Source: Candidatus Didemnitutus mandela (lineage in GTDB: Bacteria > Verrucomicrobiota > Verrucomicrobiia > Opitutales > Opitutaceae). Taken from it: a stretch of DNA of 64,000 nt. The position numbers were made by a program, and so were the translations under genes. The number at the start of each line of letters is the position of its first letter. The first letter of the stretch is position 1. The stretch is from NCBI GenBank assembly GCA_002591725.1, contig NJAL01000002.1:62001-126000 (forward strand). The letters run 5' to 3'. A model generated the notes under the pieces. That model made no database searches. It was given only the letters and a program-made list of their open reading frames with translations, and was not told the DNA's origin. Below, piece by piece: positions 1-64,000 of this stretch.

Positions 1-2537
1 CCAACGTTTGCCGCCCCTTCTTCGTCAGATTCAACAACCTTGGCAATCGCTAGCAGCTTGTCGCCCGCCTCAAGATTAACAAGCCGGACACCTTTGGCAC
101 CGCGACCGGTTTCCCGAATTTCCTTCACCCGCATGCGGATGCTTTGGCCCTTGGTTGTAAGAAGCATGACCTCGGCGGCATCGCAAACGCTAAGCGCACC
201 GGCGACGCTGACAGATCCATTTTCTGGCAAATCAATCGCGATCACACCTGTGCCACCGCGGCGCGTTAGGCGATAATCTCCAAATGGAGTACGTTTGCCA
301 ACACCATCTTCGCGGGCAACGAGCAAGCAGGATTCGGAGTCGCAAACTTCGATCGACTGCAAGTAGTCGCCACCTTTTTTGAAACGCATACCGATAACGC
401 CTCGGGTAAAACGACCTTGGGCACGTAATCCAAGTTTCTGACCGACCGCTTCGCCGTCGCTACTTTCAGCTACGGGCGTTGCGTCGGTGGATTGGGCCTC
501 GTCGCCTTCCTCTGCACCTTCAAAAAAGCGAACCGCTTGGCCTTGGTGTGAAACAAGGATGATCTGGCTCGAACCGCGAGTAAGCACGCAGCCAACGATG
601 GCATCGCCCTCAGCAATCTTCATGCCGCGGACACCACCTTCTCGCATCGCACCCTCATATTCGGCGAGCGCAGTTTTTTTAATTGCGCCTTCCTTAGTCG
701 CCATCACAACATAGTGGTCGAGTAAAAATTCTTTCACACAAAGGAGAGAGGCAAGCTTTTCACCCTGGCCAAGACGTAGGAACGAAGAGAAGGATTTCCC
801 CTTCGCCGTGCGCGTGCCTTCAGGGATATCGTAAACTTTCTTCGCGAGACACTGGCCGGTGCTCGTGAAGAAGAGCACATAGTCATGTGTCGAAGCAATA
901 AAGAGATTTTTGACGAAGTCCTTCTCGTAAGTCTCAGCGCCGATGATGCCCTTACCGCCGCGTTTCTGCGACCGGTATTCGGCAACCGGCGTACGCTTGA
1001 TGAAGCCAAAGTGCGAAACGGTAATGACTGCGCCGACATTCGGGATGACATCTTCCATGCGCAGATCTCCCGCATCGTCGATAATCTGGGTTCGGCGCGG
1101 CGAAGCGTATTTATCGCGAAGCTCCACGAGCTCTTTTTTGATCACTGCGAACAGCTTGTGCTCGTCATAAAGGATGCGTTGAAGCTCCTCGAGGAGTTTC
1201 ATCAGCTCGAGGTATTCAGCTTCGACCCTCGAGTGCTCGAGGCCGGTAATCTGGTAGAGACGGAGTTCGAGGATGGCGTCGGTCTGGCGTTCGGATAGCG
1301 GATACTTCGCCATCAAACGAGCCTTCGCGTCCTCGCGATTGGTAGAGGAGCGGATAATTTTGATGAAACCGTCGAGGTTATCGAGAGCAACAATGTAGCC
1401 TTCGAGGATGTGGGCACGGTCCTTGGCGCGGTTGAGGCGGAACCGCGTACGGCGCGTGACGACTTCGCGGCGGTGGTCGATATAGCACTCAAAGAGTTCC
1501 TTGACGTTCATCTGCTTTGGCCGGTTCTTGTGGAGTGCGAGCAGGATAACACCAAATGACGACTCGAGTGCCGTCTTTTGGTAAAGTTGGTTGATGACAA
1601 CTTGCGATTGCTGGCCGCGCTTCAACTCGATGACGATATACATATTTTCGTCAGACTCGTCGCGGAGATCGCGGATGCCTTCGATTTCCTTTGCACGCAC
1701 AAGCTCGGCAATACGAGTAACGAGCGAAGCACGGTTAACGTTATAGGGAATTTCGGTAATGATGATTTGTTCGTCGCCCCCCTTGAGCTCTTCAGTGTGC
1801 GCCTTGCCGCGAATGCGAACTATGCCCTTGCCGGTGGTTAGATAGGATTTGATGCCAGCGCGACCGTTGATGAAGCCACCGGTCGGAAAATCTGGGCCAG
1901 GAATGTAATTCGAGACTTCCTCGACGCTGATCTCCGGACGATCGATGATAGCGCAGGTAGCATCGATTATTTCCGAGAGGTTATGCGGCGGGATGTTCGT
2001 CGTCATGCCGACAGCAATGCCGGTAGAGCCGTTCATCAACAGGTTTGGTAGCGCAGCAGGAAGAATAGTCGGCTCGGTCGTTGATTCCTTGTAGTTGGGA
2101 GCAAAGTCGACCGTTTCTTCGTCAATGTCCTTCAGAAGTTCCTCGGCGATCGCGTTGAGGCGCGCCTCGGTATAACGGTATGCAGCGGGCGGATCGCCGT
2201 CGACAGAGCCAAAGTTTCCCTGCGGATCGATGAGCGGATAACGCATCACCCAGTTCTGCGCGAGGCGGACGAGCGTGTCGTAAACGGAGGAGTCGCCATG
2301 CGGGTGATAGTTTTTCAGCACTTCACCAACGACACCAGCGCACTTGTCGAAAACGCGGTTGTGAAGCAAGCCTTCGCGAAACATTGCGTAGAGAATGCGA
2401 CGCTGGACAGGCTTCAGGCCGTCGTTGGCATCCGGTAGCGCACGCGAGATGATGACCGACATCGAGTAATCGATGTAAGCCGTCTGCATAATGTCGGTAA
2501 TGTTGGCGATCGAAAGCTTTTCGTTCGCAGTATACAC
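1..2537 (-). CDS. gyrA: DNA gyrase subunit A, 3' end beyond the window
   Basis: Breakage-reunion subunit of gyrase, which introduces negative supercoils with GyrB. The frame is open from 2537 down to the left edge (about 845 codons, so nearly the full 800-900 of the family). The N-terminal half has the quinolone-pocket motif HPHGDSSVYDT and the active-site tyrosine context YRYTEARL. The GyrA box QKRGGKG near 945-965 marks it as gyrase rather than topoisomerase IV, followed by the C-terminal DNA-wrapping blades. The serine in GDSS matches the quinolone-sensitive E. coli Ser83. Start: no ATG or TTG exists between an in-frame TAA inside the gyrB end and the conserved domain. The first usable codon is GTG at 2537, giving VYTANEKLS, which fits the family's N terminus. 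No Shine-Dalgarno sequence is visible. It lies 49 bp downstream of gyrB and is presumably cotranscribed. Confidence 0.95.
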   Translation of the reverse strand, partial: MYTANEKLSIANITDIMQTAYIDYSMSVIISRALPDANDGLKPVQRRILYAMFREGLLHNRVFDKCAGVVGEVLKNYHPHGDSSVYDTLVRLAQNWVMRYPLIDPQGNFGSVDGDPPAAYRYTEARLNAIAEELLKDIDEETVDFAPNYKESTTEPTILPAALPNLLMNGSTGIAVGMTTNIPPHNLSEIIDATCAIIDRPEISVEEVSNYIPGPDFPTGGFINGRAGIKSYLTTGKGIVRIRGKAHTEELKGGDEQIIITEIPYNVNRASLVTRIAELVRAKEIEGIRDLRDESDENMYIVIELKRGQQSQVVINQLYQKTALESSFGVILLALHKNRPKQMNVKELFECYIDHRREVVTRRTRFRLNRAKDRAHILEGYIVALDNLDGFIKIIRSSTNREDAKARLMAKYPLSERQTDAILELRLYQITGLEHSRVEAEYLELMKLLEELQRILYDEHKLFAVIKKELVELRDKYASPRRTQIIDDAGDLRMEDVIPNVGAVITVSHFGFIKRTPVAEYRSQKRGGKGIIGAETYEKDFVKNLFIASTHDYVLFFTSTGQCLAKKVYDIPEGTRTAKGKSFSSFLRLGQGEKLASLLCVKEFLLDHYVVMATKEGAIKKTALAEYEGAMREGGVRGMKIAEGDAIVGCVLTRGSSQIILVSHQGQAVRFFEGAEEGDEAQSTDATPVAESSDGEAVGQKLGLRAQGRFTRGVIGMRFKKGGDYLQSIEVCDSESCLLVAREDGVGKRTPFGDYRLTRRGGTGVIAIDLPENGSVSVAGALSVCDAAEVMLLTTKGQSIRMRVKEIRETGRGAKGVRLVNLEAGDKLLAIAKVVESDEEGAANV

Positions 2538-2586
2538 GGGATAGAAATCGATGAGCGTTAACTTAAAGGAGACAAAACGGCGTGGC

Positions 2587-5106
<2,520 letters not shown>

Positions 5107-5354
5107 TTAGTAAAACAATAAAGAAGGTCATCCAAAACTATTTTTTACAACATTTCTTAGTTAAAATTAGTTTTTCTAAACAATTCGATTCACAAGCATC
5201 TGCAATGCAACAAGAAAAGAAAAATAAAAACCTATCTACCCCCCCAAGAAAAATCCGCAAGCCAATCATCGACTCTGCAATTACGTCTCACCATCACCAG
5301 TTGAATGGCCCCAGCCCGCATAAGAGAAAAACTTTCGTTTGACCGGGTTTTCGC

Positions 5355-6080
5355 ATGTCGCACTCTCAAACTATGGCCGCCCTCAATTTGGAGAATCTGT
5401 TGATCTTGCAGGATCGCGACATGAAATGTCTACGGCTGGAGCAACAGCTGCAGGCCATCCCGCACGAAGTCGCCGCCTTGGAAGAAAAAATCGCCTCCGG
5501 GCAGCAAAAAATCCAGACAGCCAAGGCCGAATGGCTCGAACTCGAGACCAAAAAGAAGTCGCTCGAGAACGACATCAAGGAGGCCGAAGGAAAGGTCGAA
5601 AAATACAAGATCCAGCAACTTTTAGTTCGGAAAAACGACGAATACCAAGCCCTCATCCACGAAATCCAAACTATGATCGCCAAAATCGGCGACTTGGAGG
5701 AAGCCGAGATCAAGGTGATGTTCTCGATTGACGAGGCCAAACACCGCTTCGTCACAGCCGAAGCGGTGTTGAAAGCTAACATTGCCGGCCACGAAGAAAA
5801 AATTCGTGTTCTACGCACTCGCGACACCAACACCCGTGAGGAGCTCAAAGCCGCCAAAACCGAGGTCACCGCCGCGCGCAGGGTAGTGCCCGACGATTGG
5901 TTTCGTCCCTATGAGCGGCTCGCAAAATATCCCGGTTTTCCTGTCTGTGTGCCTATAAGAAGCGGTTGGTGCGGCGGTTGCCACATGAAGGTTTCCTCCA
6001 GCATCGAATTCGAAGCCTATCGCAGCGAAAACATTACCACTTGCGACCAGTGCGGGAGAATCGTCCATTGGGCAAAGTAA
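5355..6080 (+). CDS. Coiled-coil protein with C-terminal C4 zinc ribbon
   Basis: 241 residues. Residues about 10-180 are a long charged heptad-rich region expected to form an antiparallel coiled coil. The C terminus holds a four-cysteine zinc ribbon (Cys206, Cys209, Cys230, Cys233; motifs CGGC and CDQC). This is the architecture of the widespread zf-RING_7/DUF164 family (CT398/HP0958-like). Characterised members have been linked to flagellar mRNA or sigma-54 handling and to other nucleic-acid or protein-complex roles, so no specific function should be assumed. All four ligands and the coiled coil are intact, which in this eroding region argues for selection. Start chosen at ATG 5355. An internal ATG six codons later is an alternative. 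Confidence 0.85.
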   Translation: MSHSQTMAALNLENLLILQDRDMKCLRLEQQLQAIPHEVAALEEKIASGQQKIQTAKAEWLELETKKKSLENDIKEAEGKVEKYKIQQLLVRKNDEYQALIHEIQTMIAKIGDLEEAEIKVMFSIDEAKHRFVTAEAVLKANIAGHEEKIRVLRTRDTNTREELKAAKTEVTAARRVVPDDWFRPYERLAKYPGFPVCVPIRSGWCGGCHMKVSSSIEFEAYRSENITTCDQCGRIVHWAK

Positions 6081-6829
6081 AATAGTAGCCGGCGATTCAA
6101 TCGCAATGCTGCTGCAAAAGGCAAAGCGGATCAATCTGCTCCAGGCGAATAGGACATCGTAATCACGACACAACGGCACACAAAGTGTTGCGTGTTGCGA
6201 GACGATCGACACACAAATATTTCTACAAAGTACAGCCCAAGTACGCAAGCCAGACTGGAGCTAGGTAGTGATTCCGCCGATCGCTTCAATTAGGGTCGGG
6301 CTGAATATGCTCCAGTGTCGCGTAATAATACTCGTATTGTTTTCGTCGATTCGGTTTCAATGACTTCCCCGGAATAGGCACGGGACCGACCGCAAAGGCC
6401 GCTTGCCCGCCACGGCCGGACAAGCGGATGCCATTTGCTTTCGAGTCAGCACCCATCGTAACAAACGACGGTTTCCCACTGGTTGTGCCAATAAGCGTCA
6501 GATATATTGGGGATCGCAATCCCCCTCGTAGAATATCGATCTTCCTGAGGGTAAGCATATTCTGTAGAGTAAAAACAACAAACAATTTTGGCCGAAGTTA
6601 ATGCATTGACTTTATAAAGTTGTGAACCAATGCACGGAGTGCGAGGGGGATCGGGCGTGGCTTGCACGCCGTCAACGACAGCGACCCGCCGGAACGCGTT
6701 ATGCGCAAGGGGGAAACGTGGTGGGACAGAACATTAAACTTGTCGAACAGTCGTAAAAACCGAAGGCGAAATCGCGTTCCCGTTTAAGCTAATCGCAGTA
6801 GAACGAGCGCAGCTCGAATCGGCGGTCAG
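6081..6829 (+). other. Decayed DNA, no recognisable gene
   Basis: No product recognised. A 99-codon minus-strand frame (6585-6286) is open and has protein-like stretches such as PIYLTLIGTTSGKPSF, so it may be the tail of a relic. It has no family match that I can name and no convincing start context. Confidence 0.4.
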
Positions 6830-7490
6830 TTCCCAGCATGGTAGCGCACAACAGGGTGCGGCTTCGCGCACGAGTTCGGCACCGGAGGACAATTGCGGTT
6901 CCTCCTAGGCTCGACCGCCGCAGACCTGGACCGCTTTAATGATCAGATTCAGCCCGTGGGCAACCTATCGCGTCGTCCGACTGTTCTTTAGGCTTAGGCA
7001 GCCAAGACATCCAGCTAGCTGTCGCTGAACAATTCGACGCTTGCGGAACCGCGCCCCCAATCAGCTATTTGGCCTAGAACTAGAGCGAGTAGCTGCAGAT
7101 TGGCAAACATCCGGTCGATACTGGACCGAACGAATCGCCTCGAGAATCCGATCTATCGCTTCGTGTCTCATCACATAGCCCCAAAGGCCCGTGCCGAAAG
7201 CGTGTTTCGCATAAAGCAGCTTATCGTAAACCAAAGAACGATCATCTGCGTGCCTGTGCCTAGCAGTTGTTCCGCAAGATCTTTAATCAAGGCCAATCCA
7301 GACGGTTGTTCCAGAGCTAGGTCAATGATGGCAACACAGGACAGGTCGATAAGCATCGCCGCCAGCGCAGCGGAAGTAGTGGTTTCCTCGCTACAAAACC
7401 AGAGATCGAGTTGCTAGTGAAAAGCTGCTGCCAACTACTCGCGCATCAAAGGATGATCATCGACAATAAAATTCGCGTTTTATAGGGATT
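6830..7490 (-). pseudogene. Response regulator relic (NarL/FixJ type)
   Basis: Read on the minus strand across frames. The receiver start is legible as FIVDDHPLMRE (near 7470-7440), followed by a TAG, then IDLALEQPSGLALIKDL containing the phospho-acceptor region. In another frame GYVMRHEAIDRILEAIRSV gives the end of the receiver. ELVREA near 6850 resembles the last helix of a LuxR-type DNA-binding domain. The order of fragments matches a receiver + HTH protein of about 210 residues. Several stops and frameshifts make it non-functional. The partner kinase was not found next to it; a kinase relic lies 13 kb away. Confidence 0.7.
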
Positions 7491-8372
7491 TTTTCAGAAG
7501 CTTCTAGCACACGCCTGTTTCGGCACCTGGCAATAGATACGCATACCAGCTCGGTATTGAGCTCCAGATGAACTCTAACCAGCAATAAAATATGGGGCAT
7601 TATTCGCAGCTTGCTCGTAAGTTTTCAGGCAAGCTCCTACAATCCAGCGGAAAGTTGATCAGGATCTATGGCAGTCAGCAACAAGCCGCGTGCAACCAAC
7701 AACCATTGTGCAATAGGATCGCGAATCTATATGCACAATGTTTTGCGTCTTTGGCCACAAGATCGGCGGCAAAGGAGATCGCCGTTAGGTGTTGTCCAAC
7801 TTTCGTGGCCGGACACTGCTGCGTTCACGATAGCTACGATACCTGATCGCGAACAGCTGCTCCTCTGCAGCTCGCCCTGTGTGCGCTACTAACTAGATGC
7901 GGATCTCCAATTGGCGCTGCAGAAACGTGAGCTCGTGCAGCATACTGCACCAACAAACAATAAGTGCTGAAATCCGCCAGCGGATTCAAAAACCAGCTGC
8001 AGCGCTGATCATGTAGCCATCCGCCGCAAAACCGGACGACACACGCACGACAACACTGGTAAAGATAAACACTGATAAATATAAACAGCCGGCCCCCAAA
8101 CAATCCAAGAGACACCAAGCACAATGGACGGGAAATAAAGCAACGATAAAGAGATCGTCGCGTCGGTCAGACAACCCATCCAAATGAAGAAAATGTTGGA
8201 CCGCCGGCGATGTCGCAAACCAAAAGATAATCAATTTGAGCACCGTCCGCCTTGGCAGGTTGTTTTCAGATGAGCCAGGAGAAACACGGTGAATAAACGA
8301 ACATGAAGAATTGGGCTAAGGTCTAGCAATTGTTCCTTGCCTTTTAAGGCCGCCTTCGCCACTTTGTTAACC
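7491..8372. other. Decayed DNA, no recognisable gene
   Basis: Only short frames on both strands. A minus-strand stretch around 8240-7990 is rich in hydrophobic residues and could be a dead membrane protein, but I cannot name it. Confidence 0.4.
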
Positions 8373-8787
8373 CTAGTTTCGGAGCCAGACCTTCGCTCCG
8401 TGTTCTTTGATCTCGGAGAGGAAAGTCCAGACACCAACAGGGCAGGATTCCGTGTGAAAATGCGGGCGCGGTGCGTAAAGGCATCGCAACGGAAAGTGTC
8501 ACAGAGAAAAAACCGCCGCGCGGCTTTCCGCGAGGTAAGGGTGAAAAGGTGGGGTAAGAGCCCACCGCGATCGTCAGTAATGGCGACGGCACGAAAAACC
8601 CAATCCGGTGCAAGACTAAATAGGAAACTCGACGGCCCGTCGAACAGTTTCGGGTTAGTCGCATCCGGCAGCTCGCTTCAACGCGCGATCACCGGGCAAT
8701 TCCGCTTAGGCGGAAGTTGAGAGAAATGAAGGTCAAAGCCCGCTTTGGCAGGCTTTACAGAATCCGGCTTATCGGCTGCGGGACTAG
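8373..8787 (+). ncRNA. rnpB: RNase P RNA, bacterial type A
   Basis: Catalytic RNA that trims tRNA 5' leaders. All conserved blocks are present in order: GAGGAAAGTCC at 8418-8428, the GGGTGAAAAGGTGGGGTAAG block near 8540-8560 that precedes a GAGCCCACC, GCAAGACTAAATAGG near 8611-8625, and ACAGAATCCGGCTTATCGG at the 3' side. P1 defines the ends: 8373-8386 pairs with 8774-8787, with one mismatch and G-U pairs. Length about 415 nt is normal. The universally conserved P4 helix carries unusual bases: A8431-T8763 replaces a G-C pair, and A8429 faces C8765. It is unusually well kept for this neighbourhood. A strong hairpin follows 33 nt downstream. Confidence 0.95.
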
Positions 8788-8820
8788 TTTATCGCCATAC
8801 AGGGTGCATTGCGAAACAGC

Positions 8821-8858
8821 AGAGGGCCCCATCCACAAATGGAATGGGGGGGCCCTCT
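8821..8858 (+). terminator. GC-rich hairpin downstream of rnpB
   Basis: Perfect 10-bp arms AGAGGGCCCC / GGGGCCCTCT (8821-8830 and 8849-8858), with extra pairing possible in the 18-nt loop. Its position suggests an end signal for the RNase P RNA, but no T-run follows, so it may only be a processing or pause structure, or one of the perfect inverted repeats scattered through this window. Confidence 0.45.
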
Positions 8859-9985
8859 GCCCGGCTGCAACGAAGCGCCCCACACAAGCCGATGGGCATT
8901 TTCTTTCTCACAATGCATAATCTCGCGTTGTTGTTCATCGCTCAGTAAACTCACGGGATACATGTCGCTGCTTTTCTACAAGCGGTTTGCTTACCTTATC
9001 ACCTTGTACTCAGCACACATTTGATCGGCGTTGCCGGTTTGATCGCTATCTGCACATTTAACGTTGTTCACGCACGCCTCTCCCTAGGATACGATACCGG
9101 TCGTGCGCTCCGTAGTCAATAGCGGATGGCTGTTCGGGCAGCTTTCTTGTCCTGCTCCTCTGGTGGATGTGCTGGTCCCCGTGGAGCCCAACTTCGACGA
9201 CAGACAAGCTCTTTGGTGCAACCTTGTTCGCCAGCACCATGCTAGCCCGCCGGCATATGATAAGAGCTTCCTGTTCTCGGCTCTGATTTTAGAATGTTAC
9301 AGTGTCGTCGGTTTGGAACTCCGACTGAACGCCCTCCAAGGTGACAACACGATCCTGCGCATAGACGTGAGGTGGATCCAAACAATAACAGTAACCAGCG
9401 CCATCGGTATGCTACTCAAGCTGGCGTGGAGGTTTGATATCGGTCAACAAAAAATCGCGGTTGATCCAAGGTGCCAGCCTAGCAAACACGGATTTGGCTT
9501 TCTCACCAGTCAACCAGACCTTTGTCTCCCCGCATCGATGCCCGCTCCCCCTTCCCTTTCTCATTCCGCCACCCTTCTTGATCCGCACCCGCAAACGCAT
9601 CGACGGCATTTTCAGCGAACCCACCAAACGGCGTCTGGGAAAACTCGGGCAAGTGATCTAGCATAACAATCCAGCCGCAACCCACAATCACATCGGTCGC
9701 CACCTACTGCTGCACCCCCATCGCGACCATCAGCGAGTCGCCACTCGATAGATCCCGATTCAATCGCCCAGGGCATCTCCACACCGTCTTCAATATCGAA
9801 AGCATTTTTCTTCCCAACATTCGACTATTCCAAACGCCCCGCCTTCGAACTGGCGCTTGCCATGGCGGTCTCAACAGACCGCCACATGCACGAAGCTGAC
9901 ACGGCCGTGTGCATCGGAAACGAGTTCAAAGGCAACAAACACGGTTCCTTTTTTTTAACAGTAAGCCATTCGTCCACGGTAAAAC
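8859..9985. other. Decayed DNA, no recognisable gene
   Basis: Broken frames on both strands. A plus-strand frame at 9103-9666 is open for 187 codons but has no family features. The 9500-9985 part may be the rotted 3' half of the TauE/SafE relic that follows on the minus strand. Confidence 0.35.
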
Positions 9986-9989
9986 CGCT

Positions 9990-10211
9990 CGCCCTAGCAC
10001 CACGCAAGCGTCCCCCGAAAAATAGCACCGTCATCGAGTCGACCGATCAACAGGAGTGGCAGAACAACGCCAATCGCAATCTTCGCTGGCAACACGTTCG
10101 CAATCAAAGCAACGAAAAACACGCTAAAGCTAGGCACCTTGTTTTGTAGAAGCAAATCAACCCCCCCGCAACGAGCAACAGCCACTGCCAGGATGATGTC
10201 TCGGTCATCAT
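9990..10211 (-). pseudogene. TauE/SafE-type membrane permease relic
   Basis: Begins with ATGATG at 10211 behind a good ribosome-binding site (GGGAG). The N terminus reads MMTETSSWQWLLLVAGG, then in the next frame PSFSVFFVALIANVLPAKIA and GVVLPLLLIGRL. The ANVLPAK...GVVLPLL pattern is typical of the sulfite-exporter TauE/SafE (TSUP) family, an 8-9 helix carrier. Only the first two to three helices are legible; below 9990 the frame falls apart, and the remaining roughly 170 codons cannot be followed. Dead gene. Confidence 0.6.
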
Positions 10212-11070
10212 CAATCTCCCTCTTCTCGCAGTTGGCCGGCCTAAACCGTCAAAGCCTGCCATGCCGCTGCTTCCTCAGACAACGTTGTGCCTACCGCAAT
10301 TATCTGCGGCTCTCAATATCGAGCGAAGCCCCAAAGCACGCACGATGCACCGGACCTAGCTTTCCCAGGATGTCTGCCGCATAGCATCGGCTCAGCGCGA
10401 CGCTTTATCTTGAAATATGTCGCGTGCACCGTCACCAGCGCAAGCTGCTATCTTTCCAACGCGAACAGCTTTTCAGGTCACCCGCCCAGCAACAAATCGA
10501 GGTCGTCGCGATGCGATCCTAGTTCCGCCGTCTTCAACAATAGGTCGCATAGGTGCGTAGCTTCGGGCAATGGCTGCCGCTTGCGATCGAACCTTTGTTT
10601 TCGTTTTCATGCCCTGGGAATAGTCCAGCACCGCTTATTCACGGGTATCGGCCAACCGCTGATGACTCGTTTGGGAAAATTCGCTAAATTCCACCATGCC
10701 CAGCCCGCCGTTGCACAACCAACTTCACGACATGTTCCGCAGCTTCTTGTGCTCCAATGCCGTCATCGCCGCCACACGGTGCAGCAGCACTATTGCTTGG
10801 GCTGAAAAATTGACCGTGAAAAACTTACCAAATGAAGCTCGCAAACTTCGTCACCCGATTTTTTCTACTGCACATCGCAACCGTCGCAGCCAAACCCCAC
10901 AGTCACGCAGCTCTTGCCGAATTCCTACTGCTCGATCGCGAAGCCCAGCCCAATTTCCGCTTGGCGAAACGCCGCCCAGCGTCCGCAGCTCGGCCACGCA
11001 AAACGACTGAAAAACGTTACTTCTTACTATAACCGAACGCCTCGAGAAAATTTGTTTTCCTCTAACCATT
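10212..11070 (-). pseudogene. Relic of an unidentified protein upstream of the TauE relic
   Basis: Reading the minus strand across frames gives protein-like stretches, for example LRDRAVGIRQELRDCGVWLR, AIVLLHRVAAMTALEHKKL and REPQIIAVGTTLSEEAAAW. They end at a TGA overlapping the TauE start region, as in an operon. I do not recognise the family. The residue composition is helical and non-membrane. Several frame changes show it is not translated as one chain. Confidence 0.35.
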
Positions 11071-11349
11071 CAGCCGCACAAAAACGTTCTCCGCCCCGCT
11101 AGCTCAATACAAGCCAGTGGCAGATTTCGTAAATTTTAGAAGGCGGCCTTTGCAAAAAAACTCACCCAACCAATCGACTACCACCTTTCTCCGTCATTCC
11201 TTTTCCTGTCTTGCTTCATCTTAATCTTTCATTCCCTGCACCCCATAGTTTCCTACCCAATATCGCTAATTTTACGCAGCTAAAGCACCTCAAAGCGTTT
11301 CCTATCCTTGCGCCCCAGGTCTTTTTTTTGGCCATCTCCTCAATTTACC

Positions 11350-11907
11350 ATGTCACTCGAGTTTTCACAAGCCGCGACGCTCGCCGCGCTTCAAGGACTG
11401 ACCGCTCTCAAACAGCAAATCCACCAAGCTGGCGATCTCCTGATCCGTGCACTGAAAGCAGGGAAAAAAGTTCTCGCTTGCGGCAATGGCGGCAGCACCA
11501 ACGAGGCCCAGCATTTCTCCAACGAACTAGTCGGACGCTACTACAAAAACCGACGCTCACTCCCGGCCATTGCGCTCAATGCCAACGGTTCCCTCGCGAC
11601 CTGTATTGGCAATGATTACGGCTATGACTCCGTTTTTTCGCGTCAAATCGAAGGCCTTCCCAAGCCAGGCGACGTCCTCCTTATGCTAAGCTCAAGTGGC
11701 AATTCCGTCAACATTCTCAACGCCATCGATACCGCCCAAAAGCTCGGCCTTGATACAGTCGCGCTACTAGGTCGCGATGGCGGGAAAGCAAAAGGCAAGG
11801 CGACCTGCGAAATAGTCATTTCCGGCGATAGCGGAGCCACCGCGCAGGAATGCCACCTCTTTCTTATCCACCACTTTTGCGACCAAATTGATTCCGAGTT
11901 TGAGTAA
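11350..11907 (+). CDS. gmhA: Phosphoheptose isomerase (SIS domain)
   Basis: Converts sedoheptulose 7-phosphate to D-glycero-D-manno-heptose 7-phosphate, the first step toward the ADP-heptose of the LPS inner core. 185 residues, close to the family's 190. One SIS domain: sugar-phosphate loop CGNGGS (residues 44-49), second loop LSSSGNS (113-119), and metal/catalytic residues Glu59 (SNEL) and His169 (QECH) at the expected places. Start ATG at 11350 (MSLEFS) fits the family; the frame opens earlier, but the added residues are not homologous. DiaA-like regulators share the fold, but the retained active-site residues favour GmhA. No other heptose gene is adjacent, so the rest of the pathway must lie elsewhere or be lost. 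Confidence 0.88.
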   Translation: MSLEFSQAATLAALQGLTALKQQIHQAGDLLIRALKAGKKVLACGNGGSTNEAQHFSNELVGRYYKNRRSLPAIALNANGSLATCIGNDYGYDSVFSRQIEGLPKPGDVLLMLSSSGNSVNILNAIDTAQKLGLDTVALLGRDGGKAKGKATCEIVISGDSGATAQECHLFLIHHFCDQIDSEFE

Positions 11908-12164
11908 ATACCGAAGCAGCCATAGTAGAAGCAAATATATTAGCTTGAATGAATTGATCTAAAAAACGCCGCCCAACCTCGGCTCCGCAGAGACTGGATT
12001 AATCTACACAGCTACACACCTGACTCCTTTATTTTAGTGGAAGTTTGCGTCTTGCCTAGACAGCTTTAGTTTCTTTTTCTCCCCTTATTTCATCCTTTCC
12101 ATGATCCTTTCAATGGATGTCCCCTCTGCCCTGCCAACGAAAATTGAAGTGCTATCCGCCAAGG

Positions 12165-12632
12165 AAGGAGAGATTAAAATCGCTTTCTTGTTTTGACGTC
12201 CCGCCAAAGGTTCTTGAAAATTTCAAAAAGCTAACCTGTGAAAAATTCTACGATGGAAACACCTTTTACCGTATAATCAGATCCAACACGGCTCCTCGAA
12301 CACCAAAGAGGGCGAAACAGGGCTTCCCCAAGGCCACAAGGCCAAAGCCGAGCTAAATACCATGTTTCACACATTCGGCGTTATTTCCATGGTCCGGTCG
12401 ACTCATTATCGATAACACCGCCTCGCAACCCTTCGTCTGCCAAGGCGGCACCAAGTTCATAGACCGGTTATACATTACTTTTGGTGAACGCCACCGCTAA
12501 GCGATGACTTGTTTTAAGGGATCGAAGGGACCGCGGACCTTTTCACGAGTTCGGCGGTGACGGCGAAAAAACACCTCAACACCCCGATGGATCGCGTCGA
12601 GCTCGACAGCGTAAATGTCGACGCGACCTAAC
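12165..12632 (+). pseudogene. Cyclophilin-type peptidyl-prolyl isomerase relic
   Basis: Fragments in two frames follow the cyclophilin order: EIKIAFLF, then DVPPKVLENFKKLTCEKFYDG and TFYRII, then after a frameshift GSSNTKEGETGLPQGHKAKAE, FGVISMVRSTH, then after another shift SQPFVCQGGTKFIDRLYITFG, and MDRVELDSV at the end. These match the PKTVENF, FYDG..FHR, GVISMAR, SQFFI and LD..YTAFG landmarks. Missing or altered: the FIQGGDP block after FYRII. At least two frameshifts and one stop. A family with redundant members, so its loss while SurA is kept is plausible. Confidence 0.8.
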
Positions 12633-14800
12633 CAGACTCGACCGTCGCTTCCCTGATCAGTGCTGCAAGGCAAGGGCTTTTATTTTCAAAAGTCGAACCG
12701 TACCTACAGAATTGATCGCGCCGAAGACGCTTTCCCGGAAGCGGGGCCCGTGCCACCTTGACGCAGCAGAAAAATCCACTCGCTGTCGTTATTTTTCTCT
12801 TAGGCTTAAGGATATCTAGCAGGGTTAGCACTGTGGCATTGTCGCCAAAATGCCAGCGCACGACAGCCAAGCCCAAAAGCGATCAGCTTTGTCGATACAA
12901 GTGTGGAAAGGCTTGCTGCGCGAGATCCGCATTGTCGATTTCATTTGGTTCAGCAAAAGCCTCCGCCCCCGCCCAGCCCTGGTTTTATAATTTCACCTTG
13001 GCTAAGTTATGAATTTTATCGCCTCGGTCACGGTCAGTAAGGGCTCGAAGCCATTGGGCTTCTTTTGGCGGCTGTCGGTAATCGAGATTAAAAAGTTCGA
13101 CCAAGCCGCACGTTTCCACACACACGAAATCACAACAAACCGCAGGACTTATCAAGCTAGCATTTGCTGAACTTCTGCCACAATTAATCTCAGGACCTGC
13201 TGAACCCCACCGCTTTTGCCACCGCACCGTAGACGATACGGCTGCCGCGCGTATTCACTACTTTTTTTCAGGCCGGCGTATTACGTAAGCGCACGTTCGA
13301 CACCTTTTTGCACTATCATCACAATAAACGGCCCCGTCTCCTGTGTAAGGCATCCACTGTGGATGCACGGCCAACCAGAGCAGGAATTGTTGGATACCGC
13401 GTCCCAAACCATGTGACTGACAAACAAATTTTTATGTGACATTTTCTTGGTCGTTTCGATGGAGCTGCCCTGATCGATTGCGATGTTTGAGATGACGCTA
13501 CCCGGACGCTATCCGAGCGCATCCGCTTCATTATTTTCACTAATACCACGATCGGCGCCTTAGCTGCAAGAACCAATACCGCACCCACCACCACAACGTG
13601 GCCGGTTATCGTTCAAGGAATGCCGCCGAACAACACGCCGGAGCTGGCATATTGCGGCTTGAAAGAATACGCACTGACGCACTGATCTGAATCGAGAGCC
13701 GGCCAGCGATCTGTAAAATCGGATTTAACAACGGGAAAATTCCAGCGAAGTCTCCCACAACCCCGCAAACAATGCCAAGTATTGCCCTTTTTAAAAGTTA
13801 TCAGGAAAGCCCAGGTTCCGCCGCCAGATGGAGGCAGATGAAGGTCGTTTGGCACTGCTGTATGAACGGACATTCCACCGCCAGCGGCTCCTTCACCCTC
13901 AGAACCATATCAGCTCTTTTTCACACCTTTGCAACCGACGACATAAGCATCGCCCCAGCCACCAAACATTCGTCATCCTGAAATCCGGAGCTCAATCTCG
14001 CGCTTTTCTCTACCAGTACCACCGCATCAATGGACGTCACCATCTGGGAAAAACTGGGCATAATCGAGACACGTCTTTCGAGAAGCCTAATTTCTTTGGG
14101 AATCACATAAGCATCGTATTGATATCACAGCAGAAAAGCTTATAATAAAAACCGGAAACACCTCCATTTGGAGGCTAACGCCGGCAATCTTCCACTTATC
14201 CAGGACACCTGGGCTGCGCCCCGCCTTGGGGCAATACCAACCTTTCTGACACTCATCGTCTCTTGCATCCAAAGACGCGGTATCGGGCACAGACGACAGC
14301 CTTCCTTTTTTACTTTTTACATATCCAAAGACAACAAAAATGGCAAACAGAGGGTTCAAAGTCGAAAGGTGGGCGCCGTGATGGTCCTGGGACGAATCTT
14401 CTTTAAAAATTGGCCAGACCACATCTGCTGCGCGACGGCCGCCAGACAGCCGTATTTTCGTCGCAATCGGAGCGCATTCTAGTCAATACTACACGACAGT
14501 TCCGAACTAAATTTCGCTTCGCGTCTGCACATTCGCCATCGCAGCTCCAGAAACGCTGGCCATCGCCAGGGAACTATCAGGCGTAATCTTCATCTGTAGC
14601 ATTCAGAAAATTTGTGAAGGAGCGCTGTGAGTCGACGATGAGTTCGGTTTCACACTCGGCCATGCCGAGGTACCAAGAAACGTTTATTTTCCCAAATAAC
14701 ACCATCTCGCCTAGCACAAGAAAAGCGCCAACATACGCCATCAATACACATTTTATATGTTGAATCGAGTACACTGAAGCCAAGAAAATTTCAATCCAAT
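12633..14800. other. Decayed DNA with a possible dead transporter
   Basis: No named gene. On the minus strand between about 14430 and 13320 several frames are rich in hydrophobic runs, for example LNPLFAIFVVFGYVKSKKG, WKIAGVSLQMEVFPVFIISF and VVVGAVLVLAAKAP. This is consistent with a multi-pass transporter broken by many indels. I cannot assign a family. A second minus-strand patch at 13230-12640 is unrecognised. Confidence 0.35.
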
Positions 14801-15328
14801 TTATGCTTGGTACATTGCGTGGGCTTTCGCGACCTTGACATATTTTTCAGCCCAGCTGCGGAGCGCCGCCTGCTCGGTGTCTGTGAGCGCTCGAACCACC
14901 TTGGCCGGGCTCCCCAGAATCATCGAGCCCGGCAGCGTCACAAATCGCTGCGTCACTAGCGCGTTTGCGCCCACGATGCAGCGGTCGCCAATTTTTGCTC
15001 CGTCCAAAATTATTGCTCCCATCCCGATCAGACACTCATCGCCTATTTCACAAGCATGTATAACAGCGCTATGGCCAATCGTCGTATAACGGCCAACCTT
15101 CACGCAGTAATTGGCCGCCGAGTGTACCGTCGAGAGGTCCTGTACATTCGAACCTTCGCCGATTTCGATCGAACCAATGTCTCCACGCAAAACACAGCCA
15201 TACCACACGCTGGAATCAGCCCCGAGTGTCACACCGCCTAGCACAATTGCATTTTTCGCGACAAAAAGCGCTTGGCTCGTTTCGGGGGGGGTTTGTAATT
15301 GCCGTTGAAATCGTTCGAGCAGATCCAT
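14801..15328 (-). CDS. Gamma-class carbonic anhydrase-like protein (YrdA/PaaY group)
   Basis: 175 residues forming a left-handed beta helix of hexapeptide repeats, seen as regularly spaced aliphatic residues (IVLGGVTLGADSSVWYGCVL and on). The three zinc histidines are at 69 (STVHS), 86 (TIGHS) and 91 (VIHACEIG), the spacing of gamma carbonic anhydrases. The C-terminal helix LRSWAEKYVKVAKAH is typical. Many members of this group have no measurable CO2 hydration activity and some act on acyl-CoA, so the reaction is uncertain. ATG at 15328 is the first in frame. It stands at the end of a dead ABC-importer operon on the same strand and is one of the few genes there still open. Confidence 0.88.
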   Translation of the reverse strand: MDLLERFQRQLQTPPETSQALFVAKNAIVLGGVTLGADSSVWYGCVLRGDIGSIEIGEGSNVQDLSTVHSAANYCVKVGRYTTIGHSAVIHACEIGDECLIGMGAIILDGAKIGDRCIVGANALVTQRFVTLPGSMILGSPAKVVRALTDTEQAALRSWAEKYVKVAKAHAMYQA

Positions 15329-15339
15329 TATTCTAATCT

Positions 15340-15925
15340 AAGGACAACCTCAGCGCCGCCAAGCCGGAAATTACTTAAAGCACGTTTCCGGCCTCGAAAG
15401 AGTTCGCAAACAGGCCAGCAAGGGTATCAATACAATACCAGAGTTCCAGCTTTCACCATACTCCACCATACGAAGGACTCCAACAAAGCCGAGATCCCAA
15501 CGATTAATCCATATCGCATGTTGGCCCAATTGCTCGGGCGCATAAAATCTGCCAGAGTTTTACAGCGATTCGGCGCTCGCCGCCGTCGACAGATAAGTGC
15601 CAACTACGCCGAACAACACTCTGGAGATGAATAAATCGCCTGACAACGCATTCGTGCTACTAAAACATCTGCTGTGTCCTCCGCCTGGGGATGGGGATGG
15701 CCGCCGACCACGCGCAAATGAAGTCCAAGCCGAGCCCGTTAAGGCAGCAACGAGAACGAGCCACGCTGCAAAGCAAACGAGCAAATTGTGTCAACTCAGA
15801 AGTTCCGTATAGGCCGTATAGGGTAGAATTAACATATAATCCGCCTATTCCGCCCACAGCAACACGATTTCCATAAAACGCCGATCAGAAGCTTCCAGTT
15901 GAAGCGTCTGGCCACCGAGGGTGAA
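15340..15925 (-). other. Decayed DNA, possibly a second ABC permease
   Basis: Hydrophobic minus-strand fragments (for example AAWLVLVAALTGSAWTSF and LVLIPLLACL-like runs) lie where the second permease of a sugar ABC operon would be expected. No diagnostic motif could be aligned. Confidence 0.25.
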
Positions 15926-15929
15926 ACAC

Positions 15930-16914
15930 GGGAAATCTAGTGTGGGGCCAAGCCCAACCCACAGTAATGTTTACCGCCATGTTCGCCATGACCTAATCGA
16001 CGCAGTTCTTGACTGGCTGCGAAGGCGCTCAGCAAAGCGAACAGCACCGCGGTACCGCGATACCCACACCAAACTCCGTCCAAACCGAATCGGATACCAC
16101 AGACACCGCAGTGGGAGCAAACGCAGCTCCGAACACTTTTCCCCAGATCCCGAAATCGATGGCAATGAGGCAATTGCAAACCTGTGGAGCCATTTTAATT
16201 CCAGGAAGTCTGCCAGTGTTCCTTGTAAGCAGCATCGCCACGATCGTAATCCGGGCCAGCGAAATGCTTGCGTAAACAACCACTAGCAATATATTTTATA
16301 TTCCACGGCACACAATTCGGTAAGCTAAGCTCAGCAAGTGTGCTAGATAAAGATCTGTCACCACTACAACCGACGCAATCGCAAGCCAAAAGGCGAAGCT
16401 TTTACAGAAAAGGTGTAAATCTGATTCCTGTCCTCGCCAGCATCTCATGTACGGCCGGCATTCACATCGAGGTCCCGTACTCGCGTGTCTCGGGTAACTG
16501 CTGGCCGGGTTTGATCGAAACGTTGACAAACAAGCCAACAACGCTGACGAGATAAAATTAAGCATTATCGCCGTGGGGCCCCAATGTGGCTTCCCAGTTT
16601 TTTCCTGGAGCCACGCAGGCATTAATGCACATGCACCACCGAAAAGCTTGCCTTTCCACAGAATGTTGAAAACAAGGCACGCGTGAAACGCCACCGCAAC
16701 AGCCAAGGCCGGGTGAACACCGAACTCATCGCGTAATAGAGCGAAAGCCGGTCGTGCCATGCGTACCGAGCCCACCACCGACCATCAGTTTCGTCGTTAC
16801 TCACGAGCTTTAGCCAAGGAGCGCGATGATCTCCGCCGGAACGACTAGCGCTGCCACCAGGCCGGCCAATGGAAACACCACCAACTCCACCCACATTGGA
16901 GGCTTCTTCGCCAC
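15930..16914 (-). pseudogene. Simple-sugar/nucleoside ABC permease relic
   Basis: The start is GTG at 16914, reading VAKKPPMWVELVVFPLAGLV. In later frames the family landmarks follow: RYAWHDRLSLYYAMSSVFT, then after a shift LAVAVAFHACLVFNILWKG, PTAIMLNFISSALLACL, FAFWLAIASVVVVTDL, ISLARITIVAMLL and IAIDFGIWGK. These match inner-membrane permeases of the branched BPD_transp_2 group used by nucleoside (BmpA-type) and simple-sugar importers, especially the TIMLNFI motif. About five frameshifts or stops. About 330 codons of relic correspond to a normal length. Confidence 0.65.
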
Positions 16915-17085
16915 ACTCACGCACCGTTATCTTTCACGTCCGCAACCAGAAGTCCAAATTTCGCCTCTGTGGCCTCCGCACGGGACGAGAGTTCGCCCAC
17001 AATTTAGCAGCATTTCAAATCTTTTTTCCGCCAAGTTAGCTTGAAAGGTCTCCACGCTACAGACCTAAGCGAGCACCGCACTCTG

Positions 17086-17570
17086 TCACACCACTGCCTC
17101 AAGGTTAACTATGTTCATGATTGCGAGCAGCTTGTGGGTGGCAAATTGCGTCGTGTCTTGTCTTGCACCCGCAACTGTCCAAAGAGATGAAAGAGCGGGT
17201 CCACTTCCTGCGGTGTAAACACGACCGTAGACTCGTCGAGGGCGAGAGTCTCCGCGTCGCGATAGAGCAGACTCAAGGTTCTCACCCGTTAGCTGCAAGC
17301 CAACCGGCAAGTTTTCCTCCGGCGCATCGAGCGAGACTTAGAACCCGTAGTAGCGCGCCATTAGTCGCTCCAACTCGAAGCTAACCAGGGATCTCAGCCT
17401 GTGTGAGCCAGTCGACCGACCTCGACGCTTAGAATGACAACTTGATCGGGTATAAATTCTGGTGAACGATCGACTGGTATTAGCTCCCGCTTCCGCCAAA
17501 TATGCATCCAGACCCGCTCAAACCAAGAATGAGACTTTAGTGATCAGACACTTCACTGTCTTTGGCGAGA
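17086..17570 (-). pseudogene. ATPase of a simple-sugar/nucleoside ABC importer, relic
   Basis: Minus-strand fragments across frames: SIVHQNLYPIKLSF resembles the MVHQHF Q-loop region. Then comes NLPVGLQLTGENLESAL, matching the DLPVGLQQRVEILKAL signature of RbsA/YufO-type ATPases. Then ALDESTVVFTPQEVDPLFHL, matching the LDEPTAVLTPQEV Walker B region, and THKLLAIMNIV for the H-loop THKLxEVM. The catalytic DEPT has become DEST. This type has two ABC domains (about 500 residues). Only the first is legible and the next gene starts 170 bp later, so the second domain appears deleted. Confidence 0.7.
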
Positions 17571-17920
17571 TAAAAAAACCGCCCGTTATCGCCAGATATT
17601 AACCTTGAAATCAAAGTTCAGTTTAAATTAATCAAAATCCTCAGCCAGCCTTCACAGGGCCGGTCTGATACATCCAGCCAATAAACCGCCCTAAGTAAGA
17701 GTAAGCGGGCCAATTTCTAGCGTGTTCATAAGCAATAGAGAGCATGCCCTGTGGCTTGGACCTGGACCGCTCGTGGCATCACAATCATTGAGCTCATTCC
17801 TATCCACACCAGCCATGTCTCCATCTCCATTGGGAAGAAACCGACCCGAAACCGCGCAGCGTCAGTCCCCGGCGTGCCAAACCGTTTGCGGCGCAGGGAA
17901 TCCCCATAACTTTTGTCTTT
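17571..17920. other. Intergenic, nothing recognised
   Basis: No gene or clear promoter seen. It separates the minus-strand ABC relic from the plus-strand metallo-beta-lactamase-fold gene. Confidence 0.4.
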
Positions 17921-18742
17921 ATGCCTCTCATTCCATTGGAAGATAATTTTGTGGATATCGTTGGGAAAGCTCAGCGCGGACACCGCCTCAGCAATGCGGA
18001 GCTAGCGGCCGCCGCCGATATCTCTCCGGCCGAGCTCACCGAGATCAAGGCAGGGAAAATCCGCGAACCTGCCTTGTGCAAACTCTGTGTGACCTTGAAG
18101 CTGAATGTTTCTGCTCTGCTAGCTCTCGCGCGCAGACAATGGTATCCCAAGCAACCATTGTTTCCGTGCGGCTTCGCAATGTTCAATACCGCGTTTGAAG
18201 ACATGCACGTGAACAGCTACCTCATTTGGGATTCAAAAACACGCCTCGCCGCGGCCTTCGACACCGGAGCGACTGCCCGGTCCATGCTCGATACCGTAGT
18301 CGCTAAAAAACTTTCCCTTCGCTACCTTTTTCTGACGCATACGCACGACGACCACATCGCCGGATTGAAGGATTTGGCTGAGACTAATGTGGAAATTTGG
18401 GTCGGCAAACACGAGCCCATCGACTTCCTCAGCGCAAATGTCTTCAAGGGGGAAACTCACTTCCACGTAGGCGAGCTCACGATCAAAACACTCTCCACCT
18501 GGGGTCATTCTCCGGGACAGACCACGTTTTTCATCACCGGCCTCGCGTGGCCGCTCGCGATCGTCGGCGACTCGCTTTTTGCGGGGTCAATGGGCGGCAG
18601 CTCGACACATTATTACGACCAATGGCGAAATAATCGCGAAAAAATTTTTAAACTTCCCAACAGCACCGTTCTTGCTCCCGGTCACGGCCCGCTCACGACA
18701 TTAAAGCAAGAGCAGCAACACAACCCTTTCTTCGCTGAATAA
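17921..18742 (+). CDS. MBL-fold hydrolase with N-terminal helix-turn-helix-like region
   Basis: 273 residues. The MBL domain (about 85-265) has the metal-binding set HTHDDH (His140, His142, Asp144, His145), His196 in TWGHSPGQT, Asp217 in IVGDSLF and His255 in LAPGHGPLTT. This matches glyoxalase II-like hydrolases, and all ligands are present. Residues about 20-70 (SNAELAAAADISPAELTEIK and on) look like an XRE-type HTH with a selected recognition helix. The combination suggests a DNA-linked or regulated enzyme, but the substrate is unknown and DNA binding is an inference. ATG at 17921 chosen; no ribosome-binding site visible. The next gene, a dead dehydrogenase, starts 8 bp downstream, so this was once a two-gene operon of which only the first survives. 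Confidence 0.85.
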   Translation: MPLIPLEDNFVDIVGKAQRGHRLSNAELAAAADISPAELTEIKAGKIREPALCKLCVTLKLNVSALLALARRQWYPKQPLFPCGFAMFNTAFEDMHVNSYLIWDSKTRLAAAFDTGATARSMLDTVVAKKLSLRYLFLTHTHDDHIAGLKDLAETNVEIWVGKHEPIDFLSANVFKGETHFHVGELTIKTLSTWGHSPGQTTFFITGLAWPLAIVGDSLFAGSMGGSSTHYYDQWRNNREKIFKLPNSTVLAPGHGPLTTLKQEQQHNPFFAE

Positions 18743-18750
18743 ATTCCGTT

Positions 18751-19581
18751 ATGTTCTTATCGATCGCTTTTGTTGGAGTCGGCCGCATAAGTACCAGGTG
18801 CCAGCATGGCCCAATGGCTAAAAAATTGCGGCTATCATCTGGCCACCGCTTCTGGTGGCCAATCGCGCTTCCGACAAAGCGCTCGCTGCTAAGTTAGGAT
18901 GCGCCGCGCTGACCATTGCTAACAGAAGTTACCGCCTTGGGATAGGTGGTTTTTTACAGTTGTCACCAACAGACGCCGCCCGTTCGCTATTTTTCCACGT
19001 CCGGAAACTCTCTGCTGCAAAACACGAGCAGAAAAAATCTACCATTTTCGGAACGATCTTGCCCACCGAGCACCTCGGGCCAAGCACCGTGGGTACCTTC
19101 TCCTCGCTGGAAGTTTGTATGGCCTCCAGTATCCCGCAGGCCAGTCAAGGTACGCTTTATCCCATGTATAGAACCCCATCGCCCCGCATTCGAGTAAGCG
19201 CAATCGGCAAGGCCACACAGGTAAAATTTTTGTTTAACATGGCAATGAACTGGAATACGACCGCCCTTGCAAAAGATCTTGGATCGGGATAGGTGTTTGG
19301 GCTCAAACTAACAATTCTAGCGCTCCGCAGGGGGTTCGCGTATACAAGTGCCAATTTGCAACATGCAGAACCGCTCGTATGCCTGTTATTTTCCCACCGA
19401 GCATGCAGCCAAGGACTTCGGAATCGCCTATTCTTTAGGTCGAGAGGCCGGACTAGTGCTCGCCGTGGCCAAGGCCGCCCATAAACAATTCGATTTAATC
19501 GCTTAACTCGGACTCGGGGTAAGCCAGCTCGATAAACCCAGCGTTACACAACTTACTTTCAAAGGCCTTACTGTCGGTTAA
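18751..19581 (+). pseudogene. NAD(P)-dependent 3-hydroxyisobutyrate dehydrogenase-family relic
   Basis: Starts at ATG 18751 in frame with MFLSIAFVGVGRI, the Rossmann GxGxxG region. Then in other frames come MAQWLKNCGYH, ALAAKLGCAA, FTVVT, LEVCMASSIPQASQGTLYPM (the SGG/ASxxxAxxGTL substrate region), GKATQVKFLFNMAMNWNTTA (containing the K of the GxxGxGxxxKxxxN active-site helix, partly altered), and AAKDFGIAYSLGREAGLVLA. The end reads TFKGLTVG followed by TAA. The fragments follow one another in the family order over about 277 codons. Four or more frameshifts. Beta-hydroxyacid dehydrogenase family; exact substrate unknown. Confidence 0.8.
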
Positions 19582-20199
19582 CGACCAAAGAAGTAGACAG
19601 CGCTTGGGAGTTTCTGTAGCCATTATCTTCGATAAACCACCGCCGCAAAAGCTGACTTGTCCCAACGCTAGCCCTAAGTCTCGTAGCGGTTTTAACTACA
19701 ATCATCTTGCAAGACGGTTTGCGAGATAAGCTAAAATCGATTAATATATTATTTTTATAGTCATCATTGAGCTGTGTCTTTTTTGCCCTAAGCAGTAGAT
19801 CTGGCACAGCATGACGATCGACCACATTAAGGGGTCTTTGGAGCACCCTCTAGATGTGATTCAGCACGAAACTGGAAACAGAGCCGGATTCGTTTGAAAA
19901 CAAAATGTCGTCCGACAGATCGAACACATGGTACGATCGCTATAAAAGGTCGAACCGAGTTATCTTGGCATCGTTGAAAAAAATTCGATCTCATCTGCCG
20001 CTACACAGCCAAACGGCACGTTTACCTTTTGCCAATAGCGTCTATTGTCGCTGTCGCTTTTTCGGACGCAAATACCAAGGAAACTATCGGTCAGGTTTTC
20101 TGGGCGTAATCGACAGCGAAACTGCCCTGGAGCAGCTATTCGGCCACCCAAACTAACGATCAGAAAGTTACTGAGCCCCATCGCATGCTTCAGTGGACC
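19582..20199. other. Decayed DNA, perhaps the sensor part of the next relic
   Basis: No clear gene. The plus strand upstream of the kinase relic would be expected to encode its sensor (PAS) region, and a stretch near 20090-20130 is weakly compatible, but I cannot confirm it. Confidence 0.3.
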
Positions 20200-21055
20200 G
20201 TGTAGAAAACTCTCTACGAAAAACGCCCCACCAGCAAAATAGCAGAGTCCGTCCTCTTCCGCGCCAATGAGACAGCCGAGGTCGCGAGAAGCGCCAAAGT
20301 TAAAAGGAGAGTTTTATCGCCATCGTCAGCTACGGAATCGGCAGTTCCATCAGCAGCGCGCCCCATCGGGTTCGCCAATATCCTTCGAGAAACTTCCCTG
20401 TCATTTGAGCAAGGGGAATGCGTCAAACTCATCCGCAACAACGGCGATTCTTTCTCATAAACACCATTCTGGATTTTTCCAAAATCGAGGCCGATCGCAT
20501 AAGCTTAAGACCGAGCCCTTTGCTACAGCCGCTGTACCAAGGAGGTTGTCGCTTTCTTCGCCCCGAAAGCCAAACTGTCTCCCAGCATCAATACGAAAAT
20601 TGCCACCGAAATTCCATCGCAGATTATTAAACAACTATTGTCGACTCTCCAGCAGATTTTTATCAATATGGTCGATAAAATGCTAAAAATCAACAAAATA
20701 GGCGACGCCGACGATTAATTTCAATCGTATTCCGAGTATGTAGATACTGACGACATGCTTTTTGCTCCAATTCGCCGTAGTCGACACCGGCATCGGCGTC
20801 CCCTCAGAAAAAAATAGGCCGGCTCTTTTAACCGTTCGTGCAAGCCGACGCTTCCACCAGCACCATTACGGAAGTACCCGGATTGGCATCATCATCTGTA
20901 AACGATTGGCAGAGCTGATGGGCAGTGCGACCTGGGTCGAAAGCACACTCAGGGCCGGATCGAAGTTCCGCTTTCCCACCGTCATCCGCTCCTGCAAATT
21001 GACTTCGCCGCGTAGCCTAAAGTTTTCCTGGTTTTGGTTCTTGCGCGGCCGGTGA
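20200..21055 (+). pseudogene. Sensor histidine kinase relic
   Basis: Plus-strand fragments in kinase order. ANETAEVARSAKVK (linker helix before the H box), LINTILDFSKIEADRISLRP (the INDILDFSKIEAG end of the HisKA domain), INMVDKM (the LxNLVxNAxKF N box), FAVVDTGIGVPSEK (G1 box), ASTSTITEVPG, then IICKRLAELMGSATWVEST and GSKFRF (G2 and the end of HATPase). The phospho-accepting HEIRTP motif and most of the N box are destroyed, and several frames are used. Clearly dead. It ends about 40 bp before tRNA-Cys. Confidence 0.8.
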
Positions 21056-21070
21056 AATTGGTACAGATTT

Positions 21071-21076
21071 TATAAT
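21071..21076 (+). promoter_or_regulatory. Possible -10 box for tRNA-Cys
   Basis: Exact TATAAT 23 nt before the tRNA start. No good -35 hexamer at 16-18 bp spacing, so this is tentative. Confidence 0.35.
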
Positions 21077-21098
21077 ATATTTCAGTGTGGAAGCTATC

Positions 21099-21173
21099 GG
21101 TGCGGTAGCCAAATGGTAAGGCCGAGCTCTGCAAAAGCTCTATTCGGCGGTTCGATTCCGCCCCGCACCTCCA
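21099..21173 (+). tRNA. tRNA-Cys (GCA)
   Basis: Cloverleaf complete: acceptor GGTGCGG / CCGCACC, discriminator T (U, usual for tRNA-Cys), encoded CCA at 21171-21173. The anticodon loop CTGCAAA sits between GAGCT and AGCTC and gives anticodon GCA. The T arm is GGCGG-TTCGATT-CCGCC. No mismatches in the acceptor or T stems. An intact island inside about 9 kb of dead DNA. Confidence 0.97.
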
Positions 21174-22919
21174 AGTCCAAATGATTGTTTCACTGAGGAT
21201 TTCAGAAGCTCGAGAAGAAGTCGGGCGCAAAAATTTTTATCCCCGAATAACTTGGCATAACGGTAAGAAACCCGCCTGCTACCCGCTCCCCCTGTGGCTT
21301 TGTTTCAGGCTATCGTCGTAGTTTCGCGACCAGCCATGAAAACTTTACACCGTCTCACCCGCCATGGCAGTCGCAGAAACACCAAGGATATACATATTAC
21401 ATATATACATATACAGGATCGGGAAACGCACCCACCTTGGTACAAAGTAATACCAGCAGTGAATACTGCCCCCACCAGGTCGTGCACGGAAAGAATTAGG
21501 CCGAACAAAAAATAGTCCCTCAGGATCCAACTCCTCAAGGCCTACCTTTTCGACAGCTACAGCACCATCGCAAAACGGACGCGGATGGGACGCCATCCTA
21601 GCGCTAGCAGAAACGAAAGCTGGGACAAGCAAAAACAACTAGGTCGCTGCCCAAAAGGGCAAAGTCTGCCAGCCCCTCTGTGGCTGAACAATCGGATCGT
21701 AAAAACCCAAAGCGAAAACCTGTTGGAATCCATCCGCGCCGGTCGTATGTTTATTCAACAGCAAATACCTCCGCCAACTTACGAAACTTCGACGTCTAGA
21801 GCACCGTCTGTCTTGGATCCTCTTATCCTCAATCTTTAAATGCCAAAAGCCTGCCGTCTGCTACAAAGAGCGCCGCGCCATCATATTGGGCGATCAGTGC
21901 CAAGGAAGAGCTCGGTTCTACCAGCTCGCGTGGAATCTGGGATGCCTCTCAACGCGAACTGGCCAACCATCCAGGTCGAATACGTAGACTCGACGAGCCA
22001 CACAATCACCCACATCCGCATAAAAGCGAAGTGGCGCGAAAACCAGAGGCCGTTTCAGATCAAATTCGGCCCAAAAGCGGAACGGATATCATTAACGGGT
22101 TACCAAAAGCCAGATCGCTCTTCTCCTTTTATCTCAACATCCGGAGCTTGGCTATCCTGGCCAACCAATTCCGCGAGCTTTTCCCCTGGGGCGCATACGC
22201 GTCATCAACCTACATAACTACGGATACACATGGGCTAAGCGGGCCAAAACAGCCTGCTACCCCCGAATGCTTCGTCCAACTCGCTCTTGGCCACAACAGC
22301 AAGGCTGTCCCTATGGTTTAGCAGGTTCTGGGACCCGTCAGTGTTCGACTCTGGGACTGTATGAGTATATCGGGTGGATTTATTTTGTCTCGTGGTTCAG
22401 CAAAAGCTGGAATTCACGCTTTGCTCGCCTCCGGAAACCTTTCTTGTTGAGCTTGCCAGCAAAGTTCCTTCAGCAGCGACTTGGGAAGCCGTACGTTGGC
22501 GATAACTTACGAGTCGTTGTCGCTTTCAGTTTTCACCAAACTAGTGGCCCCAAAAGCAATTTTTCAAGACAGTTTTACCGCAGCTCCGAGAACTTGGCCA
22601 ATGATCTCCACCCGATCCCCGAGCGCTCGTCTCGGGCATGGTACATGGTACAGATCAACATTCAGGTTAAAAACTTCGTGCTCGATGGGCTTATGTTCGA
22701 CGCATCAACCTACTAAAGGGGCACAGCCATCTCGGATTCAATCGTATTTGTTCATGAAGTGGCGCTAGCGATGCCGCCACCCCAAAACTATTGTAGTCGA
22801 CGTTGGCTGCATCGCTAACCATAGTCAGACAGTAATTAAATCTAATGCAAGCTAGAACGGCGACCTAAGTGGCTGTAAAGCAAACAAGACTTTCTCCGAC
22901 AATCTCCGCAGCGTCAGAC
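21174..22919. other. Decayed DNA, no recognisable gene
   Basis: Both strands have protein-like but unplaceable fragments, such as FQIKFGPKAERISLTGY and NIRSLAILANQFRELFPWGAY on the plus strand at 22060-22200, and VEIIGQVLGAAVKLS on the minus strand near 22580. A short AT-rich stretch of TACATA repeats lies at 21388-21415. No family named. Confidence 0.35.
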
Positions 22920-24604
22920 AGCCAGCCTAATCAGGGTTCCGAGACCACCGATATCAAAGTTTCCCCACCAGGAGATCGATGCAAGCTCAACTTGGTTAAC
23001 TGGTGCGCCGGACCGGCCAGCTAGATAGTTTTGGCCAACGCCAGCCGGCCGAGGCCGACAACAGCGCTGAGGACGAACAGCTCCAATTCCAAAAGTCGTG
23101 GGTGCGACATAACGAGCCCAAATCTTATCCAACCTTATGGAAAACCTTTGGCTACAGCTTCTCCGCCCGCCAGATTAGAGTTCCTGATAGGGCTATGCAA
23201 AATCCTTCTCACGATCAGTAGCCAGTCGATCCCCCATTTTTTCTTCCCATCTATTCCCATCTACCTACCTTCCTCTTTTCTCTTTTCCACTCTCCGCCAG
23301 AATCGTCGCATCCGCCACGGTCCATATTTCACCGCTGTTCTGCGATCACATGGTTTTACAATACGGTCGCCCAGCAACTGGGCGTAGTCATGGAGCAACG
23401 GCACCTGCGGTTTCGGCGCCGAGTTCCACTCGGCTCCACATAAAGCGGCCGGAAAAGACCCTCAGAGCCGACGATCGACCAATGATATTATTCCTAGCCG
23501 TTCAGCGTGCTCCGCCATTGCTAGAACACAAACCAACCCCGGCCATACCCGATCGCATGCCATGCCATCGCCCACGTCTCGCCTCGATCGAACTAATTGT
23601 TCAGCTGATGCCCAGTCGACAAAGATCGGCTGCATTCCCAGCACCAAAATTCTTTTATTTCCAACCGCAGACAAGACCATATGTCGCACAAAACTTCACC
23701 AGACCGACATGGTCGGATCTTAAATATTCGTTCCACGAGATGAGACACTAGTAAGACGCAACCACTTGACGATTAAAACGATTCGCCCAAAACCAGGCTG
23801 CCGAGATTGGTCGTGATAACCTAGCGCTGGTCGAGGACACGGCGCAAAACACCGATCTGTGTTTTCTAAAAACTGCCCTACGTGTCGGTGGCAAACTGTT
23901 TGTAAACCAGAAACAGATCGGGATTAGTACGATCGGTTGTCATGGTGGCTTTATTCCCAGTTGTTGTAGATCTGACTCCAATATTCCGTCACCCGCTCGC
24001 GAGTTAGCGCGTCTATAGATATAGTATATATTTATCTTTCAGCCAATCGCGAAACTGATCACGCAATTCCACCACGAGAGGAACTCGGTATATTTGTTCC
24101 CAATGTGTCAGCCGATCAAATACGGACTGTGACCGAAACGTCGCGCCAAGTTGCCCAGCGATCGCCGCACGTAATTCGCAGTACTTCCCGCTGTCGGTAG
24201 GAAATTTCCGCCTCGAGCTATGCTGCAGCTGTTGGCCATCCTCGCTCACGCACAGCGTCTCGGAATATTTTGTGGCAAGCTAAACTAGCAGTGTGTTGGT
24301 CTGTATGCCGATTATCGCAGCCGAGCCATGTTTCCCGAAAGCGCGATGGCACGTTCGATCTAAGCCGAGCGTGTAACTAACCTTTTCATAGCTCCAGGAA
24401 AATGTTCCGGTGCGCGCCAGATTGAATCCAGCCTGTTGCATAAGCGTGCGATCGATTTCCCGCTGCGCCTCGTTCCGCTGTTCGGCATGCCAGTCCGAGC
24501 CCATCATGGGGTGCGGAATCTTGGCTGGCACCCATATGGCAACTGAAGAAATCAAAAACACCGGGAAAGGCGATAAGGACAAAAACAAAAACGAACAATT
24601 TCAT
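22920..24604 (-). pseudogene. GH42 beta-galactosidase relic
   Basis: An ancestral ATG may be at 24604, followed by a signal-like hydrophobic start. Fragments follow GH42 order. KIPHPMMGSDWHAEQRNEAQ matches GSDWYPEQW, then QQAGFNLARTGTFSWSYEK, AFGKHGSAAIIGIQT, CVSEDGQQLQHSSRRKFPT, QFRDWLKDKY, TTDRTNPDLFLVYKQFATDT, GVLRRVLDQR, VITTNLGSL, WAMAWHAIGY and IVGSEG. The segment where the acid/base residue (DNE region) should lie is unreadable. Many frameshifts. The gene would have cleaved beta-galactosides. A GH2 relic lies immediately upstream on the same strand, so these were probably one galactan/galactoside operon. Confidence 0.85.
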
Positions 24605-24673
24605 AGGAAAATCCAGGCGATGAACTGACCTTCAAGAAAACCTGATCCAGACGGAATCTTGGGTTCGAGACCT

Positions 24674-26150
24674 TTACAATGATTTTCCCGGATGCGTCGT
24701 GGTTCGCACGACTGCGAGTGCGTAGCCTTGATAAAGCGCAAGATGGTTGTCTGTGTGGACCTCATCAACAGCCATGTCGCCTGTGCCGAGTCCAGCGAGC
24801 GCACCGGTTCTCTCAGCGCGCACCGTGATCAGGGCCACGCTCTGCGGATTCCACAGGACAGCGAAATCGACAACCTCGATGGTAATAAAGCTCAAGTCAT
24901 TCCCAGCCACGAGCGATCCACCAGCACTCGGAATCGCGTGGCCGCATCGGTCGTGCGAAGCGTAATTTTTTCCACTTGTATCCCGTCGAAGCCTTCAGCC
25001 TTAAACTCTTCTGGTAATATAAAAATTAGCACCACCATCTTGAACTCTTAGGCTTTGGTCGTTGGTCACACCGCTTCGTAACGGGAATCGATCTCGACAG
25101 TCAGCGTCTTTCCCTTCCTGTCTGGGGCACGTCCAGAAAAGTAACGTCGGCGCCAGCGGCTATCGGCTATGAAAGTAAGCGACCTTTCTCCTAAGGTGAG
25201 CGGCGGAAGCGAAAAAACAGCGTAGAGTTTCTGCGGAGACCTCAGACGATCTAACGGCATAGGAAAGGGAGAGCCCGCTTTTGTGCCAACCAGTAAAAAT
25301 TCAGGTCGGCACAATAAGCTCCGTGCCACAGCCGCATGTTCGCCTCCTAACATTTTTCGGTTTACCGGAAAGGAAAACGCGTCCAATATCAACATCTCAA
25401 GATACCCTACCGCGCCCCAGACGCCCCAGAAAAATCGTTCACTATGTAAGGAGAATTACAAAGCGTCCAATTGCAAAGAGATTCGGATTGCGACAACTAT
25501 TGAAGCAAATATAATCTATTTTGCAATTTACTTGTGATCATCCTTATTTTGCGCCAAAAGTTAATAATTATAGTAAGCAGCATCGAAGTTTGCAAGTAGC
25601 GGATTCCGCTCTTTCCGCTGGCACGCCGCTAAACGCCGATCGTTACGGGATGTGTTGGATCAATCGGTTTGATTTTGGCCGCGAGTTCGCGGGCGATCCG
25701 GAGGTTGTTCGCGCTGCTACACTCGAACATTTTGCTCCTCGTGCTCCAGAAAATTACGGGTATGTGATTGCGATACGGTCGATCCAGGCTGTGTGGCATC
25801 ACGCTCCCACTACGTTTTAAAGTTGTGACTGTAATAGACAGCGGCTTTTAGCCTTTCCCAACCGTCGACAATCGTGGCTGCCACGAGCAAACCAAATTGG
25901 TTTCACAAATCGATAAATGCATGCGACGGGTTGTGCGCGATGCGCACGGCACTTAGGCTAGCCGCCTTTAAAAGCCCTTCCGGCCGGCCGGCCGATCGAA
26001 GACAGAGGCGTCGAGCAGGCTGTTGTCATGGTTCAGATTTTCTGCCGAACAAGTTTATCTAAGGACCGCTCAATTCGATGCCATGTGCCGCGGGGCAACG
26101 CAAAGCATGCGCATGCCGAATAGCACTTCAACGTCATCGATCCAACGCGG
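24674..26150 (-). pseudogene. GH2 family glycosidase relic (beta-galactosidase-like)
   Basis: Minus-strand fragments. SLSAVRIAHNPSHAFIDL and NQFGLLVAATIVDGWERLK match the [30 protein letters not shown] core, with the acid/base DE lost. Then VIFWSTRSKMFE, corresponding to the WSIGNEIPE region, with the catalytic NE gone. Then LRIARELAAKIKPIDPTHPV, and at the 3' end LSFITIEVVD with GTGDMAVDEVHTDNHLALYQ and YALAVVRTTTHPGK, typical of the C-terminal DUF4982-type beta-sandwich. The 5' third (about 26150-26950) is too degraded to follow. Ends 70 bp before the GH42 relic on the same strand. Confidence 0.72.
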
Positions 26151-27329
26151 ACCAAACTAGATCATAAGTGTGCAAACGATAGGAATTTCGGCGTGTCTTC
26201 ACAAAAAAACACATTGACTCCAAGGTTGGTCCACTTAATGGACTTAAAATTGTTCGTCCAGAGATAGAGCAGAGTGCGACGCCGCCCGGCACGAACTTGT
26301 AACTGACGCCCGCAACATTGATCTGCTTGGTATACTGATATGTACTAAATTTCGTGTAGTCGAACTCACTGTATAGCTCGAGCGTTCTTGTCGCGCCACC
26401 ATTACACCACTTATCGAACACCAGCATCTTCATTGATTTGAAATGCCGTGTTTTCCGAAGTGGAATTCTATACCGTGACGAGTTTCCCCCTGCTGATGAT
26501 CTCTTCCCGTTTTTCTACGGCAAGCAATTTTGCTGCACGACTACCTGGATTTTTGTCGAGAAGCACATAAACATGTTCATATTATCGCATGTTATGGAAC
26601 AATAATCCACTCGAAGCGCTAGTAAAACTAAAGTGCTTTCCCGAAGCCGTTGAGGTCCTACCGGATGTCTCCGAAAAAAACGTCGAGATTTTTGCTAAAT
26701 CACGACCCAGCGCGACATTTGGCTCGTGCAACAGTTTTACAACACCATCCTGCCGCAGCCTTTCTCAGAATAAAAAAGGATCTAGACGCAATTGGACGCT
26801 TCGACGCCGCTCGTCTAAAGTTTCATGCAAAAATCGATTACCGAGTTCGTTCTCCATGCAACAATATTTCCACGTCGGTCTAGTATCTTCGTTCGGTTAA
26901 GCGCTACAAGAAAAGGCAATCCAAAACCGGTCCCGCACCCCAACGTTATCCTCGCCGGCATGAAAAACGGCATACAAGCCGCACATTTGCAAACCTAACA
27001 GCCGCGTGGCCACCTTCCACTCGGATACCACCAGAACCATATAGGGATAAAGAGGCTAAATACTTACTGTTTTTTAATATTTTACCACAATTCTTATACA
27101 ATACAGTTTCATGGTTTAACAGCTAAATAGCCCACCAACTGGGGGAGACCACGCGGCGTGCAGCAAAAGCTGAACCTGGAATTAAGCCGACTCGGCTCTA
27201 TATGCATCGTCAATGCCGAAACCCTCTCCAACTTCGAGCCCCGCTGTTGCGGCGACCCAGCAGTTCATCGCAAAATCCATCGTAGCTATGCGCGATCGGA
27301 CCAACACTCGTAAGCTGGATTTTTATCCG
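26151..27329. other. Decayed DNA, probably including the 5' end of the GH2 relic
   Basis: A GH2 gene would need about 800 bp more upstream. Minus-strand fragments such as GWCCKTVA near 26730 could be the GxGWYRK part of its sugar-binding domain, but this is weak. Nothing else recognised. Confidence 0.3.
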
Positions 27330-28509
27330 TTCTTCTCTTTTTCTGTTGCTGGGACTAGCCCGTATCGCCGGACCTAGCGAACCCGCCGCTCAAACAATGG
27401 AACGAGTCTCGAAGCCTGAGCACACTACGAGTGAAATCCGGATGTCGATCCGCGAAACAATCACGCCTTCTGGCGTCAACCGCTTTGCCGATCACTACGG
27501 CTCAGCCGCCGGAAAACGCATTATCACGGCCTACAATACCTCCATAGAGTGCACACCAGGGATCCTCCGCCACGGGATAACCGAAGGCAACCACCAAAAC
27601 CTTTCGATCAGCATGACGTTCGCCAAACCCGTGCGGTCGGGAAAACACCGCAAACTTCCCAAACTTCTCGAATAGCAATCGCTGATCAGCAAACAGTTTA
27701 AAGAATACGAGAAGCGCGAATGGAAACACGAGCCATACATCGGCGTAACACCAACGCAGATCAACATTTGCTCCGCCCGAAGCTAGCGCGAAAATTGACG
27801 CCTCTGTTCCATTAGTCACAAAAATCGAGAGGAACCTCTCCGTCTCCGCAACGAAGTGCATTGCATTCGCAAGATGCAGCTCAACTACGCCGCAAAGGCC
27901 AAGATCGCGTTTTCCCCATATACCGCAAACTAACAGAGTTGACCAAAGACACCTAAACAGCCACCAGCTCGATGCAGGCCAACCAGCACCGAAGCCTCGT
28001 CTCTGGCTTCCTCGATATGCCAAGCTAGCCAATTTGCGGCTCTATGAAAAAGAGTTTGTCGATTTTCGTGCATAGGTCACACGCGCTGAAAAATCCAAAC
28101 CAAATTACCCCCCTAACACACGCGCATCTTCGCTGCAACCAGTTTCAAACTTCTCAAACCTCGACTCGGTGCCCTCACAGTGCAGGTCGGCAACACGATA
28201 TTCAGCGATTCGCTCGCACCCTTCGCTACAGCCGTTCGGAAGACCGAAAGCTTGCAAGTAATAAAGCTCTCACTGGCCAAAGGACGCGATAGGGAAATTA
28301 CCTTCTTTAAAAGTCGAGACGAAAACGCCCATCTGCATCTTTATCAGCTACTTAAACGACCATTGTGCCGACCGCTAATCCTGGAGTCCGACGTTACGGA
28401 AGCCAACCCCCGAAAGTGCCGAACCGCTCGCTGGTCGTCGCTGGCCCTGCAGGCCTTCAATTATCCAACCCGGCTGCAGCAAAGCCCTTTCCTCCTTGAG
28501 CGCCATTAA
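27330..28509 (+). pseudogene. Relic of an unidentified protein
   Basis: The plus strand reads as a continuous protein with a few shifts: LISKQFKEYEKREWKHEPYI, LNYAAKAKIAFSPYTAN, GALTVQVGNTIFSDSLAPFA with TAVRKTESLQVIKLSLAKGR, FFKSRDENAHLHLYQLLKRP, LALQAFNYPTR. It ends at a TAA at 28507-28509. I do not recognise the family. Codon-level texture suggests a former gene of about 390 codons. The antisense frame at 28032-27502 is a by-product. Confidence 0.35.
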
Positions 28510-28555
28510 ATAGCAAGAAATCTCCACGCTACAAATCAGTTATCCTTATTTATCT

Positions 28556-29080
28556 TTAGACGGATTTATAGCAAATTTCGCAGCATATCCGAGGCCACTT
28601 TTTCGAACAACACGGCGAACTTCTTTGGTCAGTGTCACTGCAGATTGTGATCGGTCCCGCCCATGATAAAGGTCCGCTAGCCTCGCTCTTTAGCGCACAG
28701 ATTAAAAGGGATAAAACGCCCCTTCTCCAGTTTTTTCTCAGGATTGACCATCGAGATAAACGCAACCAGTAAACGCAGAGCCGCGGGATTTTTGCGCGAC
28801 ACCAGATCAATGAAGGTCTTCTCCTGGTGCAACACACCGTGGGATAATCAACTGCCGGTTTTCATCCAAGGCGGGATAACAAAACCTTCGCAAAAAACAG
28901 TCGGGAGACTTTCGCCATCACCCGGAACCAAGGTATAGTAAAAGACTACAGCCCTGATACAATCAAGGGACGCAACCCATCACTCCCGCCACGGATATTC
29001 CGCCATAATCGTAACCGACCAGAGTGGTTTCGTGAAGACTTTCGAAGAAAATTAACGTTCGCGATCTCCTAAATATGAGT
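28556..29080 (-). pseudogene. Alpha/beta-hydrolase relic
   Basis: Fragments in order on the minus strand. TTLVGYDYGGISVAGVMGCV is the nucleophile elbow, normally LVGHSYGGMVVAGVAERVP; here the catalytic Ser is replaced (GYDYGG). Then GDGESLPTVFCEGFVIPPWM, FIDLVSRKNPAALRLLVAF, GRFIPFNLCAKERG and FIMGGTDHN. Several frames are used. The size is about that of the small EstC/salicylate-esterase-like hydrolases (230-260 residues), with the 5' part lost. Confidence 0.6.
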
Positions 29081-30478
29081 ATCCAGGCCAGAACTGGGTT
29101 ATGCGAGATGCACTCGCTAGCCGAGCTTCCTCAGCATCGGGCAATAGAAAGTTGAATCCGTTAGCCGAATCGGTTAGCCGTTAGTAAGGGGTGCAAACTG
29201 CACGAACAAAATTGTGCTCCGAATCTCGGCCGCCGTACGCCGAGCCGACAATGAAGAAGGATCCAAAGCCCAATCGAACAAGTTGCAAGCCAACATTTCA
29301 TGCCGGCAGTTTCGCCTCCGCCAGGAAACTGGCGTAAGCGACTTGCTCCCACTCCACCAATTTGTAGGACTTGGCACCCCACGAGCAGCCACTGCGGCAA
29401 TCGCCTCTACGAAAGCCACGCCGCAAATCGGAGCAGTGCTCGCTGATCAACCGCCGCAAGGCCACCAAGTGCTAACCCAGGTCGGAAATTGTTTAAAGCA
29501 AACCTGGCTCCGGCCGCGCTATCGCTCCGGAAATCCGCTTGGCTTGTTTTGTGCTTGAAAACCGCCGCTTTCGGCGACGCGTACAACGCACAAAGAGCCA
29601 CCGTTTCAACACTAGTCCGGTCCCGTACAGCGAGCGCAGCACCCGAACCTAAATCGCCGCGAAAGGAAGTCGTTGCTCACGAGTCGAAGCCAGCGCAGTG
29701 CCAATCGTTACAACTCTGGATGCGCAGCGGTTTCCGTACATTTGGGACACCCCGAGGAAGTGACCAGTAGTATGTCTTCTGCTTTCGCCATGTGAGTCAA
29801 AAAAAGCTCCGCTATGAGCGATTTTTTGAGAAACGCTGTACCTAAAAACCAAACACGAACTTTCTGACACTTTGCGGTAGCTTTGCTCTTCCGCTTTTTG
29901 GTTAAAGCGTTCCCTGCCTTCATCCCGCGTCCTGTTACGTAAAATTAATTTTACCCCCGTTTCCGGGGAAGCCACGATTGTTTGTTTTGTTATCGTGCCG
30001 TCAAAACCCTCGGCTGGCCCTAGCCGACAACCTCCATAGGGCGACCAATAAAGACAAAGTGGGCCGCAGTCTCTCGCTGGAAGACAGCAGCCGCGCATCT
30101 TGCGCTCGTTACCATAGTACGCATAAATGGGCGCTTTAGAACAGCTAGAAAGAGCGCCGCTTTCATCTGCTCGGGCGCTGAAGAGAAAATGCCGAGAAGT
30201 CTTGCTCGGCCAAACTACGAGTTTCCCGAACGAAAGCGGATATCTTGCTGGTTTACCTCGCCGATGGCCCGGCGGCGACTCTGCAACGTGTGAGCGCGCA
30301 TGTAAGTCATTTCATGGAAACCGACCTCGGACACATCCAACTCGAGACTCTGAAGCCGTTTCCCGATACCTGAGAAACAGGCATCCCCAGGATTCCGAAA
30401 GCGATCGTCATTGAAATCGCCCCCTGCTCTGAACCACTTAGCGCTAGACTACCGCAGCGGGTTTTTGAATAAAACTAC
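29081..30478. other. Decayed DNA upstream of parA
   Basis: No gene named. Just upstream of parA the plus strand reads LLVYLADGPAATLQRVSAHV, HFMETDLGHIQLETLKPFPD and IPRIPKAIVIEIAP (30247-30425), which looks like the tail of a lost gene. It is not clearly RsmG, the usual parA neighbour. Confidence 0.35.
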
Positions 30479-31303
30479 ATGGCCTGCACGGTATTCACCA
30501 TTGCGAATCAAAAAGGAGGCGTCGGGAAAACCACGACTGCTGTGAACCTCGCCGCTGCCTTTGCAGAGTGCAAGATTCATACACTTGTCGTCGATCTCGA
30601 CCCACAGGTCAACGCAACAAGCGCGCTTGGCGTGGAAAAGCAGGAAGGCAAAAGCCTCTATGGCGTGCTACATGGCGAAGGGACCGCTTCCGAAATGCTA
30701 ACACCAACCGAATGGCCGCATCTCGCAATCATCCCGTCCGAAGTCGATCTTGCCGCCATCGAGATCGAGCTGGCCCAACAGGAAAATTGCCTGCTGAAGC
30801 TCCGCAGCGTACTCGAGCCCGTACGCCAGTCCGACAGCTATCGCGCCATCATAATCGACTGTCCGCCTGCCCTGGGCATGCTGTCGATGAACTCGCTTGC
30901 CGCAGCCGATCAGCTGCTCATCGCGCTCCAATGCGAATACATGGCACTCGAGGGGCTCGGCCAGATCCTGAAAGTTGTCGATCGCTTAAAAAACGCCAGC
31001 GTTAGTCCATCGCTCGAGATCGGAGGCATTGTCATGACGATGTTCGATAGCCGAACGAATCTCTCGCGCCAGGTCGTCGATGAGGTAAAGCGACACCTAC
31101 CCGAGAAAATCTTTTCGACGGTTATTCCACGCGCCGTCCGCCTTAGCGAAGCGCCGAGCTTCGGCAAACCGATCTTCGCTTACGACAACTCCAGCCCGGG
31201 TGCAGCCGCCTACCGCAGTCTCGCAAAAGAAGTAATCGCCCGCTTCAATTTGATCGACAAGGCCACCACAAACGAAACGCCAGCACCAGCGCCCGTCGCC
31301 TAA
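30479..31303 (+). CDS. parA: ParA/Soj-type chromosome partitioning ATPase
   Basis: 274 residues, normal for Soj. Deviant Walker A KGGVGKTT at residues 12-19, Walker A' region VVDLDPQVNATSAL, Walker B region IIIDCPPALGML, and the conserved PRAVRLSEAPSFGKPI near the C terminus. With ParB bound to parS it drives origin segregation and affects DnaA. ATG at 30479 is the first in frame. No parB follows: the next 1.8 kb is decayed and has no ParB-like fragment, and I noticed no parS-like 16-mer. Its retention without a visible partner is odd, but parB could be elsewhere. The C-terminal tail (ATTNETPAPAPVA) is non-conserved. Confidence 0.93.
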   Translation: MACTVFTIANQKGGVGKTTTAVNLAAAFAECKIHTLVVDLDPQVNATSALGVEKQEGKSLYGVLHGEGTASEMLTPTEWPHLAIIPSEVDLAAIEIELAQQENCLLKLRSVLEPVRQSDSYRAIIIDCPPALGMLSMNSLAAADQLLIALQCEYMALEGLGQILKVVDRLKNASVSPSLEIGGIVMTMFDSRTNLSRQVVDEVKRHLPEKIFSTVIPRAVRLSEAPSFGKPIFAYDNSSPGAAAYRSLAKEVIARFNLIDKATTNETPAPAPVA

Positions 31304-33091
31304 AAATGCGCCGTCTGCGGATTTCAAGAGTCATTCGCTATCCCGTTGCAGCACTCTTGCAATTCAATGGCTGCTTGTTTGCTTATTGCCAGCTTCAATG
31401 TTTGACACGTTCAACAAATACCGCCGTCCCCTTCTTCGTAGGCCTGCAAAGCAGGCTTCGTTTATCAGGACAACTTTTGCCGTGCGTAGTTTCGTCTCTT
31501 TTTGTTTTTTCACCTAGTCGTCGTCTTTCTGCTGTGGAGCGCAACTTGTTCTGACAATACAGGTATTGACGGCTTCAGTTTTGCTAAAGCATTTACCTGT
31601 CTTCGTCCTGCTGATCGTAGTCCAGTTCATGGTCGATATCAACAAAGATTGCCAAGCTAGGGATAAAATCCGGAACCGGTCTGATCAATCAGTTTCTTCT
31701 TAAAATTCCACATATCGCCTCAGCATTTACCTCTAGACCCCTGTTGTAACGTGCTTTCTGATTCTGCTGCCGCTTTATTGTCATTTTTATGTTTCCGCTC
31801 CTGTATTACGCTCTTGTATTATCATCTGACACTGTGTCATAAAGGCGTAGCGTTTTAATTTCGGTATGCCAACGATAACGATATCTGTGTTAACTCAGCT
31901 CAGTATTATCTATTGCTCCGCCATGTTGAGTTTCTTGTATTCTTGAATAAAGGAGCTTTTCACTTTTTCACTCTGTCCGTGGCTCTCCTATCTGACTCTT
32001 GGTGAAGCAAACATCAGCGCCTGGGCTTGCTTCCGGCCCGGCTTTTCAATATATTTCCAACACCTGTCCTGATTAGATAGATTATATTATATTTCTCGGT
32101 AGCGATCTTCACCATCCGGTTGTACGATTCAAACACAATTCGTTCACGGGCTTGCTGTTCACTCTTTCTTGGTCTTTGTCACTCTGCTCACTGGATAGAT
32201 ACTTTGGCGCCATGGCTTGTGTCTTTTTCTGTGCACTTGTACACTGTACACTGTGGCCGGAGGTTGAGGTTGAACCAATGTCGTCGCTTTCACGCCACGC
32301 CCGCATCTAGCTCATTTCCGCCCGCTATTCCGTAACGTAAATGTTGATGTTCAACGGCAACTTCTTTATCTGGACGCTCACCAAACTATTTTGGATGACA
32401 GCTAATCTGCTGATAGTTTTCGTGGTCTTATTACTATACGCGTGCAAATTTTGTCGCTTGGTTGGTCGAAATAAAAAATATTGTTGATAGTCTTCATGCC
32501 AATGATGGTTAAGCATTTGAAATTTATTTTTTGATCGACACCTTTGAAATGAGCTACATCATTCGCAACGTCAATTTGACTTTCTTCCTCGCTCAGCCCG
32601 ACAGCGCTATGCTCATAACGACCACACGGGGAATTCGAGCTCGATAGCCTCCTGAACTCGATCGGTGCGACGGAAGTCGTCTACTCAGCGCACCAATTGC
32701 ACCTCTGCAACCCGAGCGTAAACGACCTTGTGTTGTTTGTCTTGATGGATGATCGGCTGTGGCATGATTATCCACTTGAATTTCCTCTCGCCGTATTCTC
32801 CGTCTCGCTCGCCTCCTGGGGAATCAGTGTGTAGGGGAATCGAAAGAAGCTACTTCACCCTCACGAAATTTTCCTGGCTGCCGCGGAAGGCTTTTTGCGG
32901 ATCCGAGAGTTTCCCCTTTATCCTTAGCCTTCCCCTTCGTTGTATTGAGCAATAGTTCTCACGAGCACGCTGCTGCACGGCTTTCAGCTTTCGTCCAGCC
33001 TGTGGCTACTCGGTATCACGATTAAACTGGATCACCCTCATCACTTTTTTAATCAAAAACTGAAACAAAATTCCAGCACCATTTCGTTATC
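31304..33091. other. Decayed, T-rich spacer between parA and rnc
   Basis: 1.8 kb without any recognisable family on either strand. The plus strand is richer in T than most of the window and has short direct repeats (TGTACACTGTACACTG near 32237). This is where parB would be expected; no ParB motif is legible. Confidence 0.4.
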
Positions 33092-33805
33092 ATGGGCGAC
33101 ATCAGTGAAAACATTTCCATCTTGCAAACGCGACTAGGTTATGAGTTTCGCTCCTCCAAACACCTGCACGAAGCGCTAACGCATGCCTCCTATCTCCAAG
33201 GCGGAAACGATACGATTTCGCACAACCAGCGCCTCGAATTTCTAGGTGATTCCGTGTTACACTTCGCCCTTACCGACGAGCTCTACCGTATTTACCCACA
33301 GGAACGTGAAGGCGTGCTCAGCCGGCGTCGCGCGGTGCTTTGCAAAGGTGGGTTTCTGAGCCAACTCGCCACCGAGCTCGGCATCGGGAGCAGCCTACTC
33401 CTGAGCAAAAGCGAGCTCGAAGCCAATGGCCGCCGCCGCCCCTCGATTCTCGAAGACGCTCTTGAGGCTGTGGTCGGCGCGATCTACCTCGACAGCGACA
33501 TCGCCACTGTGCAACACATCGTGCTTCGCTGGTATGGCCCGATTGCCGATCGCCTCGCCGCGCTCGAAGGCTCCGAGAACCCCAAAGGTCGCCTGCAAGA
33601 ACTCGTGCAACCCAAATACGGGAACAGTGCTCTTCGCTACGAAGTGATCGAAGCTACCGGCCCACGGCACGCCCGCGAGTACCGCGTCGCCGTTTTTCTG
33701 AACGATCGCAATCTCGGCGAAGGCTGCGGCACATCGAAAAAGTCCGCCGAGGAAAATGCTGCTCGCGCCTCACTCGCCTCCCTTGGTAAGAACGAATTGA
33801 AATAA
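33092..33805 (+). CDS. rnc: Ribonuclease III
   Basis: Double-strand-specific endonuclease for rRNA and mRNA processing, 237 residues. The catalytic domain carries the signature QRLEFLGDSVL with Glu49 and Asp53, and the second acidic pair Asp122 and Glu125 in EDALEAVVGA. A double-stranded RNA-binding domain covers about residues 164-233 (NPKGRLQELVQ to SAEENAARASLASL). All four metal-binding acids are present. ATG at 33092 chosen. It is first of three co-directed genes, rnc-mfd-surA. Confidence 0.96.
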   Translation: MGDISENISILQTRLGYEFRSSKHLHEALTHASYLQGGNDTISHNQRLEFLGDSVLHFALTDELYRIYPQEREGVLSRRRAVLCKGGFLSQLATELGIGSSLLLSKSELEANGRRRPSILEDALEAVVGAIYLDSDIATVQHIVLRWYGPIADRLAALEGSENPKGRLQELVQPKYGNSALRYEVIEATGPRHAREYRVAVFLNDRNLGEGCGTSKKSAEENAARASLASLGKNELK

Positions 33806-33973
33806 TGAGCGTTTGAGAAGCGCCCGCACTTCGGACCAATATCTCGGCCGCTGCCATGAGCAAACACCACTAACCTGACGACACACACCAAACTGACCGG
33901 CATCTGCCCAGCTGCGCAAGCGTTCGCGATCGCAACGCTACTACGACGTCATCACAGCCCCGTATGGCTAGTC

Positions 33974-36900
33974 GTGCTGAAGGAGTCCAAGCAGGTTGAG
34001 ACGTTTGCGGAAGATCTCGCGTTTTTTGCTGCGAATCACTCAAAAGGCGCCAGCCCTGTGGAAGTGCTCACATTTCCAGAGTTCCAAGCCGACCACCGCG
34101 ACAAGCGCAAAGCCTTTTACACTGCAAACTGCCGCCTCGCCGTACTAAGCCAACTGCGCAGGCGGCGCGGCCCTGGGCGGACAGGCGATAGCGTCGTAGC
34201 TGTAGCAACGCCAGCAGCATTGATGCAGGCAGTGCCCCCGCTTGAAGAATTTTCCCAATACGAAATCACGTTAACGCGCGGACAAAACCAGTCGTTTCAA
34301 GCGCTGGTCGATCAGCTGCGCGCTTTCGACTACGACAACGAAGCGGTTTGCGAAGCACTCGGCCAGTGTTCCGTGCGTGGTGGCATCATCGACATTTATC
34401 CCGCTACGGCCACACACCCCTATCGGCTCGATTTTTTTGGGGATACGTTGGAAGAGATCCGCGTCTTTGACCCCGTAACGCAGCGCTCCGGCGATTCATT
34501 GGAAAAAATTATACTGACAGCCGCACCACAGCTGCAAGGCCAGACAACACTAGCCAGCTTATTTGACTACCTAGGACCATGTTCTCACGCCGCCTTGGTT
34601 GAGCCGAAGGCTCTCGAGGAAGTTTTCGACACGCTCGGCGCCGAAGATACACAAACCTCGTTCGATGTCCTGCCACATACATGCTCGCGGCTTTTCGGCC
34701 TCAGCGACCTCGATTTTTCCAGCCATCTGTTCGACGGCGCAGAAGAGGATGAAACGTGGGACACGGAGCCCCTAGCACGCCATCGGTGCACCGCCGGGAG
34801 CAGCCTGATTGCCGAGGGACGCCTGCAAGCTAAAGAGTCCGCCCAGCGGATTTTTTTCAAACAGCTGTTCGACTGGCAGCAGGAAGGCTTTGCGGTGGAT
34901 ATTATCGTTTCAAAGGAAGGCGAAGATCAGCGCACGCGCGAATTGCTCGAAGAAGACAAAACTTTGAAGAAATTTCGGCCGCATTTCCTACGCGGCACGG
35001 TCAACGAAGGCTTTAAAATTACTTTTTGCCACGCACTGGCCGATCCAGCAAAAGGTTATGTCGCTATCACCGAAACGGAAATCTTCGGCCGCAAACGGCT
35101 GCGTCGCTCTGTTGGCAAACGCGCGGTGACGCCATCTACCAACGACCAGTTGCTCGATTTTTGCGAGCTAGCAGAGGGCGATTTTGTCGTCCATTTCCAG
35201 CACGGCATCGCTGCTTACCGCGGGCTGGCAAAAATCGAAACGCACGACGGTGTGCGCGAGGTCATTTCTCTCGAATTTGACGACCACGTAACGCTACATG
35301 TGCCGTTGCAGGAATCGCATTTGATCAGCCGCTACGTCGGCCTGTCGAAAGCCAGGCCACAGCTCGGCAAGATCGGCTCGGGACGCTGGGAAAAAGTGCG
35401 TACCGCCGCCGAGCGGGCGACGGTCGATCTCGCCGCCGAACTCCTTGCTATCCAAGCCAGACGCGAGGCACAGCCCGGCCACGCATTCACTGCCGACTCG
35501 ACCTGGCAGAAGGAATTCGAAACAACTTTTCCTTTTACGGAAACTCCCGACCAAATCAAGGCGATTGCCGAAACAAAAGCCGACATGGAAAAAACCCGTC
35601 CGATGGATCGGCTCGTGTGCGGCGATGTCGGCTTTGGTAAAACGGAGGTTGCGATTCGCGCCACCTTCAAGGCCGTGATGGGAGGCAAGCAGGTTGCGGT
35701 TCTTGTCCCCACCACCGTGCTCGCCCAACAGCATCTGAACACGTTCCGTGAACGCATAGCCGGCTATCCGGTCGTAGTCGAAATAGTCTCGCGCTTCCGC
35801 TCACGCAAAGAACAACAGCGTATTCTCGCCGCTGTCACCGCAGGCAAGGTCGATGTGCTGATCGGCACCCACCGTCTCGTGCAAGACGATGTCTCCTTCA
35901 AGAATCTTGGGCTTGTGGTTATCGACGAGGAGCAGCGTTTCGGCGTGAAGCATAAAGAAATCTTCAAGCGCTGGCACGCTCACGTTGACATACTCTCAAT
36001 GAGCGCCACCCCAATCCCGCGCACGCTTTACCTCGCGCTCGCCGGTGCCCGCGACCTCAGCACGATCGAAACCGCGCCGGCAAACCGCCTTCCGATCCAG
36101 ACGATTGTGAAGAGCTACGACGAAAAGCTAGTGGTCGAAGCCATCCAGCACGAAGTCAGGCGCGGCGGTCAGGTTTTTTATCTGCACAACCGGGTCATGA
36201 GCATCGACCTCGTTGCCTCACGACTGCGCGAGTTGCTACCCAATCTTAGCATTGGTGTTGGCCACGGAAAAATGAAAAAATCTGAACTTGAGCACGTAAT
36301 GACCGACTTTGTTGCCGGCCGCTATCACGTGCTCATGTGCACCACTATAATCGAAAGCGGCCTGGATATTCAAAACTGCAACACGATTATTATCGAGGGC
36401 GCAAACCGCTTCGGTTTGTCGCAACTATATCAGCTCCGTGGACGCGTTGGGCGATTCGAACATCAAGCTCACGCCTATTTGTTGCTCCATCGCCATGCCC
36501 GCGTGCTAGACCTCGCCCGCCAGCGCCTCACAGCGATCCGCCAGCACAGCCAACTCGGAACCGGCTTTCGCATCGCTATGCGCGACCTCGAGCTCCGGGG
36601 CGCCGGCAACCTTTTGGGCGCAAAACAAAGCGGGCATATCGTTGGCGTCGGATTCGAGCTTTATTGCCAGCTCCTGCGCCAAAGCGTCGCCCGGCTGAAG
36701 GGCGAGAAACACGCAGCCGCCACCCGCGCGAAAGTAAAGTTAGATTTTGTTTTCGTGGGCGAAAGCACCAAAGTTTCTCCCAGAGTTGAAGCAATTAATA
36801 GCTATTCTGCGATCAAACTGGCGGAACGCACGGAAAGTGAAATCGAAAAGATCCAAGCGTGCCTTCCGATAGATTACATAGCAGAAACCCGCCTACGTAT

Positions 36901-37219
36901 CGATTTTTACCGCCGCCTTGCCTTGGCAAAAACACCCGCGCAGGTGAAACAGCTGGGAGCTGAATTGCGGGACCGCTTCGGAAAATACAACGAGAAAGTG
37001 CGTGCTTTGTTGGCGATTACAGAAATTCGTGTTCGTGCAGAACAAAAGGGAGTCCTTTCCGTGGAAAGTTACGGCAATCGCCTGAAGTGTCTGTGCAATT
37101 CTGGAAGCAGCGGCGACTGCAGCCAATTAAGCTGCCGGTTTATCCCCTTGACCACTTCCCCCCCCTTTGCACGATTAAGGGAGGTTATCTCCTTTTTTCA
37201 GGACTTTTCCACTACATGA
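33974..37219 (+). CDS. mfd: Transcription-repair coupling factor
   Basis: Removes stalled RNA polymerase and recruits UvrA. 1,081 residues from the GTG at 33974, slightly shorter than the usual 1,100-1,170. In order: UvrB-like N-terminal domains, RNA-polymerase-interacting domain near residue 394 (EGDFVVHFQHGIAAYRGL), helicase domains with Walker A GDVGFGKTE near 549 and DEEQRFG, TRG/RecG motif, and a C-terminal D7 domain. The homologous frame continues about 37 codons upstream of the GTG (LTGICPAAQAFAIATLLRRH, then HSPVWLV) but has no start codon and hits a TGA. The nearest ATG, at 33856, is one base out of frame. So the original 5' end probably suffered a 1-nt indel. The stop overlaps surA (ATGA). 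Confidence 0.9.
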   Translation: MLKESKQVETFAEDLAFFAANHSKGASPVEVLTFPEFQADHRDKRKAFYTANCRLAVLSQLRRRRGPGRTGDSVVAVATPAALMQAVPPLEEFSQYEITLTRGQNQSFQALVDQLRAFDYDNEAVCEALGQCSVRGGIIDIYPATATHPYRLDFFGDTLEEIRVFDPVTQRSGDSLEKIILTAAPQLQGQTTLASLFDYLGPCSHAALVEPKALEEVFDTLGAEDTQTSFDVLPHTCSRLFGLSDLDFSSHLFDGAEEDETWDTEPLARHRCTAGSSLIAEGRLQAKESAQRIFFKQLFDWQQEGFAVDIIVSKEGEDQRTRELLEEDKTLKKFRPHFLRGTVNEGFKITFCHALADPAKGYVAITETEIFGRKRLRRSVGKRAVTPSTNDQLLDFCELAEGDFVVHFQHGIAAYRGLAKIETHDGVREVISLEFDDHVTLHVPLQESHLISRYVGLSKARPQLGKIGSGRWEKVRTAAERATVDLAAELLAIQARREAQPGHAFTADSTWQKEFETTFPFTETPDQIKAIAETKADMEKTRPMDRLVCGDVGFGKTEVAIRATFKAVMGGKQVAVLVPTTVLAQQHLNTFRERIAGYPVVVEIVSRFRSRKEQQRILAAVTAGKVDVLIGTHRLVQDDVSFKNLGLVVIDEEQRFGVKHKEIFKRWHAHVDILSMSATPIPRTLYLALAGARDLSTIETAPANRLPIQTIVKSYDEKLVVEAIQHEVRRGGQVFYLHNRVMSIDLVASRLRELLPNLSIGVGHGKMKKSELEHVMTDFVAGRYHVLMCTTIIESGLDIQNCNTIIIEGANRFGLSQLYQLRGRVGRFEHQAHAYLLLHRHARVLDLARQRLTAIRQHSQLGTGFRIAMRDLELRGAGNLLGAKQSGHIVGVGFELYCQLLRQSVARLKGEKHAAATRAKVKLDFVFVGESTKVSPRVEAINSYSAIKLAERTESEIEKIQACLPIDYIAETRLRIDFYRRLALAKTPAQVKQLGAELRDRFGKYNEKVRALLAITEIRVRAEQKGVLSVESYGNRLKCLCNSGSSGDCSQLSCRFIPLTTSPPFARLREVISFFQDFSTT

Positions 37220-38259
37220 GTTTCCCTCTTTTTCTGCGTATACTTCCCGTTTTTTTCTTCGGGTTTGTCTCTTTAGTGGCCCAAAATACCAGCTCCAACA
37301 CAGAGACCCCGTCGGCCAACTATGGAAAAGCGATCAACGACATCCCAAACGAAAAAACGAATCTCAACTACGCTAACGGAATCGTAGTTATCGTTGAAGA
37401 CAAGATAATCACGGCTAACGATGTCCGCAGCGAGATAGCACCACTCATCCCCAATCTCAAGCGCAAGAGTCACAACAACCGCGAGTTCAACGAAAAAATA
37501 AAGCAACTCCAGGACAGCGTCGTCCAAAACCTCATAAACCGCATTCTGATTGTGAAGGAATTTTATAAAACCCAAAATGGCGTGCCACAGAGCCTTATTG
37601 CCAACGCCATCTCCGGAGTTATAACCACAAACTTCGGCGGCAACCGTTCCAAATACTTGGCCTATCTCCAGTCGCGCGGCATTTCGCAAAAGGACTACGC
37701 CGAGGAGCTCGAAGAGACAATAGCTTACCAATTCATGCTCAGCAAAAAGAAAAAATCGGCAACAGCCATTAGCCCGGCCAAAATCAAGATTTTCTACAAC
37801 CAAAACAAGGATCGCTTCTACCAGGAGAGCGAGGTTCACCTGCGCCTAATCCAGATAACGCGTTCGCCCGACGACACCGACGATACCCTAAAGGAAAAGG
37901 CAAAAAACATTATCAATCAGCTCAATGCAGGAGCCAGTTTCGCCGATCTCGCTCGACTATTCAGCCAGGATACCCGTCGCACGAAAGGCGGTGACTGGGG
38001 TTGGCAACGCAACTCGGCTATACGAAAGGAATTCAGAGATATTATCCTTCTACTGAAAAAGGGTGAGCACAGCGCTCCTCTCATTATTCTTGAAGGCGCC
38101 TTCGTGCTCTGTGTTGAAGACAAGAAGCCGGCCAGTGTCCTTCCCCTCCACGAGGTGTGCGAACAAATCGAGCGCACCCTCCAGCAGATCTCCGAAAACC
38201 AAACTCAAAAACGATGGTTCGAGAAGCTGCGGCGTAACCGCTTCGTTCGATACTTCTAA
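37216..38259 (+). CDS. surA: SurA-like periplasmic chaperone / parvulin
   Basis: 347 residues from ATG 37216, whose A-T-G-A overlaps the mfd stop and so favours translational coupling; the longer frame from 37087 lies inside mfd. An N-terminal signal peptide is evident (FPLFLRILPVFFFGFVSLVA). Residues about 45-190 resemble the SurA N-terminal chaperone domain (VEDKIITANDV, LQDSVVQNLINRILIVKEF). Residues about 205-305 form one parvulin domain (EVHLRLIQI, AGASFADLARLFSQD, GGDWGW). It would help fold outer-membrane proteins in the periplasm. Only one parvulin domain, against two in E. coli SurA. Confidence 0.88.
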   Translation: MSFPLFLRILPVFFFGFVSLVAQNTSSNTETPSANYGKAINDIPNEKTNLNYANGIVVIVEDKIITANDVRSEIAPLIPNLKRKSHNNREFNEKIKQLQDSVVQNLINRILIVKEFYKTQNGVPQSLIANAISGVITTNFGGNRSKYLAYLQSRGISQKDYAEELEETIAYQFMLSKKKKSATAISPAKIKIFYNQNKDRFYQESEVHLRLIQITRSPDDTDDTLKEKAKNIINQLNAGASFADLARLFSQDTRRTKGGDWGWQRNSAIRKEFRDIILLLKKGEHSAPLIILEGAFVLCVEDKKPASVLPLHEVCEQIERTLQQISENQTQKRWFEKLRRNRFVRYF

Positions 38260-38689
38260 TTCGCCGAACCCTCTAAGCCAGTCGGAACTTCGCTCCGGAT
38301 TCAATACCAGACGAAGATCTTGCCAGCAGCTTTGTGTTAAGGATATGGCAGATTATGTATCTGCTCTATGGGCGTTTGGAGAGGTTTTCTCCCGCCTTTT
38401 TCAGCGATACCGAACTTCTTCACATCTTTCTGAGAACCGGAAGTCGTAGATAGGTGTGATGGTCTTCAGCCCAACAATCAATAGCCATAGCCAGCTTACT
38501 GTGCGTCTTGTTTCAGTGAACGGAAAAGAATTTCAGCACCTCAAAGAAAGCAGGCAAGGTAAAGGCGCTTAAGCTTTTTAGTGTAATAAAAGTTGCCGGC
38601 TGTGTACTCGCCACCGGAAGCAATCTTATTCCGATCTTGAATCCCTCCAAACTTGTCTTCAGCTGCTTAACACTCCAAGATTGCTAAAT
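38260..38689. other. Intergenic, nothing recognised
   Basis: No gene, terminator or repeat seen downstream of surA. Confidence 0.4.
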
Positions 38690-39997
38690 TCGAAGTCGAA
38701 AATTCTTGGAACTCTGCCTGAATCAAAAGAATCGACTTTTGATTCAGGCAGAAGCCAACTCGGGCACAACGACCAGCAGTTTGGAACATACGCGGAGAGT
38801 TTACCGCGAAGCGATTCGCCAGGAAGCCACCGCGATCACCTGCAGGCATAATTACCCCAGTTGACGACACCACTCCTAGTGCGGTCAACGTGCAAGTCAC
38901 ACTCCAGTTCCGTCAAGCAGCCAAAGCCATAGACATCGAGTTACTCACTCCATCGCGTAATACTTTGCCCCCCACAAAACTTACCCACATGGATTGTGGG
39001 TACTGGTACTACTACTTCCGCTTCGCTGCCTTAACCTGACGACAGCCTGCCACGTGTGGTTCACAACAGCGCGCACAGTTTACCCCATAATGATCTCCTG
39101 CCCCTGGGGCGGCCCGTTTTTGCTACCGTGTTTATCCACCGCGTTTTCCAACCTTTCTTCTTTCGCCGCTGAAGGCGGTCTGAACGCGCTAACCCGCTCA
39201 GCCAAAAGAGGATTTTATCAAGCCACTCTAATAAACAGAATTGGGGAAACTTACAGACAGTTTCAGCGCATGCCTGATCGGGTCTTCCCTCCCGTCCTTT
39301 GCAAAGGCGACTGAATCGACGCAGGTTCAGTTCAGCAATTATGGCTACAACACCAGACTCGAGCCTTGGGGGAACCTCTTCGTCGCCAGCTGGCCCGAAA
39401 GCTTTGCCAATGTTCGTATGGTGTTATGGTGTCTTCGAAAATCGTACAACCCTATACCATTTCACAGCCTTGGACAATATCGACCGACAGGATCGTGCGC
39501 TACAAAGCAAAAAAGGTAGTTATAAAAACCAAGGAAGGCATCGGAAACAACAATACCACAGCGAACTGACGGGACAAATTATGCTGCTAAACGAGCCCGG
39601 TGACGCTCAAGCCTAATCAGACCAAAATCAACGCCTACTTCAAATTGGACAATTATTCCGGGAAATCCCTGGTATCTGCGCGCAGGGGGAATGCTGCCGT
39701 CGCCTAGATTTTCGAAAAGTGGGTCGAGGCCGATCAAAAGGATCTCGATGTTACAACCGTGAAGCTGCGCAACACAGGAAACACGGACAATATTCGGTTC
39801 GATTCAGCCGGAATCTCGGGGCTTCAATTTATCGAAAACGAAAAAATTACAGTTCGCGCCCCCACCACCAGCAACGGGGACTCAAACGAGAAGATGTTAT
39901 GCAGGCCGCCGTGGCCATAACGTGGTTCATCTACAACTCTGCAGAACCAGGTGAAATATTTCCTGCGCAAACACAATTATTCAATCTTATCAGATGA
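38690..39997 (+). pseudogene. Relic of an unidentified protein
   Basis: The last third is a readable plus-strand chain with few shifts: KINAYFKLDNYSGKS, FEKWVEADQKDLDVTTVKLR, NTGNTDNIRFDSAGISGLQF, ENEKITVRAPTTSNGDSNE, then in another frame AAVAITWFIYNSAEPGEIF and AQTQLFNLIR with a TGA at 39997. Composition (Asn, Thr, Asp rich, beta-like) suggests a secreted or surface protein, but no family is recognised. Earlier parts are more decayed. Confidence 0.35.
38713..38752. repeat. Perfect 17-bp inverted repeat, 6-nt loop
   Basis: Arms 38713-38729 and 38736-38752 are exact reverse complements (core TGCCTGAATCAAAAG / CTTTTGATTCAGGCA), loop AATCGA. It lies inside the relic above and has no T-run, so it is not an ordinary terminator. 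Confidence 0.9.
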
Positions 39998-40107
39998 CCG
40001 GAAAGCAAACTGCCAGTGGACCGCTTGAGACTCATTGGACCGCGATTGGAAAGTCGTGCAAAAACCGCTTGGCAAAGCAAAAAACATCCTTTTTTCTTTT
40101 TTATATT

Positions 40108-40194
40108 GGTGGAATAGCGAAGTGGCCAAACGCGACTGACTGTAAATCAGTTGGACATCGTCCTTCGGTGGTTCGAATCCACCTTCCACTACCA
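40108..40194 (+). tRNA. tRNA-Tyr (GTA)
   Basis: Type II tRNA with a long variable arm (GGAC-ATC-GTCC). Acceptor GGTGGAA / TTCCACT (first pair G-U), discriminator A, encoded CCA at 40192-40194. The anticodon loop CTGTAAA lies between ACTGA and TCAGT. The T arm is GGTGG-TTCGAAT-CCACC. Intact, isolated among decayed DNA. Confidence 0.97.
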
Positions 40195-43100
40195 TCTCCA
40201 ATCCAACGTAAAAGAGGAAATAAGGGGACTTTTTAGGTGTCCCGGCGGGATAGCAGCAACGAAGTTGCGTCATAGACTAGAGCTGTAAAATCGGACATTT
40301 TTAGCTCTATCCGGATTCGCACCCAACGGTTTATCGATCGCTTTGCTCCGTCCAGGGCCAGCTAGGGCAGAGGCATCGATAGATGCCATCACCTATGTAA
40401 TTTGATCGGCTGCACAATCTCATACCGAGAATAACCCGGCCGTTCCACATTATGTATGTTCCCAATATCGCTGGATCAGTTTTAATGCGCCGTAGTTTTC
40501 GCGCAAGCCAAGAGGCTCGGCAGCCGGCAGATGTGTCGTACCCAAGAGTGAAAGAATGACCGTTCGGTCCAACTGTCCTCGGTGGGATGTAAGACGTGCA
40601 CCCTCCACCTTGTGTGCTCCCACTAGTAGTGCGATCGCGCGGTCTCATACTATAGCAGAGTAACCACCGTATACCTACCAAACACGCATTATGTCCATAC
40701 TTGGAAATAGCGGTGAAGTGCGCCCGGAGAAATAAGCCTGTACGTGATACTGAAAAAGCAGCTTCCAAAAGACATCCCGATGTTCCGAATATTGGTCGAA
40801 GCTTCACCCAGGGCTTGTCGCACAAGTTCGCCGATCAAGATTTTGAAAACTCCCGTTCCGGCGGAGTGGCGCGACATGACGTCCATGCATTTGGCGGTAG
40901 TTGTCCGGCTGCAAGTACGGATCGCTCACAACAGCGAAATATAGTTCATGACCGGGCAATTCCTCAACTAGCGGCCGATCAGCCGATCGGCACACGCAGG
41001 GTGTCCCAAGCGATATCCTCCCACACGTAGTAGTGGAAGGGGCAATCGGATCAATATCACGAGAGAAAGTTCCGTTGGAAACTTCGGTCCAAAAAACGAT
41101 TGGAGGAGATCACTATCGTGGCTCTTGTGTCCAGCGAACTTAACGATTTTCACTGAGCGGCATTCGTGCAGCTTTCGAGCTGCTCACTGTCGCGACAGAA
41201 CCTCTAGAAACGATTCGTTTCCTGGTCGAAAAAAAGAATGTAGCCCGTGTGTGAGCGCGCGTCTGCCTTGTAGGCCAAGATCGGAAACGAAACCATTGGC
41301 AACAAAAATCATGAGCTAATCCTTTGCGCCGGGCACATGGAGATCGACACGGCATTCCTAATACCATAAGAGTAGCCGAGTTCAATCGTAAACAGCAATA
41401 GACTCGATTTCCTGGCGTCCGGAATAGCAGCGCGAAATCGTGCGCAAGGATCACCATTGCTTTGCCGTAAACACCGTCGTCTAAGCGATATTGTCCCATG
41501 CAACCTCCAGGCGACCTGGTTTGTCACTGAGAAAGAAACAAAGAGCAGTTTTCCCTTGGGACGTCAGTATAAAGCTATCTCCACCAAAGCACGGGCCAGG
41601 TCGCCGCCGAAGAGGATCAAATCGCCGTTGTACACTGCCTCAAAATTCGGCAGCGCAAAGACTCACAGCCTCTTCTGTTTCCATTCGGTAATAACTGCCA
41701 GATAAACTATTCTTCCACCGAATGTGATTTTTTTGATAAAAATCGAAATTGTTAGGCCGTCGCAATTCTTCCGCAGATCGCACTATATCCGCCCAAGCCG
41801 TAAAGCGGTCAGCGGGCAATAATAAGGGCTTGTCTGTCCCAGCGGCCAAGCTGCAAACCGGATTCTGTGGATCAAACCAGAACACGGGATTGTCAGTGTC
41901 GTCGTACAGAACTGGCGGTGTGATTTACCCGTGGATTCACCTCCATATACGGAATGCCGCTCAATGGTCGGACATCGGGCTCGTACTGCTCATCCGACGA
42001 GAGCAGCAACCAAGGGATGGGCGACGGAAACCTTCCATTGGGACCAGTCACATGGTTGAGACTCCGGTAGCTGGAGCAATCGAGCTCGATTATTGGTATC
42101 ACGACCGGAGTGTCGACTCCTAGCAGGCCGAAGCAATGCCAAGCAATATAATGTAACCTCGCCTCCGCTTATCGGATATAACCTCTCTGCGCCAAAATGG
42201 GTTTTCCCGTTCGCACCCGTAACGACAATCGGCCGGTTGGGATCATGCCTGGGCAGCTTAGTCGCGGATGGATAATTCGGCCAAACGCCGCCGGCCGGGC
42301 TGGCGCATATCACCAATTATTGCTGTCCTAGTAATATTAGGTTAGCTATTTTTGGCCGCAAGCAAAATCAAAATCTTACATCCAGTCACGATTGTATGGA
42401 GACAGCCGTCCGCGGCTCAGCCACCGAACCCGATGGCCTCCATTTCGCCCCAATTTCCCAACCAGTGGCCATTTCAATGCTGACGGGAGGTAGCTTCATC
42501 GTAACTTTGATCTTACTCAAGCCATACCGACACCGCCCTCACAATGCAGTGATAAATGCAGACGTCGTCCCCGCCGATGTCCATCACCAACGGTAGCAAG
42601 GCATCCCAAATGTGAGCGTCTGAAAAACACCATACTTGATTCGCACCAGCCTTGCCTTATAATTTATCCTTCTGGCTAAACTGTCCATTCCAGTCACGGC
42701 GTAGTCGTAAAAGTTCAGCATCAGAAAATTACGATCCAAAATTGTCGCGAGCTACGGCAACCGTCCCAACGTCGCCCTGTCATAGAGATGGACCGGTCGA
42801 CGTCGGCAACAGCTACTTTGCGTGTGCTGCAACTTGCTCTGCGGCCTGTCGGCAGTGGAGCTGAAGACGTCGACTTTAAGCGCCGGCTGTTCCAATACGA
42901 CGACAGGAGAAACAGTTATTGCCCCTCCACGTTGAGCAAACAAAAGAGAAAGCGCTATCGGCCTGAACTAGCACATGGCCCAAATGCAGATCTTTTTTCA
43001 GTTGTAAAGGCTTGTCGTGTTAAAAATCATGTCACGAAACTATCAGGTCAGGCAGCTGCGTAAAAAATGTTTCTTCTATTGCAGAAAATTTTCTTTAGGC

Positions 43101-44869
43101 AAATTGCAATCTCACTCTGTCTTTGGGATAATATCTATAATTTACTCCAGCACGTTAGACAACACCATTTCACCAGCATTACAAGTCCGGTCGAGCACCT
43201 GCTTTGCAAGAGCGCTGTCGCTTGGAGCGATCACCATGGAGTTGCTTAGTTACCTTATGGTCGCGACTGTAATCGGTCGCCGTTGCCCCACTAATCTATC
43301 ACGCCATAGTCTTTGATACCGGACTGGCGCCCGCTTTTCGGAGATGCTCCTGGAGCCTGACGCCAGCGGCCTCGATGACCACAGCTAGAAGCCTGTCACC
43401 TGGGCAATACGAGGGATAAAGACGATGCTTCCCACAAGGATATTGTGAATCGCTCGGCCCAGATTACTTGAATACAGCAAGCACTTCAACCTTTTACTCG
43501 AACAGGTCGGCAGCAATGTATTGGTCAGGTTTCACGGCATGAGACAAGCCGTTGAAGCACTTCTGTGAACGGTCGCCGGATGCGATGCTAAGAGATCGGT
43601 GTTATGGTCTTCGGACTGGGTTTTTCTTCCGTTGTCCAAACAGGTAAAAACATCATAGCGGTGCGAACGAACAGCCCCTGGAACTGCTGCGAGCACGACT
43701 CCGGAACAGCCTTCCAATAAGCGAAGATAAGTTTCAGCGCCAACTATTGCGGAATTCCAAAAGCGTTCGCCGTCAAGCAACGTAGTCAACTCTGCCAAGA
43801 ACTCCAACTCTACTCCAAGCTCGACACAACATACGCGTATGCCTACGCAACGAACTTCGACCTGGCCAGACAAGCAGCCACCAACAACCTACACGTTGGA
43901 AACGATCATAACCGCACCCGATTGTACCACCATCGTACGCTTTGCTAGCTATCCGCTGTCGCGACATGTTCGATAGCTCCGTCGCAAAATGCGGCAGCGA
44001 GATGAAACATGTAAACAAAAGCAGCTGCCAACCGTTCTAGGCGAGGGAATACCCCGTGGCTAAAGGCATGCGCAAATTCTGGGACAAATTTTCTCCTTCC
44101 TTGCCCAAAAAACGTAGACGGTCCACACTCAAAAACAAGAACGCCAGTACCTAAAATCACACGCCATCGAAGACGTCGCCCGTTGAGCCGACTAGCTGCG
44201 AGCCCACACCAGCACAGGCGTTCCAAGTCAACGCGGGCAGATTAAACATCATTTTCCCCGATTCCACCCCCCACACTTCCGCAGAGCCGAAAATTGTTTC
44301 TGCAGCGGCGAAGTCAGTCGATACCATGCGCCTTATGAAGGACTGCTATTGGGCGTACCAAGTCATATGAGATAGCTGGATCGAATTTAGAGCACCCGCG
44401 CGCATTCACTTCCTCTGGCACTAGAATTACGCCGCCTGCACACACAAGGGCCTAACCATCGTCTCAAGCGCCCAACACGTCGAGCTTCCCACCAACAGAC
44501 ACTCGCTCGGTTTTGGCCAACAGGGGGAACCGTTTTCTCTTCATGTTGCCTGATGTCGTCTAGAAGCCCGACATACTTCAAACCATCGGCTACTCGAGCG
44601 ACCAAAAAACTTTGCGAAATCAGGCTCGAAACCACCTTAAAGCCCCGAGGGCTAACACCTGGCTGCGAGCACCAATCCAATTGGTTTTCAGACCGGTGGT
44701 ACTGATCTCGCCTTGGCCGAAGCCGAGGTTGCTGAAGACTCGTGGCCCGCTGAATGGCTCGGCAGCATCGCTCATTGTTCGAGCAGCTGCATTCTTTTTT
44801 TGGGGGTCTCCCGTTAAGCGTAGTATGGATCGCGTATTAACTACCACCAGCCACATCGTGCTCATCGTC
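40195..44869. other. Long decayed stretch, no gene named
   Basis: About 4.7 kb. The minus strand between about 43000 and 40330 has many protein-like fragments in several frames (NRPIVVTGANGKTHFGAERL, GRFPSPIPWLLLSSDEQYEP, DRFTAWADIVRSAEELRRP, LDDGVYGKAMVILAHDFALL) that may come from one large dead enzyme, possibly a carbohydrate-active one, but I could not fix a family. 43000-44870 yields nothing clear. Confidence 0.35.
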
Positions 44870-45583
44870 GCTAGGCCCGGACCCAAACCCGAAAAACTCG
44901 AACCGACCGCTGTGTCCCAACGACCTTTGTTGCCGCCACGCTGCCCACCAATCTAAGGCGTGACACGACACCATCGGGACTGTAATTTATTTTAACCAAG
45001 TGGGTCTCTAGGTGTATACGAGCAGAGATCGCCAGCGGGAACTCACCAAACCATATTAGTCGGGGTAGATGTCGATTAACTTCACAATTCAATCTGCTAT
45101 CGGTCCCACTCGTTGGTGGCAAGAGGTTGGCCACAACAGCACGGCCAATGAGCAATGGCTGTGTCAGTAGTTCCGAGACATAGACCAAGGGCATCTGGAC
45201 CGGTTGGAATAAATAAAGGTGCTAGTCGAGAATTAACCGTTTTTCTCAGGCGCCGGCGGTCGGAAAAACGTGCTGGACCCAGCATGTAAGGCACCGGGTT
45301 GGCGGGATCGGAAACTTATTCGTCATAGCTAAGCGTCGAGCATATCTGGCAGAAGATTTTCAAAAACTGAGTCCCAAGTGCAACTCTACAGCGAAGACCG
45401 AAAGTGACCACAGCGGTTCTGCGCGGTGTTATAGGTAAAGATAGGCGGCGTAGTATCTTCCGACGAGCCGTTCATCTGTAATGATAATTTATTGGGAAAC
45501 AGCTTCAGTACTTTCTGCCGAAGTTGCGTAGCGGCGGCGGCGATCCAATGCTAGCAAATCTAGTTTGGTCGAATCATGATTGA

Positions 45584-45607
45584 TCGGCCTGTGGCGCCAC
45601 AGGCCGA
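45584..45607. repeat. Perfect 24-bp palindrome inside the CocE relic
   Basis: TCGGCCTGTGGC is followed directly by its reverse complement. The centre encodes the conserved Trp-Arg-His of the family (TGGCGCCA, itself palindromic). The outer part turns the usual Ser-x after WRH into Arg-Pro. Confidence 0.9.
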
Positions 45608-46169
45608 ATACGAGGCAGCTTTTATCGTTATTCCTTAATTCCTTCCTTCCCCATTCTGGATAACAGCGCACAGCTATCCACATATCCTCCTGATCCCAAA
45701 GACCTTGCAGCCACATCGTGGAAATCGTAAAATGTTTGCCTTCAACTAGCCTATCTAGTCTATCTAGTACTTGCTCTTGGGAAAACGCATTATACGATGA
45801 GGTGCTCATAAAATTTCCACCATGGCAATTGCTCGAGACCCTCTACTCTTGCATAGCTTTCAGCAAGCCAGCCCGAAGAAAATTTTCGTAGTCGTTCATA
45901 GCCGTCATAGCTTTTGCCACAGGGTGTGTTTTCTCCTTAGCTCTTCGATTTAGTTTGGCTAGCAAAGGACTAAAACCCACCTACCAGAAGTCTTAGTAGT
46001 AAAAACAACCATCGCCCATCGAACTTTCCGGAGCCGCCACTTTCAAAGCAGGATAAAAATCTAGAAACGCCATCACCACCGTGAAACCTTCGTAGGGCAA
46101 ACCGATCATGCCGACCTTGCCGTTCAGCTAGGACGCGTTTTTCACCAACCAACCAGCAGTGCCCCAAAC

Positions 46170-46215
46170 CTGCGTGGTCTGCTCGACCGCCGCTGGCGTT
46201 CAGCAGACCACGCAG
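46170..46215. repeat. Perfect 14-bp inverted repeat inside the CocE relic
   Basis: CTGCGTGGTCTGCT (46170-46183) and AGCAGACCACGCAG (46202-46215), separated by 18 nt. On the minus strand the two arms encode the LRGLL and ADHAG positions of the hydrolase. Confidence 0.9.
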
Positions 46216-46672
46216 CGAGAGAGCCACCACATATACCCCCCCGTTTTGTACTTTCCCCCTGAAAAAACACGGATGTCGCAAGCCCTAACTTCTCGAGATC
46301 AGCCCGCTTCGAGGCGTTGTAGAGCATGCAAGTGAGCACGGCGGGGCATGTGCTTCGCTGCCCGAGAGACGACGATGCACGTTCAGAGTTTCACGCTATC
46401 GCATATGGGAATCGCCACCTCACATTTCTTGTGACCGGATCCGGTCGTGGACACCTCCAAATGGCCCGGAATGTCTGAGGTCAGCCTCGGCATTTCACTA
46501 TTGCGCCATCATTCCATAACCACCTCAAAAAACCAGCTGTGCCGAAGATTTAATGGACAGCGTAATGACAGGCTCCGAGTTAGCTGACGATCTTCCAAGG
46601 AGACAGAGTCGTCCAGTTTCTTGGAGCGCTCCTGCTTGCCAAGTGGCAAAAGCTTGCCGATGATTTTCGTCC

Positions 46673-48127
46673 GTGAAACAGTGGCTCAATGAGATTTATT
46701 ACCGCATCTCCGAACACTGGTCTTGGTCTGTTAACAGAATCTTCCCCAATTTGTTAGCTGTACTGGGATTTCTGATAGCGTTCCTTGCCATCGCCCGGTT
46801 GGTTAGCGAACGGAAACAACCGAGCAAAACCTTTGCTTGGCTGCTTGCGATCGTCTTCATTCCCTATCTCAGCGTACCGCTGTTTCTCTTGATTGGCAGC
46901 AGCAAAATTCGCCGGTTCACGTCTCGTAAAGTCCGACTCACTCCAATCATTCCCGGTATGCAGCCCAGCCTGTTGGGAAACCCCACAGCGAAGATCGTGA
47001 TGCTCAACGGTGCTTCCCCACCGCTAGGCGGAAACCGCGTGCATTTCACCGTCACCGGCGAGGAAGCTTTTACGGAGCTGGAGAAAAATATCCTCAAAGC
47101 GCGCCACACAATTCATATTATGACGTTCATCCTCGGGCGCGACGCCGTGGGGAAACGAATCATGTGTCTCCTCTCCCAGCGAGCCAGCGAAGGCATTAAA
47201 GTGCGCCTGCTTCTCGACTCGCTCGGCTGCTTTCCGGCCAGCGGACGTTTCTGTGATCCGCTGCGCAAAGCCGGGGGCGAAGTTACAAAGTTCATGCCCA
47301 TATTGCCGTTCCAGGCGCACGGCTATGCTAATCTCCGCAATCACCGCAAAATCGCGATCTTCGATAATCGTGTGGCGACCGTAGGCGGCCACAACCTAGC
47401 GGTCGAATATATGGGACCAACTATTTTAAAGCGCCGCTGGCGCGATTTCGGTGCCGTAGTCGAAGGTCCCGCCGCGAACCTTCTCAACGAAATTTTCCTC
47501 GCCGATTGGTCGTTCGCAAGTGGGCAGCCTTTGGAGCAACTTCATTCCGAATTGCCCATCAACGCACCGACCAGGATTGGCCACAGCCACCTCCAGGTTA
47601 TCTCCAGTGGACCGGACGTACAGGGCGAACCGCTTTACGAGGGCATCCTTTCGCTGATACAAAAGTCCGAGCGCAGCATCTGGATCGTCACGCCCTACTT
47701 CATCCCCGACGAGGTTCTCTTCCGCTCTCTGCTACTCAAGGCTCGCGAAGGCATCGAAGTGCGTCTTGTGGTGCCCGAGCGCTCCAATCACCAAATTGCG
47801 GATCTCGCCCGCCGCCACTATTTACGTGAGTTGCATCGCGCCGGAGCCCGCATTCTTCTTTACGGTCCGTTCATGAATCATGCGAAGCTGGTGCTAGTGG
47901 ACCAATCGGCGGCATTATGGGGATCCGCCAATATAGATTTGCGCAGCCTCTTCGTGAACTTCGAAACGGCGATAATTACTTATTCCACCGCAGACGCACG
48001 GAAGCTCAGCAGCTGGATGAAAGAAATCTTCGTGCACACGAAGCCGATGTCGGCACCAGAACCGACGCAAAAAATCTTCCCGACTATCGGCGAAGAAATT
48101 AGTCGGCTCCTCGCCCCATTGCTCTAG
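46673..48127 (+). CDS. cls: Cardiolipin synthase, phospholipase D family
   Basis: Joins two phosphatidylglycerol molecules to cardiolipin and glycerol at the inner membrane. 484 residues. Two N-terminal membrane helices (about 27-46 and 55-75) are followed by two PLD domains with complete HKD motifs: His224, Lys226, Asp231 (NHRKIAIFDN) and His403, Lys405, Asp410 (NHAKLVLVDQ). GTG start at 46673 gives MKQWLNEIYY; it is the first start in the frame and keeps both helices. Length matches ClsA. It lies alone between decayed regions with no operon partner. PLD-family phosphatidylserine synthase is excluded by the membrane anchor and motif spacing. Confidence 0.92.
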   Translation: MKQWLNEIYYRISEHWSWSVNRIFPNLLAVLGFLIAFLAIARLVSERKQPSKTFAWLLAIVFIPYLSVPLFLLIGSSKIRRFTSRKVRLTPIIPGMQPSLLGNPTAKIVMLNGASPPLGGNRVHFTVTGEEAFTELEKNILKARHTIHIMTFILGRDAVGKRIMCLLSQRASEGIKVRLLLDSLGCFPASGRFCDPLRKAGGEVTKFMPILPFQAHGYANLRNHRKIAIFDNRVATVGGHNLAVEYMGPTILKRRWRDFGAVVEGPAANLLNEIFLADWSFASGQPLEQLHSELPINAPTRIGHSHLQVISSGPDVQGEPLYEGILSLIQKSERSIWIVTPYFIPDEVLFRSLLLKAREGIEVRLVVPERSNHQIADLARRHYLRELHRAGARILLYGPFMNHAKLVLVDQSAALWGSANIDLRSLFVNFETAIITYSTADARKLSSWMKEIFVHTKPMSAPEPTQKIFPTIGEEISRLLAPLL

Positions 48128-49780
48128 CCCACCGTTTTAAGCTCTGCTCTGACCGCGTAAGCCAAAGAGCTCGATCGCAGCAGAATCGGCCAGCAGCCAA
48201 TGTTTTTACAGATGGGTTCGGCTTCAGTACCCCAAAATCGGAATCTTGGTTCAAGTCCAATAGCCGATAGCCGTCTGTATCGCCCGAAGTGGTTCTTAGC
48301 AAGTTGACGCTACGACCATTCTCGCAGCACTGGTATCCGTAGAGATTCTCGGGCAGCTGGCAGCACAAAATCATTGAACAGGAACGCCAGACCGTGGTAC
48401 AGCTCGAGCACATGTAGACAATCGTCAAGCTTTTACATTAGAGCGACTTTCTGCCAACTGATGGTCGAATAGGGACGATGGACGATTTTTTCGAACGTTT
48501 CCGCTGGGATGTCCGTAGCGAACAACGCAACGCGAGAGGCTCCCTACAAAGTTCCGTTTAGTTCAAATTGGCTCACAGCTCCATCTTGGTCGAACCGTCC
48601 AGCAGCGCTTCCCAAAGAAAAGCTCTCCATCCGTTGCGAATCCGATTGCGACCACTTCGCAAAACGAAACAGGCTCTGTCTGTCTCGCCGGAGATCGAGA
48701 TGAATTTTATCCATTGCTCAGGTACGACCTAGGCCTTGCCGAAGCCAAAGAGCTGGTTTATCGTGCATTTTGCTCCGTCCGTATAGTTAATCCGCAGCAC
48801 CGTGAGGGTCACCCTAACAGTGCCGGCGTGTGCACGCATGCCAGCGCCTGATGGAAAGATTCGCGGTATTGTCGTAAAATGCCCACCACCGAGCTGCTTT
48901 AAGGTTCCAGACAACTCCTTGACGGCACCGTTGGAGACCGCCCCTCGAAACCGTGAGGGGAAGGTTCACTACGCCACCAGAACCGAGCGTGTCGATCGTT
49001 GGTGTTGGCCATCGGCCAGCGAGCGGAGAATTGTGGCAGTGCTGCCCGGTTCATCGGATAAGCTGTTCACGACCACTTTAGCCTCGTCGCAATCCACGGC
49101 GACTCTGCGGACGGCCACTTTCCCCCAGGTAAGCGACTTATTACTTCTTTTTTAAACAGTTCTTGGATTTTAGTTAAAGCTGTAGACCTAGAAAGCAATG
49201 CCGATTTTTTTCGCGAGCCCGCCCAAACGCGACTACATAACTTTCGAACTCTGGCTTGGCGAGCTCGCCAAGCATCTTTTTTATGGAGTTTCTTAAGTTT
49301 TCGATCCTCCGGAACGAAGCAAGGAGCTGCCGTGTAGACGCCATCGGCCTAAGTATAGATCTAGCACTTGTCGGCCTGCAAGGCCGCTACCATTGCGATG
49401 GTTGTGAGATCGGAGCCGCTACGATCAAGCTGTAGCAATCTGTCCTTGTTCGTTGGTGTCCGATCCTAAAAGTCGGCAACGATGCCCACCCTCCAAACAG
49501 CGAGATCGTAGCACAGCGCGACCTGGACGATGTTTTGATTATGGCTTTGTCATGGACCTGATCGGTCACAATCCCGGCTTGCAAACCGGTGTAAGAAATT
49601 GCGGCAACGCAGGTGGGATGCAGTGCAATGGTGATAAACGTGATAGCCTTCTGTTAGTCGGCAGCGAACAAAATATCTAGCTCGCGAGTGCCGGACGGGA
49701 GGTTGACGGCTTGGATGAATACCAAATTTAAAATATATCATATTTCAGATAAAAAAGAAAACGAAAAATAGCGCTTTTGA
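48128..49780. other. Decayed DNA, no gene named
   Basis: The minus strand carries protein-like pieces (VAVRRVAVDCDEAKVVVNSL near 49100, LKQLGGGHFTTIPRIFPSGA near 48880, SGDTDGYRLLDLNQDSDFG near 48260) of a possible dead secreted enzyme. Unidentified. A perfect 20-bp palindrome sits at 49254-49273. Confidence 0.35.
49254..49273. repeat. Perfect 20-bp palindrome
   Basis: GCTTGGCGAG followed directly by CTCGCCAAGC. No T-run and no intact gene next to it. Confidence 0.85.
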
Positions 49781-49781
49781 C

Positions 49782-50405
49782 TCAAAGCTGCGCACGTCCG
49801 TTTTTTTTAGCGAAGCGAGACTCCGTGCCGTTCAACAACCGGCGAACATTCGAACTGTGGCGAATAATTACGAAGCTTGCGAGAGTCGTGGCCATGATTT
49901 GATAAGGCACGGGAGTTGGTAAAAGCCAACAGGCCACAATCACGGTTGCCGCCGACAAAATGGATGCTAGCGACACGTAGCGTAGCACGTAAAAACACAC
50001 GATCCACGAAGCTGCTCCGATCACACAAGGCCATGGTATCAACACCAGCAAGCCTCCGGATGCAGTAGCGACGCCCTTTCCTCCCTTGAACTTAGTAAAA
50101 AGCGAAAAGGAATGTCCCAGGACGGCCGAAAACACACCAGCAAGAGCGAGAAACTCCTTGTTGGGAAGAACAAGAAACGGGAGCAGCGGCCAGCTGGTTG
50201 CCAACACACCTTTCACCGTATCGAGGGCAAATACCGTGTTTCCGGCCTTGGCGCCAAGAACACGCCGCACGTTCGTTGCCCCTGGGGCTCCACTGCCAGC
50301 CTCGAAAATGTTTACACCATGAGCCTTAGCTATAAAATAGCCAAAGGGGAGCGCGCCCAAAAAATAGCCAACTACCACTGAACTAATAAAGGGTAAGAAA
50401 GACAT
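49782..50405 (-). CDS. plsY: Glycerol-3-phosphate acyltransferase PlsY
   Basis: Acylates the sn-1 position of glycerol 3-phosphate with acyl-phosphate, the first step of phospholipid synthesis. 207 residues from ATG 50405 (MSFLPFISSVVVGYFLGALP). The frame opens 34 codons earlier, but that extension is not homologous. Five hydrophobic segments and the three conserved loops are present: GSGAPGATNVRR (usually SGNPGATN, so Asn to Ala at one position), TKFKGGKGVATASGG for phosphate binding, and GTESRFAKK at the C terminus. Just after the stop on the same strand comes a T-rich tract (49770-49741) behind an imperfect stem, a possible terminator. PlsX and PlsC are not in the window. Confidence 0.92.
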   Translation of the reverse strand: MSFLPFISSVVVGYFLGALPFGYFIAKAHGVNIFEAGSGAPGATNVRRVLGAKAGNTVFALDTVKGVLATSWPLLPFLVLPNKEFLALAGVFSAVLGHSFSLFTKFKGGKGVATASGGLLVLIPWPCVIGAASWIVCFYVLRYVSLASILSAATVIVACWLLPTPVPYQIMATTLASFVIIRHSSNVRRLLNGTESRFAKKNGRAQL

Positions 50406-51462
50406 CAGAGATAGCTTCAAACCTAAAAAAAACACCAACTGCTCAAACTGCCTTCCTGCCGAACCTGAAAGCACATTACGAAGTTCCATCGTTGTACTTC
50501 GCGGCAACGGTACGCGTCACCTCGACGAAGGCACCGACCGCCGGCTGCGCTCCTTTGCCTTGCCACACCGCCAAAAGAAGGACGATCACAACTAGCCAGC
50601 CGAAATTTTGATGAACGATGCAGGAACGGACGCCGCCATTTTTGCAAAGAAGGCGGCATCACGACCACATCCAAGCTAAGCCCATCGCAACGAGCGCCAG
50701 GCGCCTCCTGCCGCTCCCCAGTTTCGTAAGTTAACGTAGCAAAACCCGCTTCGCGGCAAGTTGTGGTGGCAAAGTTGTGATACGTCTGAGCCAGCAATCG
50801 CGGTAGCAGTGATAAAACCCGATCTGGGCCAATTACGCAATGAGATCGGCGTGGTCGACTTTTTTTCACTCGGCCTCCGGCCAGGAAAAACACCATCGGG
50901 TCCTTTACTTTACCTATTCCGTTTCCTCCAGATCATCGTTCTGCGCAAGAGTACGGAAAAACGAAAGTCTAGTTGATGATGGTATATTCACCACCACCTG
51001 ATACGCTGGGTGCATCTCAAAATACAAAATCACCGTAGATAGCCGCAATTAGTAAAACTAACACAGGACCGCCGGAAAGAGATTAATTATAAACCGCCGA
51101 AGTTGTGAAGCCGATTGCAAGGCAGTAGCGCCAGCTCCGCTGGCGCGTGCAAATTTCTTGACACGATTCATCGTTAAAAAAAAACCATCCTAGCCCGTTC
51201 AAGAAACACTTTCAATTTTGCGGTCAATTTCACGCGTTGTCTGGTGCAAAAAAAACTTCATCTACAGCTCTCCCCCCTTGCAAAGCGCGAGTCGCAAACC
51301 AAGAGCGGCTTTTCCAAAATGTAATTTCTCGGGAACCATAGCGAAGTATTATAGATTAAAAATATTTACATATAGAATATCTAAAGCGTATCAGTCAAGT
51401 GCAAAACTGATATTAAATGTTTTTATCATTCTCAGCAATAAAACAGCGGCTTTCCGACCTCC
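50406..51462. other. Decayed DNA, no gene named
   Basis: Minus-strand fragments near 50740-50600 are unplaceable. A short 8-bp inverted repeat with a 3-nt loop is at 51128-51146. Confidence 0.35.
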
Positions 51463-52570
51463 ATGTGGGTTGTCCGCCTCGCCACTTCCGCCGTCCCTAC
51501 ACGTTCATCGTGATGGCGTTCTTTATCGTACTGTTCAGTATCTTCTCCGTGGCCCGAATTGCCAAGAACATTTTCCCGTCCATCGGCACCCCCGACCGGT
51601 CGCTGCGCTGCCGCTTTACAACAACCTCGTACCAGAAGAGCTGAATAAGCGCATCATCACGATCAACAAGAATTTGATGACGACCACAGCCAGCGGCATC
51701 AAACACATCGAGTCGCAAGTCCTGTCCGGTGTTGGTTTGATGAAGGCGTTTTTCCAACCAGCGCCACGCCGTCGTTCGTCATTTCGATTCAGCGTATCTA
51801 GCACCCCTACAATCTAACTTGGTCTCGGCTCCAAAACTCTGGCGGAATAGCAGCTTTTTACGGTCCCGATTTTTTTCGTATACAGTTCGCTACCATATCA
51901 CTGCCCATCGACAGGGAAGCTCCCTGCCAGATCCAGATAGATCGCAATCTGCAAGCACTGCAAGCCTACAATCTCACACCAAGCAAACTTAGCCATAGCC
52001 AACAACGATTAATCTCCAGAACCTCACGCTGCGATCATCGCAGCGCGGCGAAGATCAGCGCTTACAAATATAACATTATTCTCAACAGCAGTTCGTATCT
52101 CGTCGCCAGCCTAAACGATTTCCCGACAAAAGATAGTTAACAGCACGGCGGGTTACATTCGTTACGTTACATCGCCTAGGTCTTCAATAGCAACGCGCCG
52201 CAAACCAACAACGTCCTCAAAAGTGGAACGCGCAGCGCTCTGCTGCCGGTCCTGAAAAGCGACAACGCCTTGACCCTCGACATCACCAAACACGTTCGCA
52301 CCGTCCTGCCGTGCATTGGGAATACGGTCTCGCCAGGGCCCAATCTCCACTTGTAGTTCGACCAATAGCCTTTCGCACAAGCCGCGTTAAGCAGCATCCT
52401 GTAAGAAACGGAAACGCTCATCGCAACGGGACTCACATCGATTATGGTTTTGCTTTTTTCGGAGCACATGGTAAAATATGTTTATTCTTGAGTTCTAGAT
52501 TCCGCTCTCTATTTTTTGCTCAGCTAATGTTCCTGACATCTTTGGCCAAACGATAAAACAATTACATTTT
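51463..52570 (+). pseudogene. RND efflux pump inner-membrane subunit relic (AcrB-like)
   Basis: Starts at ATG 51463 as MWVVRLA and, after a frameshift, RRPYTFIVMAFFIVLFSIF, the first helix of RND pumps. Then NIFPSIGTP, LPLYNNLVPEELNKRIIT, TTTASGIKHIESQVLSGVGL, MKAFFQP, QIQIDRNLQALQAYNLTP, APQTNNVLKSGTRSALLPVL, and TETLIATGLTSIMVLLFSEH reaching the second and third helices. Only about 370 of about 1,040 codons are represented, and the adaptor relic follows after a short gap, so some 2 kb has been deleted. Confidence 0.8.
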
Positions 52571-52679
52571 TTTATTTGCGGCTATGGTAGCCCTCTCCCC
52601 GTCGACGGAGCGATTGTAGCGATCGAAACTTCGGCCTCAAAAATCTCTGGTCCAGCCGAACCTCGACAGCATTGCAACC

Positions 52680-53750
52680 AATTGCAATGCAATCCTTTAT
52701 ATCGTTCGATGCTTTGCACCTGCATAGACTTCATGCCCGTCTTCTTTCTCGAAGCCACATCGAGATATTTATCTCCGACCGCCGGCGATGGCGGTCATCT
52801 TTTCGGTATTCGCGTCCAATCTGCTTCGCCTGCACCTGTGGTCAACGTCCTTGTCACTCAACATGCAAAAGCCTCCTCGCAGTTTACCCTGCGGGCGACG
52901 ATCTAGACTTCTCAAAAGGCCTCCATCTACGCGTACGCCGTAAGCTACCTCCCCAAGTAAACTCGCTTACACCGGCGATGAAGCAAAGGCTGGGGAAACC
53001 CCCAGCGCTCATCGAGCGCCAGAAGTTGGCCAAATAATTAACAGCAAGGCCAAAGCCGTCCTTGCCGCCGCAACCGCGAAATGCTGGCAGATACCCTGTC
53101 AACAATCAACGTCGCTTCCCAACAGGAGGTGGAAGAAAAAATGCCACCGCCAAAGTCGCCAAACCTCAAAGAGCTGCAAGATCTCTCCAATATTGATCTC
53201 CTTGCTTTACGGCATCATCTTTACCCGCAATGCCGATATTGGCATGCTCATCACGGCCCGGTCCGCGACTTTCCCGCTTCACACAACAAAAGATGCTGCG
53301 CATCTACACGAGCATCTCGAGGGCTTACGTGAAACCCAGCCTTAGCGTCAGTGTTTTGCTGAGTGAATTTCCTTACCGATCGTTCACCGGAATAGTCAAA
53401 AGTGCCACCACGTATCGCGTCTAGATTGAGATCGAGCTCCCCAACGGCAAAAATGAGTTATTTCCGGAAATATTTTCGAAACTGCGATTTACTCTCGTTC
53501 CGGCCGAGGCGTCTCTCCTGCTGTCATCCAAAGATCTAGCAATAACATATCGATAATAGTCAAAAAATGGAATTTGGCAGCGGCTACGGAACATAGATCG
53601 GAATTCTCTCCGGACTATCAGATGGTGCCGTAGCCGCCGCAAATCCGAGCGACATGCTGACGGAGCGCTTGCTTGTCGAACCAGTCGCAGACGGAAAAAA
53701 CAAACGGCCGCGAGGAAAAGCGGCCGCTAAACCTCCCGGAATCGCCTTCG
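52680..53750 (+). pseudogene. RND efflux adaptor relic (HlyD/AcrA-type membrane fusion protein)
   Basis: Fragments in family order on the plus strand. PAPVVNVLVTQHAKASSQFT (start of the barrel-sandwich region), ASIYAYAVSYLPK (normally A.VSGYLK), DIGMLITARSATFPL (lipoyl/beta-barrel), LRIYTSISRAYVKPSLS with YRSFTGIV (usually V.VPE.Y...G....F.G.V), IELPNGKNELFPEIF (normally NPKGELLPGMF), then GILSGLSDGAVAAANPSDML with TERLLVEPVADGK at the C terminus. Several stops. Together with the preceding relic this was a tripartite efflux system. Confidence 0.78.
53695..53726 (-). terminator. Rho-independent terminator of the prolyl oligopeptidase gene
   Basis: On the minus strand, arms CGGCCGC / GCGGCCG with an 8-nt loop (53726-53705) are followed directly by a T-rich tract (53704-53695, TTTGTTTTTT), 26 bp after the stop. 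Classic form. Confidence 0.8.
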
Positions 53751-53751
53751 A

Positions 53752-55857
53752 TCAGTTTTCTTCGCCTCCAACAAAGTAGAAGGCAAAGGCAAGCTTGTCC
53801 GCAGTTTCCTCAATTTGCTTGGAAATCGGTTTTCCGGCGCCATGACCGGCGTTGGTTTCAATCCGGATAAAAACCGGGCACCTTGCGTTCGGGTTGGCAG
53901 CTTGCAAAGCCGCCGCGAATTTGAACGAATGCCCCGGCTGCACCCTATCATCGTGGTCGCTCGTTGTAATCAAGACTGCTGGATAGTCGACACCCGCCTT
54001 CACGTTGTGCACCGGTGAATAGGACCGGAGATACGGGAAGTCCTCAGTGTTGTCCACAGATCCGTATTCGCTCGTCCACGCCCAACCTATCGTAAATTTT
54101 TGGAAACGCAGCATGTCCATCACGCCGACTTCCGGAAGCGCAACGTGCGCGAGGTCCGGTCGCTGGTTAATTATCGCACCCATAAGCAGGCCGCCATTGG
54201 AGCCTCCGCTTATGACCAGCTTCGCGTGCGCCGTGTAGCCTTGCGCGACGAGATAATCACCCGCCGCTGCGAAATCATCAAAGACGTTTTGCTTATTATG
54301 CTTCATCCCCGCTTCATGCCAGGCCCGGCCATATTCGCCGCCGCCTCGAAGATTCGCAACGGCATAGATTCCGCCGAGCTCGAGCCAGGCGATAGTCGAC
54401 ATGGAAAAGGAAGGCTGCAGCGAGATATTGAAGCCGCCGTAGGCGTAGAGCAGTGTGGGATGTGAACTGTCCAGTTTTACCCCCTTTCGCATGGTAATGA
54501 ACATCGGAATGTTCGTGCCATCCTTCGACGCATAGAAGGCCTGCTTCGTTTCGTAAAGTGCCGGGTCGAAAGCCACCTTCGGGGCCTGAAAGACCTCGAC
54601 TTTCCCCGTGGCAAGATCGCAGCGGTAATTGGTGGTGGGAAAAACAAACGACGTGAAATTGAAGAACATTTCATCTTCGTCGTAGCGACCGCTAAGCGAA
54701 GCAACCGTGCCGATGCCCGGGAGCGCAACGTCGCCAAGTAATTTCCCCTCCAGCGACGATAGCTTAAGTACGCTGTACACATCGTGCATATAGTTGACGA
54801 CGATTTTCCCACCAATTATCCTGGAGGATTCGATGACGTCGGCTGTTTCCGGAACGATGGTTACCCAATTTTTCTTTTCCGGGGCGGCAAGGTCAATAGC
54901 GAGAATCTTGCGATGCGGCGCCTCGTAATCGCTTTCCACAAAGATTACAGAGCCACGATTGCCGATGACGTTGTAGCTGGCTTCCATCACGTTGATCAGT
55001 TTGAAGACCGGTGCGGAAAGATCCGGAACGGTCGGGTTCTTCAGATCGAGATAATAGAGACAGTTTTGCTCTCCCGTGCCTTCGCTGCCATAGATGAAAA
55101 GGTAGCGTCCATTGTCGGACACCGAGGCCGACCATCCACGTTTCGGGAACTCGGGCAAAGCAAAGATCAACTGATCTTGAGGTTGGGGTGTACCAAGCCG
55201 GTGGTAGTAGATCTGCTGGTTTGCAAGGTCGCTGAAGGTTTTGTCGCCGCCGCCCTTCGTTTCAGGAAAGCGCGAATAAAAGAAGCCACCGTTGTCGCGC
55301 GTCCAGCTCATGCGAGAAAACTTCACCCACTTAATTACATCGAGTATATCCATGCCCGTGGAGATGTCCAAGACGCGAAACTCGTTCCAGTCCGAGCCGG
55401 CCGACGAAATCCCATAAAGCAGCCATTTCCCGTCCTCCGAAGCAGCAAAGCCGGTGAGCGCCACGGTTCCGTCCTTTGAAAACTTGTTTAAGTCGATCAA
55501 GAGCCTTCCCGCGTCACCCAGCGTTTCTCTAACATAGAGAAGCGACTGATTTTGCAAGCCACTGTTGAAGCTATAGAAATATTTTCCACCTTGCTTGTAA
55601 GGCAGGCTATAACGAGTATAATTTAGCAGTTCCTGGAAACGAGCCTTAATTGTATCACGCTGGGGCAGTTTAGCGAGAAAGCCGAATGTTACATGGTTTT
55701 CGCTTTGTATCCAGGACTTGGTCGCAGGCGAATCGGCATCCTCCAGCCAGCGGAATGGGTCGGCGACTTTCGTTCCGAAGTAATCGTCGGTCTGGTCGGT
55801 AGCGCAAGTGACGGGATAGTTCCAGGTCGCAGGAAAAGCAAAAGTGGAAGCAGCCAT
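53752..55857 (-). CDS. Prolyl oligopeptidase, S9A family
   Basis: Serine peptidase that cleaves short proline-containing peptides. 701 residues, a normal length. The N-terminal part (DPFRWLEDADSPATKSWIQS) and the seven-bladed propeller are followed by the alpha/beta-hydrolase domain with the catalytic triad: Ser553 in GGSNGG, Asp in DHDDRV (634-637) and His672 in NAGHGAG. The start reads MAASTFAFPATW without a signal peptide, so it is probably cytoplasmic, although some relatives are exported. It has its own terminator. A dead tandem copy of the same family lies directly upstream on the same strand (57820-55936), so one paralogue was kept and one lost. The retained copy has no frame damage. 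Confidence 0.95.
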   Translation of the reverse strand: MAASTFAFPATWNYPVTCATDQTDDYFGTKVADPFRWLEDADSPATKSWIQSENHVTFGFLAKLPQRDTIKARFQELLNYTRYSLPYKQGGKYFYSFNSGLQNQSLLYVRETLGDAGRLLIDLNKFSKDGTVALTGFAASEDGKWLLYGISSAGSDWNEFRVLDISTGMDILDVIKWVKFSRMSWTRDNGGFFYSRFPETKGGGDKTFSDLANQQIYYHRLGTPQPQDQLIFALPEFPKRGWSASVSDNGRYLFIYGSEGTGEQNCLYYLDLKNPTVPDLSAPVFKLINVMEASYNVIGNRGSVIFVESDYEAPHRKILAIDLAAPEKKNWVTIVPETADVIESSRIIGGKIVVNYMHDVYSVLKLSSLEGKLLGDVALPGIGTVASLSGRYDEDEMFFNFTSFVFPTTNYRCDLATGKVEVFQAPKVAFDPALYETKQAFYASKDGTNIPMFITMRKGVKLDSSHPTLLYAYGGFNISLQPSFSMSTIAWLELGGIYAVANLRGGGEYGRAWHEAGMKHNKQNVFDDFAAAGDYLVAQGYTAHAKLVISGGSNGGLLMGAIINQRPDLAHVALPEVGVMDMLRFQKFTIGWAWTSEYGSVDNTEDFPYLRSYSPVHNVKAGVDYPAVLITTSDHDDRVQPGHSFKFAAALQAANPNARCPVFIRIETNAGHGAGKPISKQIEETADKLAFAFYFVGGEEN

Positions 55858-56071
55858 AAGGAGAGTCGTAAATGGACCAGTTTTGTGTTAGAATCTTATT
55901 TGGATAATACGCTCCAAACCAAACCCCATACGGAGCAACTAATCGTCGAACACTTTTGAAACCGGAGGCAAGCCGTTTGGGCTGCCGCTACCGACATTCC
56001 CCCGATGTGGGTTATGATTATGATCGAACTGCTTTGTGGGTCAGCCATACGCTTGCACCGCGACCGTATAT

Positions 56072-56093
56072 TTATAGGAGCGTTATAGGAGCG
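56072..56093. repeat. 11-bp tandem duplication in the oligopeptidase relic
   Basis: TTATAGGAGCG occurs twice in direct succession. The unit is not a multiple of three, so it shifts the frame of the dead gene. Confidence 0.8.
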
Positions 56094-57485
56094 TGCAGAA
56101 GAACCCCCAGTAATCGTGATCGTCCGCGGTGACAAGCATAGAGGTATACTTCGCCCCTCTCTTCACGGTGTGCACCAGAAAATGTTTCACGATATAACTG
56201 AAGATATCCCCAGCGCCAGAATCGCCCTAGCCAGGGGCCCAGACAGAATAAACTGTAAATTTGTAGTAGCAAAACATATCCATCACCCCAATCGCAAACA
56301 CCGCTACCGCACAGAAGTTCGGACGCTAATTGACGACCTCTCCAACAAGCAGGCCACTGTTGGAGCGACCATAAAGGACCTGTTTGTCGTGTGATGTGTA
56401 ACCATTTGCGCAAACTTAATCGACAGCAGCAATGTAGCCATCGAAGACGTTTTGCTTGTTCGCCTTCGTTCAGGCTCGCTGTCAATCTTCTCCACGCCTC
56501 CTCGCTCGATCCAGACAAGCAGCGACACCGCAAGCCGCGGTTTCATCACAATGTGAAGGCCCCGTAGCCGTATAACCAGTCCGGTGTGTTTCAGTTCACG
56601 CTTATGGACAACAAAATGAGGGATCTTCGTCCCGGCCTTGCTTTTTCAGAAGGTCTGCTCGATCTCGTAGCCGGCGAAGAAAAACTGCAGGCCCGTCTGA
56701 TGCTGATGCCACGCTCCAGTATCAGCAGGTGCTTAGCTCGTAGCGCAGGATCATTCCAGAATTCAGGAACGAGGGGAAGTCGACAAAAGCCTCGTGATCG
56801 TCGAACTTGCCGCGCAGAACCGTTGCGCTGTCGTAAGACGGTAATAGAATTTTTCGGGCAGAAGCATCGTCAAGTCGGCATGGCAATGCGGTTGACCACA
56901 TTGTACAGATAAGCGAGGATAAAGCTGCCTGCGGAAATCCGTACGAGTTCAATAGTGCCGTCCCTTTCCGCGACGATCGTCTGCCAGTCAGCCGATGCGC
57001 CAAAGTTCGCAGCAGTCTATGATCGGTACCGTTCTCGAAATAGAACTTTCCCCGGTATTTACCAGAAACGAATAGTGATGTTCGAAAATTTTCCACTAGG
57101 ATGATAACTTTGCCGCCGAAATCGGGTGCCCTTCGCTAAAACCGAGATAAGCGGCTATTCGCCTGGGTATCCCCAGGGACGCGGCCGTGATCACGACATA
57201 GCAGCCGTTAGACGACACGGTTGTATCGAAAAGCTGTTTCGGATGCTCTGGGAATGCGAAAATTAGCTTACTCTCGTTTTGCAGCGCGCCTAGACGGTAA
57301 TAAAAAAAGCCTTTGGCTCGCAAGTTTTCTGAACACCATTCGGGTTTCCACCCAGAAGCGCCGGGGAACACGCGTAGTAAGGAGCCAGCGTTATCTTGGT
57401 GTCCAGATCAGATCGGAAAGCTTCACGAGATTGACAACGTCTTTGCTCTTCATCCTTCTGGCCGCCCTCCGAATATGGAATTAAC

Positions 57486-57522
57486 TACAGTCTTTGCCCC
57501 GGCCGCCGGGGCAAAGACTGTA
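57486..57522. repeat. Perfect 17-bp inverted repeat in the oligopeptidase relic
   Basis: Arms 57486-57502 and 57506-57522 are exact reverse complements (ACAGTCTTTGCCCCGG core) around a 3-nt centre. It overlies the codons equivalent to the GISSAGSDW segment of the intact copy, where the intact gene has only a 6-bp palindrome (GCCGGC). Confidence 0.9.
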
Positions 57523-57820
57523 ACGGAGCCACTTTACAGTCGACGAGGACGGAGTCACCACCAAAGCCGATGATACCGTCAATCAAGAACGTGTTCGGAT
57601 CGATCAACACACGAGGCGTGCCATCCAAACTACTTTGCACATAGAGCGGCGACTGGTTTAAAAAACGCCGTTTTTTATAAAAATACCAGTCGGCCTCCTT
57701 TTTCGGAACGCCGACTCGCAAATAATTCTACAATTCAGTCAATTGCTGTCTCACATCGGTTCGTTCCAGCATCTTTTCTAAAAAAGCGTCGGTAAAAATG
57801 TTTTGCGCCGCCATCAAAAT

Positions 57821-59172
57821 TTGGACACCAAGAGAATCGAAGTTTTATCGGCCATCGATAAAAATCGGCAATTTTGTTTCCCCAACTTGATCGACTTTTT
57901 AAAGGTGGGGTATTTTTTCACTCGGTCAGCTATCACCGATAGCAAGGTCAGCACCGACGCCGCCCAGCGAGGGAACTTCAGCCCCCCGCTCCAATCGGAA
58001 GCTGCCGCATCCCCAATTTCAGCATTAACCTTCGCCGCTTTCAGGGGAACATACGCAGACCTTCGTCAATTAAAGCTAATGTCACCAGTCTCCGTAAAAA
58101 GCCAGCGAGACTAGCACCTCGATTTCTTTTGCGAGCTGTCGCTAATTACGATTGGTATCAGCCATATTGTCAGCCTGTTTCAGATGGTATCGGGCGAACC
58201 CCGCTCGACTTCGTCAGCGGTACGGAGGAGGTCGTTTTTCTCTCCGAACTCACCGGCGGCCTGGTTTATGTATGGCTCTGGCTTACCCAAAACACGCAGG
58301 ACCGCAACAGACACCGCGTTCTTGTGTGCTGGCACAGCACTTATCTGTGCGACCTGTGCCACATCGAGCTTTTTAGCGGCTTCTTTGCGTGGACGTAGAA
58401 GTTCAACGCCATGACCGAGTACTTAGCCCAAAACTCCACCGAACCGCTGCTGTTAGACCCCCTACCGATACATGAGGTCTTCTTGACACTGCTGCCGGCC
58501 ATTTTACTCACCTTGTTCGAAAAAAAGCGCCTGTAGTATCCTGATGGCCACACTTCCCAGCTGACTGCTGATTAATCTGTTAGTGCCCCAAAACTCCGAT
58601 CGTCGCTGGCCTGATCCAAGGTAGCGTTTTTAGCTGAGGTGCCTGGCAACTCGTTTTCGCTGTCGGCGTGATCTTCAGCGCCGCCTGGATGGCACGATGA
58701 ACAACTGCTTCAGCCGAGTCATCGCAAGCTGTTTTCTCTCGCTTTTCCGTTGGTGATCACAGGCTTCCTTTTCGGCTAAACCTATTCCCCCGAATTTCCG
58801 CAATTTGGTTGACCGGCCAACAAAAAAAGTTTCGCCTAGTTGAGACTTCTGAGTGTTTCCACACCCTTCTACTTTTTGTCTGTTCCACATCCCCATCGTA
58901 TTGTGGCTTCGATCCTGTAGCTGGCGCCCGCTCTCCTTCCTTGGGCAAGCTACTCGCTCAACATCTTTACGGTGCACGTGCTCGCCCTATCTACATGCTT
59001 TTTCGAAATATGTCGCAAGCACGCGGCGCAACGCTTGTCGGGGAAGCTCCTGATAATTAAAGTGATTTTTACCACCGCTACTGTCAGTGATGCATGGGGA
59101 AATTCCGCCAAATGAGTCTCGCTTTGTCTACAATCGTCCCCAGCCACGTTCTAAGCCGTTTTAACCGCTCGC
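57821..59172. other. Decayed DNA, no gene named
   Basis: Short hydrophobic plus-strand fragments near 58400-58520 (EPLLLDPLPIHEVFLTLLPA) suggest a dead membrane protein. No family. Confidence 0.35.
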
Positions 59173-59760
59173 ATGGGAGCCAAATTGCCGTTTCCCCCTC
59201 CTCGTCTGGCAGATTTCTCTACCTTCGGAGACTGGTTGGCCCGCCAACTGCAGCTCGCCATCGAAGTCGACAAACTAAAAACCGCCTTGCGATGCACCCG
59301 CCTTGCTAACTACTTCTGTTTTGGAAACGGCGTCAAACACGCCCAAACTCGATTGATCTGGCTGGCGTGGTAAAGACGCTCCTCGTCCAGCTCGACGCAG
59401 GCGACACTTTAGGCTACTATGCTATGTAGCCTAGACACGCTAGCAAGTCAGAGCGTACTTTCGGTCTTTTCCCGCCTATCAAGCAGCTGAGCTTCGCGCG
59501 TTGTAGGTAGGGTAGGACGAGTTTGAGGCCACAGCGACACCGGAAGCCAAACTCACGCTCGAGATAGACCGCCTCCAAGGCTTTCTGCTTAACCTCGCCA
59601 CCAAAGGCAGTTCATAAAAAGAGGATCACGTCACCCTCGACAAGGCACTCGCCCGCAACTCCGTAATCAGCGCAAATGAGTCTGCAGTTTGGACAGAGCA
59701 TCTATGAGGCCGCGCAGCTCCGGGGCCCCATGCTGCTAGGCCCACAACCTCTGTCTGAGC
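59173..59760 (+). pseudogene. HD-domain phosphohydrolase relic (YfbR-like)
   Basis: Starts at ATG 59173 and is open for 66 codons: FSTFGDWLARQLQLAIEVDK with LKTALRCTRLANY and KHAQTRLIWLAW, where the first HD-family histidine region (ENDAEHSWH) is altered. A TAA follows. Later frames give QLDAGDTLGYYAM, FGLFPAYQAAELRAL, FEATATPEAKLTLEIDRLQG with FLLNLATKGSS, and NSVISANESAVW. This matches the HD_3 / 5'-deoxynucleotidase group of about 200 residues. The metal-binding HD doublet is not readable. Confidence 0.75.
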
Positions 59761-62700
59761 GAGCACGGTGTTCTAATTTAGATCGCAAAAGACTCAGAAC
59801 TCCAGATCAACAAGGCAGCGACAGATGTACACGATCGTTCCATCCCTCTGCTAAGCGATATAGCTGTTTGGCCGTCTACATTTTTTCATCAAGTTGTTTT
59901 TTCGCATCGATCAAGCGACAAACGTTGATCAGGAGAGTTTTTACGATTCGTTCGAAGCCGTCTAGCATAGCTATCCCAAGCTGCACCAAACAGGGTATTG
60001 AAAGCCGTGAGCGTCTGTATGCGAACTGCTCAAACTGAGAAGTCTCGAAAATGATGTCGTTTCCCATTTTTAAAAGCACAACCTTTGGCCAGTGATTCCA
60101 GCACGAGAACTAGCTAAAATCGACGGCGATTCGTTTTCGACACCATAAAGTTATACCGTACCTTCATGAAGGTACCGATTTTGCACGGAAAAATGATCTC
60201 CAACCTGCCGCGGAAAAGAGCGTGTCTATGTTTCGCTGTTCCGTTACACTAATTGGTTCGCCTGCAGCCCAGAACTAAACCCGTTCGATTGTAAGGAACA
60301 CTGCGCGCAACACCATCGACAATGCCATTGAGAAAAGAAAGAATAGACCGCGTCGCCGACTCAATACATGAGCTGGCACTCGGCGCTCTTGCAATCGCTC
60401 AATGTATTGCCAAGCATCAGCAATGGCGGGAATATGCAAGCCGCAGAATACCGACTTGCAAACCAAGTTCATGCCAATCGTACATCGTAGATTAATTAAG
60501 CTTAGCAGCAGTAGAAACTCGATGTAAAGCTTTTTATTTCAACACGCTATCCGAGCAGCACACGCCAGCTGCATATCCTTGACACCCACTTTGCTTCTAC
60601 TCCTATACTTCCTATACTTATACTCCTAAAACCGTCCCGCAGAGTAGATGCAAGATCTACGCGTTGACCTCGAAGCCGCGCAACGTTTTGTCAGCTCCTG
60701 CAGCGTGCGCTCGCTAGAGCGCACAGAAGAGAAGTTGTTCGAGGCAGCTTGCCAATCAACGAGATTGGAATCGATGAAAAAGTTTTGCTAAATAGCCTGG
60801 CGCGAATAGGAGAAAAATGAAAGACTAAGCGCCCAATTTACGCCATTTTTATCGAATATCCTATAAAAGTCATATTCACCACTGAAAATATCTTTATCTT
60901 CGACCGCAGTTTCCGGAACGCATGCACATAAATAAATGATGTTGTCGACCTGAAACAGCGGGCGATAATTCGCTTTTCGTACTTTGCTCCATTCCGCATT
61001 ATCAAAAGTTTTATAGAAAACGTTTTGCAATACGCTTCGTTCTATAAAAACAGGACTTTATGTGTATTAACAATGCCGCACTTCCTTACTTCCTTCTCTG
61101 TATCGGGCTAATCGTGGTTAGGCTGGCTAGTCTCAGCTATTTTCCCTGCTACCGTTTCGCATCTTTTCGCTTCCACCGATCTGTTCAAGATCAAACATCT
61201 CTATTCGCCCACCCTTTCGCTTGACAGCAATCCTCTTCCACGGCAACTTCCCCCGCAGCAGCGGCTTGAGCAACTCGAGCTCCTTCTAGAGCTCTAACGG
61301 AAGCCAACTCGTCCTCATGTGCGCTATCAGAAAGGTGAAACTGCAAGCCTATCTTTTCGCTATCCCCTGTGACGAAGCCCTGCTGTTTACCAAAATAGAA
61401 ATCAGCTCCGGTGATACGCATTGGTAGCCAGATTGCTCGTAAATGCTCTTCACCTCTCTTCTAAATTACGCCCATGTCCGGTTAGCTCTCAACGAAAGTA
61501 GTAAAGTAGTAAAGTAGTAAAGACAACAGTCCTAATTGACTAGAAGGAAAGCATGGATATTAGCCCAACGACTCCTAAAAGGAATAAAAAGTAAATAAAT
61601 ATCCCAAAAGGGAAGTCTAGAGTCAAAAGAGAAATTTACCAGCGTCAAAGCCGATCGTGGCCGCTCGCTCGCTAAACGCGGGGAGTGTATAGCTAAAAAC
61701 GAGACCGATGGAAATCCATCGCGTCTTCAATCGCTTAAGCTTTTTCAGCCAATGGATACCAATATCTGAGCGTACCTTCACGCACATCTTCGTTCAAGAG
61801 ATCCCTGGTTAGCACACGAGCGCTGTCGATCTTCTATCCAGGCTACACCAGCACCGCGGTCCAGAGTGGCTTCCCGTGGGAAAGTCGTTTTGTCCAAGGA
61901 AAACCAACAATCAAGCCAGAACCCCGACCACGTTGAAAGCGGTAGCCCTTACCGCATCAATACCAAAAGTAAGAGCATCACACTCTTCACCGGACTCGAC
62001 AGCTACGGCTGTAAACTCTGTCTCGCCCATCTTTCTACCCATCAACCCGATGGGGAGCACGTAGCGCTGGCCGCATCGTCCGAGAAAAACGAGGGGCACT
62101 CCGCCCCCCTACTGTCATGCACGCCACCGGAGGTAAACCCTCTTTCCCTTCTTTGTTGACAGCGAAGCAAGGTCGCTCCGCTTCCAACTTCAAATAGGCA
62201 TCCGACAGAAGCCAGGGTTGTTGCGCTGCCGCCAGCTAGATAAGATTCCACTTTTTGGAAGTCGACGCCCACAACGTTGAATTCTCGCACGTTACCGTCA
62301 ATAAGTGGGTGCCGAAGCGCTATTATTACAACGTCGATACTACTTCGGCTCAGCGGAGTCCTGACCAAGGCCAGACGACCCCCTAAAAACTTTATGCAGG
62401 CACAACCGCTATCTCTGATAGCCTCATACAACTCCACAGAGCTGAAATGATTGAAAAGAAAAAATTGACTATCTACGATAGCCCACGAACTTACTGTCTC
62501 GACGGCTTCAAAATTTAATACTGGGCAATGAAGCCGACCGACTCCTCGCTGAACAAGAACACCCACTGTTTCTTCGAAATCCACGATGGGCCGCCCGTTA
62601 TTTAGGGCCCAGAGCGAAGACAGGATGTGGCTCGAGTTTTAATTTTTCGTCGCACAAAAATTACTTTATTTTTATAAATCATTAACTGTAATATTATTAA

Positions 62701-63351
62701 TTTGAAACGCTTTAATAATACTAACACGCAGATTTTCAAAGCTGGCACGCAGGCCCACCCGACAACGTTCTCAGAGTAGCCGACAGGGCTGCTGCACAAG
62801 TGTTTATCGACAAGGATCGCCAGACCATGACCAGCAGCTACTCGAATGGGCTAGATCGTAGGCCCGACCATTGTTTCAAAGCGGCTGTAGCCCAAGCCCC
62901 AGTGCCGCGTTTACGATCTCGCGACGTTCTTCTGCGAAGGTAAACGCGTAGCAGCTCGCGTCTTCCGGCGACTATCCTTGACAATCGGAAATTCGGAACC
63001 CCCTCGAAAACAGCCCCCTTTATTTAGGCCGAAAAAATTACAACGCCGCTGCGTCTCCAAACACAACGGCAACAATCGCCATACAGGTGTACAAAGGGAA
63101 ATGATGCCCAAAGCTTCAAAGTGCTGGGGCGAAGCCCTAGAGTCCTAGCGCCACCCATAAGCCCAGCCGCAGCGGCGAAACCTAGCAGCGCATCGATATA
63201 TCCTAGCACGTTACGATGGGTTTCCCAGCGAGCGCTACCTAGAACAAGGCTAAGTCCAGGTGTGTCCTATGCGGACTAACAGATTCATTATCTATTTTTT
63301 GTGTTTGCGATTCCTAACACACATACAGTCTTTCTATCTTCCTTCGCTCCC
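59761..63351. other. Decayed DNA, no gene named
   Basis: 3.6 kb with nothing I can place. The 180-codon minus-strand frame at 62584-62042 has no recognisable family. Short tandem repeats occur at 60602-60624 (CCTATACTT units) and 61495-61522. Confidence 0.35.
61495..61522. repeat. Short tandem repeat, 8-bp unit
   Basis: AAAGTAGT repeated three and a half times without mismatch. Confidence 0.85.
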
Positions 63352-63876
63352 ATGTTTTATACTACATTTCCAACCAAGTTTGGCTTTTCTGGCTTCGCTT
63401 GGAACGAGGTCGGCTTAACTGCATTCAGCCTACCCGAAGAAAATATCGATGAGGTTGCAACAAGGCTGCAACAGAACGGTGAGCCGAAGGCCCCGGACGG
63501 AAACATTCCATTCCCTCTTAAAAGCCTTATTCAACGCGTACAAAATCATCTAGAGGGTAACCTACAAGACTTTGTCGACTTGAATCTCGACTGGACTAAT
63601 TTGAGCGACTTCAAACGCGATGTCTACTTGGAAACAAGGTCGATCAAACCGGGCTTAAAAAAAAGCTATGGCAATATCGCCCGTGCGCTCGGTCTCGGCG
63701 CGAAAGGCGCCCAAGCCGTCGGCGCCGCGCTTGGCAGAAATCCTTGGCCCCTTGTTGTGCCTTGCCATCGTGTGGTTTCCGCCTGCGGGAAAATGACCGG
63801 TTTTTCAGGTCCAGGCGGCATCCGAACCAAGGCGCGCCTACTCGCCCTCGAAGGAGCGGAGCTGCTCTCCGAGTAA
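63352..63876 (+). CDS. ogt: Methylated-DNA-protein-cysteine methyltransferase
   Basis: Suicide repair enzyme that takes O6-alkyl groups from guanine. 174 residues from ATG 63352; the frame opens at a GTG 17 codons earlier, but the extra residues are non-conserved. The C-terminal DNA-binding domain has SYGNIARALG and AVGAALGRNPWPLVVPCHRV, with acceptor Cys138 in PCHRV, then GKMTGFSGPGGIRTKARLL. An N-terminal ribonuclease-like domain precedes it. Complete active site. A direct-repair gene kept in a gene-poor region is consistent with selection for minimal DNA repair alongside mfd. Confidence 0.93.
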   Translation: MFYTTFPTKFGFSGFAWNEVGLTAFSLPEENIDEVATRLQQNGEPKAPDGNIPFPLKSLIQRVQNHLEGNLQDFVDLNLDWTNLSDFKRDVYLETRSIKPGLKKSYGNIARALGLGAKGAQAVGAALGRNPWPLVVPCHRVVSACGKMTGFSGPGGIRTKARLLALEGAELLSE

Positions 63877-64000
63877 AATTCGGTTTTGTTTTCTCTTATC
63901 CAACAGCACTTCGCCTATCTCAGCGCGAGCGATCCTCGATCCTATTTGGGCAAAGCTGATCACGCGCGTTGGTGCCTTTATATTTGGGCTACGTCCGAAA

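Follow-up and report, generated by a model that had tools for sequence, protein, structure and literature searches.

How a symbiont chromosome comes to consist mostly of dead DNA, and what this DNA can still tell about its own history, is the question raised by the stretch of 64,000 nucleotides analysed here (the window). It appears to be an ordinary chromosomal segment of 'Ca. Didemnitutus mandela', a mandelalide-making tunicate symbiont. The assembly, almost certainly the published one, has 10 contigs that total 2,171,216 bases, and its completeness is listed as 74.5%; contig C5 measures 319,645 bases (the published N50 is 319.6 kb), and contig C1 (108,264 bases) is the PKS contig, carrying 18 of the 21 ketosynthase matches. 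The erosion of this genome is already known, as a low coding density, pseudogenes, a missing recF, and the lack of annotated transposases were reported by Lopera et al. 2017 (PMC5698493). The same paper gives a coding share of 64.3% for the single-copy contigs (63.4% in a table footnote), 226 truncated genes, a GC content of 51.93%, and an Illumina/SPAdes assembly, and speaks of ongoing degradation.

Working genes and coding density

A reading made from the sequence alone had described the window as about 28% coding, with only 14 intact protein genes, two tRNAs, and rnpB, and a recount gave the same figures. These features are:

3..2537, minus: gyrA, frame open as far as the left edge of the window, over which it runs; matches gyrase A among PDB sequences, with no disablement in 816 codons
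2587..5106, minus: gyrB, intact
5373..6080, plus: C4 zinc-ribbon coiled-coil protein, intact; hairpin with 12-bp arms inside (5740-5770)
8377..8787, plus: rnpB (Rfam RF00010, 222.7 bits)
11350..11907, plus: SIS-domain protein (gmhA-like), intact
14801..15328, minus: hexapeptide-repeat protein, intact, which we take to be gamma-carbonic-anhydrase-like
17921..18742, plus: metallo-beta-lactamase-fold hydrolase (MBL), intact
21099..21173, plus: tRNA-Cys
30479..31303, plus: parA-type ATPase, intact, 84% identity to relative G005
33092..33805, plus: rnc (RNase III), intact
33974..37219, plus: mfd (transcription-repair coupling factor), intact
37300..38259, plus: SurA-like rotamase, intact
40108..40194, plus: tRNA-Tyr
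46673..48127, plus: cardiolipin-synthase-type PLD protein (cls), intact
49782..50405, minus: plsY, intact
53752..55857, minus: prolyl oligopeptidase (POP), intact
63349..63876, plus: 6-O-methylguanine-DNA methyltransferase (ogt), intact

The window thus divides into intact protein genes (18,129 of 64,000 bp, 28.3%), RNA genes (573 bp, 0.9%), pseudogenes (31.2%, covering 21 of the 22 dead genes), and unattributed DNA (39.6%), with working genes of both kinds filling 29.2%. Its GC content is 51.4%, and that of the dead DNA 50%.

In 18 other single-copy stretches of the genome (about 360 kb), working genes make up 38.4% (36.4% when the excluded C1 stretch is added). Bacterial coding densities usually reach 85-90%, and both the window and the sampled stretches lie far below this range. 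Pseudogenes whose orthologues are intact in relatives were found 22 times in the window and 44 times in three regions, and the genome (2.17 Mb) is smaller than those of seven members of the same genus that are more than 90% complete (3.6-5.5 Mb). All three traits are those of a reductive, host-restricted symbiont, and the earlier attribution to a symbiont from the Verrucomicrobiota is supported. What is new here is that working genes account for about 38% of the sampled single-copy DNA, compared with the published 64%; the share is lower because many of the ORFs that lack homologues (1,922 in all) resemble chance reading frames.

Dead genes

A tblastn search with 341 reference genes of relatives (E<=1e-4) gave 209 hits on the window and none once its sequence was reversed. 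Frameshift-aware alignment, the kind of check that had been proposed, recovered 21 pseudogenes with homologues in relatives (lowest score 106, best shuffled or reversed control 57), and a repeat run with more reference ORFs added one, giving 22. There are hints of three further fossils, one through wider references and two through Pfam, so that the earlier count of at least fifteen former genes was an underestimate. Entries without further remarks were identified by frameshift-aware alignment:

6860..7795, minus: fossil, matched in tblastn by ORFs of L056/L055 (E 1e-19 and 9e-6; no hit in the reversed control); perhaps response-regulator-like, a name that depends on a weak Pfam hit to Response_reg (E 0.0014)
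8928..9429, plus: pseudogene; the corresponding protein in relative G001 has 199 aa and its gene lies close to rnpB; score 227, 5 frameshifts
9965..10187, minus: pseudogene, TauE/SafE permease fragment
10217..11156, minus: pseudogene, recF; 10 frameshifts, 7 stops
12110..12625, plus: pseudogene, cyclophilin peptidyl-prolyl isomerase
12652..13234, minus: pseudogene of a 572-aa protein without a name; lowest score among the 21 (106, compared with at most 49 in its own controls)
13193..14103, minus: pseudogene, alanine dehydrogenase
14246..14770, plus: pseudogene, dihydrofolate reductase
18763..19566, plus: pseudogene, 3-hydroxyisobutyrate/2-hydroxy-3-oxopropionate reductase family
19623..20974, plus: pseudogene, sensor histidine kinase
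23368..24604, minus: pseudogene, GH42 beta-galactosidase
24621..26153, minus: pseudogene, GH2 beta-galactosidase (GalB-like)
30023..30358, plus: pseudogene, gluconokinase
31381..32264, plus: pseudogene, ABC-2 family membrane protein
32278..33086, plus: pseudogene, second ABC-2 family membrane protein
38373..39033, plus: pseudogene, radC; perfect palindrome with 17-bp arms (38713-38752)
45053..46484, minus: pseudogene, CocE/NonD (X-Pro dipeptidyl peptidase) hydrolase; palindrome (45584-45607)
48168..48670, minus: pseudogene, threonine synthase; aligned to residues 13-180 of 452
48732..49713, minus: pseudogene, aspartate kinase; palindrome (49254-49273)
51928..52458, plus: fossil, RND-family (AcrB-like) gene, located within the 3.35 kb that separate plsY from POP; Pfam ACR_tran with E 9.6e-7 and 27.3 bits, slightly short of the 28-bit cut-off
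55918..57881, minus: pseudogene, second prolyl oligopeptidase; perfect palindrome with 18-bp arms (57486-57522)
58783..59088, plus: fossil, OpgC-like; Pfam OpgC_C E 6.5e-5, 22.5 bits (cut-off 21.4)
59230..59692, plus: pseudogene, HD-domain phosphohydrolase
59776..61027, minus: pseudogene, dGTP triphosphohydrolase
61163..63241, plus: pseudogene, S9 peptidase (Dpp5-like)

A kept ParA beside a broken ParB was considered and ruled out, as the broken genes next to parA are the ABC-2 membrane proteins.

Lesions and the age of decay

The multiple frameshifts and stops ascribed to the former genes were borne out, with 302 such events in 6,470 pseudogene codons versus 4 in 6,032 intact-gene codons. The latter all lie close to where the alignments of the MBL and cls genes begin, and none of the 14 genes carries an internal lesion. 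Protein identity to relatives is 47.3% for the pseudogenes and 71.9% for the intact genes, although the dead genes were perhaps less conserved from the outset. When neutral decay was simulated with 10 intact genes as the starting point, runs at d close to 0.2 and 0.05-0.1 indels per substitution bracketed the identity, frameshift, and period-3 values seen in the dead genes. The simulation is simple (one starting identity and, in the window run, one replicate per setting), and at d=0.2 it yields fewer stops (1.1-1.4 per 100 codons) than were observed (1.62). On this fit, the fragments are consistent with neutral decay to about 0.2 substitutions per site.

The dead genes show no significant difference in lesion density (P 0.86 in the window and 0.24 over the 44 genes), and lesion counts plateau once substitutions exceed about 0.2-0.25 per site. 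Only 2 of the 44 dead genes, one of them a 75-codon fragment, have fewer than 1.5 lesions per 100 codons, and 6 have fewer than 2.2. A fairly fresh dead gene is L164:1884-2529, which has 65% identity and, over 216 codons, 3 frameshifts. In a codon-only search for young pseudogenes, frameshifts were confounded with gene boundaries, and two regions were redone with orthologues.

Two other readings of these lesions have to be weighed. That the frameshifts are assembly or sequencing errors in functional genes might be suspected in an incomplete metagenome assembly, but it is extremely improbable: 14 genes without internal lesions are interspersed with 21 others that carry all 302 pseudogene events, protein identity and codon periodicity are lowered as well, and the assembly rests on Illumina reads (PMC5698493). 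Gene loss in full swing, with a steady death rate up to the present, is implied by the term mid-erosion in the sequence-only reading and is a more serious contender, if still an unlikely one. It agrees with the fairly fresh gene in L164, with the 6 genes of low lesion density, and with the ongoing degradation mentioned in the published account (PMC5698493), and in region L164 alone a single age is not preferred over uniform ages. Over the three regions jointly (44 genes), however, uniform ages from 0 to 0.4 perform worse than a single age, though only by 2.6 log units, and the 14 intact genes of the window are clean. Given that lesion-free genes stand between the dead ones and that hardly any of the latter look fresh (about 1 of the 44), the inactivation wave appears, with moderate support, to be largely past, and mid-erosion overstates the case.

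Gene order and deletion

The order parA-rnc-mfd-surA-tRNA-cls-plsY-POP-ogt is the same on contig C19 of relative G005, where it spans 35.7 kb (33.4 kb here), in line with the claim that the pseudogenes stand in ancestral order. The description of the DNA as inactivated but not yet deleted holds for this half, which keeps its length, but not everywhere. The interval from gmhA to the carbonic anhydrase measures 4.0 kb here, whereas G005 has 7.1 kb and G001 14.5 kb at this place; two further regions that were sampled cover about 19 kb where relatives G001 and G008 have 49-54 kb (2.5-2.9 times shorter here). The window had also been called a record of which functions a symbiont loses first. No order of loss can be read from it, because the recognisable fragments are the undeleted ones with sampled orthologues, which biases the window to later losses, and because lesion counts plateau.

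Unattributed DNA and orphan reading frames

The unattributed 39.6% has no reported DNA match in four relatives, in searches that scored the best 40 candidates per genome in some relatives and may miss weak matches. Its period-3 power (1.01) equals that of the pseudogenes (1.04) and exceeds that of the shuffle (0.70) and of other periods (0.68-0.80), for which reason it looks like decayed coding DNA. Intergenic DNA of relatives, used as a control, gave 2.72, probably because real genes were missed there by the gene caller. The longest stretch (40195..45052, no strand assigned) shows a period-3 power of 0.97 (shuffle 0.74), and every Pfam match in it has an E of 0.03 or more. Pseudogene and unattributed DNA alike have a codon-model score per kb close to zero. 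A Pfam scan covered six unattributed stretches in six frames and 57882-59229 in three, leaving out 39034-40107, with matches of E 0.03-0.6 treated as chance. Most of the DNA scanned had no match, with a sensitivity at which 4 of 5 known pseudogenes were matched, one of them weakly. Wider references and Pfam each converted some unattributed DNA into recognisable fossils. Judged by its codon periodicity, the unattributed DNA would thus consist mostly of further decayed genes whose orthologues are absent from the sampled relatives.

Expanded mobile or repeat DNA is a very improbable source of this sequence. Part of it does sit where relatives have adjacent genes (plsY-POP in G005 and G012, and the C4 zinc-ribbon gene to rnpB), but the period-3 signal resembles that of pseudogenes, and this DNA contains the RND-pump, OpgC, and possible response-regulator fossils. 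Insertion-sequence expansion is typical of early reductive stages, and no such expansion was seen: DDE_Tnp_1, the one transposase family searched, has no match in the whole symbiont genome, and blastn of the non-coding part of 444 kb detected no IS-like high-copy family (strongly diverged copies would escape), only 13 self-palindromes and four weak pairs of 51-76 bases. This self-comparison speaks against inserted repeats as the unattributed DNA and agrees with the earlier remark that there is no insertion-sequence carpet, as do the published annotations, in which no transposases are mentioned (PMC5698493).

The same DNA bears on annotation. A 2023 resource (PMC10410690), which names the accession GCA_002591725, ranks this genome second among bacterial species for its share of species-specific genes (1,898 of 3,060); it concedes that some of these may be pseudogenes and mostly reads them as real and fast-evolving. 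The latter is very improbable for orphan ORFs in low-density DNA. ORFs in nonfunctional DNA do exceed shuffles, more so with length (at least 60 aa: 218 vs 170 in the window, 52 vs 45 in L164, 76 vs 59 in L162; at least 120 aa: 21 vs 15, 8 vs 3, and 15 vs 5), and the long ones may include real genes whose orthologues are absent from the sample. For ORFs of about 86 aa, the mean length published for the orphans, chance nevertheless accounts for 60 of 86, 14 of 20, and 21 of 38, respectively. Within recognised pseudogenes such ORFs divide almost equally between the former coding strand (44) and the opposite strand (41), the codon-model score is near zero, and left-over codon structure accounts for part of the excess. 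Many short annotated genes in such DNA are probably chance reading frames, the published 64% coding density seems to include many of them, and the second-place rank is probably largely an annotation artefact. If so, such rankings need a pseudogene filter.

Palindromes in dead genes

Several dead genes carry long perfect palindromes at sites that are imperfect in relatives. At six pseudogene sites all arm pairs are complementary in the symbiont, compared with 6 of 17 (35%) to 9 of 12 (75%) aligned pairs in relatives, with partial or weak alignments at the second prolyl oligopeptidase, lysC, and L162. Arms of at least 10 bases occur 9 times in 36,083 bp of pseudogenes and 12 times in 395,942 bp of relatives' coding DNA (P 2e-5), and arms of at least 12 occur 5 and 2 times (P 7e-5), both thresholds being post hoc. 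The controls were shuffles, as reversed sequence does not test palindromes. Unattributed DNA (38,743 bp) holds only 2 with arms of at least 10 and 0 with arms of at least 12. An excess in total counts is not seen at arms of at least 10 (37 in 424 kb of the symbiont, 35 in 482 kb of relatives); it arises against the relatives' coding DNA, and their intergenic DNA is also palindrome-rich (26.6 per 100 kb). The non-coding DNA of 16 other stretches (194 kb) holds 8 hairpins with arms of at least 12, of which 4 lie no more than 100 bp from a called gene and may be terminators. Loss of SbcCD as the cause was rejected as not symbiont-specific, since no SbcD match exceeds the cut-off in any of 12 genomes (the symbiont and 11 relatives); this cut-off is strict (exceeded in 8 of 14 control genomes), and three relatives have weak matches.

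The comparison with orthologues suggests that template-switch mutation lies behind the perfect palindromes in several dead genes. In E. coli, quasipalindrome template switching likewise turns imperfect inverted repeats into perfect ones, but in reporter genes (PMC7202029), whereas the symbiont would hold a natural record in dead DNA. Among the matches listed in a term search of open-licence literature (titles and abstract openings), no description of template switching in a symbiont genome was present. It is a tentative proposal, at somewhat less than even odds, that the dead two-thirds form a natural mutation-accumulation record, that is, a largely synchronous cohort of dead genes that carry neutral substitutions at about 0.2 per site and in which imperfect inverted repeats were repeatedly made into long perfect palindromes (arms up to 19 bp) by intrastrand template switching.

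Proposed history and comparison with known systems

In the history that we propose, with a probability of roughly 0.87 for the account as a whole, most genes would have lost selection after the move into the host and then accumulated neutral point mutations and small indels up to the simulated distance. Synteny shows that large deletions removed DNA in some regions while others, such as parA-ogt, kept it at nearly full length. The inactivation wave would be largely over with slow decay continuing, and the unattributed sequence would mostly be further decayed genes. Deletion is plausibly scarce in parts because repeats and IS elements are few and recombination genes are lost; the loss of recF is seen in the window, and that of others is taken from PMC5698493.

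This genome is an example of a symbiont whose DNA is mostly dead and in which no carpet of mobile elements is evident. Its readable dead genes provide a neutral record of how substitutions, indels, and perhaps template switches have accumulated, but not of the order of functional loss.

Massive pseudogene loads are also known from Sodalis glossinidius and Mycobacterium leprae. Early erosion of the Sodalis type is accompanied by mobile-element expansion, whereas none was seen in the Didemnitutus sample. 'Ca. Endolissoclinum faulkneri', as PMC5698493 describes it, is alike in its low coding density, much dead DNA, cytotoxin production, and tunicate host; its dead DNA, however, is AT-rich (24.7% GC) with hardly recognisable pseudogenes, whereas that of 'Ca. 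Didemnitutus mandela', at 50% GC, is still readable.

Intact and disabled genes

The sequence-only reading had put the window at about 28% coding, with 14 protein genes, two tRNAs, and rnpB, and the count holds: the intact protein genes, whose families were assigned by Pfam (10) or by PDB sequence matches (4), cover 18,129 bp (28.3%), and the three RNAs a further 573 bp. gyrA, which extends beyond the window edge, has a 'Candidatus Didemnitutus sp.' record as its best named relative (84%). Third-position GC is 0.54–0.67 in the intact genes versus 50% GC in the dead DNA of the window, so the codon choice of working genes has not reached dead-DNA composition.

References for the dead genes were taken from stretches of four congeneric genomes (G001, G005, G008, and G012) selected by DNA matches. 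The 341 genes called on them gave 209 matches to the window at E ≤ 1e-4 and none at this cut-off to the reversed window. A frameshift-aware aligner delineated 21 pseudogenes (minimum score 106; control maximum 57). When the alignment was repeated with an enlarged set of reference ORFs, one more emerged at 8928–9429, giving 22 disabled and 14 clean genes. Losses that could be named include alanine dehydrogenase, dihydrofolate reductase, threonine synthase, aspartate kinase, gluconokinase, and two beta-galactosidases; recF, radC, dGTPase, a histidine kinase, and several peptidases are also dead. Three additional fossils are part of an RND pump, OpgC, and an ORF that may derive from a response regulator. 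The earlier claim of at least fifteen former genes identifiable as fragments is thus an underestimate.

The lesions appear to be real decay and not sequencing error, as judged from the alignments. The 21 pseudogenes pooled (6,470 codons, 47.3% identity) carry 197 frameshifts and 105 stops, the 14 intact genes (6,032 codons, 71.9% identity) three and one. All four of the latter lie close to alignment starts of the metallo-beta-lactamase-fold hydrolase and cardiolipin-synthase-type genes, which align cleanly once other references are used. When 10 intact genes were decayed neutrally in simulation, the values measured for identity, frameshifts, and periodicity were bracketed near 0.2 substitutions per site (d) with 0.05–0.1 indels per substitution; simulated stops (1.1–1.4 per 100 codons) fall below the observed 1.62. 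Detection persisted at d = 0.4 for 28 of 30 simulated genes.

Timing of inactivation and extent of deletion

The genome had been described as caught in mid-erosion. The window and two further 20-kb stretches of the same genome (L164 and L162) together hold 71 matched genes, 44 disabled and 27 clean. Lesion density per 100 codons is below 1.5 in 2 of the 44 dead genes, one of them a 75-codon fragment, and below 2.2 in six. Uniform ages from zero fit worst (log-likelihood −114.1, versus −111.5 for a single age of d = 0.185 and −111.4 for ages above 0.06), L164 alone not discriminating. These results lend moderate support to inactivation being largely past, which speaks against mid-erosion; older ages are indistinguishable because lesion counts plateau above about d = 0.2–0.25. 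The other of the two dead genes below 1.5 lesions, at L164:1884–2529, may be truly fresh; it aligns with the first third of a 712-aa reference at 65% identity and has 3 frameshifts.

That genes were inactivated but not yet deleted applies to parA–ogt, which spans 33.4 kb in the window and 35.7 kb in G005, and fails in the other blocks compared. From gmhA to carbonic anhydrase the window has 4.0 kb, G005 7.1 kb, and G001 14.5 kb; L164 (18.6 kb) and L162 (19.4 kb) correspond to 48.7–53.6 kb in G001 and G008, the two largest genomes compared, and the L162 block to about 24.2 kb in G005 (15.3 kb here). Deletion in those blocks is large, early losses are therefore under-represented among recognizable fragments, and the window cannot serve as a record of which functions were lost first.

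Origin of the unattributed DNA

Outside intact genes, RNAs, and recognized pseudogenes lies 40% of the window, for which no DNA match to the four relatives was found among the matches listed (up to 40 candidates scored per genome). In three-base periodicity this DNA matches the known pseudogenes (1.01 versus 1.04) and lies above the baselines, namely shuffles (0.70) and other periods (0.68–0.80), relatives' intergenic DNA being unusable as a control; it is therefore most likely decayed coding DNA. Fossils are present where the window carries 2–3 kb extra between genes neighboring in relatives:

6081–8376: gap between the C4 zinc-ribbon coiled-coil protein gene (C4zn) and rnpB, 2.3 kb, holding the possible response-regulator fossil
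50406–53751: gap between plsY and the intact prolyl oligopeptidase gene, 3.35 kb, holding the RND-pump fossil

Of 80 loci searched, 50 yielded both genes flanking the former gap, and in 46 of these it is at most 543 bp; the latter is about 0.14 kb in G005 and G012. Unattributed positions 44710–44793 very weakly match a 4'-phosphopantetheinyl transferase N-terminal domain (E 0.034). On the + strand at 8001–64000, GC skew is steadily negative and AT skew mostly positive, which may mark the lagging strand; the effect is weaker in genes (−0.042) and more pronounced in the unattributed DNA (−0.124).

Coding density of the genome and orphan ORFs

A codon-model caller, which recovers 13 of the 14 genes (27.0% of the window) and picked nothing falsely in 120 kb of shuffles, put coding DNA at 38.4% in 18 further stretches totalling 360 kb (range 10.5–69.8%). 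Contig C1 is the multi-copy PKS contig, for which reason its 20-kb stretch (score 0) was excluded (36.4% with it); 18 of 21 ketosynthase-domain matches fall on C1. Orthologue-defined intact DNA agrees with the caller in both regions checked (6,782 and 4,374 of 20,000 bp versus 38.5% and 22.8%). The publication on 'Ca. Didemnitutus mandela' Ver_v2 (2.17 Mb, 10 contigs, N50 319.6 kb, GC 51.93%, with a 108-kb PKS contig) gives 64.3% for single-copy contigs and lists 1,922 of 2,864 predicted genes, mean 259 bp, as lacking homologues (PMC5698493). In TRGdb, 1,898 of 3,060 genes are species-specific, the second-highest share, with the caveat that some may be pseudogenes (PMC10410690).

That these orphan ORFs are real genes seems to us highly improbable, even with the odds raised by the longest ones. 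Counting every overlapping ORF, which is not an annotation, nonfunctional DNA of the window, L164, and L162 holds 86, 20, and 38 ORFs of at least 86 aa (shuffles: 60, 14, and 21) and 21, 8, and 15 of at least 120 aa (shuffles: 15, 3, and 5). The longest ORFs thus clearly outnumber those in shuffles, and real genes without a match may be among them. Inside the window pseudogenes, 44 ORFs of at least 60 aa lie on the former coding strand and 41 on the opposite one.

Perfect palindromes in pseudogenes

Long perfect hairpins were located inside pseudogenes, six of which are listed here, and the intact C4zn gene has a hairpin too:

57486–57522: dead prolyl oligopeptidase (POP2), arms 18
38713–38752: radC, arms 17
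45584–45607: cocE, arms 12
49254–49273: lysC, arms 10
L164:4481–4518: pseudogene, arms 19
L162:12137–12166: pseudogene, arms 14
5740–5770: intact C4zn gene, 12-bp arms

The equivalent sites in relatives are imperfect, with 6/17 to 9/12 aligned pairs complementary for the pseudogenes (some alignments partial) and 8/12 to 9/11 for C4zn. Hairpins with arms of at least 10 number 9 in 36.1 kb of recognized pseudogenes (three regions), whereas the coding DNA of relatives has 12 in 396 kb (P 2e-5, thresholds set after looking); against this excess count the mere 2 in 38.7 kb of unattributed DNA and the likewise hairpin-rich intergenic DNA of relatives. Quasipalindrome template switching is a known mutation mechanism (PMC7202029), with which the perfect palindromes would be compatible. 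Loss of SbcD was rejected as a cause, as no SbcD scores above the cut-off in the relatives either. recA is open and complete.

Relation to the published genome

The low-coding, eroded state is right for the window, and this biology is already published for the 'Ca. Didemnitutus mandela' genome. To that account we add a corrected coding fraction and a measure of decay, evidence for a coding origin of the dark DNA, grounds for doubting many of the orphan genes, and a first lead towards mutation at palindromes.
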